Both the position numbers and the translations under genes were made by a program. 64,000 bases of DNA from Planctomycetaceae bacterium. Lineage in GTDB: Bacteria; Planctomycetota; Phycisphaerae; Phycisphaerales; SM1A02. The stretch lies in assembly GCA_947490615.1 (NCBI GenBank), contig CANLHK010000006.1:124001-188000 (forward strand), in the 5' to 3' direction. The notes under the pieces are model-generated. The model made no database searches and was not told the origin of the DNA. It saw only the letters and a list, made by a program, of their open reading frames with translations. This document shows, in pieces, positions 1 to 64,000 of this stretch (position 1 is its first letter; every line of letters begins with the position of its first letter).

Positions 1-1
1 C

Positions 2-1135
2 AGTCGCCTCTTGCTGAACTTCACCTGGTGGGTGAATCGCAAGGACGCGTTTGGCCGCAACATCTTCGAGGGCGGCTTCCTCGGGCTCGACAATGTTGGC
101 GTGTTTGATCGTTCGCAGCCGCTGCCTGGCGGTGGTCGACTCCAACAAGCCGATGGCACAAGTTGGATGGCGATGTTCGCACTCACCATGATGCGCATGG
201 CCATCGAACTCGCGCACGAGCGACCGTTCTATCAGGACATGGCCGCCAAGTTCTTCGAGCACTTCCTGCAAATCGCCGAAGCGATGACGCGCATGGGAGG
301 CAAGGATCTCGGCCTCTGGAACGAGGAATCGGGCTTCTACTTCGACATGATGCACTTGCCCGATGGGCGCATCGAGCCGATCAAAGTGCTCTCGGTGGTT
401 GGGCTCATCCCGCTCTTTGCGGTGGAAACGATCGAGCCCGAAGTGCTTCGGCAACTTCCCATCTTCCGCGATCGGCTGGAGTGGTTCCTGCGCGAGCGCC
501 CCGAGATGTCGGCGTTGGTCTCGCGTTGGGATGAGCCTGGCCGCGGTGAACGGCGCCTGCTCTCGTTGCTGCGCGGGCATCGAATGAAGTGCCTCTTGAA
601 GAAGGCGCTCGACGAGCGGCACTTCCTCTCGCCCTATGGGATTCGCAGCATCTCCCGCGAACTCGCGGAGAAGCCCTACACCATCACCATTGATGGCAAG
701 CCTTACACGGTGCGCTACGAACCCGCGGAAAGTCAGTCAGGACTCTTTGGCGGCAATTCGAATTGGCGCGGTCCCATCTGGATGCCCATGAACTTCCTGC
801 TTGTCGAGAGCCTGCAGAAGTTCCATCACTACTACGGCGACGACTTCAAAGTCGAGTGCCCCGTTGGCAGCGGGAAGTCGGGCACACTGGCTGACGCCGC
901 AAGTGAAATCGTTCGCCGCAATGCTCAGCTCTTTCTTCCTGATGCCACAGGAACGCGCCCAAGCTTGGCCATGCATTCAAAGTACGCGCAGGACCCGACC
1001 TTCCGCGAGCTCATCAACTTCTACGAATACTTCGACGGCGATACGGGCCGCGGTTGCGGCGCTTCGCACCAGACCGGCTGGACCGCCTGCATCGCCAAGA
1101 TGCTCACGCCGCGGCGGCGAAAGCACGAAGCATGA
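2..1135 (+). CDS. GH63/MGH1-like glucosidase, C-terminal part (5' end outside window)
   Basis: The reading frame is open from the first bases of the window, so the gene starts upstream. About 377 residues remain, against roughly 900 for the family. Conserved blocks of the (alpha/alpha)6-barrel glycosidases annotated as glucosidase or mannosylglycerate-hydrolase-like are visible: NFTWWVNRKD, GFLGLDNVGVFDRS, QADGTSWMAMF, WNEESGFYFD, NSNWRGPIWMPMNFLL. The Asp of ADGTSW lies where the family places an acidic catalytic residue. Function is inferred from the family: hydrolysis of an alpha-glucosidic or alpha-mannosidic linkage, substrate unknown. The stop is followed at 72 bases by tRNA-Ser on the same strand. 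Confident on the family, not on the substrate. Confidence 0.85.
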   Translation, partial: SRLLLNFTWWVNRKDAFGRNIFEGGFLGLDNVGVFDRSQPLPGGGRLQQADGTSWMAMFALTMMRMAIELAHERPFYQDMAAKFFEHFLQIAEAMTRMGGKDLGLWNEESGFYFDMMHLPDGRIEPIKVLSVVGLIPLFAVETIEPEVLRQLPIFRDRLEWFLRERPEMSALVSRWDEPGRGERRLLSLLRGHRMKCLLKKALDERHFLSPYGIRSISRELAEKPYTITIDGKPYTVRYEPAESQSGLFGGNSNWRGPIWMPMNFLLVESLQKFHHYYGDDFKVECPVGSGKSGTLADAASEIVRRNAQLFLPDATGTRPSLAMHSKYAQDPTFRELINFYEYFDGDTGRGCGASHQTGWTACIAKMLTPRRRKHEA

Positions 1136-1206
1136 ATCGCACGAGTTCATGCGCAATCCCGCGGCGGAACCCCTCGCGCGTCTCTCGTTAGACTCCACCC
1201 CTCCGA

Positions 1207-1293
1207 GGTGGGGTGGCAGAGCGGTTGAATGTACCGGTCTTGAAAACCGGCAGACCCGTCAGGGTCTCGAGGGTTCGAATCCCTCCCCCACCG
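1207..1293 (+). tRNA. tRNA-Ser(UGA)
   Basis: Complete cloverleaf of 87 bases. The acceptor GGTGGGG pairs with CCCCACC before discriminator G1293. The anticodon stem CCGGT/ACCGG holds loop CTTGAAA with anticodon TGA at 1241-1243. A long variable arm follows, as expected for serine. The T arm is GAGGG-TTCGAAT-CCCTC. The 3' CCA is not encoded. Confidence 0.97.
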
Positions 1294-1360
1294 TTGTCGC
1301 GCGGCGCGCCCTCGCAGTCAGGCCGTGGTCAGGCCGTGGCCAGGCAAGGAGGATCTCCAC

Positions 1361-1366
1361 TATCCT
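1361..1366 (+). promoter_or_regulatory. -10 element TATCCT, 6 bases before ATG 1373
   Basis: TANNNT ends six bases before the ATG, which would put the transcription start at the A of the start codon (leaderless mRNA). A possible Shine-Dalgarno AAGGAGG at 1346-1352 lies 20 bases from the ATG, too far to act. Confidence 0.5.
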
Positions 1367-1372
1367 CCCTCC

Positions 1373-2044
1373 ATGCGCGCGCCACGCCTTTCTCATCGTG
1401 CTTTCCTCGTTGCTCTCGGGCTTCTCACTGCGGCGTTGCCTGCGTGTCGACACGCGCCCTATGCCAAGGCCGAATCCGCTGCCGTTGATATGGCTTCTGC
1501 CAGCACGCTGCTCGGAGCACTGCGTACCAACGCGCGTGCATGCAACACCACCTTCGAGGCATTGCTCGAACCTACCGCCGAACTCAAAGCGCAACTCAAG
1601 CAGTTTGAGTCGGCGACGAAGCAGTACGGACGCACGATCACCAGCATGCAACGCTCGATCGGCGCAGTGACCAGTTCGACGACGGCGTATCTTGCGGCCT
1701 ATGCGCGGGTGCGCGAGGAGATTCGCAATACTGATCTGCGCGCGGCGATGCTCATGCGTCGCGAGTCGATCGAGAAGCAACTCGGCGACATGCAAGTGGG
1801 ACTCGCCGACCTCCTGACCAGTTGCGAGACGCTGACGCGCGAACTGAAAGACCTCGAGCTCTTCCTCTCGGCGAATCTCAATCCGCAAGGCGTGGCGCAG
1901 TCGGCGGTCGTCGGCGAAGCGATTCGTACAGCCATCGCGGGGATCGAGAACTCTGCAGATCGCGTCTCGCTCGAACTCAAGGATCTTGGCGCGAGCCTCG
2001 CCACCGAACGCGCCGCCGAAGCCTCAACCCCAGCGCCGTTGTGA
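1373..2044 (+). CDS. DUF2959-like lipoprotein
   Basis: The protein has 223 residues from ATG 1373. An upstream in-frame GTG at 1325 exists, but only the 1373 start gives a clean lipoprotein signal peptide, ending in lipobox LPAC. The mature part is almost wholly helical, with long heptad-like stretches (ELKAQLKQFESATKQY; MRRESIEKQLGDMQ) and a late LFLSANLNPQGV segment. That layout resembles DUF2959 periplasmic coiled-coil lipoproteins, whose role is unknown. The gene stands alone, 72 bases before the tricorn gene on the same strand. The lipoprotein call is firm; the DUF2959 link rests on pattern memory only. Confidence 0.6.
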   Translation: MRAPRLSHRAFLVALGLLTAALPACRHAPYAKAESAAVDMASASTLLGALRTNARACNTTFEALLEPTAELKAQLKQFESATKQYGRTITSMQRSIGAVTSSTTAYLAAYARVREEIRNTDLRAAMLMRRESIEKQLGDMQVGLADLLTSCETLTRELKDLELFLSANLNPQGVAQSAVVGEAIRTAIAGIENSADRVSLELKDLGASLATERAAEASTPAPL

Positions 2045-2102
2045 TTTGGGAAAATTGCACAACAAGCCAATCCCTTGCGGCGTGGAGCAGTTCGGTGACC
2101 CG

Positions 2103-2108
2103 TAGTAT
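2103..2108 (+). promoter_or_regulatory. -10 element TAGTAT before the tricorn gene
   Basis: TAGTAT ends eight bases before ATG 2117. No Shine-Dalgarno sequence lies between. It fits a leaderless or very short-leader transcript. Confidence 0.45.
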
Positions 2109-2116
2109 GTCGCCCT

Positions 2117-5100
2117 ATGTCCATCGCCCTGCTTGGTTGTGCGTGCGCGCCCGCGATTTCGGCTGCGCTTCTCTCCCTCCCCACCGCCGCTGACGCCACC
2201 AGCGGACTCTGCCGCTACCCAGACATTTCGAAGACGAACATCGTCTTCGTCTACGGCAACGACCTTTGGCTCGTGCCGCGTCAAGGTGGCGTCGCGTCGC
2301 CGATTGCGAGCCCTCTAGGCTTTGAGGGATCGCCGCGCTTCTCACCCGACGGCGACACCATCGCCTTCCGCGCCAACTACGACCAAGCGCAGGACCTCTA
2401 CACGCTCCCGATCGCGGGCGGCATTCCGCAGCGCGTGACCCACCACCCAGCCACGGAAGGTCTCTGCGATTGGACGCCTGATGGTTCGCAGCTCATCTTC
2501 ATGACCGCTGCGCTCGAAGGCCTCTCGCGCGCGTCGAAGCTCTACTCGGTCCCAACGACGGGTGGCCTTCCCACCAAGTTTGCTGTTCCGTACGGCGCCA
2601 ACGGTTCGCTCAACAAGACGGGTGAGTGGCTCGCCTACACGCCGCACTCGACCGACACCCGCACTTGGAAACGCTACCGCGGCGGCATGGCCACCGATGT
2701 GTGGCTGTTCAATCTTCAGAGTGGTGAGTCCAAGCGCATCACCGAATGGGAAGGCACCGACACGCTGCCGATGTGGCACGGCGACAAGGTCTTCTACCTC
2801 TCCGATCGCAGCGCCGCTGAAGGCAATGTGCTCAATGTCTTCAGCTATGACACCACGACTGGCAAGACCGAGCAAGTCTCCAAGTTCACCACCCACGATG
2901 TGAAGTGGCCCGCCATCGGACCAGACGATGGCCAGGACGGCGAAATCGTGCTGCAGCACGGCGATCGCATTCATCGCTTGAGCCTGAAGACAGGCATCGC
3001 GGTGCCCGTCGATATCACAGTCCCTGGCGATCGCGACACGCTTCGCGTCGCCGTCGTCGATGCGGCAACGAACATCCAAGGCTCGTCGATTTCGCCCTCA
3101 GGAAAGCGCGTTGCGGTCGTCGCGCGCGGCGACATCTGGTCGGCACCCGCCGAGAACGGCACGCCGCGCAACATGACGCGCACCGACGCGATCTTTGAGC
3201 GCGAAGCGAGTTGGAGCCCCGATGGTAAGACCATCGCCTACTTCAGCGACGCCACAGGCGAGTACGAGCTGTACACGATGCCCGCCGACACCAAGAACGG
3301 CGCTGATGCAGCGGCGGCTGCCAAGCAGATCACCCGCGACGGCCACGCGTTCCGCACCTCGATCACCTGGACGCCCGACTCGAAGTCGGTCGTGCTACAG
3401 GACAAGGCGGGCAACATTGATCTCGTCCGTCTGGAAGATGGCGTGTCCACACATCTCGATCAGAATCCCGAGGCGCCGCAACCTGTCGCCATTTCGATCT
3501 CGCATGACTCGCGTTGGATCACCTGGTCGCGCTCCTGTGATGGGAGCGAGCTCGAAGCGATCTACCTCTACGACACGAAGGCCACCGACGCCACCAAGGC
3601 CAAGACGCAAGTCACCAGCGGATTCTTCAGCGACTCCGATCCGACCTTCGATCGCAAAGGCGAGTGGCTCGCGTTCAAGAGCGGACGCCAATTCACGCCG
3701 CAATACAGCGAGTTTGACACCAGCTGGGTCTATCACAACTCCACGGTCTTGCTCGCGGTTCCACTGAAGAAGGACGCGAAGCTCGCGTGGCTTCCCACGA
3801 GTGATGAAGAAGGCCAGAAGGACGACGGCAAGCCCTCGAGCAGCGGAGCAACCCCCGCAGCAGGCGGCGGCGCTGGCGGACCTCCAGCGGGTGGACCTCC
3901 TGGTGGCGGTGGCGGACGCCGTCGCCGCGGTGGCGAGATGGATGTCGATGTCGCAGGCGAACTCTTCGTCGTGCAAGACGAGAAGAAGGACGAGAAGAAG
4001 GATGAACAGAGCGACGCACCTGCTGCGACTGGCGCAGCGGGCAGCTGGAAGTGCTCTGTGCAGATGGGTCCCGAGGCGATGGAGTTCACTATGGAACTCA
4101 CGGTCACTGACGGCAGCGTGAAGGGCACCGTCACATCCGTCATGGGCACTGGCGAAGTCAGCGGAACCTTCGACGCTGCATCGGGCGCGCTCACGCTGAG
4201 CGGCACCGTCAATCGCATGCACTTCGATATGGCGCTCAAGATCGAAGGCGATGCCCTGAGTGGCACCGCGACGGCCGCAGGCGAAGATGGCGCGCCAACC
4301 ACGAGCGCCGTCAGTGGATCGCGCGTCGCTGCAAGCGGCAGCAAGGAAGACGCCAAGGACTCCACCAAGAAGAATGAGAAGAAGGAAGTGCTCATCGACC
4401 TCGATGGCTTTGAAGCACGCGCCGTGCAGTTGCCTTCGCCCGCAGGCTCGTATGGTTCGCTCGGTTTCAACGACCGCAACGAGCTCCTCTTTGGCCGCGA
4501 CGGCAGCGTGCACCTCTTCGATCTCTCGGAGAAGACCCTCACGGAGAAGACTGGTGCGACAGGCACGCGCTTCGAAGTGTCTGCCGACGGCAAGAAACTC
4601 CTCATGGGAAGTCGTGGCGGAGCCTCGATCGCTGGATCAGGCGCAGGCGCAACGCCCAAGGCCATCGTGACGAGTCCGATGTTGGTCGAGGTGCATCCGC
4701 GCCACGAGCGGCAGCAGATTCTCGTCGACGCGTGGCGCATCATGCGCGACTACTTCTACGACCCAGGCATGCACGGCGTCGATTGGAAGGCCACGCGCGC
4801 CAAGTACGAAGCGCTGCTGCCCGCGGTCGTCACTCGCGAAGATCTCAACTACCTCATCAGCGAGATGATCTCCGAGCTCAATGTCGGCCACGCCTATCTG
4901 CAAGGAACAGGCGATGTCGAGAGCGCACCGACCCGTTCGGTAGGTCTCCTCGGCGTCGACTTCGCGGCTGCTACCAACGACGACGGCACACCAGCCAAGG
5001 CCTGGAAACTCGCGCGCTTTGTCGGAGGCGGCGCCTGGGACACCGACGCGCGTTCGCCACTTTCGATGCAAGGTCTCGGCGTCGCTGAAGGTGATTACCT

Positions 5101-5947
5101 TCTCGCCGTCAACGGTGTTGCCATCGACACTGCCACGGATCCGTGGGCGCCGTTTGTCGGACTCGCGGGCAAGTCGACCGTGCTCACGGTCTCGAAGAAG
5201 CCCGTGCTCGACAAGGATGCCAAGGACATCGTGGTTTCGCCGATCGGCAGCGAAGATTCGCTCCACTACCGCGACTGGGTCGAGGCCAAGCGCAAGCGCG
5301 TGGACGAACTCTCGGGCGGCAAGATTGGCTACATCTATGTTCCCAACACGGGCGTCGATGGACAGACCGAGTTGGTGCGCCAGTTCTACGGGCAGATGCG
5401 CAAACCCTCGCTTCTGATCGATGAGCGTTGGAATGGCGGCGGTCAGATCCCGACGCGATTCATCGAACTCCTGAATCGTCCCATCACCAACTACTGGGCG
5501 CGGCGCGATGCGCGCAACAATCCATGGCCACCCGATGGTCACCGCGGTCCGATGGCCATGCTCATCAACGGACTCGCGGGCTCTGGCGGTGACATGTTCC
5601 CGTGGCTGTTCAAGCACAACAAACTCGGCGAGGTCATCGGTACCCGCACTTGGGGCGGACTCGTCGGCATCTCAGGCAATCCTGGATTGATGGATGGCGG
5701 CTCGATCAGCGTGCCGACCTTTGGCTTCTTTGAGGCCGACGGAACCTGGGGCGTCGAAGGCCACGGCATCGATCCCACGATCGAAGTGCTTGACGATCCA
5801 GCGTTGATGAAGAATGGCGGCGATCCGCAACTCGAGAAGGCCGTCGCGGTCCTGCTCAAGCAGATCGAAACCAACGGCTACACCCCAACGCCAAAGCCGA
5901 AGTACCCGAATCGCGGCGGCATGGGTCTGCCCGATTCGGACAAGTGA
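2117..5947 (+). CDS. Tricorn-type S41 peptidase with inserted beta-domain
   Basis: Exported 1276-residue protease. A signal peptide is followed by TolB/WD-like propeller repeats (FSPDGDTIAF, WTPDGSQLIF, WSPDGKTIAY). The C-terminal half has the tricorn core, a PDZ-like region and the S41 catalytic domain. His925 in ELNVGHAYL and Ser1156 in LAGSGGDMFPW fit the tricorn catalytic His and Ser; a glycine precedes the His where archaeal tricorn has Ser. Between propellers and core, about residues 570-770, sits a low-complexity Gly/Pro stretch with RRRR, a Lys/Glu/Asp linker, and a separate beta-rich module (about 643-723), then another Lys-rich linker. The family degrades peptides; here the activity would be periplasmic. 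The gene is monocistronic. Confidence 0.9.
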   Translation: MSIALLGCACAPAISAALLSLPTAADATSGLCRYPDISKTNIVFVYGNDLWLVPRQGGVASPIASPLGFEGSPRFSPDGDTIAFRANYDQAQDLYTLPIAGGIPQRVTHHPATEGLCDWTPDGSQLIFMTAALEGLSRASKLYSVPTTGGLPTKFAVPYGANGSLNKTGEWLAYTPHSTDTRTWKRYRGGMATDVWLFNLQSGESKRITEWEGTDTLPMWHGDKVFYLSDRSAAEGNVLNVFSYDTTTGKTEQVSKFTTHDVKWPAIGPDDGQDGEIVLQHGDRIHRLSLKTGIAVPVDITVPGDRDTLRVAVVDAATNIQGSSISPSGKRVAVVARGDIWSAPAENGTPRNMTRTDAIFEREASWSPDGKTIAYFSDATGEYELYTMPADTKNGADAAAAAKQITRDGHAFRTSITWTPDSKSVVLQDKAGNIDLVRLEDGVSTHLDQNPEAPQPVAISISHDSRWITWSRSCDGSELEAIYLYDTKATDATKAKTQVTSGFFSDSDPTFDRKGEWLAFKSGRQFTPQYSEFDTSWVYHNSTVLLAVPLKKDAKLAWLPTSDEEGQKDDGKPSSSGATPAAGGGAGGPPAGGPPGGGGGRRRRGGEMDVDVAGELFVVQDEKKDEKKDEQSDAPAATGAAGSWKCSVQMGPEAMEFTMELTVTDGSVKGTVTSVMGTGEVSGTFDAASGALTLSGTVNRMHFDMALKIEGDALSGTATAAGEDGAPTTSAVSGSRVAASGSKEDAKDSTKKNEKKEVLIDLDGFEARAVQLPSPAGSYGSLGFNDRNELLFGRDGSVHLFDLSEKTLTEKTGATGTRFEVSADGKKLLMGSRGGASIAGSGAGATPKAIVTSPMLVEVHPRHERQQILVDAWRIMRDYFYDPGMHGVDWKATRAKYEALLPAVVTREDLNYLISEMISELNVGHAYLQGTGDVESAPTRSVGLLGVDFAAATNDDGTPAKAWKLARFVGGGAWDTDARSPLSMQGLGVAEGDYLLAVNGVAIDTATDPWAPFVGLAGKSTVLTVSKKPVLDKDAKDIVVSPIGSEDSLHYRDWVEAKRKRVDELSGGKIGYIYVPNTGVDGQTELVRQFYGQMRKPSLLIDERWNGGGQIPTRFIELLNRPITNYWARRDARNNPWPPDGHRGPMAMLINGLAGSGGDMFPWLFKHNKLGEVIGTRTWGGLVGISGNPGLMDGGSISVPTFGFFEADGTWGVEGHGIDPTIEVLDDPALMKNGGDPQLEKAVAVLLKQIETNGYTPTPKPKYPNRGGMGLPDSDK

Positions 5948-6277
5948 TCGGACCAGCACGATGCTGAGGTGACATTCCAACAGGGCGCGGCCACTCGGCT
6001 GCGCCCTGTTGCTTGGTGCCGCGATGATCTTGTCAAAGCGGTGTCGCGCGTATCCACAGACGAGCGTTCGCGGGCAACCTCTCCAAACGCCTTCGAATGA
6101 GCGGGAATTCACCGAGTGGGTGTATCGCCACAGCGCGCGACCGCTTCCCTGAAAGACGGTCCGTTCACCCGCGCATTTGGATGTCTGAAGCCTTGCCCAA
6201 AGGCTTCGTGCGCGCTGCGTGCTGTTCTCATCGCGGTGTCCTCTGGACAGCGCCGTGCTGCTTCTCGGAGGTTTCGG
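5948..6277. other. Intergenic region without a convincing gene
   Basis: The first part holds the tricorn terminator hairpin. The rest, up to ATG 6278, has short open frames but none with supported coding character. It presumably carries the promoter and leader of the next gene, whose Shine-Dalgarno GGAGG lies at 6267-6271. Confidence 0.5.
5979..6010 (+). terminator. Inverted repeat after the tricorn gene
   Basis: AACAGGGCGC (5979-5988) pairs with GCGCCCTGTT (6001-6010). The stem is strong but no long T-run follows, so termination may be imperfect. Confidence 0.55.
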
Positions 6278-8551
6278 ATGGCCCCACTCGCCAACATCTT
6301 GGCTTGGACGATGCGCGTTGCAGCGCTCACGCTCTGTCCTGCGCTGTTCATAGTTTCAGCAACTCCCGCTTGTGCCCAAAACGCCTGCACCGCAGCTGGG
6401 ATCGATCCAGGTTGCTGTGCGTTGGTGTGCGCCAACAACCCGCTTTGCTGCAGCGTCGCGTGGGATGCTAGTTGCAATGCGCAACTCGCCGCGGCCGATT
6501 GTCTTTGCTCCAACGCCGTCCCGATCAGTGGTGCGAGTGCCGTCTTCACCACCACGAGCGCCATGCGCGATGTGAACCTCGCTGGGCTGTGCGACCCAGG
6601 TCCGTTTGGCGACGACACGCTGCACAACTGCGCGATCTTGACCTGGACACCGCCCGTCACCGAGCGCTACACCTTTACGACCTGCAACACCGCGCCGTTT
6701 GATTCGCGCATCGCGGTACTCGCGGGTTGCTCACGAGAGAGCGTCATCGGATGCAACGACGATGGCGACAACTGCGCGTCGTTCACGAGCATCCTCTCGG
6801 TTGACCTTCTCGGCGGCCAGCGCTACACCATCCTTGTCGGCGGATACAGCGAAGCGGATGTTGGTCCCTGCACGCTCGCCATCGAGTCGTTTCACGCGCA
6901 ACTCACGCTGCAAGGTGCACACCAATGGGAAGTCTCCGCTGGAGGCAACGGTCACTGGTACGCGCAATACGATGTCGGACCAGGCGCCTCGTGGACTGAT
7001 CTCCAGACAGCTGCGGAGTCTCTGGGCGGAACGCTCGCATGCGCGAATTCTGCGGCAGAAAGCCGACTTCTTGGCTCACTCTGCGCCGCGATGAGTTCAG
7101 GGAGCGCGGTCGCCATCGGCCTCTATCAGGACCTCGGCGCAGCCAACTACATCGAACCCGCTGGGGCGTGGAAGTGGATTGATGGCACGGCGCTGCGCGG
7201 AACTCACTGGAGCGTGGGCGAGCCCAACAACGCGCTCTCGCAAGAACACTTTGGACGACTTGCCGCGACGGCCACCAGTGAGTCCTGGTTCGACCACGCC
7301 AACGAAGGCGGTTGGACCAACGCGATCATCGAGTTCGGTGTCGCGGGACTTCCTGGTGGCGCTGCGCCGCCCTCGAACGATGAAGCCTCCACTGCGACTC
7401 CTCTAGAACTTGGGCAGTTCAACACGGTGTCACTCGTCGGCGCGACGACCTCATCCGACCCTCAGTCGTGCACAGCATCGATCTATTACGACCGCTGGTA
7501 CTCCTTCGTCGCCACGAGCAATGCACACTTTGATGTCGTGGCCTGCGGAAACGGATTCGCGGGCGCGCTTGCTGTCTACGACCAAGCGACGCGCACGCTC
7601 ATCGGCTGCTCTAACGGTCAGTGCACGCTCACGCTGCCACTCGTGCTTGGCAAGTCGTACCTCATCCGTATCGGCTCCGCGGAGGGAGATCGCGCGGGCA
7701 TCCCCACGCTCATTGCCTATCCGACTCCCGATGTCGTGAGCCTCGATTCGATCAGCGTGAACTTCGTCGGCGGCACGCTCGTCGACGGGAGTGATGGCGG
7801 ATACTGCGTCGAAACCGCGGTGTTTCCCGCAGGAGCGGCGTCGCTCGGCACACTGCAGTGGTCGAACCTCGTTGGTGCCAACACTGCTGCGGCAACGGCC
7901 GCTGCACTTCGAGGACTCGGCGATTCTCCCGTGGGTCTGCGCGATGGTCACGGCACTGCCACTGCCTCGAGCGTTCAGTTCGCGGTCAACAACACATGGC
8001 GCATCTTCTCGTTCCCCGAGAACGACACCGAGCGCATGCGGCAAGGATTCCTCGATACCAACGGACTCGCAAGCCTCAGTGTCTCGGTCGTAAGCGTGCC
8101 CTACCGCCGCTACTCCGCCGTCGTGTACTTTGGCGCCGAGGTTGCCGATCGACTCGGATCGATCAGCGCCAACGGCCTCGCGCCGATCTACTTCAAGACC
8201 GACGCCACGCCGAGTGGAACCTACAACGCCCTCGTCGAAGCGACGGCGCGAAACAGCGCAAGCGCGACCCGCGCGAGCTACGCCGTCTTCCATGGCCTCA
8301 CCGCAAAGATCTGCGACCTGCGACTCGTGGAGTTCGGACCGAATGTCGGGCTGCAAGGATTCCAGTTGATCGAGGAGGCCACTCCGTGCCCAGGCGACCT
8401 TGATCAAAGCGGCGATGTCGATGCGCAAGATCTTGCCGCGCTCTTGAGCGGCTGGGGCACCGCCGCAGCGGACATCACGGGTGACGGAACCACCAACGCG
8501 CTCGATCTTGCGACCATGCTTGGTGCGTGGGGAGTCTGTCCGGGCGGCTGA
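6278..8551 (+). CDS. Secreted C-type-lectin-like protein with GC-type dockerin tail
   Basis: ATG 6278 is chosen over the upstream in-frame GTG 6116 because GGAGG sits six bases before it and a signal peptide (cleavage near TPACAQ) follows at once. The mature N-terminus is Cys-rich, with paired CC motifs. Two beta-sandwich-like repeats come next. A C-type-lectin-like fold lies near residues 215-350, with the typical W.D....AESLGG start and WIDGT...WSVGEPNN core. The end has two dockerin-like calcium loops, each closing in a Trp-Gly: DLDQSGDVDAQDLAALL and DITGDGTTNALDLATML. The dockerin would anchor the protein outside the cell; the sugar-binding role is inferred. Confidence 0.8.
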   Translation: MAPLANILAWTMRVAALTLCPALFIVSATPACAQNACTAAGIDPGCCALVCANNPLCCSVAWDASCNAQLAAADCLCSNAVPISGASAVFTTTSAMRDVNLAGLCDPGPFGDDTLHNCAILTWTPPVTERYTFTTCNTAPFDSRIAVLAGCSRESVIGCNDDGDNCASFTSILSVDLLGGQRYTILVGGYSEADVGPCTLAIESFHAQLTLQGAHQWEVSAGGNGHWYAQYDVGPGASWTDLQTAAESLGGTLACANSAAESRLLGSLCAAMSSGSAVAIGLYQDLGAANYIEPAGAWKWIDGTALRGTHWSVGEPNNALSQEHFGRLAATATSESWFDHANEGGWTNAIIEFGVAGLPGGAAPPSNDEASTATPLELGQFNTVSLVGATTSSDPQSCTASIYYDRWYSFVATSNAHFDVVACGNGFAGALAVYDQATRTLIGCSNGQCTLTLPLVLGKSYLIRIGSAEGDRAGIPTLIAYPTPDVVSLDSISVNFVGGTLVDGSDGGYCVETAVFPAGAASLGTLQWSNLVGANTAAATAAALRGLGDSPVGLRDGHGTATASSVQFAVNNTWRIFSFPENDTERMRQGFLDTNGLASLSVSVVSVPYRRYSAVVYFGAEVADRLGSISANGLAPIYFKTDATPSGTYNALVEATARNSASATRASYAVFHGLTAKICDLRLVEFGPNVGLQGFQLIEEATPCPGDLDQSGDVDAQDLAALLSGWGTAAADITGDGTTNALDLATMLGAWGVCPGG

Positions 8552-8684
8552 CCGCGGCGAGTCTCGCGCGGTCCGAGAGGCGCGTTCGCCCTGCGCCCCT
8601 TCGGCGGTACGCAGCGATATTTGCCGTGCAACCAACGGTTTTGTGAGAGCGCCCCGCCGACTCAAACGCGCTTGGCAAACCGAC

Positions 8685-8712
8685 TTGCCGATGCAACGGG
8701 ATCTGCTATCTT
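8685..8712 (+). promoter_or_regulatory. Candidate sigma-70 promoter of tRNA-Gly
   Basis: TTGCCG (8685-8690), a 16-base spacer, and TATCTT (8707-8712) preceded by TG (extended -10). Transcription would start about 25 bases before the tRNA. Confidence 0.5.
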
Positions 8713-8743
8713 TCACGGCCCGCAGGTCACTGCGGCAGGCATT

Positions 8744-8815
8744 GCGGGTGTAGCTCAGTGGTAGAGTGTCACCTTGCCAAGGTGAATGTCGAGGGTTCGA
8801 ATCCCTTCACCCGCT
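8744..8815 (+). tRNA. tRNA-Gly(GCC)
   Basis: The 72-base cloverleaf has acceptor GCGGGTG/CACCCGC with discriminator T8815. The D arm begins TAGCTCAGTGGTAGAG. Anticodon stem TCACC/GGTGA encloses loop TTGCCAA with anticodon GCC at 8776-8778. The T loop is TTCGAAT. CCA is not encoded. Confidence 0.97.
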
Positions 8816-8837
8816 TCGGTTGAGAACCAGAAAACTT

Positions 8838-8875
8838 CGAACAACGGAAGGCCCTGCGCCTTCCGTTGTTCGTTT
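8838..8875 (+). terminator. Terminator after tRNA-Gly
   Basis: A perfect 14-bp stem (8838-8851 with 8859-8872) is followed by TTT. It ends the tRNA transcript before the RCC1-repeat gene. Confidence 0.75.
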
Positions 8876-8907
8876 GTGGCGACCGTTGGCAAATCTCCAG
8901 ATCGTGC

Positions 8908-8936
8908 TTGACGGCACGCCGGGCAACTCCTGAAGA
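8908..8936 (+). promoter_or_regulatory. Candidate promoter of the RCC1-repeat gene
   Basis: TTGACG (8908-8913) and a weak -10 TGAAGA (8931-8936) are 17 bases apart. The -10 ends seven bases before ATG 8944, again in leaderless geometry. The -10 match is poor. Confidence 0.35.
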
Positions 8937-8943
8937 TGGCGTC

Positions 8944-10950
8944 ATGCGCTTAGACCCACGGTCAAAGATCGCCTTCGCGTGCAATCCTCGAGGCCTGCTC
9001 CTAGCGATCGCCGCAACAGCGACGATCCCCGTGGGACTCTGCCTCGCCGATGAACCAACTTCTCCAGGAGTTCAGCCTTGGGGGCTCTTGGCCTTCTCCA
9101 ACGCGGAACACTTGAGGCAAGTCAGTCAACTCTCGGTTGGCGACAACCACGCGGCCGCCCTCTTACCCAACGGCACCGTCGCCTGTTGGGGCGAGAACAG
9201 CCACGGGCAGTGCAGAGTCCCGTACGGACTGGCGACGGCGGTGCGGGTCGAGGCTGGTGGACGACACACGCTCGCACTCCATGGCAACGGCACGATCACC
9301 GGCTGGGGCGAGTCAAACTACGGCCAACTCAACACACCGCCAGCACTTGGTGTGGTGGCGGACATCGCAGCGGGCTTCCGCCACAATGTCGTCGCGCGCG
9401 CCGATGGAACCGTCGTCTGCTGGGGTTGGAGTGGCAACGGACAAGCGACGACTCCCGCGGGGCTCTCGGGCGTGGTGAAGGTCGCCGCTGGATCGTTTCA
9501 CACCGCGGTCGCGCGAAGCAATGGCACGGTCGTTTGCTGGGGATTCGATTCCGCTGGGCAATCGACTCCTCCAATCGGCTTGGACACCGTCATCGACATC
9601 GCCTGTGGCTCGTTCCACACCATCGCACTGCGCGCGGATGGTCGACTGACCTGCTGGGGAAACAACCAATACGGACAGTGTGTTCCGCCGTCGGGTCTCG
9701 GTCCGCTCACCGCCATCGACGCTGGCGCTGATCACACCATCGCTCGCAAGGCCGACGGCTCGGTCGCGTGCTGGGGACTCAATGGACTCGGGCAATGCTC
9801 GGTTCCGACGCTCGCGTCCCCCACGGTCGCCGTGTTCAGCGGAGTGCAACACTCGGCAGCACTGCTCAATGATGGCTCCTTCGTGGCGTGGGGACGCGAC
9901 GACACCGGCCAATGCACGACGAGCGCCGACATGGCGACACCTGTACAGATCGCCGCGGGATATCGGCACTATGTGATGCTTGACGCACTCGGTGCGATTC
10001 GGTGCATCGGCTCGAATGACTCAGGACAGTCGACGCCGCCCGTCATCGCACAGCCGCGCGCCGTCGCAGCAGGCGCGGATCATTCGGCAGCGCTCGATGC
10101 CGATGGACGCGTCGTCTGTTGGGGCAGCAATGCCTTTCAGCAGCGCGATGTCCCCGCCTCGCTCGGCGTCGCCGAGCAAATCGCTTGTGGCGGATACCAC
10201 ACCATGGCGCGGGCTTCCGACGGACGCGTGAAGGCGTGGGGATGGAATGCAGCAGGTCAATGCGAAGTTCCCAAAGCGCTTCGCAGCGTGAGCGACATCG
10301 CAGCGGGCGAACGGCACTCCCTCGCGATTGACGGCTTTTCTGCGGTGAATTGCTGGGGCGACAACAGTCGTGGCCAGTGCTCGCCGCACGCGGGAGTCGG
10401 CTTCGTCATCAAGGTCGCAGCTGGTTTGAGCCACAGCGTGGCGATCCGCAACGATGGCCGCGCCGTCTGTTGGGGCTGGAACGACAGCGGGCAGTGCAAC
10501 CCACCGCCCGATTTGCGCCCGTGCGTCGACATTGCTGCGGGCGCCGAACACACCATCGCGCTGACAGATCTCGGACTGGTCGTCGTGTGGGGCTCCAACG
10601 CATTTGGCCAGAACTCGCAGAGCATGATGGTGGGACTCGCCACGCGCGTCGTCGCTGGGCCATGGACCTGCGCTATCGTCTCCGAACCATGTTCCTCAAC
10701 TTGGACGGGTGTGGCCCACTGCGTCTGCGGACCGTTCCAACTCGACGAAGATGGAAACGGCATCGCCGACTGCGTCGCCTACCGATTCGGCGATCTTGAT
10801 CTTGATGGCTCGATCGGCTCGCGCGACCTCGCCATCGTGCTTGATGCGTGGGGCGCGATCAATCCTCCGCTCGGTGATCTCAATGGTGATGGGACGATCG
10901 GACCTGCGGATCTCGCGATGCTCTTGGACCGATGGGGACCGCAGTTCTGA
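8944..10950 (+). CDS. Secreted RCC1-repeat propeller protein with GC-type dockerin tail
   Basis: The 668-residue protein starts at ATG 8944; the in-frame ATG at 8866 lies inside the preceding terminator hairpin. A signal peptide is followed by about 13 repeats of roughly 40 residues, each with a CWG....GQC-type core (for example CWGENSHGQC, CWGNNQYGQC, CWGWNDSGQC), and by regular AAG..H..A motifs between them. This is the RCC1/BLIP-II repeat pattern, normally arranged as seven-bladed propellers. The tail has two calcium loops, DLDLDGSIGSRDLAIVL and DLNGDGTIGPADLAMLL, each ending in Trp-Gly. In bacteria such propellers usually bind proteins or peptidoglycan-related ligands; the ligand here is unknown. 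Isolated by flanking non-coding DNA. Confidence 0.88.
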   Translation: MRLDPRSKIAFACNPRGLLLAIAATATIPVGLCLADEPTSPGVQPWGLLAFSNAEHLRQVSQLSVGDNHAAALLPNGTVACWGENSHGQCRVPYGLATAVRVEAGGRHTLALHGNGTITGWGESNYGQLNTPPALGVVADIAAGFRHNVVARADGTVVCWGWSGNGQATTPAGLSGVVKVAAGSFHTAVARSNGTVVCWGFDSAGQSTPPIGLDTVIDIACGSFHTIALRADGRLTCWGNNQYGQCVPPSGLGPLTAIDAGADHTIARKADGSVACWGLNGLGQCSVPTLASPTVAVFSGVQHSAALLNDGSFVAWGRDDTGQCTTSADMATPVQIAAGYRHYVMLDALGAIRCIGSNDSGQSTPPVIAQPRAVAAGADHSAALDADGRVVCWGSNAFQQRDVPASLGVAEQIACGGYHTMARASDGRVKAWGWNAAGQCEVPKALRSVSDIAAGERHSLAIDGFSAVNCWGDNSRGQCSPHAGVGFVIKVAAGLSHSVAIRNDGRAVCWGWNDSGQCNPPPDLRPCVDIAAGAEHTIALTDLGLVVVWGSNAFGQNSQSMMVGLATRVVAGPWTCAIVSEPCSSTWTGVAHCVCGPFQLDEDGNGIADCVAYRFGDLDLDGSIGSRDLAIVLDAWGAINPPLGDLNGDGTIGPADLAMLLDRWGPQF

Positions 10951-11563
10951 TCGCGTCTCTGAGGGGCGGACTCGCTCGCTGCGAACTTTCCGAGAAGCGC
11001 GTCCGAGATCCGCACCGTTCTCGGGCGCACCATTGACGAACTTCGACTGCCTCGTTGTTCAATCCTCCCGATTGCGCCGTCCTTTGCATGAATCGGCGGC
11101 GCGATGTATCAGCGCGGGGCTCTCAAGGCTCTCCTGCGTAACCCTTGATAGAACAGAGAGTTGAAGAAGCCGTGCTCCCGCGCCATCTCGTGGCGTCGGT
11201 GAAGCACCCTGCGTGGTGTCACGCCATCAAACTCGCAAGTCCTCACCGCAGTCCGAGATCGACGCCAGTTGCGTCTCGGATGAATGTGTCTGTAGAGGAC
11301 GATTTCTACTCAAATTCGAACGCCACCGTTTGCTCTGTGGGGATCTTGGCTGATCTTCCAACTCGTACGGTGCTGCGTGAGGTCCACTAGCCTCATGCAC
11401 TGCAGGTCGTCCCGGCTGGATGTGCCGTACACCCACAATCTGGAGTGCCCCCCATGTTGTCGTCACATGGCGTGTACACGGTATCGGCTCCTGAGTTCTC
11501 GAGTTCTTCGCTCGACAACGCTCACCTCACGCATGCCTCCTCCCCCATCGGAGACATGAACTC
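10951..11563. other. 613-base intergenic region, no gene recognised
   Basis: Between the RCC1-repeat gene and the first multicopper oxidase. Short open frames on both strands lack a usable start context or recognisable protein sequence. The stretch is less GC-rich around 11270-11340. It probably carries the leader and control region of the oxidase gene, but no promoter or hairpin stands out. Confidence 0.4.
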
Positions 11564-13240
11564 GTGAGCGACCCAGGTCCCAATTCCGTCTTCAACTCTG
11601 GCTTCGGCCGCCGCACCTTCCTCAAAGGAAGTGCGCTCACCACTGGTGCGTTCTTCATCAATTCGAAGTTCACGCACCTTCGCCTCGCGGACGAGCCATC
11701 GAGCCCGTTCACCACGCCATGGGCGCAGCCTTTGGCCTTCACGCCCTACAACGTGCCGCTCCCTGCCTTCGAGCCGCTCGCGGATGTGAACTTCGACAAC
11801 TTCCAGCGCTACGACGAGCTTCCAGCGGCGCACCAGTACAAGGTGCAGATCTGCGAAGCTCTGCACTGCCCGCACCCGCAGTTGGCCTTCAGCCCGAGCA
11901 CGACCTACAACGGCATGTGCCCTGGCCCGACCTTCATGATGCGCTATGGGCAGCCCGTCATCACACGCTTCGAGAACTGCATGCCTCCGGTCATGCCCTC
12001 GTATGGCAGCTGTGATGTCGTCACCCATGTGCACAATGGTCACCACGCTCCAGAATCCGACGGCGGCCCATGGGACCTCTACAGCCCAGGCATCTACAAG
12101 GATCACCACTGGGCCAATGTCTACGCGTCCGATCTCGCGACGGGGCAGCCCGACTCGCGTGAAGCCAAGGGCACGCTCTTCTACCACGATCACTGCCACG
12201 ACTTCACTGGCGCGAATGTGTATCGCGGACTCGCTGGGTTCTTCCTGCTGTTCGACAACTTCGACAGCGGCAACGAGAACGACACCAACCCCGACGCGTT
12301 CCGTCTGCCGAGCGGTGTTCCCGACGGCAAGCGCGTGCGCAATCGCTACGACATCCCCCTGGTGATTTCCGATCGTCGCTACGACGCCAACGGATTCCTC
12401 GTCTTCAACACCATGGAGATGGATGGCCAGCTCGGCGACAAGAACCTGATCAACGGCCGCGTGCAGCCATACTTTGAGGTCGAGCGGCGCAAGTATCGCT
12501 TCCGCATCCTCAACAGCGGTATCTCGCGTTTCTACGATGTCTGGTTCTCCAACGGCATGACCTTCCAGTACATCGCCAACGACGGGAACATGATTCCTGC
12601 GCCGATGACACTGCAGAATGTGAAGCTCGGCGTGGCCGAACGCGCCGACATCGTCGTCGACTTCAGCCAGCTCCCCGCGACCACGACGGAGATCTATCTC
12701 GTCAATCGCATGGAGCAGACCAATGGTCGCGGCCCAACGGGAAACACCCTCCCGATGAACGCCGCGCCCAAGTTGCTCAAGCTGATCATTCGGCCGCAGA
12801 CTGGCATCGTCGACAACAGCCGCGTACCGACCGCGCTGCGTGAACTTCCTCCCATGGATGTTCCCGTTGCGCGCACCCGCGACTGGCACTTCGACCGTTC
12901 CAACGGCATGTGGACTGTGAACGGACAGTTGTTTGACGAGAATCGCTGCAACGCCGCTTGCAAGATCGGCACCGCAGAAATCTGGAACTTCAGCACGGCG
13001 GGCGGATGGGCTCACCCTGTGCACAACCATATGGAAGAGCCGCGTGTGCTCTCCCGGAACGGCAAATCTGTCGTGGGAACCGTGATGCAAGGCCGGAAGG
13101 ATGCGCACCCTCTCTATCCGGGTGACGAGATCTCGGTCTACATCAAGTTCCGCGACTGGCTCGGGAAGTACCCGATGCACTGCCACAACCTCACGCACGA
13201 AGATCACGCGATGATGTTCCGCTGGGATGTTGTGCCCTGA
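11564..13240 (+). CDS. Multicopper oxidase, Tat-exported (copy 1)
   Basis: The 558-residue protein starts at GTG 11564, with CGGAG about 10 bases upstream. The N-terminus is a Tat-type signal (GRRTFLKGSALTTGAFF). All four copper-binding blocks are present: H155-V-H157 in THVHNG; H208-D-H210 in FYHDH; H484-P-V-H487-N-H489; and H539-C540-H541...H545...M550 in MHCHNLTHEDHAMM. This predicts an intact type 1 site and trinuclear cluster that couple substrate oxidation to reduction of O2 to water. The substrate cannot be read from sequence (phenols, metal ions or bilirubin-like compounds are possible). It heads a block of copper and haem genes and is followed by two SCO-type copper proteins. Confidence 0.93.
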   Translation: MSDPGPNSVFNSGFGRRTFLKGSALTTGAFFINSKFTHLRLADEPSSPFTTPWAQPLAFTPYNVPLPAFEPLADVNFDNFQRYDELPAAHQYKVQICEALHCPHPQLAFSPSTTYNGMCPGPTFMMRYGQPVITRFENCMPPVMPSYGSCDVVTHVHNGHHAPESDGGPWDLYSPGIYKDHHWANVYASDLATGQPDSREAKGTLFYHDHCHDFTGANVYRGLAGFFLLFDNFDSGNENDTNPDAFRLPSGVPDGKRVRNRYDIPLVISDRRYDANGFLVFNTMEMDGQLGDKNLINGRVQPYFEVERRKYRFRILNSGISRFYDVWFSNGMTFQYIANDGNMIPAPMTLQNVKLGVAERADIVVDFSQLPATTTEIYLVNRMEQTNGRGPTGNTLPMNAAPKLLKLIIRPQTGIVDNSRVPTALRELPPMDVPVARTRDWHFDRSNGMWTVNGQLFDENRCNAACKIGTAEIWNFSTAGGWAHPVHNHMEEPRVLSRNGKSVVGTVMQGRKDAHPLYPGDEISVYIKFRDWLGKYPMHCHNLTHEDHAMMFRWDVVP

Positions 13241-13395
13241 GTCAGTGAGTTTGAGAGTTCGTCTTCACTCACACCACTTCAAGTACCGCGCTGACCGTCC
13301 TCGTGCACCACATCGTCCTGGTGCGCGAGGCCGGTCGGACGGCTTGATCACAAAGAGCAAGGCGCGCAAGGCGCGGAAAAGAAAGGTCTGCTTCG

Positions 13396-14193
13396 ATGTC
13401 CAGCCCCCATCACGGCGTTCCTGAACGAGAGCCTGTCACGCGTCGCAGCGCGTTTGGTGGACTCCTCCTTCCTGCCGCAGGCATCCTCCTTGGTGGATGC
13501 GCGAGCTCCCTGAAATCGGCATCGAAGCCCGAGGTCGAGATCCCCGAAGGTCGCGGTGCGTTTGTCATGCGTCCCGATGGAACGCGCGCGTTTCGCAACC
13601 ATGAGTTCGTCGATCAAGACGGCAACAAGGTCCGCTTCCAAGACGATCTCGTCGAAGGCAAGATCTTCGGCGCGACCTTTCAATACGCCAAGTGCAAAGG
13701 CATTTGCTCGAACATGACCGAGCAGATGAAGAAGGCGTACGACCTCATGACGCCGATCATGGGGAACCCCGTGCAGTTCTACATGTTTTCACTGGCAGGC
13801 GACTCGCCTGCTGCGATGAAGGAGTTCATGCAGGCGCGCGGCGTCTATGGACTTCCCGGCTGGCGCTTCTTCTCTGGAACGAACGAAGCCATCACCGACA
13901 TTCGCTGGGCCTTCGGCTTTGGCGATCCCAACGAAGAGCTCGACCAGAATCTTGCGGGCCACACGGGCATGGTGCGATTCTGCAATCACAGCCTCGACAA
14001 GTGGTCGGCCTGCCCTGCTCAAGGGAGTCCCGAAGCAACGGCCCGACTGATGGTCCGCATGTTCCCCGCCAACGCGCGGCCGCAACTTCCAAACATCGCG
14101 TCCAAGGCCGCAGCACCAACCTATCGGATGAAGGACTGGGTTCCCGCGAAGCCGCTTGAAGGTCAAGCCGCTCCAGGAACGCCAAGCCTCTAG
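13396..14193 (+). CDS. SCO1/SenC-family copper lipoprotein (copy 1)
   Basis: The 265-residue protein has a twin-arginine followed by a lipobox (LLGGC, Cys35), so it should be a lipid-anchored thioredoxin-fold protein. The copper site of SCO proteins is complete: C100-KGI-C104 plus His189 in AGHTGMVRF. SCO proteins insert copper into copper enzymes or act as thiol-disulfide partners. Placement just after a multicopper oxidase, with no cytochrome oxidase genes in view, suggests it serves the secreted oxidases (inference). The start has AAAGG about nine bases upstream. Confidence 0.88.
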   Translation: MSSPHHGVPEREPVTRRSAFGGLLLPAAGILLGGCASSLKSASKPEVEIPEGRGAFVMRPDGTRAFRNHEFVDQDGNKVRFQDDLVEGKIFGATFQYAKCKGICSNMTEQMKKAYDLMTPIMGNPVQFYMFSLAGDSPAAMKEFMQARGVYGLPGWRFFSGTNEAITDIRWAFGFGDPNEELDQNLAGHTGMVRFCNHSLDKWSACPAQGSPEATARLMVRMFPANARPQLPNIASKAAAPTYRMKDWVPAKPLEGQAAPGTPSL

Positions 14194-14274
14194 GCCGATG
14201 AAGGTCCGACATCCGCGTCATGCCGATTGTGCAAGCGCTGCAGGTCGCGCCGCTGCGTGATTCCGCCGTCGCGC

Positions 14275-14302
14275 TTGCCTCGCCTTGGTGAGGCGCTACA
14301 CT
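14275..14302 (+). promoter_or_regulatory. Candidate promoter of second SCO gene
   Basis: TTGCCT (14275-14280), 16 bases, TACACT (14297-14302). It would give a leader of about 40 bases before ATG 14352, so the second SCO gene may be transcribed on its own. Confidence 0.5.
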
Positions 14303-14351
14303 TCTCGCGCGAGGCACCCATCCACTCAAGCTGAGGGAAGCGAGACCAACG

Positions 14352-15161
14352 ATGTCACATCGCGACGCTGCGAAGCCAGATTCGGACGCGGTTCACCGTG
14401 CACTCACTCGCCGCAGTCTGCTGGCTTCCTTGGTGTTTCCAGCCGCGGCAGTCGCCGCGGGCTGCGCCACTTCACAGAACGCCAAGCGCCAACCCACGAT
14501 CGCGCTGACCGACCATGAGCTCGGCTTTGAACCCAAGCTTGGCGCCACCAAGATGGAAAGCGACGGCACGCGGTCGTTTCGCAACCATCTCTTGCACGAT
14601 CAAGATGGCAACGCCGTGCGCTACCAGGATGATCTCATCCGCGGTCAGATCTTCGCGGCGACCTTCATGTATGTGGACTGCAAGGGAATCTGCTCGGAAA
14701 TGACGGGCAAGATGACCGAGGCCTACGACCTCCTGCAGCCGATCATGGGGCGTCCCGTGCAGTTCTACACCTTTTCGCTCGCGCAAGATTCGTCTGACAC
14801 GCTCAAGCGCTACATGGAAGCGCGCGGTCTCTATGGTCGGCCTGGATGGAAGTTCCTCACTGCGCCGAAGGCTGTCATCACCGACATTCGCTGGGGATTT
14901 GGCTTCTTCGACGCGGATGAAGAGCTCGACTCGAATCTCACCACGCACACTGGCATGGCGCGGTTTGGCAACCACCGTCTGGATCGATGGAGCTCTTGCC
15001 CTGCGTTGGCGAATCCGAAACTCACCGCGCGGAGTGTCGTCTCGCTCTTTCCTTCCGATCAGCGTCCGTACATCGCCGCGCTCGATCGCAAGCAAGCGCA
15101 TCCTGCTCGGAAGATTCCCAACTTTGAGCCGCTGCCACCTTCGACGCAGGGAGAGGGATAA
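14352..15161 (+). CDS. SCO1/SenC-family copper lipoprotein (copy 2)
   Basis: The 269-residue paralogue of the preceding gene keeps the same architecture: twin-arginine (LTRRSLLASL), lipobox VAAGC (Cys38), C110-KGI-C114, and His199 in TTHTGMARF. The two copies share long conserved stretches (such as RDGTRxFRNH-like and DQDGNxVRxQDDL blocks), so they arose by tandem duplication. They diverge most in the signal region and C-terminus, which may mean different partners. The gene lies between copy 1 and the first di-haem peroxidase. Confidence 0.88.
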   Translation: MSHRDAAKPDSDAVHRALTRRSLLASLVFPAAAVAAGCATSQNAKRQPTIALTDHELGFEPKLGATKMESDGTRSFRNHLLHDQDGNAVRYQDDLIRGQIFAATFMYVDCKGICSEMTGKMTEAYDLLQPIMGRPVQFYTFSLAQDSSDTLKRYMEARGLYGRPGWKFLTAPKAVITDIRWGFGFFDADEELDSNLTTHTGMARFGNHRLDRWSSCPALANPKLTARSVVSLFPSDQRPYIAALDRKQAHPARKIPNFEPLPPSTQGEG

Positions 15162-15283
15162 GCACGAGGAGTGAGCCGGAGAGGCGCGGCGCTTTCGCGT
15201 GGACTTCGTCTTGCTCTAGAGATTTCTCACGCTGCTGTGAAGCGCTGCTTGACTTGGTCCACATCCGCGCCAACTTCTCGGTA

Positions 15284-15306
15284 GTTCCTGCACAGGGTGC
15301 AGGAAC
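15284..15306. repeat. Perfect inverted repeat upstream of first di-haem peroxidase
   Basis: GTTCCTGCAC and GTGCAGGAAC form a 10-bp perfect stem around AGG, about 70 bases before ATG 15378. There is no T-run, so an operator or RNA hairpin is as likely as a terminator for the SCO gene. Confidence 0.5.
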
Positions 15307-15377
15307 CGATCGACCTCCGCTCGTCCCGGCGAGTTCGACCGAACCACTTATGCACTTCGAGACGCCAGAGGTGGCGC

Positions 15378-18104
15378 ATGTTCAAGTTGAGCAGCGTGCT
15401 CGTTCGTCCAACTGTCTTTTTTGTAACAGTAGGTTGGCTTCACTGCGCACCCGTCTTGGCGCAGGTCGACCCACTGAGCGTTTTTGAGCCGTCGCTCAAG
15501 AGCATTCCTGTTCCTGTTCCCACGACGCTTGGCGACTACATCGCCGACCGCGATGCGGCGCGTCGCTTAGGCAAGGCGCTCTTCTGGGATGTTCGGCTTG
15601 GGAGTGATGGCGCCACCGCATGCGCCACCTGTCACCATCAGGCTGGCGCCGATCCGCGCCGCACCAACACCATGCATCCTGGCGCCAATGGCGGGTTTTC
15701 CAACGCTGTCACGCCGGGCGCGAATGCCCCAGCCGCGATCTTTCCCACGATGCAGTTTGCCAACACGGCCAACCGCTTCAGCACGGTGCTCCGCAACATC
15801 GACGATGTCGTCGGCAGCGAAGGCGTCTTGCGCGAGCAGTTCCTCGGCCTCAACGCCGATGGCAATGAGGAGTGCGAACACCTGTCAGAACCAGTGTTCA
15901 CTGCTGGTGGCGTGGCCTACCGACAAGTCACGGGCCGCAACGCGCCTTCCGTGATCAACGCGATCTACAACGTCCGCCAGTTTTGGGATGGCCGCGCCAA
16001 CGCGTGGTTCAACGGAGTGAATCCCTTCGGAACCGTCGATGACGCTGCGCGGGTCTGGCGCGTCAACGCCAAGACGGGACTTCCGATGCAAGTAAAACTC
16101 TCGATCGATCACGCCTCGCTTGCCTCGCAGGCGGTCGGTCCCGTGAACAACGATGTCGAGATGGCCGCGCATGGCCGCGGTTGGATCGATGTGGCGCGCA
16201 AGCTGCTCAACACGAAAGCGCTCGCCACGCAGGAAGTCAGCCCGCGCGACAGTCTCCTCGGCGCGCTCGCGGCTCCCTCGACTGGGCTCACGCTGCGCTA
16301 CGACGAAATGATCGCTGCAGCGTTTCATCCGCACTGGCGCTCGAGCATCGAAGTGACGGCAGGCCTCACCATGCTCGAAGCCAACATGCCGCTGTTTTTC
16401 GGCCTTGCGGTGCAGGAATACCAAGCAACCTTGGTGTCGAACGACTCCCGCTATGACCAGTGGATTGAGCGCAACGGCCCCAACGGTGGCGCGCCTGATC
16501 TCTTCACAACGCAAGAACTCCGCGGCATGCGGCTCTTCTTCAATCTCGACCCGACGCTGCCTGACACCAACTGCAGAGCATGCCATCTGAGCGCGCTCTT
16601 CTCGGTCGCGACCTACGCGGGGAAAGTCGGCGGCGGTGGCGGACACAACGGCGCTGGTGCTTTTCCTGGCGCAGTCGACAGCGACGGCGACACCTTTCCT
16701 GACATCATCGATGCGTTCCCCATGGATCCCACCGAGTGGCTCGACACCGACCACGATCACATCGGCAACAACGCTGATCCCGATGATGACAACGACGGCA
16801 TGCTCGACGCGGTCGATCCGTTTCCACTCGACGCGCTCAACACGCCAGAGGGCGCCGGGACTTTTCCCAACGCGCAGTTTGCACCGCAGCCGATCGCGTT
16901 CATGCCCGATCTTGCGGGCATGCACAAGCGCACCATGATGTTTCAGGAGCCACCGATGGGCTACGAACCAGCGGTGCGACCGCTCGACTTCACGCTCACT
17001 GGTGATGGCGTGCGGCTCTACGATCCGATCGGCGCTCTCGTCCTCCATGTGCCGATGATCCCGCGCAGCTTTTTCCCGTGCAATTTCATCTTTGCGCCTG
17101 AGGTGCCGATTCCATCGCTCGGGCCAACCGCAGCGTTGCTGATCGACGCACGCACCGTCAACTGCAGGATGTCGCTCAGCATCGCCCTCTTCAACTGCCC
17201 GCTCGGAAGCTACCGCGTCACCATCGACGGCATCGATCGCGGCACGCTCGTCTCCGATCCGCTGACGATGTACGACGAGGGCTTCTACAACATCGGTGTG
17301 CGGCCAACGGGAGAGGATCTCGGCGTTGGTGGTGCGCATCCCAATGGCACACCGCTCGCGGCGTCGCGCAGACTGCTCGTGCACAACTTCCTCCCTGAGT
17401 TCGGGCAGCTTTGGAGTGGCGGCAATCTTGCCAACCATGTCAATGGCTCGTTCAAGACACCGTCGTTGCGCAATGTCGAACTCACGGGTCCCTACTTCCA
17501 CAACGGCGGCGCCGCGACGCTCGAAGATGTCATCCGTCTGTACAACCGCGGCGGCGACTTTCACACCGCCAACAAGATCGACCTCGCGCCCGCGATGTTG
17601 GCGATGGACCTCAACGAGGGACACATCACCGATCTCGCCTCGTTCCTGCGCACACTGACCGATGAGCGCGTGCGCGACGAGCGCGCACCCTTCGATCACC
17701 CTGCTATGCCATTGGCCAGCGGTGGCCAAGTTCCCGCCATCGGTGCGGAGGGTCGCGCCGACGGCTGCGCTCCGCCGCTTCTCCCGTTTGAGGACAACCT
17801 CCTCGTGACCGATCCATGGCTCGGCGACTGTGACCGCAACGGATTGCTCGATACCTGCGAGCTTTCGCGTCACGCTGACCGCGTCGACCGCAACGGCAAT
17901 GGTCTGCTCGATGCCTGCGAACAGCCGCTCTGCGCAGCGGACATCACCAACGATGCGCTCGTCGGCGGTGACGATCTCGCAATCCTTCTCGCGGCGTGGA
18001 ACCAACCAGCTTCCGCAGCCGCCGACGCGGACATCGATCACTCAGGCCTTGTCGACGGAGGAGATCTCGCGATCCTCTTGGGCAGTTGGGGTCCGTGCCA
18101 CTGA
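15378..18104 (+). CDS. Di-haem cytochrome c peroxidase/MauG-like protein with dockerin tail (copy 1)
   Basis: The 908-residue protein starts at ATG 15378, with AGAGGTGG just upstream, and has a signal peptide ending at VLA-Q. The first haem site is C82-AT-C85-H86, the second C399-RA-C402-H403. Family blocks follow (NAPSVINA, FWDGRANAW, FKTPSLRNVELTGPYFHNGG, LASFLRTLTDERVR). Between the second haem site and FKTPSLRN lies a large insertion: TSP3-like calcium repeats (DSDGDTFPD; DPDDDNDGMLDAVD) and a beta-rich stretch. The C-terminus has paired dockerin-like loops. Relatives reduce H2O2 or oxidise proteins, rubber or small molecules; the substrate here is unknown. First of three paralogues. Confidence 0.9.
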   Translation: MFKLSSVLVRPTVFFVTVGWLHCAPVLAQVDPLSVFEPSLKSIPVPVPTTLGDYIADRDAARRLGKALFWDVRLGSDGATACATCHHQAGADPRRTNTMHPGANGGFSNAVTPGANAPAAIFPTMQFANTANRFSTVLRNIDDVVGSEGVLREQFLGLNADGNEECEHLSEPVFTAGGVAYRQVTGRNAPSVINAIYNVRQFWDGRANAWFNGVNPFGTVDDAARVWRVNAKTGLPMQVKLSIDHASLASQAVGPVNNDVEMAAHGRGWIDVARKLLNTKALATQEVSPRDSLLGALAAPSTGLTLRYDEMIAAAFHPHWRSSIEVTAGLTMLEANMPLFFGLAVQEYQATLVSNDSRYDQWIERNGPNGGAPDLFTTQELRGMRLFFNLDPTLPDTNCRACHLSALFSVATYAGKVGGGGGHNGAGAFPGAVDSDGDTFPDIIDAFPMDPTEWLDTDHDHIGNNADPDDDNDGMLDAVDPFPLDALNTPEGAGTFPNAQFAPQPIAFMPDLAGMHKRTMMFQEPPMGYEPAVRPLDFTLTGDGVRLYDPIGALVLHVPMIPRSFFPCNFIFAPEVPIPSLGPTAALLIDARTVNCRMSLSIALFNCPLGSYRVTIDGIDRGTLVSDPLTMYDEGFYNIGVRPTGEDLGVGGAHPNGTPLAASRRLLVHNFLPEFGQLWSGGNLANHVNGSFKTPSLRNVELTGPYFHNGGAATLEDVIRLYNRGGDFHTANKIDLAPAMLAMDLNEGHITDLASFLRTLTDERVRDERAPFDHPAMPLASGGQVPAIGAEGRADGCAPPLLPFEDNLLVTDPWLGDCDRNGLLDTCELSRHADRVDRNGNGLLDACEQPLCAADITNDALVGGDDLAILLAAWNQPASAAADADIDHSGLVDGGDLAILLGSWGPCH

Positions 18105-18293
18105 GCGGCACCATCATGGGGGCTGCGCGGGCATAACCCGATTCAAATCCAAGTTGAAGTGAGCCGCTTGCATCGCGGCAAATTGGAGCGAGTGTTGCGG
18201 TGGCTCGCTTCGTCAAGCGAGCACTGTGCGGTCTTCCGCTCGTCCCGGGGTCTCGTACAACCATGTTTCTCATCGACGCCAGAGGTGGCACAG

Positions 18294-21000
18294 ATGTCTC
18301 ATTTTTCTCCTGCGCGAACGCGCACTGGCTTGGCTTTTGCCATTGCCTTGTGTTCGGCTGGTTCTGCTTTGGCGCAGAATCACCTTGAACCCTCACTCAA
18401 GACCATCCCAATTCCTGAGCCTTCGACGCTCACCGAGTACATCGCTGATCGCGATGCTGCGATCCGACTCGGCAAAGCATTCTTCTGGGATACCCGCGTC
18501 GGCAGCGACGGCGTGACCGCCTGCGCGACTTGCCACCACCAAGGTGGCTCCGATGCGCGCATCAAGAGCACCTTTGGTCCTGGCGCCGACAAGATCTTTA
18601 GCGCTGGAATCGAGCCAGGAACCAACGCACTCGCTGCGTTGTTCCCGCTCACGAAGTTCGCCGATGTCGCCAATCGATTCAGCACCGTGGAGCGCAGCAT
18701 CGATGATGCCGCAGGCTCAGCTGGTGTGATGCGCGAGGACTTCGAGGGACTCAATGCCGAGGGCGGCGAAGATTGCAAGCGCGTGGCAGAGCCGATCTTC
18801 ATCGACCACAACGGCGTGGCGCACCGTCAAGTGACGCACCGCAACGCTCCATCGGTCATCAATGCCGTCTTCAATGTCCGACAATTCTGGGATGGCCGCG
18901 CCAACGCTTGGTTCAACGGCGTGAATCCCTTCGGTCCCGTCGATGACGCCGCGATGGCGTGGCACATGGATTCAAAGACGGGGACTCCCGAACAGATCTA
19001 GCTCACCATCGACCACGGATCGCTCGCCTCGCAGGCGGTTGGTCCTGTGACCGACGACGACGAAATGTCCGCAGACGGCCGCGAATGGGTCAATGTCGCG
19101 CGCAAACTGATGCCGACTCGCGCTCTGATGACACAGAAGGTCCATTCCTCCGACAGCGTGCTCGGGAGCTTTGCGCAGCCCGACAGCGGAATCAATCAAA
19201 CCTACGCAGAGATGATCGACGCTGCGTTCCTCCCCGCGTGGCGCGGCGACGCGGAAGTCGAGCCTGGCATCACACTCACCGAAGCCAATATGTCGCTCAT
19301 CTTCGGTCTCGCGGTGCAGCTCTATGAAGCCACGCTGGTCTCCGACAACTCGCGCTATGACCAGTTCATCGAGCAGGACGGCGTGATGGGAAACGCCACA
19401 GCTCCTGACTGATCAGGAACTCATGGGCGCGCGCCTCTTCTTCAACATGGATCCGCGTCTGCCGCGCACGAACTGCCAGCTCTGCCACATGAGCGCGCTC
19501 TTCACGGGCGCGACCTACGCAGGCGAAGGCGGCGAAGGACCCGATCAACCCGCGATCGGCATCTTCCCAGGCGATGCCGACGCAGACCACGATCTCATTC
19601 CTGATGTCGCCGACGCATTCCCGTCCGATCCCACCGATTGGCTGGACAGCGATCACGACGGTTCGGGTAACAACGCTGACACCGACGACGACAACGATGG
19701 ACTTCTCGATGCCGACGACCCAGCACCGCTTGATCCACTGAACATCCCTGAAGAGGGCGGCTACGAAGGCGGCATCTATCCGCCAGGGCCGATTCTGATC
19801 GAGCACAACATCGCGCAAGTCTCGCAATCGAGCATCACCTTCCGCGAGCCACCGACGGGCGTCGAGCCGACGGTGCGACCGCTGAACTTCCCATTGCTCG
19901 GCAAGGGCATCGATCTCTGCACCAAGAAGGGCACCGTCCTCGCGCACATGAACACGCTGGCACGACGCGCCTATCCCTGCACGCTCGAGCAGAACACTGT
20001 GGTCCCCGCGCCAGCGATCGGCGAGTTTGCAGCACTCATCGTCGACTTCAAGATCGTCGACTGCAAGATGACCATGACGCTGGAGATTTCCGACGCGCCA
20101 CTTGATGTGACCTACATCGTCAAGATCGACGGCGTGGTCCGCGGCACACTCGGCGCAACGCCTTCGGTGTTGTTCGAGGCGGGCTTCGACAACATCGGCG
20201 TGCGTCCGCAGACCGACGACCTCGGCCTCGGCGGTACCCATCCCAATGGCGTTCCAATTTCACCTTCAGTCCGCGTGCAGTCGAATCCAAATCTCACCGA
20301 GTACGGCGATCTCTCGGACGCCGTCGGCATCGAACCGCGTGTCGTCGGCGCCTTCAAGGTTCCCACGCTGCGCAATGTCGAGCTCACGGGTCCCTACTTC
20401 CACAACGGCGGCATGTCTACGCTCGAAGAGGTCATCCGCTTCTACAACCGCGGCGGTGACTTCCATGAGGCGAATGTCGACAACCTCGCGCCCGACATGA
20501 TGGCGCTGGGTCTCTCGGAGACGCACATCTCGGCGCTCGCAGCGTTCCTGCGCACGCTGACCGATGAGCGCGTTCGTACTGAGCAAGCGCCCTTCGATCA
20601 CCCAGCACTTCCGCTTCCCAACGGTGCCCCATTGGCAGCCGTTGGTGCAGGTGGTCGCCCAGAGAGCTGTGGCAAACCTATGGTGACCTTCGCAGAGGCA
20701 CTGGCCAACGAAGATCCGTTTGCAGGCGACTGCGATGAGAACGGGCAACTCGATTCTTGCGAGATCGCTCTCGACGCGCGCCTCGACTTGGACGGCGATG
20801 GAATCCTCGACGCCTGCCAGAACCTCTGCGCCGCGGATATCACGCTTGATGGATTTGTCGACGGAGCAGATCTCGGCACGCTGCTCGCATCGTGGGGGCT
20901 CGCCTCCAACGGTGCAGAAGGTGCGGACATCGATCGCTCAGGTTTGGTCGACGGAGCCGACCTCGCGATCCTGCTCGCAAGCTGGGGCCGCTGCAACTGA
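18294..21000 (+). pseudogene. Di-haem peroxidase/MauG-like protein (copy 2), broken
   Basis: Same architecture as its neighbours: AGAGGTGG Shine-Dalgarno, signal peptide, CATCHH first haem site, CQLCH second haem site, calcium repeats, FKVPTLRNVELTGPYF, dockerin tail. Two lesions break it. An in-frame TAG at 18999-19001 stands where copy 3 has Gln (SQTQLAIDH against EQI-stop-LTIDH). A frameshift near 19398-19402 moves the frame by +1 or -2: comparison with copy 3 leaves four bases where six are expected, and the distance from start to stop is not a multiple of three. Sequence downstream is well conserved, so inactivation is recent or reflects sequencing error. A product ending at the TAG would keep only one haem. 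Confidence 0.85.
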
Positions 21001-21030
21001 ATGAGAGAGTGAGTGCACTTCGTGCAACGA

Positions 21031-21060
21031 CCCCGGGCACCGCGCGGTGCCCGGGGTTTT
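21031..21060 (+). terminator. Terminator of peroxidase copy 2
   Basis: A GC-rich perfect stem spans 21031-21056 and is followed by TTTT. Confidence 0.85.
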
Positions 21061-21595
21061 CGTTTTGAGGGGTCTGGCCACCGAACGGAGGAGCCGCATG
21101 GTCTGGGGCGCCGCCGCCTGCTCCAATGGCGCGGATTACGGGTGCGCACGCCCACGAGCGGATCACCTCGCAATTTTCTGCGATTCTAAGTATCTTTGGG
21201 TACTTGAGTTAGAGCCACGCGCTCTGAAGAAGCGAGCACCATGAACCGGGTTGGTGAGGAGACCCGCACGGGACCTCGGTCGCTCAAGCGTGCAGGAACG
21301 GAGCAAGATTCGTGCTGCGTCGAGCTGGAAGGCGACGCGCGGCACACGCTGTTTGATTTGGCGAGGAGCGAATTGTGCCTGTGGGCGCGTCCGTACGAGC
21401 GCCTTGGCAACGATCCAATCCCCACCGAAGGCGACCACAAACAGCGCGCGAATCACACCTCCGACCCAGAGACTCCTTCGGCGATTGAAGGCCGCCGAGG
21501 GACCATCGAAAGGTCCGAGCGTTTCCCGACTGCGAAGGATGCCGCTCAGCAACGCCGATCGTCCCGGCCACTGCGAAGCGATGCTTCCATCCGCC

Positions 21596-21631
21596 ACCCA
21601 AGAGTCCGCGAGGACTCTTGGGTGTTTTTTT
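21596..21631 (+). terminator. Terminator without an obvious upstream gene
   Basis: The 12-bp stem ACCCAAGAGTCC/GGACTCTTGGGT with loop GCGA is followed by seven T residues (21625-21631). It is a textbook rho-independent terminator on the + strand. Confidence 0.85.
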
Positions 21632-21865
21632 ACCGCCCGCGTCCCTCCGCCGTGAGAGCCCACCGTCTGCACGGTTTGGATCGGCGGTACAAGCAGGCTC
21701 TCTAAAACCTTACATCTCAGCCGCTTGCGCTTGACTCGCCCCGATTGGCCTCTACCTTCTTTCTCGGTGCGCGCTGTGAGTGCGTGCAGCTCGAATCTCG
21801 GCTCGTCACCGATTCGATCGTGCCTTGATCCCCAAGGCCTGTCCAACTCACGTCAGAGGTGTTCC

Positions 21866-24592
21866 ATGCATCTTGGTTCCCGGGGCCCTGTCACAGGGCT
21901 GGTTGCGCCATGCGCGACCTTGTTCTCGCTCGCGCTGACCGTCTGCGCGTTCACAACGAACTCTGCTTCTGGACAGGGCTTTTTCGAGCGCTCGCTCAAG
22001 TCCATCCCCGTTCCTGAGCCGCTGTCACTCAACGACTACATCGCAGACCGCGAGGCTGCGATTCGTCTCGGTAAAGCGCTGTTCTGGGATGTCCGTGTCG
22101 GAACCGATGGCAAGACCGCCTGCGCGACCTGCCACCATCAGGCTGGGTCGGACTCGCGGGTCAGCAACATCGCGAATCCTGGCGCCGACGGCGCGTTCAG
22201 CGCGGGCTTTGCGCCAGGCACTCCAGCGCCTGCGAGCCACTTCCCGATGACGGCCTTCAACAACCCTGCAAACCGCGCGAGCGGTCGAACACGCAGCGTG
22301 GACGACATCGCAGGATCCGCAGGCATCTTGCGCTCGACCTTTGTTGGCAATGGCACCAACGCGGACTTCGTGACCCTCGACCCAGAGCCGATCTTCAACT
22401 CCGCTGCAGGACCCGAGCGTCAGGTGACGGGACGCAACACGCCCTCGGTCGTGAACGCTGCGTTCAACATCCGCCAGTTCTGGGATGGACGCGCCAATGC
22501 GTGGTTCAACGGAGTGAACCCATTCGGCAGTGTCGACTCGACGGCGCGCGTCTGGCAAGTGAACGCCAAGACGGGCGCTCCCTCACAGACGCAACTCGCG
22601 ATCGACCACGCGTCCCTCGCCTCGCAAGCAGTCGGACCCGCGAACAACTCGGTTGAGATGGCAGCGCACGGTCGCAATTGGACCGACCTCGCTCGCAAGC
22701 TTCTCGACAGCCGCGCTCTCGCGACACAACGCGTCAGCGCCAACGACAGCCAGCTCGGCGCGCTCGCTTCGAGTGATGGCGGCCTCACGACGACCTACCG
22801 CACGCTGATTGAGCAAGCGTTTCAGCCGCGCTGGGTTTCCAACGCCGCGACTCCCGATGGATTCTCCGTCACCGAGGCGAACATGTCGTTCTACTTCGGT
22901 CTTGCGGTGCAGGCGTATGAGACGACGCTTATCAGCGACGACTCTCGCTATGACCAATGGATCGATCAGGATGGTCCAAACGGTTTCGCGCCTGGTCTCC
23001 TGAGCAATCAAGAACTCCGCGGGCTGCGCCTCTTCTTCAATGTTGATCCGCTGCTGCCGCCGACGAACTGCCGCGAGTGCCATGTTGGCCCCGCGTTCAG
23101 CGTCGCGACCTATGTCGGCAAGGGCACCAAGCTCGTCGGCAATCTCGGCATGGGTGTCTTTCCTGGCGCGATGGACTCCGACGGCGACGGCTACCCCGAT
23201 CTCATCGATCCGTTCCCGCTCAATCCCGCGGAGTGGCTCGACACCGACCGCGACGGCATCGGCAACAATCTGGATCTCGACGACGACAACGACGGCATCC
23301 CCGATCTCACCGACGCCTTCCCGCTCGATGAGGACAACGGTCTCGGTGAACCAGCTCCAGGCGTCGGCGTGTTCGCACCCGTCCCCATCGCCCTCATGGA
23401 AGATCTCGCTGGAGGCCTCGCGATGGCGATGACCTTCGAGGAACCGCCGATGGGCTTCGAGCCCACCGCGATCCCACTCGACTTCCCGCTGCTCGGTGGC
23501 GGCATCGATCTCTACGACCCCAATGGCGTCCTCCTCACCCATGTGCCACTGCCAGCGCGTTCGGCGATGCCGTGCAGCTTCCTCTTTGAAGCCGTGAAGC
23601 CACTGACGAAACTCGCGCCGATGGCGAAGTTCATCGTCGAGGCGCAGGTCATCAACTGCAGACTCGCACTCGTGATCGGCATCCATGGTTTCCCACTCGG
23701 CGACTACACGGTCACGATTGATGGCGTGCAGCGCGGCGTGCTGCAATCCAAGCCATTCCGCATCTACGACGAAGGCTTCTACAACATCGGCGTGCGTCCG
23801 ATGGGCGAAGATCCTGGCGTCCACGGTTCACATCCCAATGGCGTGCCGCTCTCGGGCACGATGCGTCTCCTCGGCGGAAACACCATGGCGGAGTTCATGC
23901 CCGTCACCACGCCGAGCGGACATCTTCCTGCCGTGAAGAACTCGTTCAAGACGCCGTCGCTGCGCAATGTCGAACTCACGGGTCCTTACTTCCACAACGG
24001 TGGCGTCGCGACGCTCGAGGATGTCATCCGCCTCTATAACCGTGGCGGCGACTTCCACGACGACAATGTGGAGACGCTGGCTCCGTCGATCCTCGCGCTC
24101 GGACTCAACGAGTCGCACATCACCGACCTTGCAGCGTTCCTTCGCACGCTGACCGACGAGCGTGTCCGCGATGAGCGCGCGCCGTTCGATCATCCGTCGC
24201 TTGAACTCTCGGATGGCCGCACCGTGCCAGCCATCGGCGCCGATGGACGCGCCGCCGCATGCGCGACACGGCTGCACACCTTCGCAGAATACCTCTACAT
24301 CACCGATCCGTTCTATGGCGACTGCGACCACAACGGTCTGCTCGATGCCTGTGAGATCACCCGCGCCCCCGAGCTCGATGCCAACCAAGATGGCGTGCTC
24401 GACGCCTGTGTGCTCCCGTGCATCGCCGACATCACCGATGACCGAGCGGTCGACGGCTCTGACCTCGCGCAAGTGCTCGCATCGTGGAATCGCGGCGGAA
24501 AGAAGGCTGGTCGCGCCGACATCGATGGCTCTGGCCTCGTGGACGGCGGCGACCTAGCGATCCTCCTCGGGAGCTGGGGACCCTGCCGCTAA
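21866..24592 (+). CDS. Di-haem cytochrome c peroxidase/MauG-like protein with dockerin tail (copy 3)
   Basis: Intact 908-residue paralogue, the same length as copy 1. ATG 21866 follows AGAGG at six bases and opens a signal peptide. Haem sites are C86-AT-C89-H90 and C402-RE-C405-H406. The calcium-repeat insertion (DSDGDGYPDLID; DLDDDNDGIPDLTD), the C-terminal haem-domain block FKTPSLRNVELTGPYFHNGG and the dockerin pair (DDRAVDGSDLAQVL; DGSGLVDGGDLAILL) are all kept. It is predicted to be exported and to carry two c-type haems, with peroxidase- or MauG-like oxidation of an unknown partner. It faces the multicopper oxidase genes across a shared terminator. Confidence 0.9.
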   Translation: MHLGSRGPVTGLVAPCATLFSLALTVCAFTTNSASGQGFFERSLKSIPVPEPLSLNDYIADREAAIRLGKALFWDVRVGTDGKTACATCHHQAGSDSRVSNIANPGADGAFSAGFAPGTPAPASHFPMTAFNNPANRASGRTRSVDDIAGSAGILRSTFVGNGTNADFVTLDPEPIFNSAAGPERQVTGRNTPSVVNAAFNIRQFWDGRANAWFNGVNPFGSVDSTARVWQVNAKTGAPSQTQLAIDHASLASQAVGPANNSVEMAAHGRNWTDLARKLLDSRALATQRVSANDSQLGALASSDGGLTTTYRTLIEQAFQPRWVSNAATPDGFSVTEANMSFYFGLAVQAYETTLISDDSRYDQWIDQDGPNGFAPGLLSNQELRGLRLFFNVDPLLPPTNCRECHVGPAFSVATYVGKGTKLVGNLGMGVFPGAMDSDGDGYPDLIDPFPLNPAEWLDTDRDGIGNNLDLDDDNDGIPDLTDAFPLDEDNGLGEPAPGVGVFAPVPIALMEDLAGGLAMAMTFEEPPMGFEPTAIPLDFPLLGGGIDLYDPNGVLLTHVPLPARSAMPCSFLFEAVKPLTKLAPMAKFIVEAQVINCRLALVIGIHGFPLGDYTVTIDGVQRGVLQSKPFRIYDEGFYNIGVRPMGEDPGVHGSHPNGVPLSGTMRLLGGNTMAEFMPVTTPSGHLPAVKNSFKTPSLRNVELTGPYFHNGGVATLEDVIRLYNRGGDFHDDNVETLAPSILALGLNESHITDLAAFLRTLTDERVRDERAPFDHPSLELSDGRTVPAIGADGRAAACATRLHTFAEYLYITDPFYGDCDHNGLLDACEITRAPELDANQDGVLDACVLPCIADITDDRAVDGSDLAQVLASWNRGGKKAGRADIDGSGLVDGGDLAILLGSWGPCR

Positions 24593-24621
24593 GACAATCG
24601 ATTCAACTGTCCATCCACACG

Positions 24622-24660
24622 CAACGCGCCGTCGGCAGAAATGCCGACGGCGCGTTGTTT
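24622..24660. terminator. Terminator between convergent genes
   Basis: A perfect 16-bp stem (24622-24637 with 24642-24657) has loop GAAA and a T-rich tail on the + strand. It lies between peroxidase copy 3 (+) and multicopper oxidase copy 2 (-), and may serve both. Confidence 0.8.
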
Positions 24661-24709
24661 CGTGTGCATGTCCATCAGAACGAAGTCGGCAGCCGACAGC
24701 GGCAGCGCG

Positions 24710-26356
24710 CTAGGGCGCGGCGACATCGAAGCGAACCATCATCGCGTGATCTTCATGCACGGTGTTATGGCAGTGCATCGGGTACTTCCCGATCCAGTCG
24801 TGGAACTTCACGAAGACTTCCACTTCGTCACCCCCGTGCAACGGGAACACATCTTTGCGTCCACCGCGCACGGGATCGTCTTCGTCCACATCGTTCGAGG
24901 TCAGGATGCGACCTTCCTCAAGATGGAAGTGGACGGGATGCGACCAGCCACCCGAGGTGGACATGGTCCAGACCTCGGGGCGTCCTTGCACAACGGTCGC
25001 ATCGACGCGCGACGGATCAAAGAGCCTGCCATTGACGGTCCAGAGTCCATTGCTGCGATTGAACCGCCAGGTGCGACGGACGGCGCTCGCAAGTTCCGCT
25101 TCCGAAATCGGGGGATAGGGGCGAAGCGTGCTTGGAACGCGGCTCGGGTCTGCCACCGCGCCTGGGAGGATGCGGAACTGAAGGACGCGTGGCGACTGAT
25201 TGAGCGGGAGCATCTTGTCGCGCGGCCCGCGTGGATCAGGCTGATCCGCGCGGTTCACGAGATAGAGCGTCGTCGTAGAAGCAGGAAGCGTTGAGAAGTC
25301 GACCACGAGGTCGATGCGTTCGGCAGGTGCCATCGGCGAGTTCACCGCGGTGACTGGCGCTTCGAGCAGATTCCCGTCGTTGCCGATGACCTGGTAGGTC
25401 ATGGAGTTCGAGAACTGGAAGTTGTAGAACCGCGACGGCCCGCCGACGAGGAGGCGAAGTCGGTACTTGCGCCGCTTGACTTCGAAGTAGGGTTGGACAA
25501 GGCCGTTCACGAGATCCTTGTCGCCAAGCACGCCATCCATGTCCAGCACATCCATGGTCAAGATGCCGTTGGAATTGAAGCGGCGATCCATGATCACCAA
25601 CGGGATGTCGTGGCAGTCCTGCGTGTTCGCACCATTGGGAACACCGCTCGGAAGCCGCAGCGCGTCGGGATTGGGATCGTTCTCGTTTCCCGTGTCGAGC
25701 TCGTCGAACAACAAGTAGAACCCCGCGAGGCCGCGGTAGGTGTTCTGCGAAGTGAAGTCCATGCAGTGGTCGTGGTACCAGAGCGTGCCCTTGCACTCAG
25801 TTTCATTGCCACCGGCAGGATGATTGGCATAGTGGTGGTCCTTGAATTCCCCTGGACCATAGAAGTCCGTCGGGAAGCCATCGGACTCCGACGCGGTGCT
25901 CGCGTTGTGGAGATGGGTGATGATCTCGCTCGAACCGAATCCTTGGATGACGGCGGGGAGTTCGTTCTTGAAGCGCACGAGAACCGGCTCGCCATACTTG
26001 GCGATGAAGGTCGGGCCTGGAACGGAGCCGTTGTAGCTCGACCAGTTGCTCAGCCCAAGTTGCGGATGCGGACGCGCCGCCACTTAGCGGACCGACATCT
26101 CGTAGTACTTCTGCGGAAGGAACTCATCAAACCGCTGGTGCGCTGCAGGAATGACTGGCGGATCAGTCGGCGAGAGCGTCGTTGGCACCATCCACTGCGG
26201 GAAGGCCAAGCGCTGGATAAACGGAGCCGTCGCAGGACTTGCTGGTGGATCCGAAAGGCGAAACGCCGAAGTCTTGGTGTTGATGAAGAACGCGCCCGAA
26301 GCCAGGGCGGAGTACTGCAAAAACCCACGGCGTGAATGTGATGACCCAGGAACCAT
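24710..26356 (-). pseudogene. Multicopper oxidase (copy 2), interrupted by a stop codon
   Basis: Read from ATG 26356 the gene has a Tat-type signal (SRRGFLQYSALASGAFF) and the start of the oxidase, then an in-frame TAA at 26084-26086. Copy 3 has Glu (GAA) at this place (VAREVQARPH against SVR-stop-VAARPH), so one G-to-T change explains it. The rest is intact, including HLHN, WYHDH, HPVHFH and MHCHNTVHEDHAMM. A GTG immediately follows the stop (TAAGTG), and reinitiation there would give 457 residues without the export signal or first strands. Such a product could not be exported by Tat. Either a fresh pseudogene or a sequencing error. Confidence 0.8.
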
Positions 26357-26535
26357 GGAGAGATCTCCCGCGCTGACGAAGCGCAGTACTGAAAGACTTG
26401 CCCGCTGCGGCAGGCAATTGTTCCAAAGACCGACCAGGCGCACCGCAGGCGTGCATGGCACCTCTGGAAAGCATGTGGGGCGTTGCGCGGCAAGCGCGCG
26501 ATGCCCGTCTCTCGTTCTCTCTCAGTGTGATGACT

Positions 26536-28188
26536 CTACTGACCGCTGGCAACGATCTCGAACTTGATCATCATCATGTGATCCTCGTGGACCCCGTTAT
26601 GGCAGTGCATCACATACTGCCCGATCCAATCGCGGAAACGAAGTGCGACGACCATCTCGTCGCCTCCATGGAGACTAAAGACATCTTTGCGGCCTCCAAG
26701 GACACCGCCGTTGATGTTCTGCCCGTTGTAGCGCAGCAGACGACCCTCTTCGACATGAAAGTGAATCGGATGCGCCCAGCCACCAGGAGTGCTGAACTTC
26801 CAGATCTCTGGACGGCCCTGCACGACGGTCGCGTCAACGCGATGCTCGTCGAAGAGCTTGTTGTTCACAGCCCACATGCCGTTGCGGCGATCGAACTTCC
26901 AGTCGCGACGCACGGCGCCCGCGGTCGGGATGGTCAACAGCGGGCGAAGGTTCTCGGGAACGCGGCTCGGATCGGCGACAGCTCCAGGCTGCACGATGAA
27001 CTTGAGGACACGCGGCGAGGCGTTGAGCGGAAGAAGTGTGTCACGCGGACCACGGCCCGTGTCGTGCTCGCGTCGGTTGACGATGTAGACCTCGGTGGTC
27101 GACGCGGGCAAGGTCGAGAAATCAACGACGATGTCCCAACGCTCGCCAGGACCCATCTCGACCTTGGTCTGCACGATCGGGTGCGGCAAGAGATTGCCGT
27201 CGCTGGCGATGACCTTGAACTCCATCTGATTGGAGAAGCACAAAGTCCAGAAGCGCGCAGGACCAGCGTCGAGCACGCGGAATCGATACTTGCGACGCTT
27301 GACCTCGAAGAACGGCTGCACGCGGCCATTCACGAGCCACTTGTCGCCGAGGTACCCATCGAGATCCATCGGATCCATGGTGAGCACGCCGTTGGAATCA
27401 AAGCGGCGATCGACGAACGCCAGCGGGATGTCGTGGCAATTGTCGGTCTCGCGGCCATTGGGCACGCCACTGGGTAGGCGCAGCGCGTCTGGGTTTGGAT
27501 CGAGCTCGTTGCCGCTGTCGATCGCGTCGAAGTTCAGATAGAGGCCAGCGAGGCCGCGGTAGGTGTTCTGTGCGGTGAAATCGAGCGCGTGATCGTGGTA
27601 CCACAGCGTGCCCTTGCACTCGTTGATGTCACCACTGCTCGGCCAGTTGGGATAGTGGTGATCCTTGAAATGGCCAGGACCGTAGAGTTCCCACGGCGCG
27701 CCGTCGGACTCGGGCGCGTTGTTCCCGTTGTGGAGATGGGTGATGATCTCTGGTGTTCCAAAGCCCTGCATCACATGCGGCATCTCGTTGCGAAAGCGAA
27801 CCATGATCGGGTCGAAGCAACGGGAGATGAAGGTCGGGCCAGGAACACTGCCGCCGTAAGTGGAGAACCTGCTCAACCCAAGTTGCGGATGCGGGCGTGC
27901 CTGCACTTCGCGCGCCACCATTTCGTAGTACTTGGTGGGGACGAACTCGTCATAGCGCTGGTGCGCCTCAGGGATTGGCAGCGGGTCGAGTCGAACACCT
28001 TCCGCAAGAGGAACCGCAAACGGCGCGAAGGCAAGTCGCTGAATGAACGGCGTGGTCGGCGGACTCGCGGGTGCATCCGAGAGCAGGTTGCGCGTGTGCT
28101 TGGTGTTGATGAAGAACGCGCCCGAAGTGAGCGCAGAGAACTTCGCAAACGAGCGCCGTGAGCAAACGTGCTTGTTGATGAAGGACAT
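26536..28188 (-). CDS. Multicopper oxidase, Tat-exported (copy 3)
   Basis: The 550-residue intact enzyme starts at ATG 28188, with GAGG eight bases upstream; a longer upstream frame is unlikely. The Tat-type signal is CSRRSFAKFSALTSGAFF. Copper ligands: H151-L-H153, H198-D-H200, an HPIHFH block, and H528-C529-H530...H534...M539. It is closer to copy 2 than to copy 1 (shared FIQRLAF, PEAHQRYDEF-like and ARPHPQLGLS blocks). Function as for copy 1: O2-dependent oxidation outside the cytoplasm, substrate unknown. It is transcribed divergently from the S8 protease gene. Confidence 0.93.
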   Translation of the reverse strand: MSFINKHVCSRRSFAKFSALTSGAFFINTKHTRNLLSDAPASPPTTPFIQRLAFAPFAVPLAEGVRLDPLPIPEAHQRYDEFVPTKYYEMVAREVQARPHPQLGLSRFSTYGGSVPGPTFISRCFDPIMVRFRNEMPHVMQGFGTPEIITHLHNGNNAPESDGAPWELYGPGHFKDHHYPNWPSSGDINECKGTLWYHDHALDFTAQNTYRGLAGLYLNFDAIDSGNELDPNPDALRLPSGVPNGRETDNCHDIPLAFVDRRFDSNGVLTMDPMDLDGYLGDKWLVNGRVQPFFEVKRRKYRFRVLDAGPARFWTLCFSNQMEFKVIASDGNLLPHPIVQTKVEMGPGERWDIVVDFSTLPASTTEVYIVNRREHDTGRGPRDTLLPLNASPRVLKFIVQPGAVADPSRVPENLRPLLTIPTAGAVRRDWKFDRRNGMWAVNNKLFDEHRVDATVVQGRPEIWKFSTPGGWAHPIHFHVEEGRLLRYNGQNINGGVLGGRKDVFSLHGGDEMVVALRFRDWIGQYVMHCHNGVHEDHMMMIKFEIVASGQ

Positions 28189-28548
28189 TGACAATCCTCG
28201 GTGCCACCGACGCCAAAGAGGGCAACCCAACGGGGGACGACCACCGCTGTGCGTGACTGGTAGTCTGCGGCCGCTTTGCGACTCGGGCCCTGTTTTTTGC
28301 CAGATTGGAATCTGATCCCGTTGGTGAGCAATCTCGGTAGGCACTTGGGCGCCCCGAACGCCGCTCCTCGATCCTCGCGGACGACAATACGGGACTCGCT
28401 AGAACAAACTGTCCATTCAAATCGAGCCTGAAAATAGTCGAACACACCCTTGCCCGTTCGAGACATCTCATTACCCTCGTCGTATCACGCTCTCCCGAGC
28501 GTGCTCACTTGTGGGGCACCCCTGAACCTGCACTCTGAAGGAGCATGC
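28189..28548. other. Divergent control region between oxidase copy 3 and S8 protease
   Basis: 360 bases without a supported gene. It must contain promoters for both directions. Shine-Dalgarno sites are visible at each end (GAGG for the minus gene; GAAGGAG at 28536-28542 for the plus gene). No convincing -35/-10 pair or operator repeat is seen. Confidence 0.45.
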
Positions 28549-30576
28549 ATGCGCGCGTCCGTCTTCCTCCTCTCGACCGTCCTCTTCAACCTCCACGCGA
28601 GCGGACTTGCATCCGCGCAAAGCGCACCTGCTCCCGCAGGTCCTGCGATCGACGCCGAGGCAGCGCCCGAGATGTTCATTGCCATCCCTGGCGTCCGCGA
28701 GTTCCGCGGCGTGTTGACAGCGCGGCCGTTGCAGAACTCCGATGCCGATCGTCTGAGCCTCACGATGCGCCAGCTCAACGCGGCGATCGACGGCGCGATC
28801 CGCGATCTCACCACCTATGAGATTCAGCGCTATGTGCCCGAGACCGACGAGTACCAGATCACGGTGCCCGCGGGCGAGACGGAAAACTCCGTCGCCGCGA
28901 AACTGATGGCCACGGGAAACTTCCAGTATGTCGAGCCCGACTGGACCGTGTATCCAGTCGGCTGCCCGAACGACGCGAACTTCGCCTCGCAGTGGCACCA
29001 CGGCGCGACGCGCATGGCTTCGTGCGCAGCGTGGGATCTGCAAACAGGATCACCGTCCGTCGTCGTCGCGATTTGCGACACGGGTGTGCGCACGCGCCAT
29101 GTCGACCTCACGCTCAATCGCCGCGAGGGATACAACGTCACTGCAGCGCGCTGGGAATCCGCGGGCGGACTCATCAACGATGTGAACGGTCACGGCACCA
29201 ACTGCACGGGATGCTCGGCGGGCAACGGCAACAACGCTCTCGGCATCTCAGGAATTGGCTGGAATCTCGGCCATCGCATGATGCGCGTCACCGACCTCGC
29301 CACAGGCAGCGCGTCGATCTCCAACCTCACGACTGCAGCGCGTGTTGCAGCTGATGCAGGTGATCGCGTCGCGAGCGTCAGCTACAGCGGCGTCACCTCC
29401 TCGACCGTGAACTCCACGGGCACCTATGTGCGCAGCAAGAACGCGATGCTGGTGTGGGCGGCGGGCAACGAAGCCACCACCATGACGGGCAACCGCAACG
29501 ACGATGTCCTCATCGTCGGCGCGTCGGATTCCAATGATCTCCTGGCGAGCTTCTCGAATCGCGGCTCACTCGTCGATTTCGTCGCTCCTGGCGTGAGCAT
29601 CTTTACGACCTCCAACGCAGGCGACACTTCCTACGCGTCGGTCAGCGGCACCAGCTTCTCCTGCCCGATCACGGCTGGACTCTGCGGACTGATCTGGTCG
29701 CGCAATCCAACGCTGACTCCAGCGCAGGTTGAGTCGATCATCCGCGGTTCCTGCACCGATCTCGGCACCGCCGGACTCGACGACCTCTACGGATACGGCC
29801 GCATCAATTCCAGCGCCGCCATCGCGGCCACGCCACCAGTCAGCGGCGACACCGTGCCGCCTGCGGCGCCGGTCTCGCTGTTGGCGACGCCAGGCCAACT
29901 CACCGTGAGCCTCAACTGGGCTGCGAACTCCGAGAGCGATCTCGCGGGCTACCGCGTCTATCGCTCGACCACCAACGGCTCGGGCTATGTGGAAGTGTCT
30001 ACCGCACTCGTCACGGGCACCGCGTTCCTGAACTCGGGGCTCACTGGTGGAGTCACCTATTACTATGTGATTCGCGCCCAGGACACCGCAGGCAACCAGT
30101 CTGGCAACTCGATCCAGGCCTTCGCGACGCCCACCGCGCCGCCAACGCCCGTGACCCTCTTCACTGATGGATTTGAATCAGGCAACCTCACGGTTGGCGG
30201 CTGGGTCACGCAAAACGGTCAGGCCACAGCCAGCACGGCTGGGCGCCAAACGGGAACCTGGGGTGCGCGCATCACAGGCACCAGCTGGCTTGAGAAGTCG
30301 CGCTCGACCGTGGGCTACAACACCATCGCTCTTGTGTTCGGCCGCCGCACTTCGGGCATGGATGCTGGTGAGTTCCTCACCATCGAATGGTGGAACGGCA
30401 GCGCGTGGACCTCGGCTGGCACCGTGAACACGACCGCGTGGGTGACCCAGACCGTGAATCTGCCCGCGGCTGCCGCAGGCAACGCAGCGTTCAAGTTCCG
30501 CTTCCGCACCAATGCCAGCGCGACCAACGAGCGCGGCGACATCGACAATGTGACGCTTCGCGGCACGCCGAACTGA
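28549..30576 (+). CDS. Secreted S8 subtilisin-like protease with fibronectin type III domain
   Basis: The 675-residue protein starts at ATG 28549, with GAAGGAG six bases upstream, and has a signal peptide ending near ASAQ. An inhibitor-like propeptide ends at FQYVEPDW. The subtilase domain has Asp177 (ICDTGVRT), His215 (NGHGTN) and Ser369 (GTSFSCP), so the triad is complete. A fibronectin type III domain follows (about residues 440-530), then a C-terminal beta-sandwich (FTDGFESGN...) of the kind that binds substrate or the cell surface. No dockerin or PEP-CTERM tail. Role: extracellular protein breakdown. A strong terminator follows. Confidence 0.93.
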   Translation: MRASVFLLSTVLFNLHASGLASAQSAPAPAGPAIDAEAAPEMFIAIPGVREFRGVLTARPLQNSDADRLSLTMRQLNAAIDGAIRDLTTYEIQRYVPETDEYQITVPAGETENSVAAKLMATGNFQYVEPDWTVYPVGCPNDANFASQWHHGATRMASCAAWDLQTGSPSVVVAICDTGVRTRHVDLTLNRREGYNVTAARWESAGGLINDVNGHGTNCTGCSAGNGNNALGISGIGWNLGHRMMRVTDLATGSASISNLTTAARVAADAGDRVASVSYSGVTSSTVNSTGTYVRSKNAMLVWAAGNEATTMTGNRNDDVLIVGASDSNDLLASFSNRGSLVDFVAPGVSIFTTSNAGDTSYASVSGTSFSCPITAGLCGLIWSRNPTLTPAQVESIIRGSCTDLGTAGLDDLYGYGRINSSAAIAATPPVSGDTVPPAAPVSLLATPGQLTVSLNWAANSESDLAGYRVYRSTTNGSGYVEVSTALVTGTAFLNSGLTGGVTYYYVIRAQDTAGNQSGNSIQAFATPTAPPTPVTLFTDGFESGNLTVGGWVTQNGQATASTAGRQTGTWGARITGTSWLEKSRSTVGYNTIALVFGRRTSGMDAGEFLTIEWWNGSAWTSAGTVNTTAWVTQTVNLPAAAAGNAAFKFRFRTNASATNERGDIDNVTLRGTPN

Positions 30577-30609
30577 CGGCGGCACGAGCAGCCAACCCAA
30601 TCAACTCCC

Positions 30610-30647
30610 GGCGCCTCCGTCCTCGTGACGGAGGCGCCTTTCTTTTT
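30610..30647 (+). terminator. Terminator of the S8 protease gene
   Basis: Stem GGCGCCTCCGTC/GACGGAGGCGCC (30610-30621, 30627-30638) followed by TTTCTTTTT. Confidence 0.85.
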
Positions 30648-30675
30648 CCGACTGCGAGGCGCGCGCTCGCCGATG

Positions 30676-30681
30676 TAGGAT
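30676..30681 (+). promoter_or_regulatory. -10 element TAGGAT before the GT2 gene
   Basis: TAGGAT ends nine bases before ATG 30691; no Shine-Dalgarno sequence intervenes. Confidence 0.4.
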
Positions 30682-30690
30682 CGCGCCCGC

Positions 30691-31521
30691 ATGTCGATCT
30701 CGATCCTGATCCTCACCCTGAACGAAGAGCCGAACATCGGCGCCTGCATCGACTCGCTCGCGGGCTTTGACGACATCGTTGTCTTCGACAGTCTCAGTAA
30801 GGACCGCACCAAAGAGATCGCGCTCGCGCGCGGGACACGCATCGTTGAGCGTCCCTTCGACAACTGGGCTGCCCACCAGAACTGGGCGATGGATCACATC
30901 GACTTCCGCCACCCGTGGGTCTTCTACCTCGATGCCGATGAGCGCATGACACCCGCCCTACGCGCCGAAATCCTGGCGATCGCCAACGACTCGTCCCGCA
31001 CCGAAGTCGCGTATTACTGCGGCCGCATGAACTTCTTCATGGGCAAGTGGATCCGCCATGCCATGCCGCCAGGGATGATCATGCGCTTCTTCCGACCGCG
31101 CTCCATTCGCTTTGAGCGGTTGGTCAATCCAGTCCCCGTGCTCAGCGGACCGCACGGCTACCTCAAGAACTACTTCGAGCACTACAACTTCTCGAAGGGT
31201 CTCACCGAGTGGTTTGACAAGCACAACAAATACAGCCTCTTCGAAGCAATGGAAGGCATGAAGCTGCGCGGCCAACAGCGCGCTGGCATTGGCGCACTCT
31301 TCTCGCGCGACAGCTTCGCGCGCCGCCGCGCCATGAAGGAACTCAGCTTCCGATTGCCGTTTCGAACCCTGCTGAAGTTTTGCTACCTCTACTTCGTGCA
31401 GCGCGGATTCCTTGATGGACATGCGGGTTTCACCTACTGCCGACTGCAGGCGATCTATGAGTACATGATCGTGGTGAAGATGCGGGAACTCGCGCGCGCC
31501 GAGAAGGGCCTGCCGAGTTAG
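30691..31521 (+). CDS. Family 2 glycosyltransferase, WaaE/KdtX-like
   Basis: The 276-residue cytoplasmic or membrane-associated enzyme has a GT-A fold. N-terminal nucleotide-sugar motif: SILILTLNEEPNIGACIDSL. The metal-binding DXD motif is in FYLDADERM. The short length and the C-terminal YLYFVQRGFLDGHAGF block resemble the WaaE/KdtX branch, which adds a sugar to lipopolysaccharide core or other surface glycans. The acceptor is not predictable. A stand-alone gene, 29 bases before the S46 peptidase, which has its own -10 element. Confidence 0.85.
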   Translation: MSISILILTLNEEPNIGACIDSLAGFDDIVVFDSLSKDRTKEIALARGTRIVERPFDNWAAHQNWAMDHIDFRHPWVFYLDADERMTPALRAEILAIANDSSRTEVAYYCGRMNFFMGKWIRHAMPPGMIMRFFRPRSIRFERLVNPVPVLSGPHGYLKNYFEHYNFSKGLTEWFDKHNKYSLFEAMEGMKLRGQQRAGIGALFSRDSFARRRAMKELSFRLPFRTLLKFCYLYFVQRGFLDGHAGFTYCRLQAIYEYMIVVKMRELARAEKGLPS

Positions 31522-31538
31522 CACGCGACGCGGCTCGA

Positions 31539-31544
31539 TATGCT
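31539..31544 (+). promoter_or_regulatory. -10 element TATGCT, 6 bases before ATG 31551
   Basis: TANNNT in exact leaderless position. No Shine-Dalgarno sequence before the start. Confidence 0.5.
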
Positions 31545-31550
31545 GCGTCC

Positions 31551-33635
31551 ATGCTCTCCTGCTCTCGCTTCGTGATCGCGCTCCTGGTTCTTACGGCTTC
31601 GCTTGCTCACGCCGAGGAAGGCATGTGGCTTCCCAACGCGATCCCTGCGGAAGCACTGAAGGCGAAGTACGGATTCACGGGCACACCGCAGCTCTTTGAA
31701 CACCTGCAGAAATCCGCCGTGCGCGTTTCAACGGGCGGATCGGGATCCATCGTGTCTGCGGGCGGCCTCGTCATGACCAACCACCATGTCGGCAGCGACA
31801 TGCTTGCCAAACTCTCGACACCCGAACGCGACTTGTTGAAGACGGGTTTCCACGCCAAGACACTCGCGGAAGAACTCCCCTGCCCTGACATCGAGTTGGA
31901 TGTCCTCTGGTCGATCGAGGATGTCACCGCCCGTGTGCACGACGCCGCCAAGGGGCTGAGCGACGCCGCCGCTGCTGGCGCTGCGAAACGCAAGGCCGTC
32001 GCGCAGATCGAAGACGAGAGCGAGCAGACCACAGCGTTGAAGAGCGAAGTCGTGACGCTCTATCAAGGCGGTCGCTACCACCTCTACCGCTCTAAGACTT
32101 ACCGCGATGTTCGACTGGTGTTCGCACCCGAAACCGCGATCGCGTTCTTTGGCGGCGATGCCGACAACTTCGAGTTCCCTCGCTTTGATCTCGACTGCTG
32201 CTTCTTTCGCATCTATGAGAAGGGCGCGCCGCTGCAGGCCGAGCACTTCTTGTCGTGGGATCGTGACGGCGCCAACGCGAACGAACTCGTCTTTACCTGG
32301 GGCCATCCTGGCTCTACGAATCGGCTCTACACCGCCGACCATGTGGCCTTCTTGCGCGATATCGAAGAGCCCGCGTCCTTGCGCCGACTCTGGCGCAATG
32401 AGGTTCGCCTCATGACCTTCATGGGCCGAAGTGCAGAGAACGCCCGCATCGCGCGAGAAGACTTCTTTGGCACGCAGAACAGTCGTAAGGCGACGCAGGG
32501 CCTCGTCGACGCGCTGCAAGATCCCGCGTTGGTTGCCTCAAAGCGCGCGGAAGAAGCGGCGCTGCTTGACAGGTTGAAGGGAAAGCCCGAAGCAGCGCAG
32601 TTTGAACGCGGCCGCGCCATGGTGCGAGCGTCGCTTGACGCATCGTCCCGTCTCGCGCGCGACTATCTCCCCTTGGAACGACGCTTCCGCGCGGGTGATC
32701 TCGCTGCGTTGGCGCGCACAATTGTGCGGCTCAACAGCGAGCAACGAAAGCCCAGCGCGGATCGCCTTCCTGAGTATGGTGATGCGGGTCGCGAGACGCT
32801 CGAGACCATGCTCTACTCGCCCGCGCCGATTCACGCGGCACTCGAGATTGAGCGGCTGACTTCGTGGCTCTCTGGCCTTGCCGAAGAACGCGGCCTCGAC
32901 GATCCGCTGGTCCGCAAGGTGCTCGCTGGCATGAGCCCGCGCGCACGCGCCACGGCGCTGGTCCAATCGACCGCGCTCGCAGAGGTCGCTTCCCGCAAGG
33001 CGCATGTCGCGCTCTCAAGTCGCGCGCTCGCTGACGCCACCGACTCGATGATCCAGTTCGCGCTGCTGCTCGACGCCGAAGCGCGCCGCGCGCGCAAGGC
33101 GTGGGAAGATGAGGTCGAGAGTCCGCAGCGACTCGGCTACGCAGAGATTGCGACAGCGCGCTTTGCTGCGTTAGGTGACAGCACCTATCCCGACGCGACC
33201 TTCACCCTTCGAATGAGCTACGGCACCGTGCAAGGGTGGACGACCGATGCAGGCCAGGAGATCGCTCCCTGTACGACGCTCGGCGGGACCTTTACTCGCG
33301 CGACGGAGCGCGAAGGTGATCCTGCCTTCGAACTGCCCTCCACTTGGCTCGCCGCGAAGACCAAACTCAAGAGTGACACCCCCTTCAACTTCGTGACGAC
33401 CAACGACATCATCGGAGGCAACTCAGGTTCGCCCGTGGTCGATGCCGACGGCGAAATCGTTGGGCTCATCTTCGACGGCAACCTCGACAGCCTCGCGGGC
33501 GATGTCGTGTTTGACATCACCCGCAATCGCGCGGTCGCCGTCGATGCGCGCGGAATGTTGGAGGCGATGCGCACGGTCTATGGCGCTGGCGCACTCGTCG
33601 ACGAGATGACCAAGCCGATCGCGTCTCCGAAGTAG
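31551..33635 (+). CDS. S46 family dipeptidyl-peptidase (DPP7/DPP11 type)
   Basis: The 694-residue protein has a signal peptide (ASLAHA-EEGMW). The N-terminal EEGMW and the MTNHH block with His78/His79 are S46 hallmarks; family members usually have NHHCG, here NHHVG. The nucleophile is Ser625 in GGNSGSPV, followed by the conserved IFDGNLDSL. Length is normal for the family. S46 enzymes remove dipeptides from peptide N-termini in the periplasm or at the outer membrane, typically in organisms that live on proteins. That fits the other exported peptidases nearby. Confidence 0.93.
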   Translation: MLSCSRFVIALLVLTASLAHAEEGMWLPNAIPAEALKAKYGFTGTPQLFEHLQKSAVRVSTGGSGSIVSAGGLVMTNHHVGSDMLAKLSTPERDLLKTGFHAKTLAEELPCPDIELDVLWSIEDVTARVHDAAKGLSDAAAAGAAKRKAVAQIEDESEQTTALKSEVVTLYQGGRYHLYRSKTYRDVRLVFAPETAIAFFGGDADNFEFPRFDLDCCFFRIYEKGAPLQAEHFLSWDRDGANANELVFTWGHPGSTNRLYTADHVAFLRDIEEPASLRRLWRNEVRLMTFMGRSAENARIAREDFFGTQNSRKATQGLVDALQDPALVASKRAEEAALLDRLKGKPEAAQFERGRAMVRASLDASSRLARDYLPLERRFRAGDLAALARTIVRLNSEQRKPSADRLPEYGDAGRETLETMLYSPAPIHAALEIERLTSWLSGLAEERGLDDPLVRKVLAGMSPRARATALVQSTALAEVASRKAHVALSSRALADATDSMIQFALLLDAEARRARKAWEDEVESPQRLGYAEIATARFAALGDSTYPDATFTLRMSYGTVQGWTTDAGQEIAPCTTLGGTFTRATEREGDPAFELPSTWLAAKTKLKSDTPFNFVTTNDIIGGNSGSPVVDADGEIVGLIFDGNLDSLAGDVVFDITRNRAVAVDARGMLEAMRTVYGAGALVDEMTKPIASPK

Positions 33636-33681
33636 TGACGCTGCGAAAGGCCCGCGCAGCATGGCGATCCTCGGTCGCCGC

Positions 33682-33687
33682 TACTCT
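33682..33687 (+). promoter_or_regulatory. -10 element TACTCT, 6 bases before ATG 33694
   Basis: Exact leaderless geometry. It also supports ATG 33694 over the upstream in-frame ATG 33661. Confidence 0.5.
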
Positions 33688-33693
33688 GCGCGC

Positions 33694-36219
33694 ATGCTCC
33701 GATTCTGCAGGGTTCTCTCCGTCACGCTCGCAGCATCGCTTGCTGCGCTCACATTCCAACCGCACTTGGCTGCCGCCGAAGATGGAGACATTCCAACCAT
33801 CGATGCCGCGGTGATCAAGGCGAACATCGCCCACCTTGCCTCGGATGAAATGAACGGTCGGTCGTTTCGTTCCGAAGATGGAAAGCGCGCCGCAGCGTGG
33901 GTCGCCGAGAAACTCGCCGCTGCGGGCGCGAAGCCGCTTGATGGCCGCACCTCCATGCTGCTGCCGATCGAGCGCATGCCCGCGGCGAGCCCGAATGTCG
34001 TGGCGTGGATTCCTGCCGCAGGCGACAAGCCCACGGGCGAGTTCATTCTCGTGAGCTCGCACTACGACCACTTGCCACCAAAGTCCAGCGCCGTAGAGGG
34101 CGAGGATCGCATCTACAACGGCGCCGACGACAACGCCAGCGGAACCTGCGGCGTGATCGCCGTGGCCCACGCGCTGCGCAACGACAAGCTCAATGTTGGC
34201 GTCGTGCTCGTGGCGTTTACGGGCGAAGAGGCGGGACTTGTCGGAAGCCGCGCTTTCGTGGATGAAGAGACGATCGCGCCCGCGCGCATCCGCGGCGTCT
34301 TCAACATGGACATGATTTCGCGTCAACCCGACGGCGCGATTCGCCTCGACGGCGGACCGAAGGGCAAGATCCTCGTCGATCTTCTCGTTCGCCTCGCGCC
34401 GCAAGTGCCCATCGAACTCAAGGTCGATACCCATCCCGATTGGCTGCAGCGCAGCGATCAGGGCGCGTTTCTCGCTGCGGGGATCCCTGCGGTTCTCTTC
34501 AGCTGCGAGGACCACGAGGACTACCACAAGGTCACCGACCACGCCGACAAGGTTGACGCAGAACTCGCAGCCAAGACTGCGGCGCTCGTGGCAGGCGCCG
34601 TGCGCGTCTTTGCCCGCGAGATGAGTGCGCGCTATGACCTCTCGCCGCTCGAACCCGCGGCACTCGCCGCTGGAACCCGCACGCTTCGTGTGGGAAGGCC
34701 GAGCGTCAATCCGCCCTACTGGAAGCCCTCCACGCGGCGCGATCCGACACGCGGACTCGACCAAGAGGTCGTGACAGAACTTGCCAAACGACTCGGATGG
34801 AAGATCGAAGAGAAGACGATTCCACTCGAAGGCGAACTCGCTCCGCTCAAGAGCGGCGAAGTCGACTTGATCGCCAACGGATTCCTGAAGACCGATGAGC
34901 GCGCGGCAGAGTTCGCGCTCACCGCGCCCTACTGCCAGAGCAGCGGCATCGGCGCGCTGATGAAGAAGGACTCGCCGATTCGCGGCGTGGCTGATCTTTC
35001 GAGCCGTCGCATCGGTGTCGCCGACGGAACGCCCGAAGAATCATGGGCGCTCGAGCACGCGACAGGCGCGAGCATCGTCGCCGCCGACGGTCTCGTGGCC
35101 TTGCGCACCCAACGCGTCGAGCGCGGAGAACTCGATGCGCTTCTCGGCGACTACGCGGCGCTTGCTGCGCGCGCCACGCGCGATCCCGCTTTCGCAGCGA
35201 TTCGTCTTGCGCCAGCTCCGACAGTCTTCGCACTGCGCGCGAGCGATCGCGCCGCCGCAGACGCCATCACCGCCGAGCTCGCGCGCATGGAGTCCGACGG
35301 AACTCTTGCCACGCTGCGCGCCAAGTACGGACTCGTCGAGCATCGCGTCATTGGCCAAGACAAGGGCCGCGTCGTTCGCATCGCACCATCGGGCGCCGTC
35401 GAATGGGAAGTGCCCTGCGGACACAACTCCCACGACCTCGCGGTGCTCGCCAACGGAAATCTGTTGCTTCATCTCGCGCCCGACCACATCGTCGAGATGA
35501 CACCCGCCAAGGCCGTCGTGTGGGAATGGACGAGTAAGCCCGTCGCACCCAATACCAAACGCGTCGAAATCCACGGATTTCAGCGGCTTCCTGATGGGAC
35601 CACGATGATCGCCGAGACGAGCAATCTGCGGATCATCGAAGTCAACAAGGCGGGCGAAGTGATCAAGAGCGTGCCGATCACCGTCGAGCGACCCGATCCG
35701 CACCGCGACACGCGACGCGTGCGCAAGACTGACGCGGGGACCTACCTCGTCTGCCATGAAGGCCTCGGACTCGTGCGCGAGTACGACGCGAAGGGCACGA
35801 TCGTCTGGGAGTACGCGATTGACCTCAACGGCCAACCCGAAACGGGTGGTCACGACGGCCACGGCACCTGCGTCTTCAACGCGATTCGATTGAAGAACGG
35901 CAACACGCTCATCGCTGGCGGCAACAACAACCGCGTCATGGAGGTCGATCCCTCGAAGAAGGTCGTCTGGTCGATCGAGCGCGACGAACTCAAGCGCCCC
36001 GATGGTCGGGCGATTCACCTCTGCTGGGTCACGACGCTGCAGGCACTTCCCAACGGCAACATCATCTTCGGCAACACCCACGCAGGTCCAGGGCATCCGC
36101 AGATGATCGAAGTCACCCGCGAGAAGAAAGTCGTGTGGATGCTCGACGATTGGGCTGCGTTCGGTAATGATCTCTGCACGGGCTGGTGTGTAGACCTTCC
36201 TGCGGAGACCATTCGATGA
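33694..36219 (+). CDS. Three-part fusion: M28 peptidase, family 3 solute-binding domain, PQQ/ASST-like propeller
   Basis: The 841-residue exported protein has a signal peptide ending at HLAAA-E. Residues about 25-320 are an M28 aminopeptidase with zinc-site motifs His123 (SSHYDH), Asp145/146 (GADDNASG), TGEEAG, NMDMISR and the final His in EDHEDYHKVTDH. Residues about 330-550 match an amino-acid-binding (SBP family 3) domain: TLRVGRPSVNPPYWKP, GLDQEVVTELAKRLGW, DLIANGFLKTDERA, LRAKYG. Residues about 550-841 form a propeller with repeats such as NGNTLIAGGNNNRVMEVDP. Possibly cuts peptides and binds the released amino acid; that is inference. The stop overlaps the next start (ATGA). Confidence 0.85.
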   Translation: MLRFCRVLSVTLAASLAALTFQPHLAAAEDGDIPTIDAAVIKANIAHLASDEMNGRSFRSEDGKRAAAWVAEKLAAAGAKPLDGRTSMLLPIERMPAASPNVVAWIPAAGDKPTGEFILVSSHYDHLPPKSSAVEGEDRIYNGADDNASGTCGVIAVAHALRNDKLNVGVVLVAFTGEEAGLVGSRAFVDEETIAPARIRGVFNMDMISRQPDGAIRLDGGPKGKILVDLLVRLAPQVPIELKVDTHPDWLQRSDQGAFLAAGIPAVLFSCEDHEDYHKVTDHADKVDAELAAKTAALVAGAVRVFAREMSARYDLSPLEPAALAAGTRTLRVGRPSVNPPYWKPSTRRDPTRGLDQEVVTELAKRLGWKIEEKTIPLEGELAPLKSGEVDLIANGFLKTDERAAEFALTAPYCQSSGIGALMKKDSPIRGVADLSSRRIGVADGTPEESWALEHATGASIVAADGLVALRTQRVERGELDALLGDYAALAARATRDPAFAAIRLAPAPTVFALRASDRAAADAITAELARMESDGTLATLRAKYGLVEHRVIGQDKGRVVRIAPSGAVEWEVPCGHNSHDLAVLANGNLLLHLAPDHIVEMTPAKAVVWEWTSKPVAPNTKRVEIHGFQRLPDGTTMIAETSNLRIIEVNKAGEVIKSVPITVERPDPHRDTRRVRKTDAGTYLVCHEGLGLVREYDAKGTIVWEYAIDLNGQPETGGHDGHGTCVFNAIRLKNGNTLIAGGNNNRVMEVDPSKKVVWSIERDELKRPDGRAIHLCWVTTLQALPNGNIIFGNTHAGPGHPQMIEVTREKKVVWMLDDWAAFGNDLCTGWCVDLPAETIR

Positions 36220-37184
36220 AGCACCTCGCCAACGGAAGCGACGACGCAACGATGATCACGCGCTGCCCATTTTTTGCGGCGCTTCTGGCACTTTCGCCCG
36301 CGCTCAGCGCAGGCGCGCTCGCTGATGAAATCCAACATCGGTTTCTTGCCTTTGGTTCGTCGACGCGACTCGTCGAAGCCGATGGCTCCGCGTCGTGGAC
36401 CTTTCCCGAGAGTTCGCGCGACGGACAAATGCTCGCGAGCGGGAACATCCTGCTCGTCCTCTCCAAGAGCGAGAAGCGCCCACACGGCGCGGTCGTCGAA
36501 GTGCAGCGGTCGGGCTCCGACGCAGGAAAGATCGTCTTTGAGCATGTCGGCACGCAGAGTGAAGTGAACACCGCGCAGCGACTCGAGAACGGCAACACCA
36601 TGCTCGTCGAAGCGGGCGAGCATCCGCGCATTCTTGAAGTCGACCCGAAGGGCGCGATCGTGAGCGAGACCGCGATTCGCTGCCAAAGCGACAACCACCA
36701 CATGGAATCGCGCATGACGCGAAAGCTCGCCAACGGGAACTATCTCGTGCCGCAGCTGCTCGATCGCGTCGTGCGCGAATACACGCCCAAGGGCGAAGTC
36801 GTGCGCGAAGTCAAGACGCCTGACGCGCCGAAAGATGCGTGGCCCTTCACGGCGATCAGTCTTCCAAGCGGCAACCTGCTCATCACCTGTACGCACGGCA
36901 ACATGGTGATCGAGGTGGATGCTGCAGGCACCGAAGTGTGGCGACTCACCAACGCTGACTTTGACCGCCCTCTACTGAACGACCCGTGCGGCGCGCAGCG
37001 GCTTGCCAACGGAAACACCGTCATTTGCAGCTACGCCATCGGTGATGGGGGAACCAAGCTGCTGGAAGTCACGCGCGAGAAGAAGGTGGTCTGGACCTTC
37101 ACCGAGCCCACTGGCTCTGGCATCCACGAGGTGCAGATTCTCTCGACCAACGGCACACCGCTCACGGAGAAGCCGCTTCGCTAG
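36216..37184 (+). CDS. PQQ/ASST-like beta-propeller protein
   Basis: The 322-residue protein's ATG overlaps the stop of the fusion gene (ATGA), with GCGGAG upstream, so it is translationally coupled. Signal peptide near ALSAGALADE. The propeller repeats (LENGNTMLVEAGEHPRILEV; LANGNYLVPQLL; LPSGNLLITC; LANGNTVICSY) are the same type as the C-terminal third of the preceding protein, including VTREKKVVW in both. It looks like a freed duplicate of that domain. The fold resembles arylsulfotransferase-like and PQQ-dependent propellers, but no catalytic residue set is evident, so a binding role is likelier. Confidence 0.75.
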   Translation: MKHLANGSDDATMITRCPFFAALLALSPALSAGALADEIQHRFLAFGSSTRLVEADGSASWTFPESSRDGQMLASGNILLVLSKSEKRPHGAVVEVQRSGSDAGKIVFEHVGTQSEVNTAQRLENGNTMLVEAGEHPRILEVDPKGAIVSETAIRCQSDNHHMESRMTRKLANGNYLVPQLLDRVVREYTPKGEVVREVKTPDAPKDAWPFTAISLPSGNLLITCTHGNMVIEVDAAGTEVWRLTNADFDRPLLNDPCGAQRLANGNTVICSYAIGDGGTKLLEVTREKKVVWTFTEPTGSGIHEVQILSTNGTPLTEKPLR

Positions 37185-37192
37185 CGGCATGC

Positions 37193-37540
37193 GTGGATCG
37201 CCCCAGTCCACTTCGTCGTTGGCTCGCGCTTGGCGCGGCGTGGTTGCTTCCGCCAGTGATCCCACTTGTTGGCGTTGGTCCGCTCACCGAATGCTCGCAC
37301 TGCGTTGCGAACTACCTCGTCTGGTATCCGCTCATCCCCGCGATTCCGATCGCTGCACATCTTGGTGCGCGCGGAAACAGCGCCTTGATCTTCGCCGCGC
37401 TGGCCTTGGTGTGCTGGTTGATCGTCGCGTGGATCATTGCCACACGCGCCCCACGCCGCGGCTTTCTCGTTTACGCGATTGGTACTGCGCTGCTAGGAAT
37501 CTGGTGCAGCCTCGCCACCGCTGCAGCACTGCGCATGTGA
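37193..37540 (+). CDS. Small membrane protein, three transmembrane segments
   Basis: The 115-residue protein starts at GTG 37193, eight bases after the propeller gene. Hydrophobic segments near residues 10-28, 42-56 and 62-82, then a fourth at 88-110 (three or four crossings). A CSHC pair lies between the first two segments. I do not recognise a family. Possibly the third gene of the fusion-propeller operon; no separate promoter is visible. Confidence 0.55.
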   Translation: MDRPSPLRRWLALGAAWLLPPVIPLVGVGPLTECSHCVANYLVWYPLIPAIPIAAHLGARGNSALIFAALALVCWLIVAWIIATRAPRRGFLVYAIGTALLGIWCSLATAAALRM

Positions 37541-37567
37541 CACGCGCGCCGCGTGGACCACACGCTT

Positions 37568-38203
37568 CTAGAAAGCTCGCGACAGTCCGAGACGGAACAC
37601 GCCGTGCTCGGAACCAGACTCCAGCAGCGCGGCGTCGAGTGTCAAATCCCATGAATTGTCGAGTTCGACACGCGCGCCGATTCCAACGCTCCACGCGGAC
37701 TGCGCGGTGAGGAGTTGCTGATCGAGTCTCCCCTCCCGACTCTGCGCCTTGACTTCGCCGCGCATCGTGAGTTCAACCCCAGGCGCCACGAGACTCCTCG
37801 CGCGGACTCCAACAATCGGTGAAGGTGGCGCGGAGGGTTCTCGCGCGTCACCTTCGAGCGACTGATCCACCGGCGACACCCGGGCGCCTGCAAGCAGATC
37901 GATGTTGCTCGAACTCGCGCTCTGCACGCGCCACGCACCGCACAGGTCCGTCGAGAGAGCGCGCGCGCCGTTCTGGTTGCGCGCCACATCGAAGGCGCGC
38001 GTCGAGAAGAGCACACCCACCGCGTCGCCCCACCACGCCGCTGCGTCGTACTGGGGAAGTTGGCCCTGCATCGTCTGTTCCCACTCGACGGTCCACGCTG
38101 AGTCTGTTGTTGTGAGTTGCGCGTGCGCCCCTGCGCCCCCAACGATCGTGAGAGCGACGCCAAAGCTGGCAGAGACAACGAGGAACGATCGGTTCGGGCG
38201 CAT
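37568..38203 (-). CDS. Putative outer-membrane beta-barrel protein
   Basis: The 211-residue protein has an N-terminal signal peptide (AGAHAQ). It consists of alternating polar/hydrophobic strands with turns (SPIVGVRARSLVAPGVELTM; WSVGIGARVELDN; WDLTLDAALLE) and ends in FRLGLSRAF, the C-terminal Phe typical of outer-membrane barrels. No specific family is recognised. It is convergent with the small membrane gene (27 bases apart). It could instead be a periplasmic beta-rich protein. Confidence 0.55.
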   Translation of the reverse strand: MRPNRSFLVVSASFGVALTIVGGAGAHAQLTTTDSAWTVEWEQTMQGQLPQYDAAAWWGDAVGVLFSTRAFDVARNQNGARALSTDLCGAWRVQSASSSNIDLLAGARVSPVDQSLEGDAREPSAPPSPIVGVRARSLVAPGVELTMRGEVKAQSREGRLDQQLLTAQSAWSVGIGARVELDNSWDLTLDAALLESGSEHGVFRLGLSRAF

Positions 38204-38295
38204 CCACTCGAGACGACTCTGAGGGAACTTGGTGTTCTCGATTCCAACGAGATTGCGCCAACTTCTTCCTCGAATCAGCCTCGCACCTCGTTCAG

Positions 38296-38301
38296 TACCA
38301 T
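38296..38301 (+). promoter_or_regulatory. -10 element TACCAT, 6 bases before ATG 38308
   Basis: Exact leaderless geometry. It also discounts the out-of-frame ATG that overlaps the end of the element at 38300. Confidence 0.5.
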
Positions 38302-38307
38302 GAACCT

Positions 38308-39174
38308 ATGCCGCTGCTACTCCATGACGATCCGCGCGTGAGACTCATGCTTGAGCTCGCGCAAGGCGCTGGAGTCGTGGCACTGCGGTACTTCCAATCT
38401 ACGAATTTGGTTGTGGAGACGAAGTCGGACGACTCACCCGTCACCATGGCCGATCGCGAGATCGAGTCCTACTTGCGCGAGACGATTCTCGCTGCGTTCC
38501 CCAACGATGCGCTTCTTGGTGAAGAGCACGGTGAGGTCGTCGGCAGCAGCGGCTGGCGCTGGATCCTCGATCCGATCGATGGAACGGTCTCGTTTGCTGC
38601 GGGTGTCCCGCTCTTTGGAACGCTCATCGCTCTCGAACACTGTGGTGACGGCGCGCCGACGATTGAAGCGGGAATCTGCTCGTTTCCAGCGCTTTCTGAG
38701 CAACTTTGGGCAGTGCGCGGCGGTGGAGCGTGGTGGGATCGCACGACACACGATGTCGCTCATCGCACTCGCACGGTTGCCCGCGCGCGCGCCTGCTCGC
38801 AACTCAAGGACGCGCTGGTTGTGACGACGGGGCTCGAATACTTCGAGTCTTCGAACACGACAGATTCCCTCGTGCGCGTGGCCCAAGCGTGCCGCAAGAT
38901 TCGCGGTTGGAGTGATTGCTACGGTCACGCACTCGTCGCGACTGGACGCGTCGACGCCACGATCGATCCCGTCATGCGCCCTTGGGATAGCGGTCCGTTT
39001 CCAGTGATCCTCACTGAGGCAGGTGGCGTCTTCACTGACTGGAGTGGCAAGCCCGACATACGCGGAGGCAACGCAATCTCCTGCCACCCGCTGCTCCACG
39101 ACGAACTCCTTCGTGCCGTGCAACCGCAGTCCTCCACTCACCAGTCTGCTGCGGGATCAAAGGCGAAGGCGTAA
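38308..39174 (+). CDS. HisN-type histidinol-phosphatase / inositol-phosphatase family
   Basis: The 288-residue cytoplasmic enzyme has the three metal-binding motifs of the inositol monophosphatase fold: LLGEEHG, WILDPIDGT and PWDSGPFPVILTEAGG. The segment IRGWSDCYGHALVATGR is characteristic of the histidinol-phosphatase branch (HisN), which removes phosphate from L-histidinol phosphate. No other his genes lie nearby. The C-terminal 15 residues run beyond the usual end and overlap the sulfotransferase gene on the other strand. Confidence 0.8.
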   Translation: MPLLLHDDPRVRLMLELAQGAGVVALRYFQSTNLVVETKSDDSPVTMADREIESYLRETILAAFPNDALLGEEHGEVVGSSGWRWILDPIDGTVSFAAGVPLFGTLIALEHCGDGAPTIEAGICSFPALSEQLWAVRGGGAWWDRTTHDVAHRTRTVARARACSQLKDALVVTTGLEYFESSNTTDSLVRVAQACRKIRGWSDCYGHALVATGRVDATIDPVMRPWDSGPFPVILTEAGGVFTDWSGKPDIRGGNAISCHPLLHDELLRAVQPQSSTHQSAAGSKAKA

Positions 39175-40577
39175 TTCTTCCAACGCCCGATACCGACGCG
39201 GTTGATGGGACGACGAACCTGCTCATAGCTCAGCGTCAGGACCGTGCGTGCGTTGCCTTCAGGCGAGAGCACGACGGGATCAAACGGAAGTTCCAGCGCC
39301 TCGAGAACCCGACGAATCTCGCGCTCGGGTTCATCGACGAGTTCCTCGTACACCACCGACGCGCAACGCAGCCGTAAGACCTCGCACGCCAGTGGCACGA
39401 GCGTGCGCTCGAGGGCGATCACCCGCCGAATCGAAGCGAGGCTCGCCGTGAATCCCCAGGATCGCGGGTGGAAATTCGAGAGGAACATGCTGATCGCGGT
39501 GTCGCGCGGATCGCGCGTGATGCGAACGAAGGACGCTCGCGGCAACACCGCCGCAAGTGCGGGCAGCATGCGCCAGGCGTGCAGCGTCTTGTCGAACAGC
39601 ATGTCCGCACCCGCGCGGCGGCGAGAGAGCGCCCCACCGCTGTATTCCTCGGCCAAGCGCAGTGCCTCGGCATCCCGCAGGTTTCGCAGGTTTCCGGGCC
39701 AGAGCCCGAGCCCCACGAGTCCCTCATGGATGGCGAACGCGCCTTCGTACTCACCAATGCCTCCGACCTGCGGATGTCGATCGAGCATCTGCTCAAGCAA
39801 GGTCGTGCCGCTGCGCGGGAGTCCAACCACGAAGGTGGTGCCCTCACCAGCAGTGGATTTGGGCGTGAACCATGGCTGGCCTTTCTCGAGCAGTCGGAGC
39901 TGCTGAGCGACATCCGACTCAATCGCCCCAAGATCGAATGTCGGCGTGGTGTCCCGATGAAGGGCGGTCGCGAGGTCAAACGCCTCGTGGTAGCGCCCAT
40001 CCTGGTCGAGCAAACGGACCGCCTCGAAGCCCGCGATCCGCTTGAGGAGTGGCGTACGGGCGGCCCGCGAAGTCGTTTCGAGCTGCTCGATCGCGAGCGA
40101 TCGGTCCTTCCGCAGCGTCGAACGGGCGGTGAAGACCGCCGCGCGCTCATCGCGCGTCCACTCCCCGCCGCGCGCGACAAACGCATCGAGCTCGTCCTTG
40201 CGACCAGCACGATGCATCGCTTCCGCCAGCGCGAAGGAGACTTCCACCTCGTTGACGGGCTTGCGTTGGAGCAACGCCGAAAGTCGCGCAATCGCAGCGG
40301 CGCTCTGACCGAGGCGATGTTCGACGATCCCCTTCAGCAGGTTGAGTTGCGCGTCGGATGGCGCCATGCGCAGCCCGCGCTCGGCTGCCTCATTGGCTCG
40401 TGCGAGACGGCCCGTTGGAATCGACGCACGGGCGAGCGAACCATAACCCGCAGGATTTCTTGGGTTGTGCGCGATGAACTTCTCCGCCAATGCCGTCGCG
40501 TCCGCGAAGCGCTGCTGTGTGATAAGGAGTTCGATCTGACTGAGCTCTGCGGGTTGGGTCGATCGCGCCGGTTTCAT
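39138..40577 (-). CDS. TPR-sulfotransferase
   Basis: The 479-residue protein has an N-terminal half of tetratricopeptide repeats (Ala/Leu-rich helix pairs such as RFADATALAEKFIAHNP) and a C-terminal sulfotransferase domain. PAPS-binding motifs are clear: the 5'-phosphosulfate loop FVVGLPRSGTTLLEQML and the 3'-phosphate motif RITRDPRDTAISMFLSNF. No signal peptide. TPR-sulfotransferases of this kind are common in marine bacteria and may sulfate proteins or surface glycans; the acceptor is unknown. The 3' end overlaps that of the phosphatase gene by 37 bases, with both frames coding. Confidence 0.9.
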   Translation of the reverse strand: MKPARSTQPAELSQIELLITQQRFADATALAEKFIAHNPRNPAGYGSLARASIPTGRLARANEAAERGLRMAPSDAQLNLLKGIVEHRLGQSAAAIARLSALLQRKPVNEVEVSFALAEAMHRAGRKDELDAFVARGGEWTRDERAAVFTARSTLRKDRSLAIEQLETTSRAARTPLLKRIAGFEAVRLLDQDGRYHEAFDLATALHRDTTPTFDLGAIESDVAQQLRLLEKGQPWFTPKSTAGEGTTFVVGLPRSGTTLLEQMLDRHPQVGGIGEYEGAFAIHEGLVGLGLWPGNLRNLRDAEALRLAEEYSGGALSRRRAGADMLFDKTLHAWRMLPALAAVLPRASFVRITRDPRDTAISMFLSNFHPRSWGFTASLASIRRVIALERTLVPLACEVLRLRCASVVYEELVDEPEREIRRVLEALELPFDPVVLSPEGNARTVLTLSYEQVRRPINRVGIGRWKNYAFAFDPAADW

Positions 40578-40815
40578 GAGTTTGATATTCGCACGAGTTG
40601 GTTGAATCTTGGGAGACCGATTCCGAGCACATCTTCGTAACTGACTGTTGACTCAGGCCTTGTGCGATGCATTGTCGGGCTGGAGACTGAGAGAACAGGG
40701 CCTGCGCGCTTGTCGTCCAACAGCGCACAGGGTACTCGGAAGTCCCTTTCCAACCCGTCCCTTTCCTGTCCAGAGCCCGTCCAGGCTCAAGTCCCTTCCA
40801 CAATTCGAGGTTCCC

Positions 40816-41352
40816 ATGAGGTGCATGCTTTTCTGTGGCGTCGCTGTTTCCGCACTTTCGGCCGCCGCTTCCGCTGATGTGATCGTGTCGTTCAGTGATA
40901 CTTTCACCGGCTTCCAGTTCTCACAAATCGCCGCGCCTGGCGCCCTCTCGGGCTCGCTCACGGGCGTTTCGGTCAGCGCGACCCTCCTCGCTTCCACAGC
41001 CTTCACCTACGCAGACGACCTCTGCGTGTACATCGACGTGCTCCCACTCTCCACCGTCGGAATGGTCCAAGTCGGTGGATACAGCGCGCTCGGCGCGACC
41101 CAGCGTTACTTCTGGGCCAACGGCGCTTCCGATGTGGTCGGCACCACCGTCATCGATTCGGTGACCTTCCTGAGCGCCTGCGACATGACGACTCCAAACT
41201 TGGCCATCTGGCTTGGCAACGGCTACGGTGCAGCGGGGACTAGCGGAACGTGGACTGGTTCCATCACCCTGCACGGTGTCGACGCCGTTCCAGCTCCTGG
41301 CGCGCTCGCCCTGATCGGGCTCGCAGGCCTCGTCGCCCGCCGTCGTCGCTAA
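40816..41352 (+). CDS. PEP-CTERM-type secreted protein, tandem family member 1
   Basis: The 178-residue protein starts at ATG 40816, with CGAGG five bases upstream. Signal peptide (SAAASA-D), a compact beta-rich domain, and a sorting tail: VPAPGALALIGLAGL then RRRR. The domain carries the family signatures TGFQFSQ, FTYADDLCVYID, YFWANGAS and WLGNGYGAAGTSGTW. The tail is the phycisphaeral variant of PEP-CTERM, expected to be cleaved by an exosortase-type enzyme, none of which is in the window. Function unknown; probably an extracellular matrix or surface protein. First of four paralogues. Confidence 0.85.
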   Translation: MRCMLFCGVAVSALSAAASADVIVSFSDTFTGFQFSQIAAPGALSGSLTGVSVSATLLASTAFTYADDLCVYIDVLPLSTVGMVQVGGYSALGATQRYFWANGASDVVGTTVIDSVTFLSACDMTTPNLAIWLGNGYGAAGTSGTWTGSITLHGVDAVPAPGALALIGLAGLVARRRR

Positions 41353-41775
41353 AAAGTAAGCTCAAGCATCGCGGCCGCGCCTCTCTGGCGCGGCCGCGAT
41401 GTTTTTCCATAAGCGACTTGGAGAACTCGACTTGAAAGCATCGCTGCAAGGACCATTGCGACGACTGCGGCTCCAACGAAGACTCCACCGCAAAAAAAGT
41501 AGGCGTTCTCCTTGACTCCCACACCTCACGAGGCACTCTCAGTTTCGGAGGTCTTGGAATAGGGCCGTCGCGGTGTCCACCGCAACGGGTCTGAGACCGC
41601 GCTCAAACGCCGCAACAGCCGAATCGGTGCCTCGATCCGTATCCCACGGAGCATCACCATCCCGCTGGCTTTGAACGCCGTGAATGTGGTTCATCCTGTT
41701 CTGTCCCGGCCCCACAGTCTGTCAAGTCTTTAAGGCCTGTTAAGTCCCTCCTGTCCCTACTCGGAGAGTGTCCCT
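41353..41775. other. Intergenic region between family members 1 and 2
   Basis: Contains the terminator of member 1, then about 370 bases without a supported gene. The last 60 bases before ATG 41776 repeat the pyrimidine-rich hexamer GTCCCT several times, a trait shared with the region before member 1. Confidence 0.45.
41367..41406 (+). terminator. Terminator after family member 1
   Basis: A 15-bp perfect stem (41367-41381 with 41387-41401) followed by TTTTT. Confidence 0.9.
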
Positions 41776-42321
41776 ATGAAGTCCGTTCTCGCTGCTGGCG
41801 TTCTCGCCGCTGCCGTCGTGTCTGCCGCTTCGGCCGACGTCACCTACACCCTGACCAACCAAACCTACACCGGCTTCAATTTCTCCGAAGCCGCCGCCGC
41901 TGGCTCGCTCACTGGCGTCCTCACCGGTGCGTCGATCGACATCACGCTCAACGCGTCGGTGTCGTTCACCTACGCAGACGACCTCTGCGTCTATGTCGCT
42001 GGTACGCCTTTGGCGCTCGGTGGCATGCTGCAGTGCGGCGGCTTCTCGAACCTCAACGCTACCCCTGGCAATCGCTACTTCTGGCCGGACGGCGGCTCCT
42101 CGGCTCCTGGCACCACCTCGTTCGGCACCGTGAACTTCACGACCGGCATCGACATGGCTGCCAACCCGACGATGTCGGTGTGGATCGGCAACGGGTACGG
42201 CGCAGCAGGGACTTCGGGAACTTGGACGGGCACGATCACGCTTCACGGCGTGGAAGTCCCAGCCCCAGGCGCGATCGCTCTCCTCGGACTCGCTGGCCTC
42301 GCTGGCCGTCGTCGTCGCTGA
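41776..42321 (+). CDS. PEP-CTERM-type secreted protein, tandem family member 2
   Basis: The 181-residue paralogue has signal peptide SAASA-D, signatures TGFNFSEAAAAG, FTYADDLCVYVA, RYFWPDGGS and WIGNGYGAAGTSGTW, and tail VPAPGAIALLGLAGLAGRRRR. It has its own upstream region (GGAG nine bases before ATG) and its own terminator, so it is a separate transcription unit. A 105-base stretch near the 3' end is identical to member 4. Confidence 0.87.
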   Translation: MKSVLAAGVLAAAVVSAASADVTYTLTNQTYTGFNFSEAAAAGSLTGVLTGASIDITLNASVSFTYADDLCVYVAGTPLALGGMLQCGGFSNLNATPGNRYFWPDGGSSAPGTTSFGTVNFTTGIDMAANPTMSVWIGNGYGAAGTSGTWTGTITLHGVEVPAPGAIALLGLAGLAGRRRR

Positions 42322-42652
42322 GCAATCGATTCTCTCCTGAGAGACAATACGGAGACAAGCAAGAGCCCCCGAGCAATCGGGGGCTCTTCTCGTTTTCGGT
42401 GGTGCAGCCGTTGAAGGGGACGCGCGCTCAGTGAGCGGCGGCTCCGCGTTCTCGCCCTCACTGCGACAAGCGCGCCAAGCGGATCAGTCGGTGCAGCCTG
42501 ACCCTCAAACTGCTGCGCTCGTGGCTCAGTGGTTGCACTCGGAGCGAGGCGCGACATGTTCGGCATGTTGGGGCTTCGGCCTCGAGCCGCGGTGAGGGAG
42601 CCGCGGGTCGAACCGAGTGCCACGCCATCTCGATTGGAAAAGGGGAAGAGAA
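42322..42652. other. Intergenic region between family members 2 and 3
   Basis: Holds the terminator of member 2. The rest, about 255 bases, shows no supported gene. AGGGGAAGAG just before ATG 42653 is the Shine-Dalgarno site of member 3. Confidence 0.45.
42361..42396 (+). terminator. Terminator after family member 2
   Basis: AAGAGCCCCCGA pairs with TCGGGGGCTCTT around GCAA, followed by CTCGTTTT. Confidence 0.8.
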
Positions 42653-43183
42653 ATGAACCAGCTGCTCGTAGCCGCCTCTGCGGCCGCGGTGGTCGCATCT
42701 GCGGCTACTGCTGATGTGACATTCTCGCTGACGAATTTCCGCATCGAAGGATCGGAACTCACGCGCTTTGCTGGCGAGGGCGACCTCGACGGCGTGCTCA
42801 CTGGCGCGACGATCAACATCGTCATGACCGCGTGGACCAATTACACCTACGCCGACGACCTCTGCATTTATCTCAACACCAGCGATCAATTCACGCTCGG
42901 CGGAGCGCTGCAGATTGGTGGCACCGACCGTTACGACGCGGAGGAGCGCTACACGATCCCCGCGCAACAGCGCCGCTCGATGCGCCACATCACCTTTGCC
43001 AGCCCGATCAATGTCTCGAACGATGAACTTCGCCTGTGGATCGGCAACAGCTACGGCGGCGGGACGACCACGGGCACTTGGAACGGAACCATCACACTCC
43101 ACGGGCTCACGGGAGTTCCTTCGCCAGGACCGCTGGCACTTCTCGCAGCCGCTGGCGTGATCGGAAAACGCCGACGCCGCTGA
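42653..43183 (+). CDS. PEP-CTERM-type secreted protein, tandem family member 3 (divergent)
   Basis: The 176-residue paralogue starts at ATG 42653 behind a strong Shine-Dalgarno. It keeps the family core (YTYADDLCIYL, WIGNSYGGGTTTGTW, ITLHGLTGVP) but differs in the first half and in the tail, VPSPGPLALLAAAGVIGKRRRR. The charged loop YDAEERYTIPAQQRRS replaces the YFWxNG block of its relatives. It is followed after 72 bases by member 4 with no terminator, so the two may share a transcript. Confidence 0.82.
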   Translation: MNQLLVAASAAAVVASAATADVTFSLTNFRIEGSELTRFAGEGDLDGVLTGATINIVMTAWTNYTYADDLCIYLNTSDQFTLGGALQIGGTDRYDAEERYTIPAQQRRSMRHITFASPINVSNDELRLWIGNSYGGGTTTGTWNGTITLHGLTGVPSPGPLALLAAAGVIGKRRRR

Positions 43184-43255
43184 CGCCACTCAAGATCAAC
43201 AACAGAGCGCACGACTCTGATTCACCGCACAACACACCACCACTGGGGAACACCT

Positions 43256-43813
43256 ATGCAACTCACACACTTCGCCACACTCTCGTCCGCAGCCGCGCTG
43301 GCTGTGGGTTTCGCCTCTGCCGCTTCGGCCGATGTCACCTACACGCTCACGAACCAGACCTACACGGGTTTCAACTTCTCGGAGAGCGCTGCGGCGGGAA
43401 GCCTCGAAGGCACGCTCACGGGCGCGTCCATCAATGTCACGCTGCTCGCGTCGACCTCGTACACCTACGCCGACGACCTCTGCATCTATGTCGCGGGTTC
43501 GCCACTCGCGACCGGCGGCATGCTGCAGTGCGGCGGCTTCTCGAACCTCACTGCAGCGGAACGGTACTTCTGGCCCAACGGTGGTTCTGATGCGGTCGGC
43601 ACGACTTCGATCGGCACCGTGAACTTCACCACGGGTATCGACATGGCTGCCAACCCGACGATGTCGGTGTGGATCGGCAACGGGTACGGCGCAGCAGGGA
43701 CTTCGGGAACTTGGACGGGCACGATCACGCTTCACGGCGTGAACGCAGTCCCAGCTCCAGGCGCAATTGCGCTCCTCGGGCTCGCAGCGCTCGCAGCGCG
43801 CCGTCGTCGCTGA
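43256..43813 (+). CDS. PEP-CTERM-type secreted protein, tandem family member 4
   Basis: The 185-residue paralogue starts at ATG 43256, with GGGGA upstream. Signal peptide SAASA-D, signatures TGFNFSESAAAG, YTYADDLCIYVA, YFWPNGGS and WIGNGYGAAGTSGTW, tail VPAPGAIALLGLAALAARRRR. Closest to member 2, with which it shares long identical DNA. Function unknown. Confidence 0.87.
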   Translation: MQLTHFATLSSAAALAVGFASAASADVTYTLTNQTYTGFNFSESAAAGSLEGTLTGASINVTLLASTSYTYADDLCIYVAGSPLATGGMLQCGGFSNLTAAERYFWPNGGSDAVGTTSIGTVNFTTGIDMAANPTMSVWIGNGYGAAGTSGTWTGTITLHGVNAVPAPGAIALLGLAALAARRRR

Positions 43814-44549
43814 GGTTGACAAACGCCACGAACATCGTTCTCGACAGGGACTCCAGCGCAGAGCGGTCACCACCGCTCTGCGCTTTCCCTCGTTTTGAGT
43901 CCTCATAAGTCTCGAAATACTCGTCCGAAATACTTGATTTCCAGGTACTTGCGCCACTCGATTGGCAGGCGACCGCACTGGAGATACGGTTTCGGCGAAG
44001 CTCCGGACATCGAAGGGAAAGCGGTCGACCCGCGCGTTGCGCGCATGAGACTGCGTTCCCTTTCGAACCCACCGTTGGCTTCAGTGTTCTGCCCCGAGAA
44101 TTGAAGTTCGCTCGAGTTCGGCACCACGGCACAGGCCGCCCGCCGTCGACACCATTGAAAGTTGAAGATGGGATCTGCGATTCATGCGATCCCCTCATGG
44201 ATTCCACCACAACACATGGCCGCAGTAGTCGTCCCCAAGGCCGTTGTGGTGGTTGATGAGTGTCTTTGTTCGTCGCGACAGCGACTGCGATGGCACTCAC
44301 ACCCTCTGAAGAAGCCTGCAACGCCCATCGTCCGGCCTTGCAGGAGCATCAGGGGTTTCTGGCTTGCAGCGCTGCACTGAACGGGTTTCGTCGCCCGCGC
44401 ACCGACTGCAAGGCACTTCGATCGGCCCGTCGGCGTCCGAAAGGGCGCGGCGGACAAATCGAGCGCGGAACGACATGGCGGTGGCGGCGCTCCTTCGGGG
44501 GCGCCGTCACCCACCGCCACCTATCGACGACCAACTCCCTCTCGCCAAC
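43814..44549. other. 736-base intergenic region, no gene recognised
   Basis: After the hairpin at 43858-43881 the region shows several short frames on both strands, none with a recognisable product. Near 44459-44522 a GC-rich imperfect palindrome lies beyond the stop of the convergent transporter gene and may end its transcript. A minus-strand 74-codon frame (43903-44127) ends in a somewhat protein-like segment, but I cannot support it. Confidence 0.4.
43858..43881 (+). terminator. Hairpin after family member 4
   Basis: GCAGAGCGGT pairs with ACCGCTCTGC around CACC; a T-rich stretch follows at a short distance. Confidence 0.65.
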
Positions 44550-46019
44550 TCAAAGAAGCAGTTGCGCCATCACCACGATCACCACGATGGCAGCGATGTC
44601 CAGCACGATCCCTGCGCGCATCATGTCGCGGGTTCGAACCTGCCCTGAGGCAAAGACCAGAGCATTGGGAGGCGTCCCCACAGGAAGCGCGAAGGCCCAA
44701 CTCGCCGCAAACACCGCAGGAATCACCAAGCGCTCTGGTGGGATTCCGAGTCCTGGTGCGAGCGCGCCCACGATCGGCACCGCCATCGCCGCCAGTGTGG
44801 TGTTCGAGACAACCTCACTCGCCAAGACCATGCAGGTGACCATCACGGCAAGAACACCAAACGATGGCAACGCACCCGCTGCGGAGATCGCCGTCCCGAG
44901 CGCACTCGAAAGCCCCGAGCGCTGCATGGCATCGGCGAGGCAGAGTCCACCGCCAAACAGAATGAGCACGCGCCAAGGAACGCGCGCAAACGCGCTGCCA
45001 TCAAGGAGTGCGCGCCCGCGCCGCGCCACACTCGGAATAAGGAACAGCACGCTCGCGCATCCGATGGCGATGGTGCCGTCTTGAATGACGGGAAACGCCT
45101 TGCTGTAGAGCGGTCGCGTCACCCACGCTAGGACGGCGACAAGAAACACCGCGAGCGTCATCCAACCGTCCCGTTCGATCGGAGCGCTCCGCAGCGACGC
45201 CGTCGACACGACAAGCCCGCGCGTGGGGAAGAGCCACAAGCCAAGGATCGCCACCGCGATGGGAAGAAAGACCGCCGTCACGGGAACGCTGAAGGAGAGC
45301 CAACGGTAGAAGTCCATCTCGTGGCCGTTGTTCGTGAGCCACTTCACCGCGATCGGATTCGGCGGGCTTCCGATGATCGTAAGCGCGCCGCCGATACTCG
45401 AGGCGAAGGCCACGCCGAGGAGGAGCGAGGTTGCGAAGCGCCTCGACGCTGCACGCTGCGCGTCGTCGACCGCGCCGTTGTGCGCGCGCTTACCCAAGGC
45501 CATCGCCAACGGCAGCATCGTGGCCGCCGTCGCGAGGTTCGACACAAACGCACTCATGAGCGCCGTGACCAGCATGAGCGCGGCCAACACCCGCAACGGT
45601 GAGGTTCCAGCGAGACGCACGATTTCTGTGGCAACACGGGCAGAAACGCCCGTCCGCTCAATCCCGAAGGCCAAGAGCGCGCCGCCGCCGAAGAGGAACA
45701 TCACATCGTTGGCGTACGGCGCCGCGAGCTCTCCGGGCGTGCCGATCCCCAAGAGTGACAGCGCGATGAATGGGAGCAATCCCGTCACAGCGGGATCGAC
45801 GGCGAGCGTGATCCACCACGAGGCCATGAGCGCCAAGAGCGCGAACACCCAAGTCGCTTCGTGCGTGAGGCCCAGCATCGGCCCCGTGAAGTACGCGGTG
45901 ACTGCGAGCACGATTCCCGCGAACAACCCGATGCGCTCCACGAGTCGCGAGCCGCGCTCAGGATTCTCGAGGTCGTCTTCGAGGCCTTCCTCAAGCTTGC
46001 CGCCTTGCTCGACTTCCAT
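44550..46019 (-). CDS. SLC13/DASS family sodium:anion symporter
   Basis: 489 residues from ATG 46019, with GAGG eight bases upstream; a start nine codons earlier is possible. About 11-12 hydrophobic segments. Both family sodium/substrate hairpin motifs are visible: SNLATAATMLPLA and SNTTLAAMAVPIV, plus GSPPNPIAVKW and VGTPPNALVFASG. Members import dicarboxylates, citrate, sulfate or phosphate with Na+; the substrate is not set by these motifs. The acidic N-terminal extension (residues 1-25) is unusual. Divergent from the cytochrome gene. Confidence 0.9.
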   Translation of the reverse strand: MEVEQGGKLEEGLEDDLENPERGSRLVERIGLFAGIVLAVTAYFTGPMLGLTHEATWVFALLALMASWWITLAVDPAVTGLLPFIALSLLGIGTPGELAAPYANDVMFLFGGGALLAFGIERTGVSARVATEIVRLAGTSPLRVLAALMLVTALMSAFVSNLATAATMLPLAMALGKRAHNGAVDDAQRAASRRFATSLLLGVAFASSIGGALTIIGSPPNPIAVKWLTNNGHEMDFYRWLSFSVPVTAVFLPIAVAILGLWLFPTRGLVVSTASLRSAPIERDGWMTLAVFLVAVLAWVTRPLYSKAFPVIQDGTIAIGCASVLFLIPSVARRGRALLDGSAFARVPWRVLILFGGGLCLADAMQRSGLSSALGTAISAAGALPSFGVLAVMVTCMVLASEVVSNTTLAAMAVPIVGALAPGLGIPPERLVIPAVFAASWAFALPVGTPPNALVFASGQVRTRDMMRAGIVLDIAAIVVIVVMAQLLL

Positions 46020-46318
46020 AGAACGGACCTCATGCAACGCTCGCAACGCAGGCGGCGTTCCTTTGTGAACTTGGTAGAGCCGACGCAGACGACCACAACC
46101 TCGGGCGGCAAGGTAGCGTGACTTCGGACTCTTCGTGGTGAGTGCCCGCTCGGCGAGAGGGATGCACGCCGCGCGGAAAGATCATTCCTCACAGATTCCC
46201 CGCTTGGCACGACTTCAGCGTCCCCCGTGCGTCACCATGGGACAACCGCGGCAACCGCTCGCCGCTTGGCGGCACTGACGGTTTGCTCGAGACTTTCACT
46301 TCCACCCGACCTCGTCCC

Positions 46319-49057
46319 ATGCTCATGCGCCCACCGACCCATCGCTCGACTGCCGCAACCACCTGTGCAGCGCTTGTCGCCGTTTCGCTCCTGCAGCCCG
46401 CGCTTCAGGCCCAAACTGGTGGCTTTGTGAACTTCGAGTCGCCGCAGGTTCACCCGATCGATGTCACGCCTGATGGCAGCACGCTCCTGACGGTGAACAC
46501 CGCCGATGGACAACTCGAAGTCTTCGATCTTGTTGGCGGATACCCCGTGCGCCGTGGATCGATTGCCGTTGGCGTCGATCCTGTGTCCGTGCGCGCGCGC
46601 ACCAACGGCGAGGCGTGGGTGGTCAACCAGATTTCGGATTCGGTGAGTGTCGTCGACCTCCCCACGATGCGCGTCACGCGGACGATCCAAGTTGGCGACG
46701 AGCCCGCCGATGTGGTCTTCGCGGGCGTGAAGACCGTGCGGGCGTTTGTCTCGCTGGCCGCTTCGAATCGCATCGTCTCCTTCGATCCCTATGCCACGGC
46801 CCCCGTGTTGAATTCGACGGTCATTCAGGGTTGCTCGCCGCGCGCGCTGGCCACGAGTCCTGATCGATCCAAGGTCTATTGCGCGGTCTTTGAGTCGGGC
46901 AACAAGACCACCGTGCTGCCGCGCGCGACGGTGAATCTTCCGTCGAGCCCGTACGCGGGCGTGAACCCGCCGCCAAACAACGGCACGCTGTTCGATCCTC
47001 CTCGCGCTGCGGGCCAACCGCTTCCGCCGCGCGTGGCGCACATCGTTCGCAAGAACGCGCTCGGGCAATGGATGGACGACAACGCGCACAATTGGACTGC
47101 GCAGGTCGGTTGGGATGTCGTCGACAACGACCTCGCGATTCTCGACGCTGGCTCACTGGCGACAACCTACGCCACTGGATTGATGACGACCGTCGCCTCG
47201 CTCGGCGTTGCGCCCAACGGAACGATCCTCGCGATCGGCATCGAAGCGAGCAATGAGACTCGCTTCGAGCCGGTGCTCGACGGCGTCTTCGCGCGCATGC
47301 AGGGGGCACTCGTTCCCGCAGGCGGCGCGGGAGCGAGCACGCTCTTCGATCTGAACGCGCACCTCACCTATGCGAGCTCCTCGATTCCTGAACTCGAGCG
47401 ACTGCAATCGATGGGCGATCCTCGCGGTGTTGCGTGGCTTCCCGATGGAAGCGCTGCGTTTGTTGCGTCGCTCGGCTCCAATTGCGTCGTCGGACTCACG
47501 CCCTCGGGCGCGCGATTCGCGCGCATCGAAGTTGGTGAAGGACCAAGCGGACTCGTCGCCTCACCCAACGGCGCGTTCGTCTACGCGCTCAATCGCTTCG
47601 AAGGCTCGATCAGTGCGATCAGCACCACGACGCTCGTCGAGCTCGGTCGAGTTTCCTTCCACGACGCCACGCCAAGCAGCGTGAAGACTGGACGGAAGTT
47701 CATCTTCGACACCCACCAGACTTCGGGCCTTGGCCATGTGGCCTGCGCGACCTGTCACATCGACGGGCGCAGCGATCGACTCGGTTGGGATCTTGGCGAT
47801 CCAACGGGCGCGGTCCAGGCGTTTGATGAGCTTTGCCAAGTTCCCGCGCCTGGCGCGTGCATTTCGTGGCATCCCATGAAGGGACCGATGACGACACAGA
47901 CCTTGCAAGGAATCATCGGCAACGAGCCCTTCCACTGGCGCGGCGAGAAGAACGACCTCACCGAGTTCAATGCGGCGTTCACGCACCTGCAGGGACGCGC
48001 TGCGGAACTCACCACGCTCGAGATGGCACAGATGACCGACTATGTCGCGTCGCTGGTCTTCCCGCCCAATCCCAATCGCAACATCGACAACACGCTGCGC
48101 ACGAGCGTCGCCATCTTCGGCGGCACACAGACGGGCACGAATGTCGTTGGAAACGCCGTCACTGGGCAGACGCTCTTTACGACGGGACAGTTCTTCGCCG
48201 GACCTCCTGGTACGCCAGGGTTGACCTGCGTCTCGTGCCATGTCGGCGCGATCGGAACCAACAATCGCGTCGACATTCCCGCTCCTGGCGGCGAGCAGCA
48301 GAATCGCAAGATCGTGCATCTGCGCGAACTCTGGCGCAAAGTCGGCGCGACGGCGAGTTCCACCACGGCGCTCCGTGGATTCGGATTCGAACACAACGGT
48401 GAGAAGGCAACCTTTCAAGACGCGATCACTGCTGGCTTCCTCTTTCCAAACAACCCGACAGGTCAGCAGCAGCGTCGCGACATGGAAGCGTTCTGCATGA
48501 GCTTCAATTCGGGCACGCACGCTGGTGTCGGTCAGCAGACCACAGCCAACGGTGTCGCCAACGACACCGCGCGCATCAACCAGTTCCTCACCATCGCAGG
48601 AGGCGGCAACGGTCCCGCGCTGATCGTGAAGGGTCGCGTGAATGGAGAACTGCGCGGCTGGATGCTCCAAGGCGGAAACTTCCGCGGCGATCGCGCGAGT
48701 GAACCCACGCGCACGCCTGCGGCGCTTCTCGCACTCGCCGCTGTTGGAAGTGAACTCACCTACACGCTCGTGTCGGGTGGCGCGCAAACCCGACTGGGTG
48801 TCGATCGCGATCTCGATGGCTTCTTTGATCGCGACGAACTCGACGCTGGAAGTGATCCTGCAGACGCCAACAGCGTTCCTGCACCGTGCGTCGCCGACAT
48901 CTCACCAGCAGTCCTCGATGGCGTGGTAAACGGCGGCGATCTTGCGTCGCTGCTCGCCGCGTGGGGTTCGAATGGCATCACCGATCTCGATGGCGATGGC
49001 ACGACGGGCGCGCTCGACTTGGCGATCATGCTCAGCTCGTGGGGCGCCTGTCCGTAA
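46319..49057 (+). CDS. Secreted YVTN-propeller/di-haem cytochrome c protein with dockerin tail
   Basis: 912 residues from ATG 46319, the start that leaves a normal signal peptide (ALQAQ). The first ~440 residues are YVTN-type propeller repeats (DVTPDGSTLLTVNTADGQLEVFDL; ASPNGAFVYALNRFEGS). Two c-type haem sites follow: C476-AT-C479-H480 and C637-VS-C640-H641, in a peroxidase-like helical context. The tail has DRDLDGFFDRDELD and paired dockerin-like loops (DGVVNGGDLASLL; DGDGTTGALDLAIML). It resembles surface electron-transfer or oxidoreductase proteins; the reaction is unknown. It lies apart from the peroxidase block but has the same dockerin tail. Confidence 0.85.
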   Translation: MLMRPPTHRSTAATTCAALVAVSLLQPALQAQTGGFVNFESPQVHPIDVTPDGSTLLTVNTADGQLEVFDLVGGYPVRRGSIAVGVDPVSVRARTNGEAWVVNQISDSVSVVDLPTMRVTRTIQVGDEPADVVFAGVKTVRAFVSLAASNRIVSFDPYATAPVLNSTVIQGCSPRALATSPDRSKVYCAVFESGNKTTVLPRATVNLPSSPYAGVNPPPNNGTLFDPPRAAGQPLPPRVAHIVRKNALGQWMDDNAHNWTAQVGWDVVDNDLAILDAGSLATTYATGLMTTVASLGVAPNGTILAIGIEASNETRFEPVLDGVFARMQGALVPAGGAGASTLFDLNAHLTYASSSIPELERLQSMGDPRGVAWLPDGSAAFVASLGSNCVVGLTPSGARFARIEVGEGPSGLVASPNGAFVYALNRFEGSISAISTTTLVELGRVSFHDATPSSVKTGRKFIFDTHQTSGLGHVACATCHIDGRSDRLGWDLGDPTGAVQAFDELCQVPAPGACISWHPMKGPMTTQTLQGIIGNEPFHWRGEKNDLTEFNAAFTHLQGRAAELTTLEMAQMTDYVASLVFPPNPNRNIDNTLRTSVAIFGGTQTGTNVVGNAVTGQTLFTTGQFFAGPPGTPGLTCVSCHVGAIGTNNRVDIPAPGGEQQNRKIVHLRELWRKVGATASSTTALRGFGFEHNGEKATFQDAITAGFLFPNNPTGQQQRRDMEAFCMSFNSGTHAGVGQQTTANGVANDTARINQFLTIAGGGNGPALIVKGRVNGELRGWMLQGGNFRGDRASEPTRTPAALLALAAVGSELTYTLVSGGAQTRLGVDRDLDGFFDRDELDAGSDPADANSVPAPCVADISPAVLDGVVNGGDLASLLAAWGSNGITDLDGDGTTGALDLAIMLSSWGACP

Positions 49058-49218
49058 CGCGAAGGTCCGAGGAGTCGGGCACGCGGTTTCCGCTGCGTTT
49101 CCCGAGCGAACACTGCAATCCCACGAAGTCGGATACGTTGTTCGATCTCGCGCAGCCCTCCATGTCGGAACGGCTGATGCGAAGAATTCCACTCGGAGTC
49201 GGCCTCGCGCCGCGCACC

Positions 49219-50055
49219 ATGCACACCGCACGATTTCTTTCGACCGCGCTCGTCCTCGCACTCACCACACTCGCCTCTGCTCAACAGGACGGCACCTTCC
49301 CACCAGGTGGCGGCGACGGCGGACAGCGCCCAAACCGCGGCGATCCAGCCCAGTTCATTGAGCGCATGATGCAGGCCGACGCCAACGGCGACGGCAAGAT
49401 CGCCAAGGACGAACTCCCAGCTCAGCAGGCCGAGCGCATGTTCGATCGCGCCGACACCAACAAGGACGGCTTCCTCGATAAGGCGGAGATCGAGTCCTTC
49501 GTGAAGTCGAGTGCCATGCGAGGACAAGGCAGACAAGGTGGTCCTGGCGGACAAGGCGGACCCGGCGGTCAAGGCGGACCTGGCGGTCCTGGCGCGCAGC
49601 GCGGCGGCCCCGTCAACCTCGAAGGCGCGATGAAGCAGATGAACGGCGCGTACAAGGCGCTCAAGGCTTCTGCGCTTGATGCCTCGACGAAGACTGCCGA
49701 TCTCGAAGCCGTGCAGCGCCTGCAAATGGGCATCGTCGGCGCCAAGGGTGGCGCGGGCCTCAAGATGTCGGACGCAGCCAAGACGAAGTTCGGCGAGGAC
49801 CAAGGCGCTTTCGCGACGGCCTTCCGTCGCAAGATGATCGAGTCGGCCAAGGTCGCGATGGAACTTGAACTCGCGATCCTTGACGGCAAGACCGCCGAAG
49901 CCAAGGCGCTCGTCGGAAAGATCCACGATGCCGAGGAGTCAGGCCACGACCTCTTCAAGAACGAAGAGGAAGAGCGCCCCGAAGGCAACCCAGGCCGCGG
50001 CGGCCGCGCCAATCGCGGCGGAAACAGCGTCGAGCGTCCAGCTGCGAATCCCTGA
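49219..50055 (+). CDS. Secreted EF-hand protein with Gly-rich linker
   Basis: 278 residues if started at ATG 49219, which directly opens a signal peptide (TLASAQQ). In-frame ATGs at 49162 and 49177 are alternatives and none has a good ribosome site. Two EF-hand loops lie near the N-terminus: DANGDGKIAKDE and DTNKDGFLDKAE. A Gly-Gln-Pro repeat (GGPGGQGGPGGQ) leads to a helical C-terminal domain, and the end is Arg/Gly-rich. Probably calcium-binding and periplasmic or extracellular. A strong terminator follows. Confidence 0.75.
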   Translation: MHTARFLSTALVLALTTLASAQQDGTFPPGGGDGGQRPNRGDPAQFIERMMQADANGDGKIAKDELPAQQAERMFDRADTNKDGFLDKAEIESFVKSSAMRGQGRQGGPGGQGGPGGQGGPGGPGAQRGGPVNLEGAMKQMNGAYKALKASALDASTKTADLEAVQRLQMGIVGAKGGAGLKMSDAAKTKFGEDQGAFATAFRRKMIESAKVAMELELAILDGKTAEAKALVGKIHDAEESGHDLFKNEEEERPEGNPGRGGRANRGGNSVERPAANP

Positions 50056-50089
50056 GTCCGCCCGGTCTCACGAATCGTTTGAAACAACT

Positions 50090-50136
50090 CCAGCGCGGCG
50101 ATCCTCTCGTGAGATGGGGTCGCCGCGCTGGTTTTT
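50090..50136 (+). terminator. Terminator after the EF-hand gene
   Basis: CCAGCGCGGCGA pairs with TCGCCGCGCTGG over an 18-base loop that can itself fold; TTTTT follows. Confidence 0.85.
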
Positions 50137-50182
50137 GCGCGACACCGTCGCGATCGCACATTCCGCAGAAGAAAAAAATGAG

Positions 50183-51388
50183 CTAGCTGTGCGGCTCGAC
50201 CTCGCGCAGCGCGCGGTCAAGTTGCGCGGCCTCGATGCGAAAGTCTGCAACGCTGGCATCGCGACCACTGTCCCCCACTCGCAACGGCGAACCGACCACG
50301 GGCAAGTAACGGACTCCGCACGCACCCGCAAGAACGAAGTAGGCCTGGTTGAGATAGTTCGGCGGATGCAGCTCGACGAGTGTGGCGCCCTTGGCAGCAT
50401 GCACGAGGTGCGAGAGCGCCGCTCCGTGCGGCGCGACGACGAGACTTGCCCCGCGAAACACCGCGATCTGCTCGCTCAGCGAAAGGCCTTCCATCGAAGT
50501 TTGCTCGATGCCATGGTGCGCGAGGACGGGCGCGAGCTCATCCTCGTTGACGATCTTGCGCCGTCCACGCCGTGCGACATAGATGCGCCGTCCGCTTGCG
50601 CCGCCTGAGTTGATCGCTGCACTCTCCGAACCAAACAACTCGCGCAAGAACTCGACCGAGCGCGGCGTTGGCTCACAGATGCGTCCTGGCGCACTCGTCA
50701 CCACGAGTTCTTCGCATTCCAAGTGTCCGCCTCGACCAACACAACGCACCTTCGACGGCTCGATGCCCGCCCGCGAAAGCAGTTCGCGGGCGACAGTCAG
50801 GCGATCATCGGCCACGATCCAATGATCGACAGCGCCGAACCCCGCACTGCGGAGGAGTCCAATGCGCGGCAGGACATCAAAGAGCCAGTGATAGAAGTTG
50901 TCGTGACCGATCGCGCCGATGAGTGCGCCCACTCCAGCAAGGCGCCGCGGCGGAGGCGCGATCAAGAACGAACTCAGCGCGCGATGCCGCGCCATCGGCT
51001 CGCCGAAGTGCGGACTCACATCCGCCAACACCACGCCATGTTGGGCAATCGGTTGGGCAATCGCACTGCAACCAAGTCCAAGGACTCTTCCACGGGGAAG
51101 GCGCGCTGCGAAGGCTCGGCTGCTTGGTCGCTGCTCTGCCACGCGCGCACGCAGCCGCGACAACGCATCCGTGTCGGCGCCTCGTTCGATCACCGTTGGC
51201 AAGATCACGGCGTTGAGGCCGAGGTCCACACACGGCCATCCCAACGCGTCCGCGAGTGCGGGCGTGTCGTCGATCACCCTCGTGGGAAGATGAAACGCAG
51301 CATCATTGAGGCTCGCTGGAAGTGCCGCGCGCGCGCGTGTGAACGACGCAAGCACGCCGCGACGGAGCGACTTGATGAGAGCTGCCAT
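50183..51388 (-). CDS. Family 61 (DUF563-like) glycosyltransferase
   Basis: 401 residues from ATG 51388; a longer frame exists but its first 77 residues look non-coding and overlap the divergent MFS gene. GT61 signatures are present: GHDNFYHWLFDVLPRI, GRRIYVARRGRRKIVNE and the C-terminal ASLVVAPHGAALSHLVHAAKG. Family members add sugars such as xylose or GlcNAc to glycans; bacterial ones usually act in surface polysaccharide synthesis. It stands alone, without a polysaccharide cluster. Confidence 0.85.
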   Translation of the reverse strand: MAALIKSLRRGVLASFTRARAALPASLNDAAFHLPTRVIDDTPALADALGWPCVDLGLNAVILPTVIERGADTDALSRLRARVAEQRPSSRAFAARLPRGRVLGLGCSAIAQPIAQHGVVLADVSPHFGEPMARHRALSSFLIAPPPRRLAGVGALIGAIGHDNFYHWLFDVLPRIGLLRSAGFGAVDHWIVADDRLTVARELLSRAGIEPSKVRCVGRGGHLECEELVVTSAPGRICEPTPRSVEFLRELFGSESAAINSGGASGRRIYVARRGRRKIVNEDELAPVLAHHGIEQTSMEGLSLSEQIAVFRGASLVVAPHGAALSHLVHAAKGATLVELHPPNYLNQAYFVLAGACGVRYLPVVGSPLRVGDSGRDASVADFRIEAAQLDRALREVEPHS

Positions 51389-51446
51389 GGATGGGTGTTG
51401 TATCCGCAGACATTCATGCTTGCCGCGACGACCGCGCCAAGAGCGG

Positions 51447-51452
51447 TACGCT
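51447..51452 (+). promoter_or_regulatory. -10 element TACGCT before the MFS gene
   Basis: TANNNT ending seven bases before ATG 51460, without a Shine-Dalgarno sequence. Confidence 0.45.
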
Positions 51453-51459
51453 GCGCGCG

Positions 51460-52896
51460 ATGTCGTTGCCGATGCAGTCTCAGCCCACGCAAGCGCTCGC
51501 CTCAATCGCGCCCAATCCGCGCCGCTGGCTCGTGCTGCTCGCGCTGACTGGAAGCCTGTCGATGATCTTCGTCGACATGACCGTGACCGCGGTTGCGGGA
51601 CCTGCCATCGGCGAAGCACTGGGACTCGACACCAACGGCGTGAGTTGGATCGCGACGAGCTACATGGTCACGCTCGCGGCGCTCATGGCCATCGGCGGAC
51701 GCGTGGGCGACCTCATCGGCAAGCGCAACGCGTTTCTTGGCGGCGTCACTCTGTTTGCCGCAGCCAGTGCGATCTGTGGCGCGGCACCCGATTCCTCGAC
51801 GCTCTTCATCGGCCGAGTCCTGCAAGGGATCGCTGCATGCCTGATGCAACCCGCGTCCGCCGCGCTGGTCATTGAGAACTTCGCTGCGGGTGAACGCGGC
51901 AAGGCGATGGGCATCTACATCGGCATCCCGATGTCGTTCTTCGCGCTTGGTCCACTCCTTGGTGGACTCCTCGCGGAGTACGCGGGTTGGCGTTGGGTCT
52001 TCTATGTGAACCTTCCGATCGCGCTCGCAGCAGTCGCCTTGGCGTTTCGCGCGCGCATCGCCAATCTTCGCAGTACTGACCGCAGTTTCGATGCGCTTTC
52101 GGCGGTGCTCTTAGCGGTGGGACTCCCACTGGCTGTGTTCGCGCTCCAAGAAGGCGCTTCGCCATCAGCGGATGGCGGCCTGCGTTTGCTCGAGCCTCCC
52201 TTCATCGCGCTTCTTGGTGGCGGCGTGATGCTCACGGCACTCTTCGCCTACCGACAACTCTCGATCCCGCGACCGCTCGTGCGGCTCGATCTCTTCTCTG
52301 ACCGACGACTGCGCGCCAATGTGCTTCTCGTCGGCATCATGCAGTTTGCGATGGCATCGCTCATCGTGCAAGGCGCGATCTACGCCAAGGATGTCCTCGG
52401 CTACACGCCCAAAGAAGCGGGCGCGAGTCTCATGCCGATGCTTGTTCCCGTGATCTTCCTCGCGTCGGTGGCAGGACGCCGCTATGACCGCTTTGGTGTG
52501 CGCCCATTGGCTCGGCGCGGAACGATCATCGCGACGAGCGGACTGACCTGCTGGGGAATCGGCTCGATCCTGCACAACTACTCGGTCATTGCCACAGGCA
52601 TGGTGCTGCTTGGTTGTGGTGTCGCGTTCATCATGTCGCCCGCGAACACCGACACACTCTCGAATGTCACCGATGAAACGCGCGGACAAGTCTCGGGATT
52701 GGTGCAGACTTGTCGGCAAGTTGGTGGCGCGCTCGGCGTGGCCTTCGCCGCAGCGATTAGTGGCATCGCGCAAACGCAGGGCGCAAGCTTGGCGACCTCG
52801 ATCGGTGCTGCCATTCTCGGTGGCGCAGCGGTCGCAGCGTTGGGGATCGTGGTTGCGGCGCGCATGCCTGACTCCGCGCCGCGCCCGCGCAAGTAA
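51460..52896 (+). CDS. MFS drug exporter, DHA2/EmrB-QacA type
   Basis: 478 residues, about 14 hydrophobic segments. Start at ATG 51460, supported by the -10 element. DHA2 motifs: WIATSYMVTLAALMAIGGRVGDLIGKRN (motif A region), GRVLQGIAACLMQPASAALV, and ALGPLLGGLLAEYAGWRWVFYVNLP (motif C region). Proton-driven export of toxic compounds is the family role; the substrate is open. Divergent from GT61 with 71 bases between starts. Confidence 0.92.
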   Translation: MSLPMQSQPTQALASIAPNPRRWLVLLALTGSLSMIFVDMTVTAVAGPAIGEALGLDTNGVSWIATSYMVTLAALMAIGGRVGDLIGKRNAFLGGVTLFAAASAICGAAPDSSTLFIGRVLQGIAACLMQPASAALVIENFAAGERGKAMGIYIGIPMSFFALGPLLGGLLAEYAGWRWVFYVNLPIALAAVALAFRARIANLRSTDRSFDALSAVLLAVGLPLAVFALQEGASPSADGGLRLLEPPFIALLGGGVMLTALFAYRQLSIPRPLVRLDLFSDRRLRANVLLVGIMQFAMASLIVQGAIYAKDVLGYTPKEAGASLMPMLVPVIFLASVAGRRYDRFGVRPLARRGTIIATSGLTCWGIGSILHNYSVIATGMVLLGCGVAFIMSPANTDTLSNVTDETRGQVSGLVQTCRQVGGALGVAFAAAISGIAQTQGASLATSIGAAILGGAAVAALGIVVAARMPDSAPRPRK

Positions 52897-52905
52897 TCTG
52901 CCTTG

Positions 52906-53016
52906 ATGGATGCACGCCCAGCTCTTTCCGTTGTTCCCGCTGTGTGGTTTGCGGTCCTCCTCGTGCTCTCAAACATCTTTATGACCTCCGCGTGATCCGG
53001 CCACCTCAAGGACTCT
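52906..53016 (+). pseudogene. Relic of a DUF486-type small membrane protein
   Basis: ATG 52906 opens a 29-codon frame ending in TGA 52993-52995. The peptide end, VLLVLSNIFMTSA, matches the start of the DUF486 family as I know it (LSNIFMTFAWYGHLK). Reading on past the TGA in the same frame gives SGHLKD, so the stop replaces the conserved Trp (TGG to TGA). After HLKD the resemblance ends. It is therefore a decayed remnant just behind the MFS gene, although a 29-residue membrane peptide could still be made. Confidence 0.55.
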
Positions 53017-53110
53017 CGACGCGTGCCGAGAACGCGCGTCAGCACGCCCGAAAACTCTGCAGACGCAAGGCCGACGCTCTTCAAGCGAGTGATCGTTCAA
53101 CCTCCTCGGG

Positions 53111-53116
53111 TACAGT
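53111..53116 (+). promoter_or_regulatory. -10 element TACAGT, 6 bases before ATG 53123
   Basis: Exact leaderless geometry; no Shine-Dalgarno sequence. Confidence 0.5.
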
Positions 53117-53122
53117 GGCCCG

Positions 53123-55561
53123 ATGCCGCTTGCGCCCCTCTTCGTTGCTCTGCTGCTCTCGTCACCAACGGCCAGCGTCGAGAGTGTGCGCGCGCCAGGA
53201 CTCACCAAGGCCTACGAGGCCGCGGGTGCCAACCGCGCGCAACTTGAGCAAGCGGTCGCTGCCGCGCCGCGCGATCAACTCAATTCGATGGAGTGGTTGG
53301 TCTCACACATGCCGACGGCGGACTTGCGCACGCTCGACGCGCGCTTCTTGCTCGCGCATGTCGACGGCGCCTACCACGCTTGGAAGAACGCGCCATGGCA
53401 CGCGCTCGTGGATGAAGAGACCTACCGCGATGGCATTCTCCCCTACGCGAGTGTGAGTGAGCGTCGGGAGCTCTGGTTACCCACGCTGCGCGAGCGCTGC
53501 GCACCGTTCATCAAGGGCGCCACCACTCCTGCGCAGGCCGCAGTGCTGCTCAATCAGAAGGCGTTCGCAGAGTTCAAGGTGCAGTACTCCACCAAGCGCG
53601 CGCGCGCGGATCAGTCGCCGAGCGAGTCGATGGACTCAGGCCTCGCTTCATGCACAGGACTTTCCATCTTGCTCATCGATGCCTGTCGATCGCTTGGTGT
53701 GCCCGCGCGCTTTGTCGGCGTGCCACTCTGGACCGACGGCAGCGGCAATCACTCGTGGGTCGAAATCTGGGACGGCACGCGTTGGCGCTACACAGGCGCA
53801 GCGGAACCCTCGGGTGACGCACTTGACGCTGGCTGGTTTAGCGGTCGCGCGGCTGGACAGAATCGCTCCAAGCCTGAGCACGCCATCTATGCAGTCTCGT
53901 GGCGCGAAACGGGCGTGGAGTTCCCGATGGTGTTCGATCCCTCACGGCCGCGCGCGCGCGCTGTCGATGTGACTGATCGCTACGCCACGAAGGCGGCACC
54001 ACTCACTGCAGGAATGAAACTCGTACGCGTCTGCGTGCGCGATCCACGCACGGGTCAGCGCGTGTCTGCAGTCGTGGAAGTCCTCGGCAAAGACGGCAAG
54101 CCCGTCGCGTCAGGCGCGACCAAGGATGAACGCTTCGATCTCAACGATCACCTTGAACTCGTCGTGCCACAAGATGGCATGCTCATCTATCTCGTCGACG
54201 GCTTCCCCACGGAAGGCAAGGCGACAGCGACCGCAGACTCAACCCAACTGCTCACGCTGTTCCAGGACGGCGCCAAGCAAACGAAGTCAGCGCCGGGCGC
54301 GATGCGCGATGACGACGCCACCTCATTGAGCGAGTGGCTCCCGCCCGATGTGCTCGCCGTGGCGCGCGTGGACGACGCTGCAACCAAGAGCCGCGATAGA
54401 GCCTCGATCGCGCCTCTCACCGAAGCGGATGCCAAGCGCGAGAGCGAACGACTCTGGAAAGAGCTGCTCGAAGAGACGCGCACCAAGGACAAAGCCGCGT
54501 TTGACGCGCGGGCACTCACGGCCGACGGCGCCACGATGCCCTTCTGGTACACGGTCTACGGCGAGAAACCGAAGGCAGGCCGCAGTCTCTACATCTCGAT
54601 GCACGGCGGCGGCGGCGCGCCGAAAGAAGTAAACGACGGCCAGTGGAAGAACCAGCAGCGACTCTACAAGCCTGAGGAAGGCGTCTATGTCGCGCCGCGC
54701 GCGCCGTCGGACAGTTGGAATCTCTGGCATCAAGGTCACATCGATCCGCTCTTCCGTCAGCTCATTGCCGACATGATCGCCTTTGAGGATGTCGATCCCG
54801 ATCGCGTCTACCTCATGGGCTACAGCGCTGGCGGCGATGGCGTCTTTCAACTCGCGCCGCGCATGGCCGATTCGTTTGCCGCAGCGTCGATGATGGCGGG
54901 CCATCCCAATGAGACGCGCCCCGATGGCCTTCGCAACCTGCCGTTTGCGCTGTTCATGGGCGGAAAGGACGCGGCGTACCGTCGCAACGAAATCGCTCGT
55001 GAGTGGAAGACCAAGCTCGACGAGCTCTCGACGCAAGATCCTGGTGGCTACAAGCACGAGGTGACCATCCACGAAGAGGACGGCCACTGGATGAAGGGCA
55101 AGGACGCGGTCGCGGTGCCGTGGATGGCGAAGTACGCGCGCGATCTGCGACCAAGTCGCATCGTCTGGCTGCAGGACGATGTCACGAGTACGCGCTTCTA
55201 CTGGTTGGCCAACGCGCATCCCGCAGGTGGACAGCGCGTGGTTGCAGAACGCGACGGGCAGACGATTCGAATCCTCGAGGCCAGCGCCGTTGAGGAGTTG
55301 GCGATTCGACTCGATGACTCCATGCTCGACCTCGACAAGCCCGTGAAGGTCATGTTTGGCGAAGCGACGCTCTTCGAGGGCGCTGTCGCGCGTGAGGTCA
55401 GTGTGCTTCGCACCACGCTCGCCGAACGCGGCGATCCGCACGGCATGTTCTGCGCGGAGATTCGCGTGAAGATCCCAGTGCCGATCCCCGTGCCGATCCC
55501 CGTGCCAGTTCCCGCAAGCGTTGACGCGAAGACTCCCGCACCGTCTGCCGCTCCCAAGTGA
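53123..55561 (+). CDS. Transglutaminase-like domain fused to an esterase-type alpha/beta hydrolase
   Basis: 812 residues with a short signal peptide. A transglutaminase/PNGase-like cysteine domain lies around residues 140-240: Cys177 in GLASCTGLSILLIDACR and His210 in NHSWVEIWDG, followed by RWRYTGAAEP. A beta-sandwich-like linker follows (RVCVRDPRTGQRVSAVVEV). The C-terminal half is an alpha/beta hydrolase: oxyanion-type SMHGGGGAP, nucleophile Ser568 in GYSAGGDG, and His655 in EEDGHWMKG. The protein ends in a Pro-Val/Ile repeat (PVPIPVPIPVPVP) and an Ala/Pro tail, suggesting a rigid stalk or wall-spanning segment. Both active sites look intact. Substrates unknown; peptide crosslinks or ester-linked polymers are possible. 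Confidence 0.82.
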   Translation: MPLAPLFVALLLSSPTASVESVRAPGLTKAYEAAGANRAQLEQAVAAAPRDQLNSMEWLVSHMPTADLRTLDARFLLAHVDGAYHAWKNAPWHALVDEETYRDGILPYASVSERRELWLPTLRERCAPFIKGATTPAQAAVLLNQKAFAEFKVQYSTKRARADQSPSESMDSGLASCTGLSILLIDACRSLGVPARFVGVPLWTDGSGNHSWVEIWDGTRWRYTGAAEPSGDALDAGWFSGRAAGQNRSKPEHAIYAVSWRETGVEFPMVFDPSRPRARAVDVTDRYATKAAPLTAGMKLVRVCVRDPRTGQRVSAVVEVLGKDGKPVASGATKDERFDLNDHLELVVPQDGMLIYLVDGFPTEGKATATADSTQLLTLFQDGAKQTKSAPGAMRDDDATSLSEWLPPDVLAVARVDDAATKSRDRASIAPLTEADAKRESERLWKELLEETRTKDKAAFDARALTADGATMPFWYTVYGEKPKAGRSLYISMHGGGGAPKEVNDGQWKNQQRLYKPEEGVYVAPRAPSDSWNLWHQGHIDPLFRQLIADMIAFEDVDPDRVYLMGYSAGGDGVFQLAPRMADSFAAASMMAGHPNETRPDGLRNLPFALFMGGKDAAYRRNEIAREWKTKLDELSTQDPGGYKHEVTIHEEDGHWMKGKDAVAVPWMAKYARDLRPSRIVWLQDDVTSTRFYWLANAHPAGGQRVVAERDGQTIRILEASAVEELAIRLDDSMLDLDKPVKVMFGEATLFEGAVAREVSVLRTTLAERGDPHGMFCAEIRVKIPVPIPVPIPVPVPASVDAKTPAPSAAPK

Positions 55562-55583
55562 CACGCCCCCACGGGCTTTCGCA

Positions 55584-55589
55584 TAGGGT
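55584..55589 (+). promoter_or_regulatory. -10 element TAGGGT, 6 bases before ATG 55596
   Basis: Exact leaderless geometry, 22 bases after the stop of the preceding gene, so the two need not be an operon. Confidence 0.5.
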
Positions 55590-55595
55590 GCGCGC

Positions 55596-56186
55596 ATGAA
55601 CCTCCGCCTCGCAGCCTCGCGCACACTTCTCTTGGGTGCGGTCGGCTTTGCCTGCGTCACGGGTCGAGCGTGGGCGCCACACTCGCCTGCGAGTATGGCA
55701 CTGGAGTCAACGGGCCTCGTGCTTCTCTTGCTCGGCGCCTTTGGAAGAGTCTGGTGCGCGGCACACATCGCTGGACGCAAGAACCGCGACCTCGTGGCGG
55801 TCGGCCCGTTCTCGGTGATGCGCAATCCGCTCTACTTCTTCAGCATGTTTGCCTTCACAGGCGCAGGACTCTGCTTCGACTCGCTCTCGCTTGGCGCGAT
55901 CTTTCTGGCGGTCTTCCTCATCACCCACTGGCCGACGATCCTCTCGGAAGAAAAGTTCTTGCGCGGCGCGTTTGGAAAGAGCTATGAGGAGTACTGCGCC
56001 CGCGTGCCCCGCTTCTTGCCGAATCTCTCGCTCTGCGTTCCCGCGGACGAAGTGACGGTCGGCATCCCGGCGTTTCGTCGCGTGCTCGTTGAGGCCGCCT
56101 GCATGCCATTGGCCTTTCTCGCGGCGCAAGGCATCGAACTCGCGCACGCCAACGGCACACTCCCGACGCTGCTGACGCTCTACTGA
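55596..56186 (+). CDS. Isoprenylcysteine/phospholipid methyltransferase-like membrane protein
   Basis: 196 residues with about four hydrophobic segments. The SAM-binding ICMT/PEMT signature is visible as GPFSVMRNPLYFFSMFAF and the later E-K-F-L...G..Y..Y block (SEEKFLRGAFGKSYEEYCARVPRF). Bacterial members methylate lipids or small molecules; the substrate is not known. The C-terminal ~45 residues form an extra hydrophobic segment beyond the usual end. Confidence 0.83.
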   Translation: MNLRLAASRTLLLGAVGFACVTGRAWAPHSPASMALESTGLVLLLLGAFGRVWCAAHIAGRKNRDLVAVGPFSVMRNPLYFFSMFAFTGAGLCFDSLSLGAIFLAVFLITHWPTILSEEKFLRGAFGKSYEEYCARVPRFLPNLSLCVPADEVTVGIPAFRRVLVEAACMPLAFLAAQGIELAHANGTLPTLLTLY

Positions 56187-56223
56187 GCCTGCGGCGCCAT
56201 GCGGAATTCTTCGCGAGGCCGAT

Positions 56224-56229
56224 TAGACT
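56224..56229 (+). promoter_or_regulatory. -10 element TAGACT, 6 bases before ATG 56236
   Basis: Exact leaderless geometry; no Shine-Dalgarno sequence. Confidence 0.5.
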
Positions 56230-56235
56230 GCGACG

Positions 56236-57621
56236 ATGCACTTCGTCCCGCTCTTGACCGCCTTCGCACTCGCAGCAACGCAGGAAACGCCCGCCTCTGA
56301 GCGACTTCTCATCGTGGCGCCTGCTGCGTGGTGCGAGGCGTTCGAGCCGTTCGCTGCGCACAAGCGCACGCTGCCGTGGATCCGCTCCTGCACTGTCATT
56401 TCGGTCGAGTCGCTTTCTGCCGAAGCGAAAGAGGGCGACGAAGCCGAGCGCCTCAAGCGAGGAATGTGGAAGCGCTGGCAACGCGATGGAGACGACGGAG
56501 TGGACGCGGTGTTGCTCGTTGGCGACATGCATGTGCTGCCAACGCGCTACATGATGCTCGATCGTTCCACGAAAGCTGCTTGCGATGTCGCCTTCTACGC
56601 CAGCGATCTCTACTACGCGGATCTCGCCGACGACGCGGGCGCCTTCGAGAATTGGAACGCGCGCACCGACGGAATCCACGCGCGCTACATCGGTGAAGTG
56701 CATGGCGAATCAGGCAAGGACGGCCCCATCGATGCGGACGGCAGCGGCCTCGTTCCCGAGATCGCACTCGGACGCTTTCCTGCCGCGACGGTCGAGGAAG
56801 CCTGCGCTCTGGCGGCCAAGACGAAAGCCCACGACGCGCGCGTGCTCGCAGGGCGGCGCGGTGGGCACGACGGCGCCGTCACACCGTCGGCCGCTGTGGA
56901 AGTCGTCGCCTGCGGCGCATGGATCGACAACGCCGCGCGCATTCGTGGCGTGTCCGACGCGCTGCGAACGGGATTCACCGTCTCGCTCTTGAGCTACTTC
57001 GACACCGATACCGCGCGTCACCCGAATCCGCAGCGCGTCGTCGACGCGATGAACTCGGGGCGATCGCTCATTCTCCACACTGGTCACGGTGAGCCGCATG
57101 GATGGCAAGATGGACTGCGACTCGAAGATCTCGAGCACACGCGACACGAGCCGACGACTCCCGTCATCCTTTCGATCGGCTGCTCCACCGCTGTCGTCGC
57201 GCCACAGCCACCCTATGAGGCGTACCGCGACGCCGACGGCACCGACCACCTCGGCACCAATGCTGGCGAAGTCTTTCTCGCGCCACCTCCACCACCAGCG
57301 TGTCTGCAACCGCGCGCCTTCTCCCACGCGAGCATCGGCGCGACCAGTGTGCGCATGAGCGAAGGTGGCGCGATCGCTTACATCGGCTGCGTGACAGGAA
57401 GTCAACCCTGCGCGCACACGCTGCTCGACGCGTTTGCTGAGTGCCTCGCGAGAGAACCGGCGCAAAGCGTGGGTGGCGCGTGGAGTCACGCGCTCAAGCA
57501 GTACATCCAACGCGAGCACCTGCGCGACCTCGCGCCGTCGGAGAGTTGGTATCCGCCGAGCATCTACTTCCAACCCATGAAGTTCGTCTTGCTCGGCGAT
57601 CCCACCGCGCGCCTGCGCTAG
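56236..57621 (+). CDS. C25 (gingipain-like) cysteine peptidase
   Basis: 461 residues with a short signal peptide. The C25 layout is visible: a Rossmann-like region with VDAVLLVGDMHVLPTRY, the statement of an active area DLYYADL, IALGRFPA, the catalytic His284 in LHTGHGEPHGW and Cys316 in LSIGCSTA. No obvious propeptide or C-terminal sorting domain, so it is shorter than secreted gingipains. A caspase-fold protease acting outside the cytoplasm is predicted; cleavage preference unknown. Confidence 0.8.
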   Translation: MHFVPLLTAFALAATQETPASERLLIVAPAAWCEAFEPFAAHKRTLPWIRSCTVISVESLSAEAKEGDEAERLKRGMWKRWQRDGDDGVDAVLLVGDMHVLPTRYMMLDRSTKAACDVAFYASDLYYADLADDAGAFENWNARTDGIHARYIGEVHGESGKDGPIDADGSGLVPEIALGRFPAATVEEACALAAKTKAHDARVLAGRRGGHDGAVTPSAAVEVVACGAWIDNAARIRGVSDALRTGFTVSLLSYFDTDTARHPNPQRVVDAMNSGRSLILHTGHGEPHGWQDGLRLEDLEHTRHEPTTPVILSIGCSTAVVAPQPPYEAYRDADGTDHLGTNAGEVFLAPPPPPACLQPRAFSHASIGATSVRMSEGGAIAYIGCVTGSQPCAHTLLDAFAECLAREPAQSVGGAWSHALKQYIQREHLRDLAPSESWYPPSIYFQPMKFVLLGDPTARLR

Positions 57622-57631
57622 CACTTTGCCG

Positions 57632-57637
57632 TATTCT
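57632..57637 (+). promoter_or_regulatory. -10 element TATTCT, 6 bases before GTG 57644
   Basis: Exact leaderless geometry with respect to the GTG. This favours GTG 57644 over the in-frame TTG 57626. Confidence 0.5.
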
Positions 57638-57643
57638 CAGGCC

Positions 57644-58714
57644 GTGCAGCCCGCCTCGAAGTCACTCGTCACTCAGGCACGGCCGATCTATGTGATCGGC
57701 GCGGGTTCGATCGTGCGTGATGCGCACCTTCCCGCGTATCGCGATGCTGGGTTTCCCATCGCGGGGATCTTCGACATCGACACCGCACGCGCCGAGACCT
57801 TGGCACGCGAAACGGGAATCGTTGCGTTCAAGACACGCGAAGAGTTGTTCGCCGCGTGCGTCGAGCATGCGGGCGTCCTCGACCTCGCGCTGCCCCCCGC
57901 TGCGATGGCGGAAACACTGCGCGCCACGCCGAAGGGCGCGGTGCTCTTGCTGCAGAAACCGTTTGGCCGAACGCTCGCAGAGGCCACTGAACTTCTTGAG
58001 ATCACGCGTGAGCGCCAACTGCGCGGTGCCGTAAATTTCCAGTTACGGCACGCTCCCTGCGTCGAGGAAGTCCGCGCGCTCGTCGACGCTGGCGCGATTG
58101 GTGAGGCGATTGATGTGGAGCTCCGAGTGGTCTGCACGATGCCATGGGAGACTTGGCCGTTCATGGTTGGGATGGAGCGCATGGAAGTGCTCATGCACTC
58201 GATTCACTACCTCGACCTCGTCCGCGCGTTCTTCGGCGAGCCTGCAGGGATTTGGTGCTCGATTGCGCGCCATCCGCTTGCTCAACATCTTGCCGACACG
58301 CGCTCGACCACCGTCATGAACTTCGGTGAGATGCGTCGCGCGGTCGTCACGACCTTTCACCACCATCGCGCGCCGCAAGGCCACGATGCGTCGCATCTCA
58401 AGATCGAAGGAACGCGCGGGACCATCGTCGCACAGCTCGGGGTCAACCTCGATTACCCACGCGGGCGCGCGGACCACATCGATCTCTCCCAAGACGGCGG
58501 CGCGTGGAAACGGATCACGCCGCGCGGCAACTGGTTCCCGCACGCCTTCGCTGGATCGATGCATGCGCTGCAACGATTGGCGACGGGCGTTGACGCGACC
58601 ATCGAGAGTTCATTCGAAGATGCGTGGAGGACGATGGCGCTCGTGGAGACCTGCTACCGCAGTGCCAACCTCGGCGAGCGCGTGCCTGATCCGCCAACGA
58701 GAACCGCACCATGA
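57644..58714 (+). CDS. Gfo/Idh/MocA family oxidoreductase
   Basis: 356 residues from GTG 57644. N-terminal NAD(P)-binding Rossmann motif IYVIGAGSIVRDAHLPAY; the family EKP-like motif appears as LLLQKPFGRTLAEA. The second domain is the usual alpha/beta sheet domain with HSIHYLDLVRAFFGEP. Members oxidise or epimerise sugars with NAD(P). The stop overlaps the start of the fuconate dehydratase gene (ATGA), so it is the first gene of that operon. It could be a sugar dehydrogenase of the fucose route (inference). Confidence 0.85.
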   Translation: MQPASKSLVTQARPIYVIGAGSIVRDAHLPAYRDAGFPIAGIFDIDTARAETLARETGIVAFKTREELFAACVEHAGVLDLALPPAAMAETLRATPKGAVLLLQKPFGRTLAEATELLEITRERQLRGAVNFQLRHAPCVEEVRALVDAGAIGEAIDVELRVVCTMPWETWPFMVGMERMEVLMHSIHYLDLVRAFFGEPAGIWCSIARHPLAQHLADTRSTTVMNFGEMRRAVVTTFHHHRAPQGHDASHLKIEGTRGTIVAQLGVNLDYPRGRADHIDLSQDGGAWKRITPRGNWFPHAFAGSMHALQRLATGVDATIESSFEDAWRTMALVETCYRSANLGERVPDPPTRTAP

Positions 58715-60087
58715 CGCGCACCACATCCATCGCGAGTCCCGCGAACACGATTCCGATCACGATCACCAACATCGAAATCATCGACCTTCGCTTTCCCACC
58801 AGCGAAGAAGCGCACGGTTCTGACGCGGTGCATGTTGATCCTGATTACTCCGCCGCGTGCGTGATCTTGCACACCGACTCCGCGCATCAAGGGCACGGAC
58901 TCACCTTCACCATCGGGCGCGGCAACGAAATCGTCTGTCAGGCGATTCGCTCGCTCGCACCGCTCGTGGTGGGACGGAGCCTCGCCACGATTCGCGCCAA
59001 TCGCCGCGGCTTCTGGCGAAGTCTCGCGCAGGACTCGCAGTTTCGCTGGCTAGGCCCAGAGAAAGGTGTGATGGCACTCGCGCTGGCCGCGGTGATCAAC
59101 GCAGTGTGGGATCTCGAAGCGCGCGTGGCGGCCATGCCGCTCTGGCGACTCCTCGCCGAGATGCCCGCGGAAGAGCTCGTCGCTGCGATCGATTTCCATG
59201 GCATTCGCGATGCGGTGGATGAAGCATCGTGCCTTGCGATCTTGCATGCCAACGACCCGACGCGCTCCGAGCGCATTGCCCGCGTGCAAAAAGATGGCTT
59301 CCCCGCCTACACCACAAGCTGCGGATGGATCGGATACACCGATGAGGTCGTGCGCGCGCGCTGTCGCGAAGCGCTGGCCGACGGCTTCACACACTTCAAG
59401 ATGAAGATCGGGCAGTCGCTCGAAGACGATGTCCGACGCGCGCGCATCATTCGCCAAGAGATCGGGCCCAAGAGTACGCTCATGGTTGACGCGAACCAGC
59501 GCTTCGATGTGGCCGAAGCGATCGAGTGGATTCGTCCGCTCGCTCCCTTTGATATCTGGTGGTTCGAAGAGCCCGTGAGTCCCGACGATGTCCTTGGTCA
59601 CGCTGCGATTGCCCGCGCCATTCAACCGATCCGCGTCGCGACGGGTGAGCAGTGCCAGAACCGCGTGATGTTCAAGCAGTTTCTTGCTTCAGGCGGCATG
59701 CAGATCTGCCAACTGGATTCCTGCCGCGTTGGCGGCGTGAACGACAACCTCGCCATCATGGCTCTCGCGCGGACCTTCGGCGTTCCCGTCTGCCCGCACG
59801 CTGGCGGCGTCGGACTCTGCGAGTTGGTCGCGCACCTGATTCTTGTCGACTACATCCGCTTCAATCCCACGATGGATGGCCGCGTGTGCGAGTTTGTCGA
59901 CCATCTCCATGAGCACTTTGTCGACCCCTGCGTCGTGAAGCGCGGTCGCTACCTCGCACCGCAACTGCCTGGATACTCCGCTGAAATCAAGCGCGCTTCG
60001 CTCGAAGCCTTTGCCTTTCCTCATGGCCCAGAATGGACACGCCGCGCTGCGGCCAAGTCTGCCCAACACAACGGAGCATCACGGTGA
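58711..60087 (+). CDS. L-fuconate dehydratase (enolase superfamily)
   Basis: 458 residues. It matches L-fuconate dehydratase in length and motifs: TTSCGWIGYTDEVVRARC, the Lys pair K230/K232 in THFKMKIGQ, metal ligands in LMVDANQRFD, WWFEEPVSPDD and ATGEQCQNR, and a late catalytic His in VCPHAGGVG. It would convert L-fuconate to 2-keto-3-deoxy-L-fuconate. It overlaps both neighbours by 4 bases (ATGA upstream, GTGA downstream), so the three genes are translationally coupled. A related acid-sugar substrate cannot be excluded. Confidence 0.9.
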   Translation: MTRTTSIASPANTIPITITNIEIIDLRFPTSEEAHGSDAVHVDPDYSAACVILHTDSAHQGHGLTFTIGRGNEIVCQAIRSLAPLVVGRSLATIRANRRGFWRSLAQDSQFRWLGPEKGVMALALAAVINAVWDLEARVAAMPLWRLLAEMPAEELVAAIDFHGIRDAVDEASCLAILHANDPTRSERIARVQKDGFPAYTTSCGWIGYTDEVVRARCREALADGFTHFKMKIGQSLEDDVRRARIIRQEIGPKSTLMVDANQRFDVAEAIEWIRPLAPFDIWWFEEPVSPDDVLGHAAIARAIQPIRVATGEQCQNRVMFKQFLASGGMQICQLDSCRVGGVNDNLAIMALARTFGVPVCPHAGGVGLCELVAHLILVDYIRFNPTMDGRVCEFVDHLHEHFVDPCVVKRGRYLAPQLPGYSAEIKRASLEAFAFPHGPEWTRRAAAKSAQHNGASR

Positions 60088-60836
60088 GTACTGCTACTGG
60101 ACGACTCTCAGGTCAGCGCGCCTTTGTCACCGCGGCGGGTGCAGGCATTGGTCGCGCCAGCGCACTGGCCTTCGCGCGTGAAGGCGCGCAGGTCATCGCG
60201 ACGGACATCGACGAGGCGGCGCTCGCGAGCTTGCGAGAACTTGATCCACGCATCGTGGTTCAGACGCTCGACGCTCGCGACTTCGCTGCGGTGCGTGCTG
60301 CTGCGGCGTCGACAGGTTCCATCGACATCCTGCTCAACGCAGCAGGCTTTGTCCATCAGGGGACTCTCCTCGAGTGTGACGAGCGCGCGTGGGACTTCTC
60401 CTTCGACCTCAATGTGAAGAGCGTCTACCGCACGCTTCACGCGTTTTTGCCTGGAATGATCGCGCGCAAGCGTGGAAGCATCATCTCCGTTGCCAGCGTC
60501 GCGTCGAGCATTCGCGGCGTTCCGAATCGTGCCGCGTACAGCGCCACCAAGGCCGCACTCATCGGGCTCACGAAAGCCGTCGCAGCCGACACGGTTGGTC
60601 ATGGTGTTCGCGTCAACGCGATCTGTCCAGGCACCGTTGAGACGCCAAGCCTCCAAGGACGCATCAATCAGAATGCCGACCCGACCGCTGCACGCGCTGC
60701 GTTTGTGGCGCGTCAACCGATGGGACGACTCGGCACCGCTGAAGAAGTCGCCAATCTCGCCGTCTACCTCGCGAGCGATGAGGCGAGTTACACGACAGGC
60801 GCGATCCATGTCATCGACGGCGGATGGACGATGTGA
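60084..60836 (+). CDS. SDR dehydrogenase, probable 2-keto-3-deoxy-L-fuconate dehydrogenase
   Basis: 250 residues from GTG 60084, which overlaps the preceding stop (GTGA). Classical SDR motifs: cofactor site TAAGAGIGRASA, NAAG, catalytic Ser in SVASVASSIRG, YSATKAALIG, and ICPGTVETPS. The length and the PSLQGRIN segment are typical of the group that oxidises 2-keto-3-deoxy-L-fuconate with NAD. The operon position after fuconate dehydratase makes that the best call. Confidence 0.88.
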   Translation: MSTATGRLSGQRAFVTAAGAGIGRASALAFAREGAQVIATDIDEAALASLRELDPRIVVQTLDARDFAAVRAAAASTGSIDILLNAAGFVHQGTLLECDERAWDFSFDLNVKSVYRTLHAFLPGMIARKRGSIISVASVASSIRGVPNRAAYSATKAALIGLTKAVAADTVGHGVRVNAICPGTVETPSLQGRINQNADPTAARAAFVARQPMGRLGTAEEVANLAVYLASDEASYTTGAIHVIDGGWTM

Positions 60837-60857
60837 GCAGCGCGATGTCGCGCGCGG

Positions 60858-61721
60858 TCAGAGTCGATAGAGCCGGCGCGCGTTTCCGCCGAGAATTGCA
60901 GCCTGTTCGTCGACGCTGCGCTCGCGGGCGATCTCCGCTGAAACCGCGATCCACTGCGTGAGTCGAGCGTTGGCGAAACACACAGGCCAGTTCGAACCCC
61001 ACAGCACGCGCGTCACGCCGAAGCAGGTCAGACACCACTCGAACCACGGGCGCGCTTCATGCGCCGACAGCGCGCGCCCCGCGTTTTCGAACATGCCCGA
61101 CCACTTCACGCTGACATTCTCACACGCAGCAACCGCTGCCACGAGTCGCTGCCACTGCAGACGCTCAGGTGAAGACCAACCGAGAGCCAGTGGCGGATTG
61201 CCAAGATGGTCGAGGACCAAGGTCGTCGTCGGTGTGCTGCGCGCACACTGTTCGACAAACCAGAGGTCTGTCCACCGCACGCAAAAATCAAAGGAGATGC
61301 GCCGCGCACCAAGCGCAACAAGGTCGCGCTGAAATCGCTCGGTGTTGCAGGCGATCTCACCACCATGGAGGACGCGACGCGCGCCAGTCACGGTTCCCGC
61401 GGCAACACGCTCGAGCGTGACTTCGAACTCGTCACTCGCAGGCTCTACGCCCGCGACAATGGAAAACGGCCGCCCAAGTTCGCGGCCAAACTCCGCGAGT
61501 GATGCCGCTTCGGCCACACGATCGTTCGGCGCCGCATCGGCTTCAACGAGGACGACTCCGCCACCCACGCCGCCCTCGCGGACATACCGCAGTCCATCGA
61601 ATCGGCCGAGCCACTGCGGCGCGTGAACGAGCCACGGCGGCTGCAGCCGCGCAGAGTCCCACGCGTGCAGATGCGCGTCGCACCAAGTTGAGGAATCATC
61701 CGCGTGCGCAACCATGGCCAT
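60858..61721 (-). CDS. Amidohydrolase-family lactonase, probable L-fuconolactonase
   Basis: 287 residues, COG3618-type amidohydrolase. Metal-binding start CDAHLHAWD, then LVEADAAPN, LDHLGNPPLALG, VSVKWSGMFE and the WGSNWPVC motif near the end. Members hydrolyse sugar lactones such as L-fucono-1,5-lactone. Convergent with the SDR gene (21 bases apart) and divergent from the aldo/keto reductase, so it has its own promoter. Confidence 0.83.
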   Translation of the reverse strand: MAMVAHADDSSTWCDAHLHAWDSARLQPPWLVHAPQWLGRFDGLRYVREGGVGGGVVLVEADAAPNDRVAEAASLAEFGRELGRPFSIVAGVEPASDEFEVTLERVAAGTVTGARRVLHGGEIACNTERFQRDLVALGARRISFDFCVRWTDLWFVEQCARSTPTTTLVLDHLGNPPLALGWSSPERLQWQRLVAAVAACENVSVKWSGMFENAGRALSAHEARPWFEWCLTCFGVTRVLWGSNWPVCFANARLTQWIAVSAEIARERSVDEQAAILGGNARRLYRL

Positions 61722-61727
61722 CCGCGC

Positions 61728-61733
61728 AGGCTA
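61728..61733 (-). promoter_or_regulatory. -10 element TAGCCT, 6 bases before ATG 61721 (minus strand)
   Basis: On the minus strand TAGCCT ends six bases before the lactonase ATG: exact leaderless geometry. It sits only 14 bases from the opposite -10 element of the reductase gene. Confidence 0.5.
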
Positions 61734-61747
61734 TCCGCACTTCCCGC

Positions 61748-61753
61748 TACCCT
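61748..61753 (+). promoter_or_regulatory. -10 element TACCCT, 6 bases before ATG 61760
   Basis: Exact leaderless geometry. It excludes the long in-frame extension that overlaps the lactonase gene on the other strand. Confidence 0.5.
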
Positions 61754-61759
61754 GCGAGC

Positions 61760-62869
61760 ATGTCCGCGCAAAGCACCGCACTCGATCACTACACGACGCT
61801 CGGCAGGTCAGGGCTACGCGTCTCGCCACTCTGCCTCGGAACGATGACCTTCGGCCTCGAATGGGGATTCGGTTGCCCCGACGATGTCAGCGCCGCGATG
61901 CTCACGCGCTACATCGAACACGGCGGCAACTTCATCGACGCCGCGAACATCTACACCAAGGGACACAACGAGACGATTCTCGGTGAGTACTTCACGACGG
62001 GAGCAGGTCAAGGCAAACGCGACCGCATGGTGATCGCCACCAAGTTTGGCGGCAACATGTGGCCGGGCGATCCCAACGGCGGCGGTTCCTGTCGCAAAGC
62101 CATGTTCAACGCGGTCGACCACTCGTTGCGACGGATGAAGACCGACTACATCGACTTGCTCTGGTGCCACTTCCAGGATGTCCACACACCGATCGAAGAG
62201 ACGATGCAGTCGCTCGACATGCTCGTGAAGAACGGCAAGGTGCGCTACATCGGCTTCTCGAATCACCCCGCGTGGGTTTGCGTGCAGGCGCAGCAGGAAG
62301 CGATCTTTCGCTCGTGGACGCCGCTCATTGCGCTGCAAATCGAGTACTCGCTTCTGCAGCGCACCGTGGAGTCTGAACTCATTCCCATGGCCCGCGCGAT
62401 GGGACTCGGTGTGACCCCATGGAGTCCGCTGCGCGGCGGCGTGCTGAGCGGAAAGTTTGATCGAACGCACGCACCGAAGGACGATGGCAGCACGCGCGTG
62501 AAGAGCGAGTCCAAGCACCTCACCGAGCACACCTTCGTGATCATCGATCATCTGCGCGCCATCGCCGCAGCCCACGGCGCGACAGTCGCGCAAGTGGCGT
62601 TGCGTTGGGTGATGGATCGCGCGCAGGTCACCAGCAGCATCATCGGAACGCGAACGCTCGCGCAACTCGACGACAACCTCGGCGCCTGCGCACTGCGTCT
62701 GACTGCCGATGAAACCGCGCAACTCAATCGACTCACCGAACCGCCTGATGTCTTTCCAAAGCAATTCCTCGAGACGATCTCAACCGGTGTCCACGGCAAC
62801 ACGACGATCAACGGTGTGAAGGGGCAACCATGGCCGCTCGCACCGCAGAGCGCAGCGGAACGCTGGTGA
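61760..62869 (+). CDS. Aldo/keto reductase, candidate L-fucose dehydrogenase
   Basis: 369 residues. AKR barrel: LGRSGLRVSPLCLGTMTFG, active-site Asp/Tyr in FIDAANIYTKGHNE, Lys in VIATKFGG, His in LLWCHFQD, and cofactor motif GTRTLAQLDDNL. AKRs of this branch act on aldehydes, sugars or pyridoxal. Its place beside three fucose-route enzymes makes oxidation of L-fucose a reasonable guess, but the sequence alone does not show it. Four bases separate it from astB. Confidence 0.8.
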   Translation: MSAQSTALDHYTTLGRSGLRVSPLCLGTMTFGLEWGFGCPDDVSAAMLTRYIEHGGNFIDAANIYTKGHNETILGEYFTTGAGQGKRDRMVIATKFGGNMWPGDPNGGGSCRKAMFNAVDHSLRRMKTDYIDLLWCHFQDVHTPIEETMQSLDMLVKNGKVRYIGFSNHPAWVCVQAQQEAIFRSWTPLIALQIEYSLLQRTVESELIPMARAMGLGVTPWSPLRGGVLSGKFDRTHAPKDDGSTRVKSESKHLTEHTFVIIDHLRAIAAAHGATVAQVALRWVMDRAQVTSSIIGTRTLAQLDDNLGACALRLTADETAQLNRLTEPPDVFPKQFLETISTGVHGNTTINGVKGQPWPLAPQSAAERW

Positions 62870-62873
62870 CCGT

Positions 62874-64000
62874 ATGCCCGAAGTGAACTTCGATGGCCTC
62901 GTCGGACCCACCCACAGCTACGCGGGATTGTCCTACGGCAACAAGGCGAGTTCGAACAACCAAGGTGCCGTGAGCTACCCGCGCGCGGCTGCGTTGCAGG
63001 GACTCGCCAAGATGGAAGCGGTTGCCGCACTCGGATTGGTGCAAGGCGTCCTGCCTCCGCACGAACGCCCGCATCTTCCAACACTCCGCGCCCGCGGCTA
63101 CTCGGGCAGCGATGCTGAAGTGTTGGCGAAGGTCGCGCGCGAAGATCCCGTGTTGCTCGCACGGGTCTCGAGCGCGAGTGCCATGTGGACCGCCAACGCA
63201 GCCACCGTGCTGCCCAGCGCCGACACGCGTGACGGCCGCCTGCACTTCATCACCGCGAATCTTCGAGAGATGTTTCATCGCGCCATCGAGCCTGCCGTAA
63301 CGGCACGAGTGCTCGCGGCAGTCTTTCCTGATCGCGCGCGAGTGGCCGTGCATGAGGCGCTTCCTGCTGCCAAGAGCAATGATCTCAGTGCCGACTTTGG
63401 CGACGAAGGCGCAGCGAACCACACGCGCTTCACCACGAGCGCCACAAACGGCGGTGAGGTCAACGGCGTGCATTTCTTCGTTTATGGCGCCGCGGCCGAC
63501 AGCGCGCGCGTTCCTGCAAAGTTTCCTGCGCGTCAGACCCGCGCCGCGAGCCAACGCGTGGCGCAGCTTGCCGCACTCGATCCTGAGCGCTGCGTCTACG
63601 CCCAGCAGAACGCCGACGCGATCGACGCTGGAGTCTTTCACAACGATGTGATTGCCGTCGGCAATGGGTCGATGCTCTTCTGCCATGAGCTGGCGTTCGA
63701 GCATCGCCAAGAGACGCACGCAGCGCTTCGACGCGCGATCGGAGGCGATGCACTCTGTATCGCCGAGGTCACCCGTGACGAAGTGACGCTCGAAGAAGCG
63801 GTGCAGAGCTACCTCTTCAACAGCCAGTTGCTCACGACTCCCGATGGATCGATGACGCTCCTCTGCCCGTCGGAGTGTGCAGAGAATCCCAGAGTTCGCG
63901 CGGCGATCGATCGCGTGGTGGCGGACGCTGGCAATCCGCTCTCGCGGGCGCTCTTCATGGATGTCCGCGAAAGTATGCGCAACGGCGGCGGACCTGCGTG
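62874..64000 (+). CDS. astB: N-succinylarginine dihydrolase (3' end outside window)
   Basis: ATG 62874 starts VNFDGLVGPTHSYAGLSYGN, the signature N-terminus of AstB. Glu178 in DFGDEGAANHTRF and His256 in VFHNDVIAVGN fit the catalytic residues. The window ends after DVRESMRNGGGPA with the bases TG; in the family the catalytic Cys follows directly, so the window stops inside that codon. AstB hydrolyses N2-succinylarginine to succinylornithine, CO2 and ammonia in the arginine succinyltransferase pathway. The other ast genes are presumably downstream. Confidence 0.93.
   Translation, partial: MPEVNFDGLVGPTHSYAGLSYGNKASSNNQGAVSYPRAAALQGLAKMEAVAALGLVQGVLPPHERPHLPTLRARGYSGSDAEVLAKVAREDPVLLARVSSASAMWTANAATVLPSADTRDGRLHFITANLREMFHRAIEPAVTARVLAAVFPDRARVAVHEALPAAKSNDLSADFGDEGAANHTRFTTSATNGGEVNGVHFFVYGAAADSARVPAKFPARQTRAASQRVAQLAALDPERCVYAQQNADAIDAGVFHNDVIAVGNGSMLFCHELAFEHRQETHAALRRAIGGDALCIAEVTRDEVTLEEAVQSYLFNSQLLTTPDGSMTLLCPSECAENPRVRAAIDRVVADAGNPLSRALFMDVRESMRNGGGPA

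What the first reader, a model, noticed from the sequence alone, without database searches (positions are those of the whole stretch)
11564..28188. Block of exported multicopper oxidases, SCO copper proteins and dockerin-tailed di-haem peroxidases
Three Tat-type multicopper oxidases, two SCO lipoproteins and three MauG/CCP-like di-haem proteins occupy about 16.6 kb with no other recognisable gene between. All predicted products are exported; the peroxidases carry an anchoring tail. SCO proteins normally serve cytochrome oxidase, yet no such genes are here, so they may load the oxidases. One reading is an extracellular oxidative system coupling copper (O2) and haem (H2O2 or protein radical) chemistry against a polymer, phenol or metal ion. 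Motifs and order are seen in the sequence; the joint function is inference.
Basis: partly seen in the sequence, partly recalled or inferred. Interest (0 to 1): 0.8.

Follow-up and report, generated by a model that had tools for sequence, protein, structure and literature searches.

The report
Copper oxidases with private copper loaders
A planctomycete bacterium carries a conserved block of exported copper oxidases linked to their own copper-loading proteins and to a haem protein, and relatives of that loader in other planctomycetes appear to carry selenium at the copper-binding spot.

Summary
The block is real: three laccase/bilirubin-oxidase-type multicopper oxidases (MCO), two SCO copper chaperones and three di-haem MauG-class proteins at 11564-28344; MCO copy 2 and MauG copy 2 are broken. 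Linkage is conserved: among 16 held genomes of the genus the three families were found in the same six. In 400 genomes of the order, 12 hold both MCO and SCO, side by side in all 12. Neighbouring MCO and SCO trees mirror each other (r 0.88). Ten of ten genus genomes tested have a separate SCO near cytochrome oxidase, so the block SCOs are extra and oxidase-linked. The layout resembles the MCO-SCO operons of manganese and iodide oxidation and the SCO-MauG set of methanethiol oxidase: a new variant of a known kind. Substrate and haem-protein role stay open.

Following SCO through the phylum gave something less expected. At 20 MCO-adjacent loci (19 genomes, 4 families, 14 genomes from one family) the second copper-binding cysteine is an in-frame TGA followed by a conserved SECIS-like hairpin; strong tRNA-Sec matches occur in 18 of the 19. 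This predicts a selenocysteine SCO, not named in the review passages I searched. The window's own SCOs keep cysteine.

The parts
11564..13240 (+). MCO1, Tat-exported three-domain multicopper oxidase (bilirubin oxidase/CotA type)
   Evidence: Pfam Cu-oxidase_2 5.2e-14; profile of relatives hits bilirubin oxidase 2xll at 2.2e-81; Foldseek top hit 6iqz
13396..14193 (+). SCO1, SCO1/SenC-type copper chaperone lipoprotein, CKGIC motif (Cys100, Cys104) and His189
   Evidence: Pfam SCO1-SenC 1.3e-10; Cys100, Cys104, His189 invariant in 13 copies
14352..15161 (+). SCO2, second SCO; groups with the SCO of G014 that has its own MCO, a partner missing here
   Evidence: Pfam SCO1-SenC 1.6e-8; tree
15297..18104 (+). 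MauG1, di-haem MauG/MbnH-class protein (likely start at 15378)
   Evidence: CCP_MauG 3.5e-27; MbnH-family model 1.5e-27 but far below its cut-off
16677..16841 (+). thrombospondin-3-like calcium-repeat insert inside the second haem domain of MauG1
   Evidence: weak match and alignment with insert-free relatives
17922..18101 (+). dockerin-like tail of MauG1 (anchor inferred)
   Evidence: sub-threshold NF041540 match
18159..21000 (+). MauG2, broken copy: TAG at 18999-19001 and a frameshift near 19393-19400
   Evidence: intact relative L015:4400-7132
21725..24592 (+). MauG3, intact di-haem copy
   Evidence: CCP_MauG 3.2e-27
24710..26353 (-). MCO2, broken copy: TAA at 26086-26084 separates the Tat leader from the enzyme
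26536..28344 (-). MCO3, intact Tat-exported MCO of a second clade that has no SCO neighbour of its own
28450..30576 (+). flank: S8 subtilase, next to the block also in G013 and G014
   Evidence: Pfam Peptidase_S8
30691..31521 (+). flank: gene I call a glycosyltransferase by sight, not scanned; marks the same chromosomal site in G000, G008, G013, G014

Best explanation
The block is an exported copper-oxidase module. The core unit is an MCO gene followed by its own SCO gene. The SCO, a membrane lipoprotein, binds copper with Cys-xxx-Cys and His and loads the MCO, independently of the separate SCO that lies near cytochrome oxidase. The MCO then uses O2 to oxidise a small extracellular donor; by analogy with the best-studied MCO-SCO operons this is most likely an inorganic ion (Mn(II), Fe(II) or iodide) or a phenol. 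A MauG/MbnH-class di-haem protein, probably held on the cell surface by its tail, is a regular partner, acting either as maturase or as redox partner of the oxidase. Shown by computation: gene identities, conserved ligand positions, linkage, mirrored trees, a separate COX1-linked SCO. Inferred: copper transfer, substrate, surface location, role of the haem protein.
For: SCO directly behind MCO for 10 of 13 SCO genes in the six genus genomes that have them; the other 3 are second in an MCO-SCO-SCO row. Order: 12 of 400 genomes hold both, adjacent in 12 of 12; the divergent SCO of G252 also has an MCO next door. A scan of 84,980 species genomes gave 10 loci, all with MCO directly upstream, but by length all ten contigs recur under G handles, so this is not independent. 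Phylum: MCO adjacent at 33 of 40 stretches, 3 cut by contig ends, 4 without. Mirror trees r=0.88, 0 of 5000 permutations; the true partners rank 1 of 16 within-genome swaps. A separate SCO 1.6-1.8 kb from COX1 in 10 of 10 genomes tested, of 16 in the genus. MauG core in 10 of the 12 MCO+SCO genomes. Precedents: mnxG and mcoA operons, iox cluster, Slit_1812-1818, mtoX-SCO1-mauG.
Against: MnxG, MofA and IoxA are, as I recall and as PMC9415286 says for IoxA, different MCO kinds from this CotA/bilirubin-oxidase type, so the substrate does not carry over. Two oxidase copies here (MCO2 broken, MCO3) have no SCO neighbour. Four phylum stretches have a relative of this SCO without an MCO (L093, L094, L095, L098). 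G202 and G270 have MCO-SCO but no strong MauG match, and G064 has the MauG without MCO-SCO. In 3 of the 10 genomes the MauG lies on another contig, so linkage there is unknown. No expression or biochemical data exist.
Confidence: 0.68

Rival explanations
1. The di-haem protein is a maturase: like MauG or MbnH it uses H2O2 and a bis-Fe(IV) state to oxidise Trp/Tyr residues of the MCO (or another partner), completing a cofactor or copper site, as proposed for the mtoX-SCO1-mauG operon.
For: MauG/MbnH signature: axial-Tyr position in 10 of 11 aligned copies, WDGR motif in 11 of 11, no CCP-type Met in the aligned segment; best NCBIfam match of the intact copies is the MbnH family model; copper enzyme + SCO1 + MauG is a known operon logic.
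Against: L036 has Phe at the Tyr position. G000 and G013 hold more MCO than MauG copies, and the MCO-SCO pairs at G000:C3 and G008:C62 have no MauG in the stretch fetched around them (the G008 stretch ends with the contig). The scores lie far below the MbnH cut-off.
Confidence: 0.35
2. The block attacks an organic polymer or phenolic compounds (laccase plus peroxidase, lignin- or humic-type chemistry).
For: MCO fold is laccase/bilirubin-oxidase-like; di-haem proteins have peroxidase relatives; exported, with a dockerin-like tail.
Against: Apart from the flanking subtilase, the ten proteins scanned show no hydrolase or polymer-binding domain. RoxA, a polymer-cleaving di-haem enzyme by recall, is only a sub-threshold match, 17-21 bits against 26.7.
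Confidence: 0.2
3. A copper-detoxification set: CueO-like MCO oxidises Cu(I), SCO buffers copper.
For: The CueO model gives the best NCBIfam match of all three MCOs, though far below its cut-off (137-161 bits against 525); copper_res_A matches two of them weakly (34-35 bits against 479).
Against: None of the proteins scanned is a copper efflux pump. Whole-genome copper-resistance content was not tested. Presence is patchy, 6 of 16 genus genomes.
Confidence: 0.12
4. The genes sit together by chance or by local duplication only, with no joint function.
For: Clear local duplications (tree).
Against: Same three families in the same 6 of 16 genus genomes, and MCO-SCO-MauG on one contig again in another genus (G061, G260) with other neighbours and insert-free MauG.
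Confidence: 0.03

Closest known systems
mnxG and mcoA Mn(II)-oxidase operons of Pseudomonas putida GB-1 (PMC11409713, passages read)
   Same: MCO gene with SCO1/SenC genes behind it: mcoA then SCO; mnxG, a beta-propeller gene, then two SCO. The mnxG operon adds a binding protein with a cytochrome c domain; a Peripla_BP_6 protein follows MCO-SCO in G001, with similar genes in L016 and L033.
   Different: MnxG and McoA are other MCO types (recalled); no MauG-class protein is named in the passages. The G001 binding protein has no cytochrome c match, and the L033 copy gave no Pfam match at all.
Iodide oxidase cluster ioxABCDEF of Iodidimonas (PMC9415286, passages read)
   Same: MCO (IoxA) with three SCO1/SenC proteins (IoxB, D, F).
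   Different: No haem protein named in the passages; IoxA is described as distant from CotA, CueO, CumA and CopA.
mtoX-SCO1-mauG operon of methanethiol oxidase (PMC5739008, passages read)
   Same: Copper enzyme + SCO1 + MauG-class di-haem protein in one operon-like row.
   Different: The copper enzyme is SBP56, not an MCO.
OmpB/MofA clusters and Slit_1812-1818 of Sideroxydans lithotrophicus (PMC5566968 section 13 read; PMC12016527 passages read)
   Same: Tandem MCO-type genes + SCO chaperone + cytochrome in one cluster; higher expression in late magnetite than in Fe(II)-citrate cultures.
   Different: The cytochrome is MofC-like, not shown to be MauG-class; function unproven there too.
MbnH/MauG di-haem enzymes
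   Same: Two haem c sites, WDGR motif, axial-Tyr position.
   Different: Here 935-955 aa, with a beta-domain and TSP3-like insert in the second haem domain and a dockerin-like tail.

Membership tests
Three-domain multicopper oxidase (CotA/bilirubin oxidase type) | Copper-binding motifs with all His/Cys ligands and the axial Met | tested here: met
   invariant in 15 aligned copies including MCO1 and MCO3 (ligand roles by homology); PDB profile 2.2e-81; Foldseek (model pLDDT 65.7)
SCO1/SenC copper chaperone | SCO domain with CxxxC and distal His | tested here: met
   Pfam above cut-off; Cys100, Cys104, His189 invariant in 13 copies
SCO1/SenC copper chaperone | Linkage to cytochrome oxidase genes (usual, not defining) | tested here: not met
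   block SCOs lie beside MCO, while another SCO lies near COX1 in 10 of 10 genomes tested
SCO1/SenC copper chaperone | Copper binding and transfer | not testable with these tools
   needs purified protein
CCP_MauG superfamily | Pfam PF03150 above cut-off | tested here: met
   96 bits against 25.6 for MauG1 and MauG3
MauG/MbnH di-haem enzymes | Two CxxCH, axial Tyr instead of Met on the second haem | tested here: met
   two CxxCH in 11 of 11 and Tyr position in 10 of 11 aligned copies; no Met in the aligned segment. Assignment of that Tyr as ligand is by homology.
MauG/MbnH di-haem enzymes | Score above the curated MbnH or MauG model cut-off | tested here: not met
   intact copies 96.5 and 106.5 bits against 363 (MbnH); 70 and 75 against 444 (MauG). 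So 'class', not member of either curated family.
GC-type dockerin-anchored proteins | Score above NF041540 cut-off | tested here: not met
   16.4 and 18.2 bits against 29
MnxG/McoA-type Mn oxidase operon | MCO + SCO gene order | tested here: met
   against the published order
MnxG/McoA-type Mn oxidase operon | Mn(II)-oxidising activity | not testable with these tools
   no assay possible
Selenoprotein (the SCO of other planctomycetes, not of the window) | In-frame TGA at a redox Cys, SECIS-like hairpin, conserved frame after TGA, tRNA-Sec in the genome | tested here: met
   20 loci in 19 genomes; selection in 8 pairs; strong tRNA-Sec match in 18 of 19
Selenoprotein (the SCO of other planctomycetes, not of the window) | selA, selB, selD present | not tested

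The most novel reading that the evidence does not exclude
MCO-SCO operons are a device found across planctomycetes in which the copper loader is, in at least four families, a selenoprotein. The second copper-binding Cys of the SCO CxxxC motif is encoded by TGA and read as selenocysteine (CxxxU), so selenium would sit at or next to the copper being handed to an exported oxidase. The window's genus, in which the five genomes tested show no strong tRNA-Sec match, uses the Cys form and adds a di-haem MauG-class partner instead.
Probability: 0.85. Interest if true: 0.78.

Novelty: new variant of a known kind. Interest (0 to 1): 0.64.

Why it matters
It gives a clear case in which SCO proteins, usually discussed with respiratory cytochrome oxidase, are tied by linkage and mirrored trees to exported laccase-type oxidases, with a haem protein as a regular third partner. 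Several of the nearest records are MAGs with lake or pond names, so the module may mark an unrecognised way these bacteria oxidise metals, halides or phenols in fresh water. The selenocysteine form, if confirmed, would be a new selenoprotein family with selenium at a copper-transfer site, and a direct test of what the second SCO cysteine does.

Tried and rejected
Structure of MauG1: AlphaFold2 with 6 sequences gave pLDDT 34.8 and was not used. No COX1 was found near the 42 SCO stretches with a query from the window's own genome; no positive control in another genome was run, so I do not lean on it. The SECIS-like hairpin shows no two-sided covariation (0 of 6 pairs) because its sequence is almost fixed. 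Folding energies are unremarkable: z from +0.4 to -1.4 at 17 of 20 loci and about -2 at three, against simple base shuffles. The case rests on exact conservation, on a Val codon being GTT in 20 of 20 (background 0-0.42 in the neighbouring MCO genes), and on absence from the 7 Cys-type controls shown. That the MCO frames hold no TGA is no evidence, since they were cut out stop to stop. Rfam gave no match for the hairpin in three of these stretches. Genome searches score only the best first-look candidates: at most 14 per genome for MauG, with up to 346 found, because dockerin-like tails swamp it, 6 for SCO, 3 for MCO; absences are therefore soft. I rechecked MauG with a tail-free query in 25 chosen genomes; for six genus genomes without the block (G003, G005, G007, G009, G010, G011) only stands. 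Of 48 SCO places listed outside the window's family, my 40 stretches cover 42; six were not fetched (in G558, G571, G615, G683 twice, G719). Empty-site test: the flank gene was found in one block-free genus genome (G007), with no block gene in the 17 kb contig (MCO1 was not among the queries); gain against loss is not resolved. The SCO tree leaves open whether Sec or Cys is ancestral (Sec needs 3 changes).
Full report
WHAT IS THERE. The window lies in a 3.26 Mb draft genome (28 contigs, 97% complete). Closely related records are MAGs, several with lake or pond names (Erken, Loclat, La Plata, 'pond'). Block order: MCO1> SCO1> SCO2> MauG1> MauG2(broken)> MauG3> <MCO2(broken) <MCO3. The MCOs match bilirubin oxidase best (profile 2.2e-81; Foldseek E 3.6e-33 on a model of pLDDT 65.7). 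The SCOs match Pfam SCO1-SenC, and in the PDB three SCO structures (best 4hde, 3.8e-9). The di-haem proteins match CCP_MauG, and in the PDB the di-haem enzyme 6e1c (MbnH by recall) and di-haem peroxidases. They carry a TSP3-like insert and a dockerin-like tail (both weak matches).

IS THE SET CONSERVED? In the genus (16 genomes held) strong SCO matches (E <= 8.3e-78) occur in G000, G001, G008, G012, G013 and G014. Block-type MCOs (E <= 5.1e-274) occur in the same six (G005 and G010 have only much weaker MCO matches). The MauG core occurs in the same six (with the limit told under Tried and rejected). G013 has seven MCO, three SCO and two MauG genes in one run. Four genomes (G000, G008, G013, G014) share flanking genes, so the block sits at one chromosomal site there. 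G001 and G012 have a leaner form, MCO-SCO-small tailed protein; in G001 an insert-free MauG lies about 9 kb further on the same contig, in G012 it is on another contig. A scan of 84,980 species genomes with two SCO peptide patterns gave 10 loci, all with MCO directly upstream (four of the ten were read as the same contigs under L012, L014, L016, L017). The most distant, L036 (= G538), is MCO-SCO-MCO-MauG with a short MauG lacking insert and dockerin-like tail.

ORDER LEVEL. Of 400 genomes drawn from the order, 13 have the SCO (E <= 1e-15) and 13 the MCO (E <= 1e-90); 12 have both, and in all 12 the two genes are neighbours. The SCO-only genome G252 has a divergent MCO beside it. In the MCO-only genome G225 one MCO runs up to a contig end; the other has about 650 bases left with no SCO match. 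A tail-free MauG query over 25 chosen genomes gave strong matches in G000, G001, G012, G061, G087, G225, G260, G283 and also in G064, which showed no MCO or SCO. It gave none in G252 or G270 and only weak ones (35-37 bits) in G202, G024, G034 and G062; ten further block-free genomes gave none. With G008, G013 and G014, 10 of the 12 MCO+SCO genomes carry the MauG: on the same contig within about 9 kb in seven (G000, G001, G008, G013, G014, G061, G260), on another contig in three (G012, G087, G283).

WHOSE SCO? Ten of ten genus genomes tested have another SCO 1.6-1.8 kb from COX1; in G000 it shows no significant similarity to the block SCOs (best E 0.2). Distances among 16 neighbouring MCO and SCO pairs correlate at r=0.88 (0 of 5000 permutations). 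Among 16 ways of exchanging partners between paralogues of one genome the true pairing ranks first, though the next (0.870 against 0.882) is close. In the tree SCO2 of G000 and of G008 group with the second SCO of G014, which has its own MCO; that MCO is missing between SCO1 and SCO2 in G000 and G008. So the tandem SCO pair is best read as MCO-SCO-(lost MCO)-SCO, an inference. MCO3-type oxidases form a separate clade of eight without SCO neighbours.

HAEM PROTEINS. In 11 aligned copies both CxxCH motifs and WDGR are kept, the axial-Tyr position is Tyr in 10 and Phe in L036, and the CCP-type Met segment is replaced by YNRGG in 10 of 11 (L036 has YMAGG). This is the MauG/MbnH class; ligand roles are from general knowledge and from passages of PMC6405878. 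The protein could mature the oxidase or work beside it; I cannot tell which.

WHAT IT WORKS LIKE. From papers read in passages or sections: mnxG (MCO, beta-propeller, two SCO1/SenC, a binding protein with cytochrome c domain) and mcoA (MCO, SCO) in manganese oxidisers (PMC11409713); IoxA with IoxB/D/F in iodide oxidation (PMC9415286); three tandem MCO genes with SCO and a MofC-like gene in Sideroxydans (PMC5566968 section 13), and a cluster there with higher expression in late magnetite cultures (PMC12016527); mtoX-SCO1-mauG (PMC5739008); CutO needing its operon partner CutF (PMC8456105, abstract). In the leaner planctomycete cluster of G001 a periplasmic-binding protein (Peripla_BP_6 8e-16; similar genes in L016 and L033, of which the L033 one gave no Pfam match) recalls the mnxG operon. 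Paper searches listed no paper on an MCO-SCO-MauG set in planctomycetes (open-access library, listed rows only).

THE PHYLUM AND SELENIUM. Of 392 genomes drawn from the phylum 33 have a relative of this SCO at E <= 1e-15. I fetched 40 stretches covering all 31 of these outside the window's family. An MCO lies beside the SCO at 33 (upstream, except L099, where it is downstream); at three the contig ends within 0.6-0.8 kb upstream; four lack it (L093, L094, L095, L098). Eleven stretches hold SCO frames with one CxxCH beside MCO frames of up to about 1700 aa; for the one scanned, L091, Pfam finds Cytochrom_C just above cut-off. At 20 loci in 19 genomes (families f23 with 14 genomes, f48 with 3, f55 and f72 with 1 each) the SCO frame has a TGA exactly at the second Cys of CxxxC (CNGIU, CDGIU, CLEFU, CKDTU and others; the 21st locus printed, L069, has Cys). 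All 20 are beside an MCO. Read through, the five given to Pfam match SCO1-SenC at 3e-16 to 1e-19. The frame after TGA is under purifying selection (pN 0.02-0.18, pS 0.35-0.88; 8 pairs). Fourteen bases after the TGA starts a hairpin, GAACCT - [CG]GT[GC]N - AGGTTC, kept in 20 of 20 with one change to a G-U pair (16 distinct 36-base sequences), including a GTT codon that is a minority codon in all 20 neighbouring MCO genes. That bacterial SECIS elements are such hairpins shortly after the TGA is recalled. Cys-type SCOs lack it (7 of 7 shown).

TRNA-SEC. Matches of 62.9-76.6 bits occur in 18 of the 19 TGA genomes. G545 (84% complete) has only 49.4 bits, above the cut-off of 47 but in the range that other tRNAs reach in many of these genomes. 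In G000, G001, G004, G008, G013, G061 and G087 the best is 45.6 bits. Several Cys-SCO genomes also have a strong tRNA-Sec (for example G402, G538, G252), so it is necessary, not sufficient. The search rang in all 14 control genomes and passed the cut-off in 5, so only the strong matches count. NCBIfam gave no SCO selenoprotein model for five read-through proteins. The 2022 and 2026 reviews (PMC9312934, PMC13188914), PMC2398784 and PMC12013277, searched for SCO or SCO1, SenC and copper, name no SCO selenoprotein in the passages returned. Paper searches showed none among the rows listed, but found more papers than were listed.

VERDICT. The block is a new variant of known MCO-SCO(-haem) clusters. 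The most novel point, a predicted selenocysteine SCO in sister operons, lies outside the window but was reached from it.

Noticed in passing
L070-L077, L079-L090 (SCO genes of unnamed planctomycete genomes, beside MCO): In-frame TGA at the second Cys of the SCO CxxxC motif at 20 loci, with a conserved hairpin after it and strong tRNA-Sec in 18 of 19 genomes: predicted selenocysteine SCO.
   Followed up: yes
L091, L092, L096, L097, L099, L100, L102, L103, L105, L107, L108: SCO open frames of 414-560 aa with one CxxCH (likely SCO-cytochrome c fusions; only L091 checked by Pfam) next to MCO frames of up to about 1700 aa.
   Followed up: partly
window 40912-43744: Several stretches resemble the N-terminal domain of the small tailed protein that follows MCO-SCO in L037 (32-42% identity), looking like a local gene family.
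   Followed up: no
L032 (record titled Candidatus Kuenenia stuttgartiensis): This record holds the same locus as G001, which the genome tool places in the window's genus; the title (an anammox bacterium by recall) looks like a wrong label.
   Followed up: no
window 8866-10950: Protein with a dockerin-like tail (sub-threshold NF041540 match) and, by sight, RCC1-like repeats, directly upstream of the block.
   Followed up: no
L037 10124-11446, L034 6754-8067 and 16731-18041, L035 6696-8006: A conserved protein of about 440 aa recurs beside the leaner MCO-SCO clusters; the two copies scanned gave no Pfam match.
   Followed up: partly
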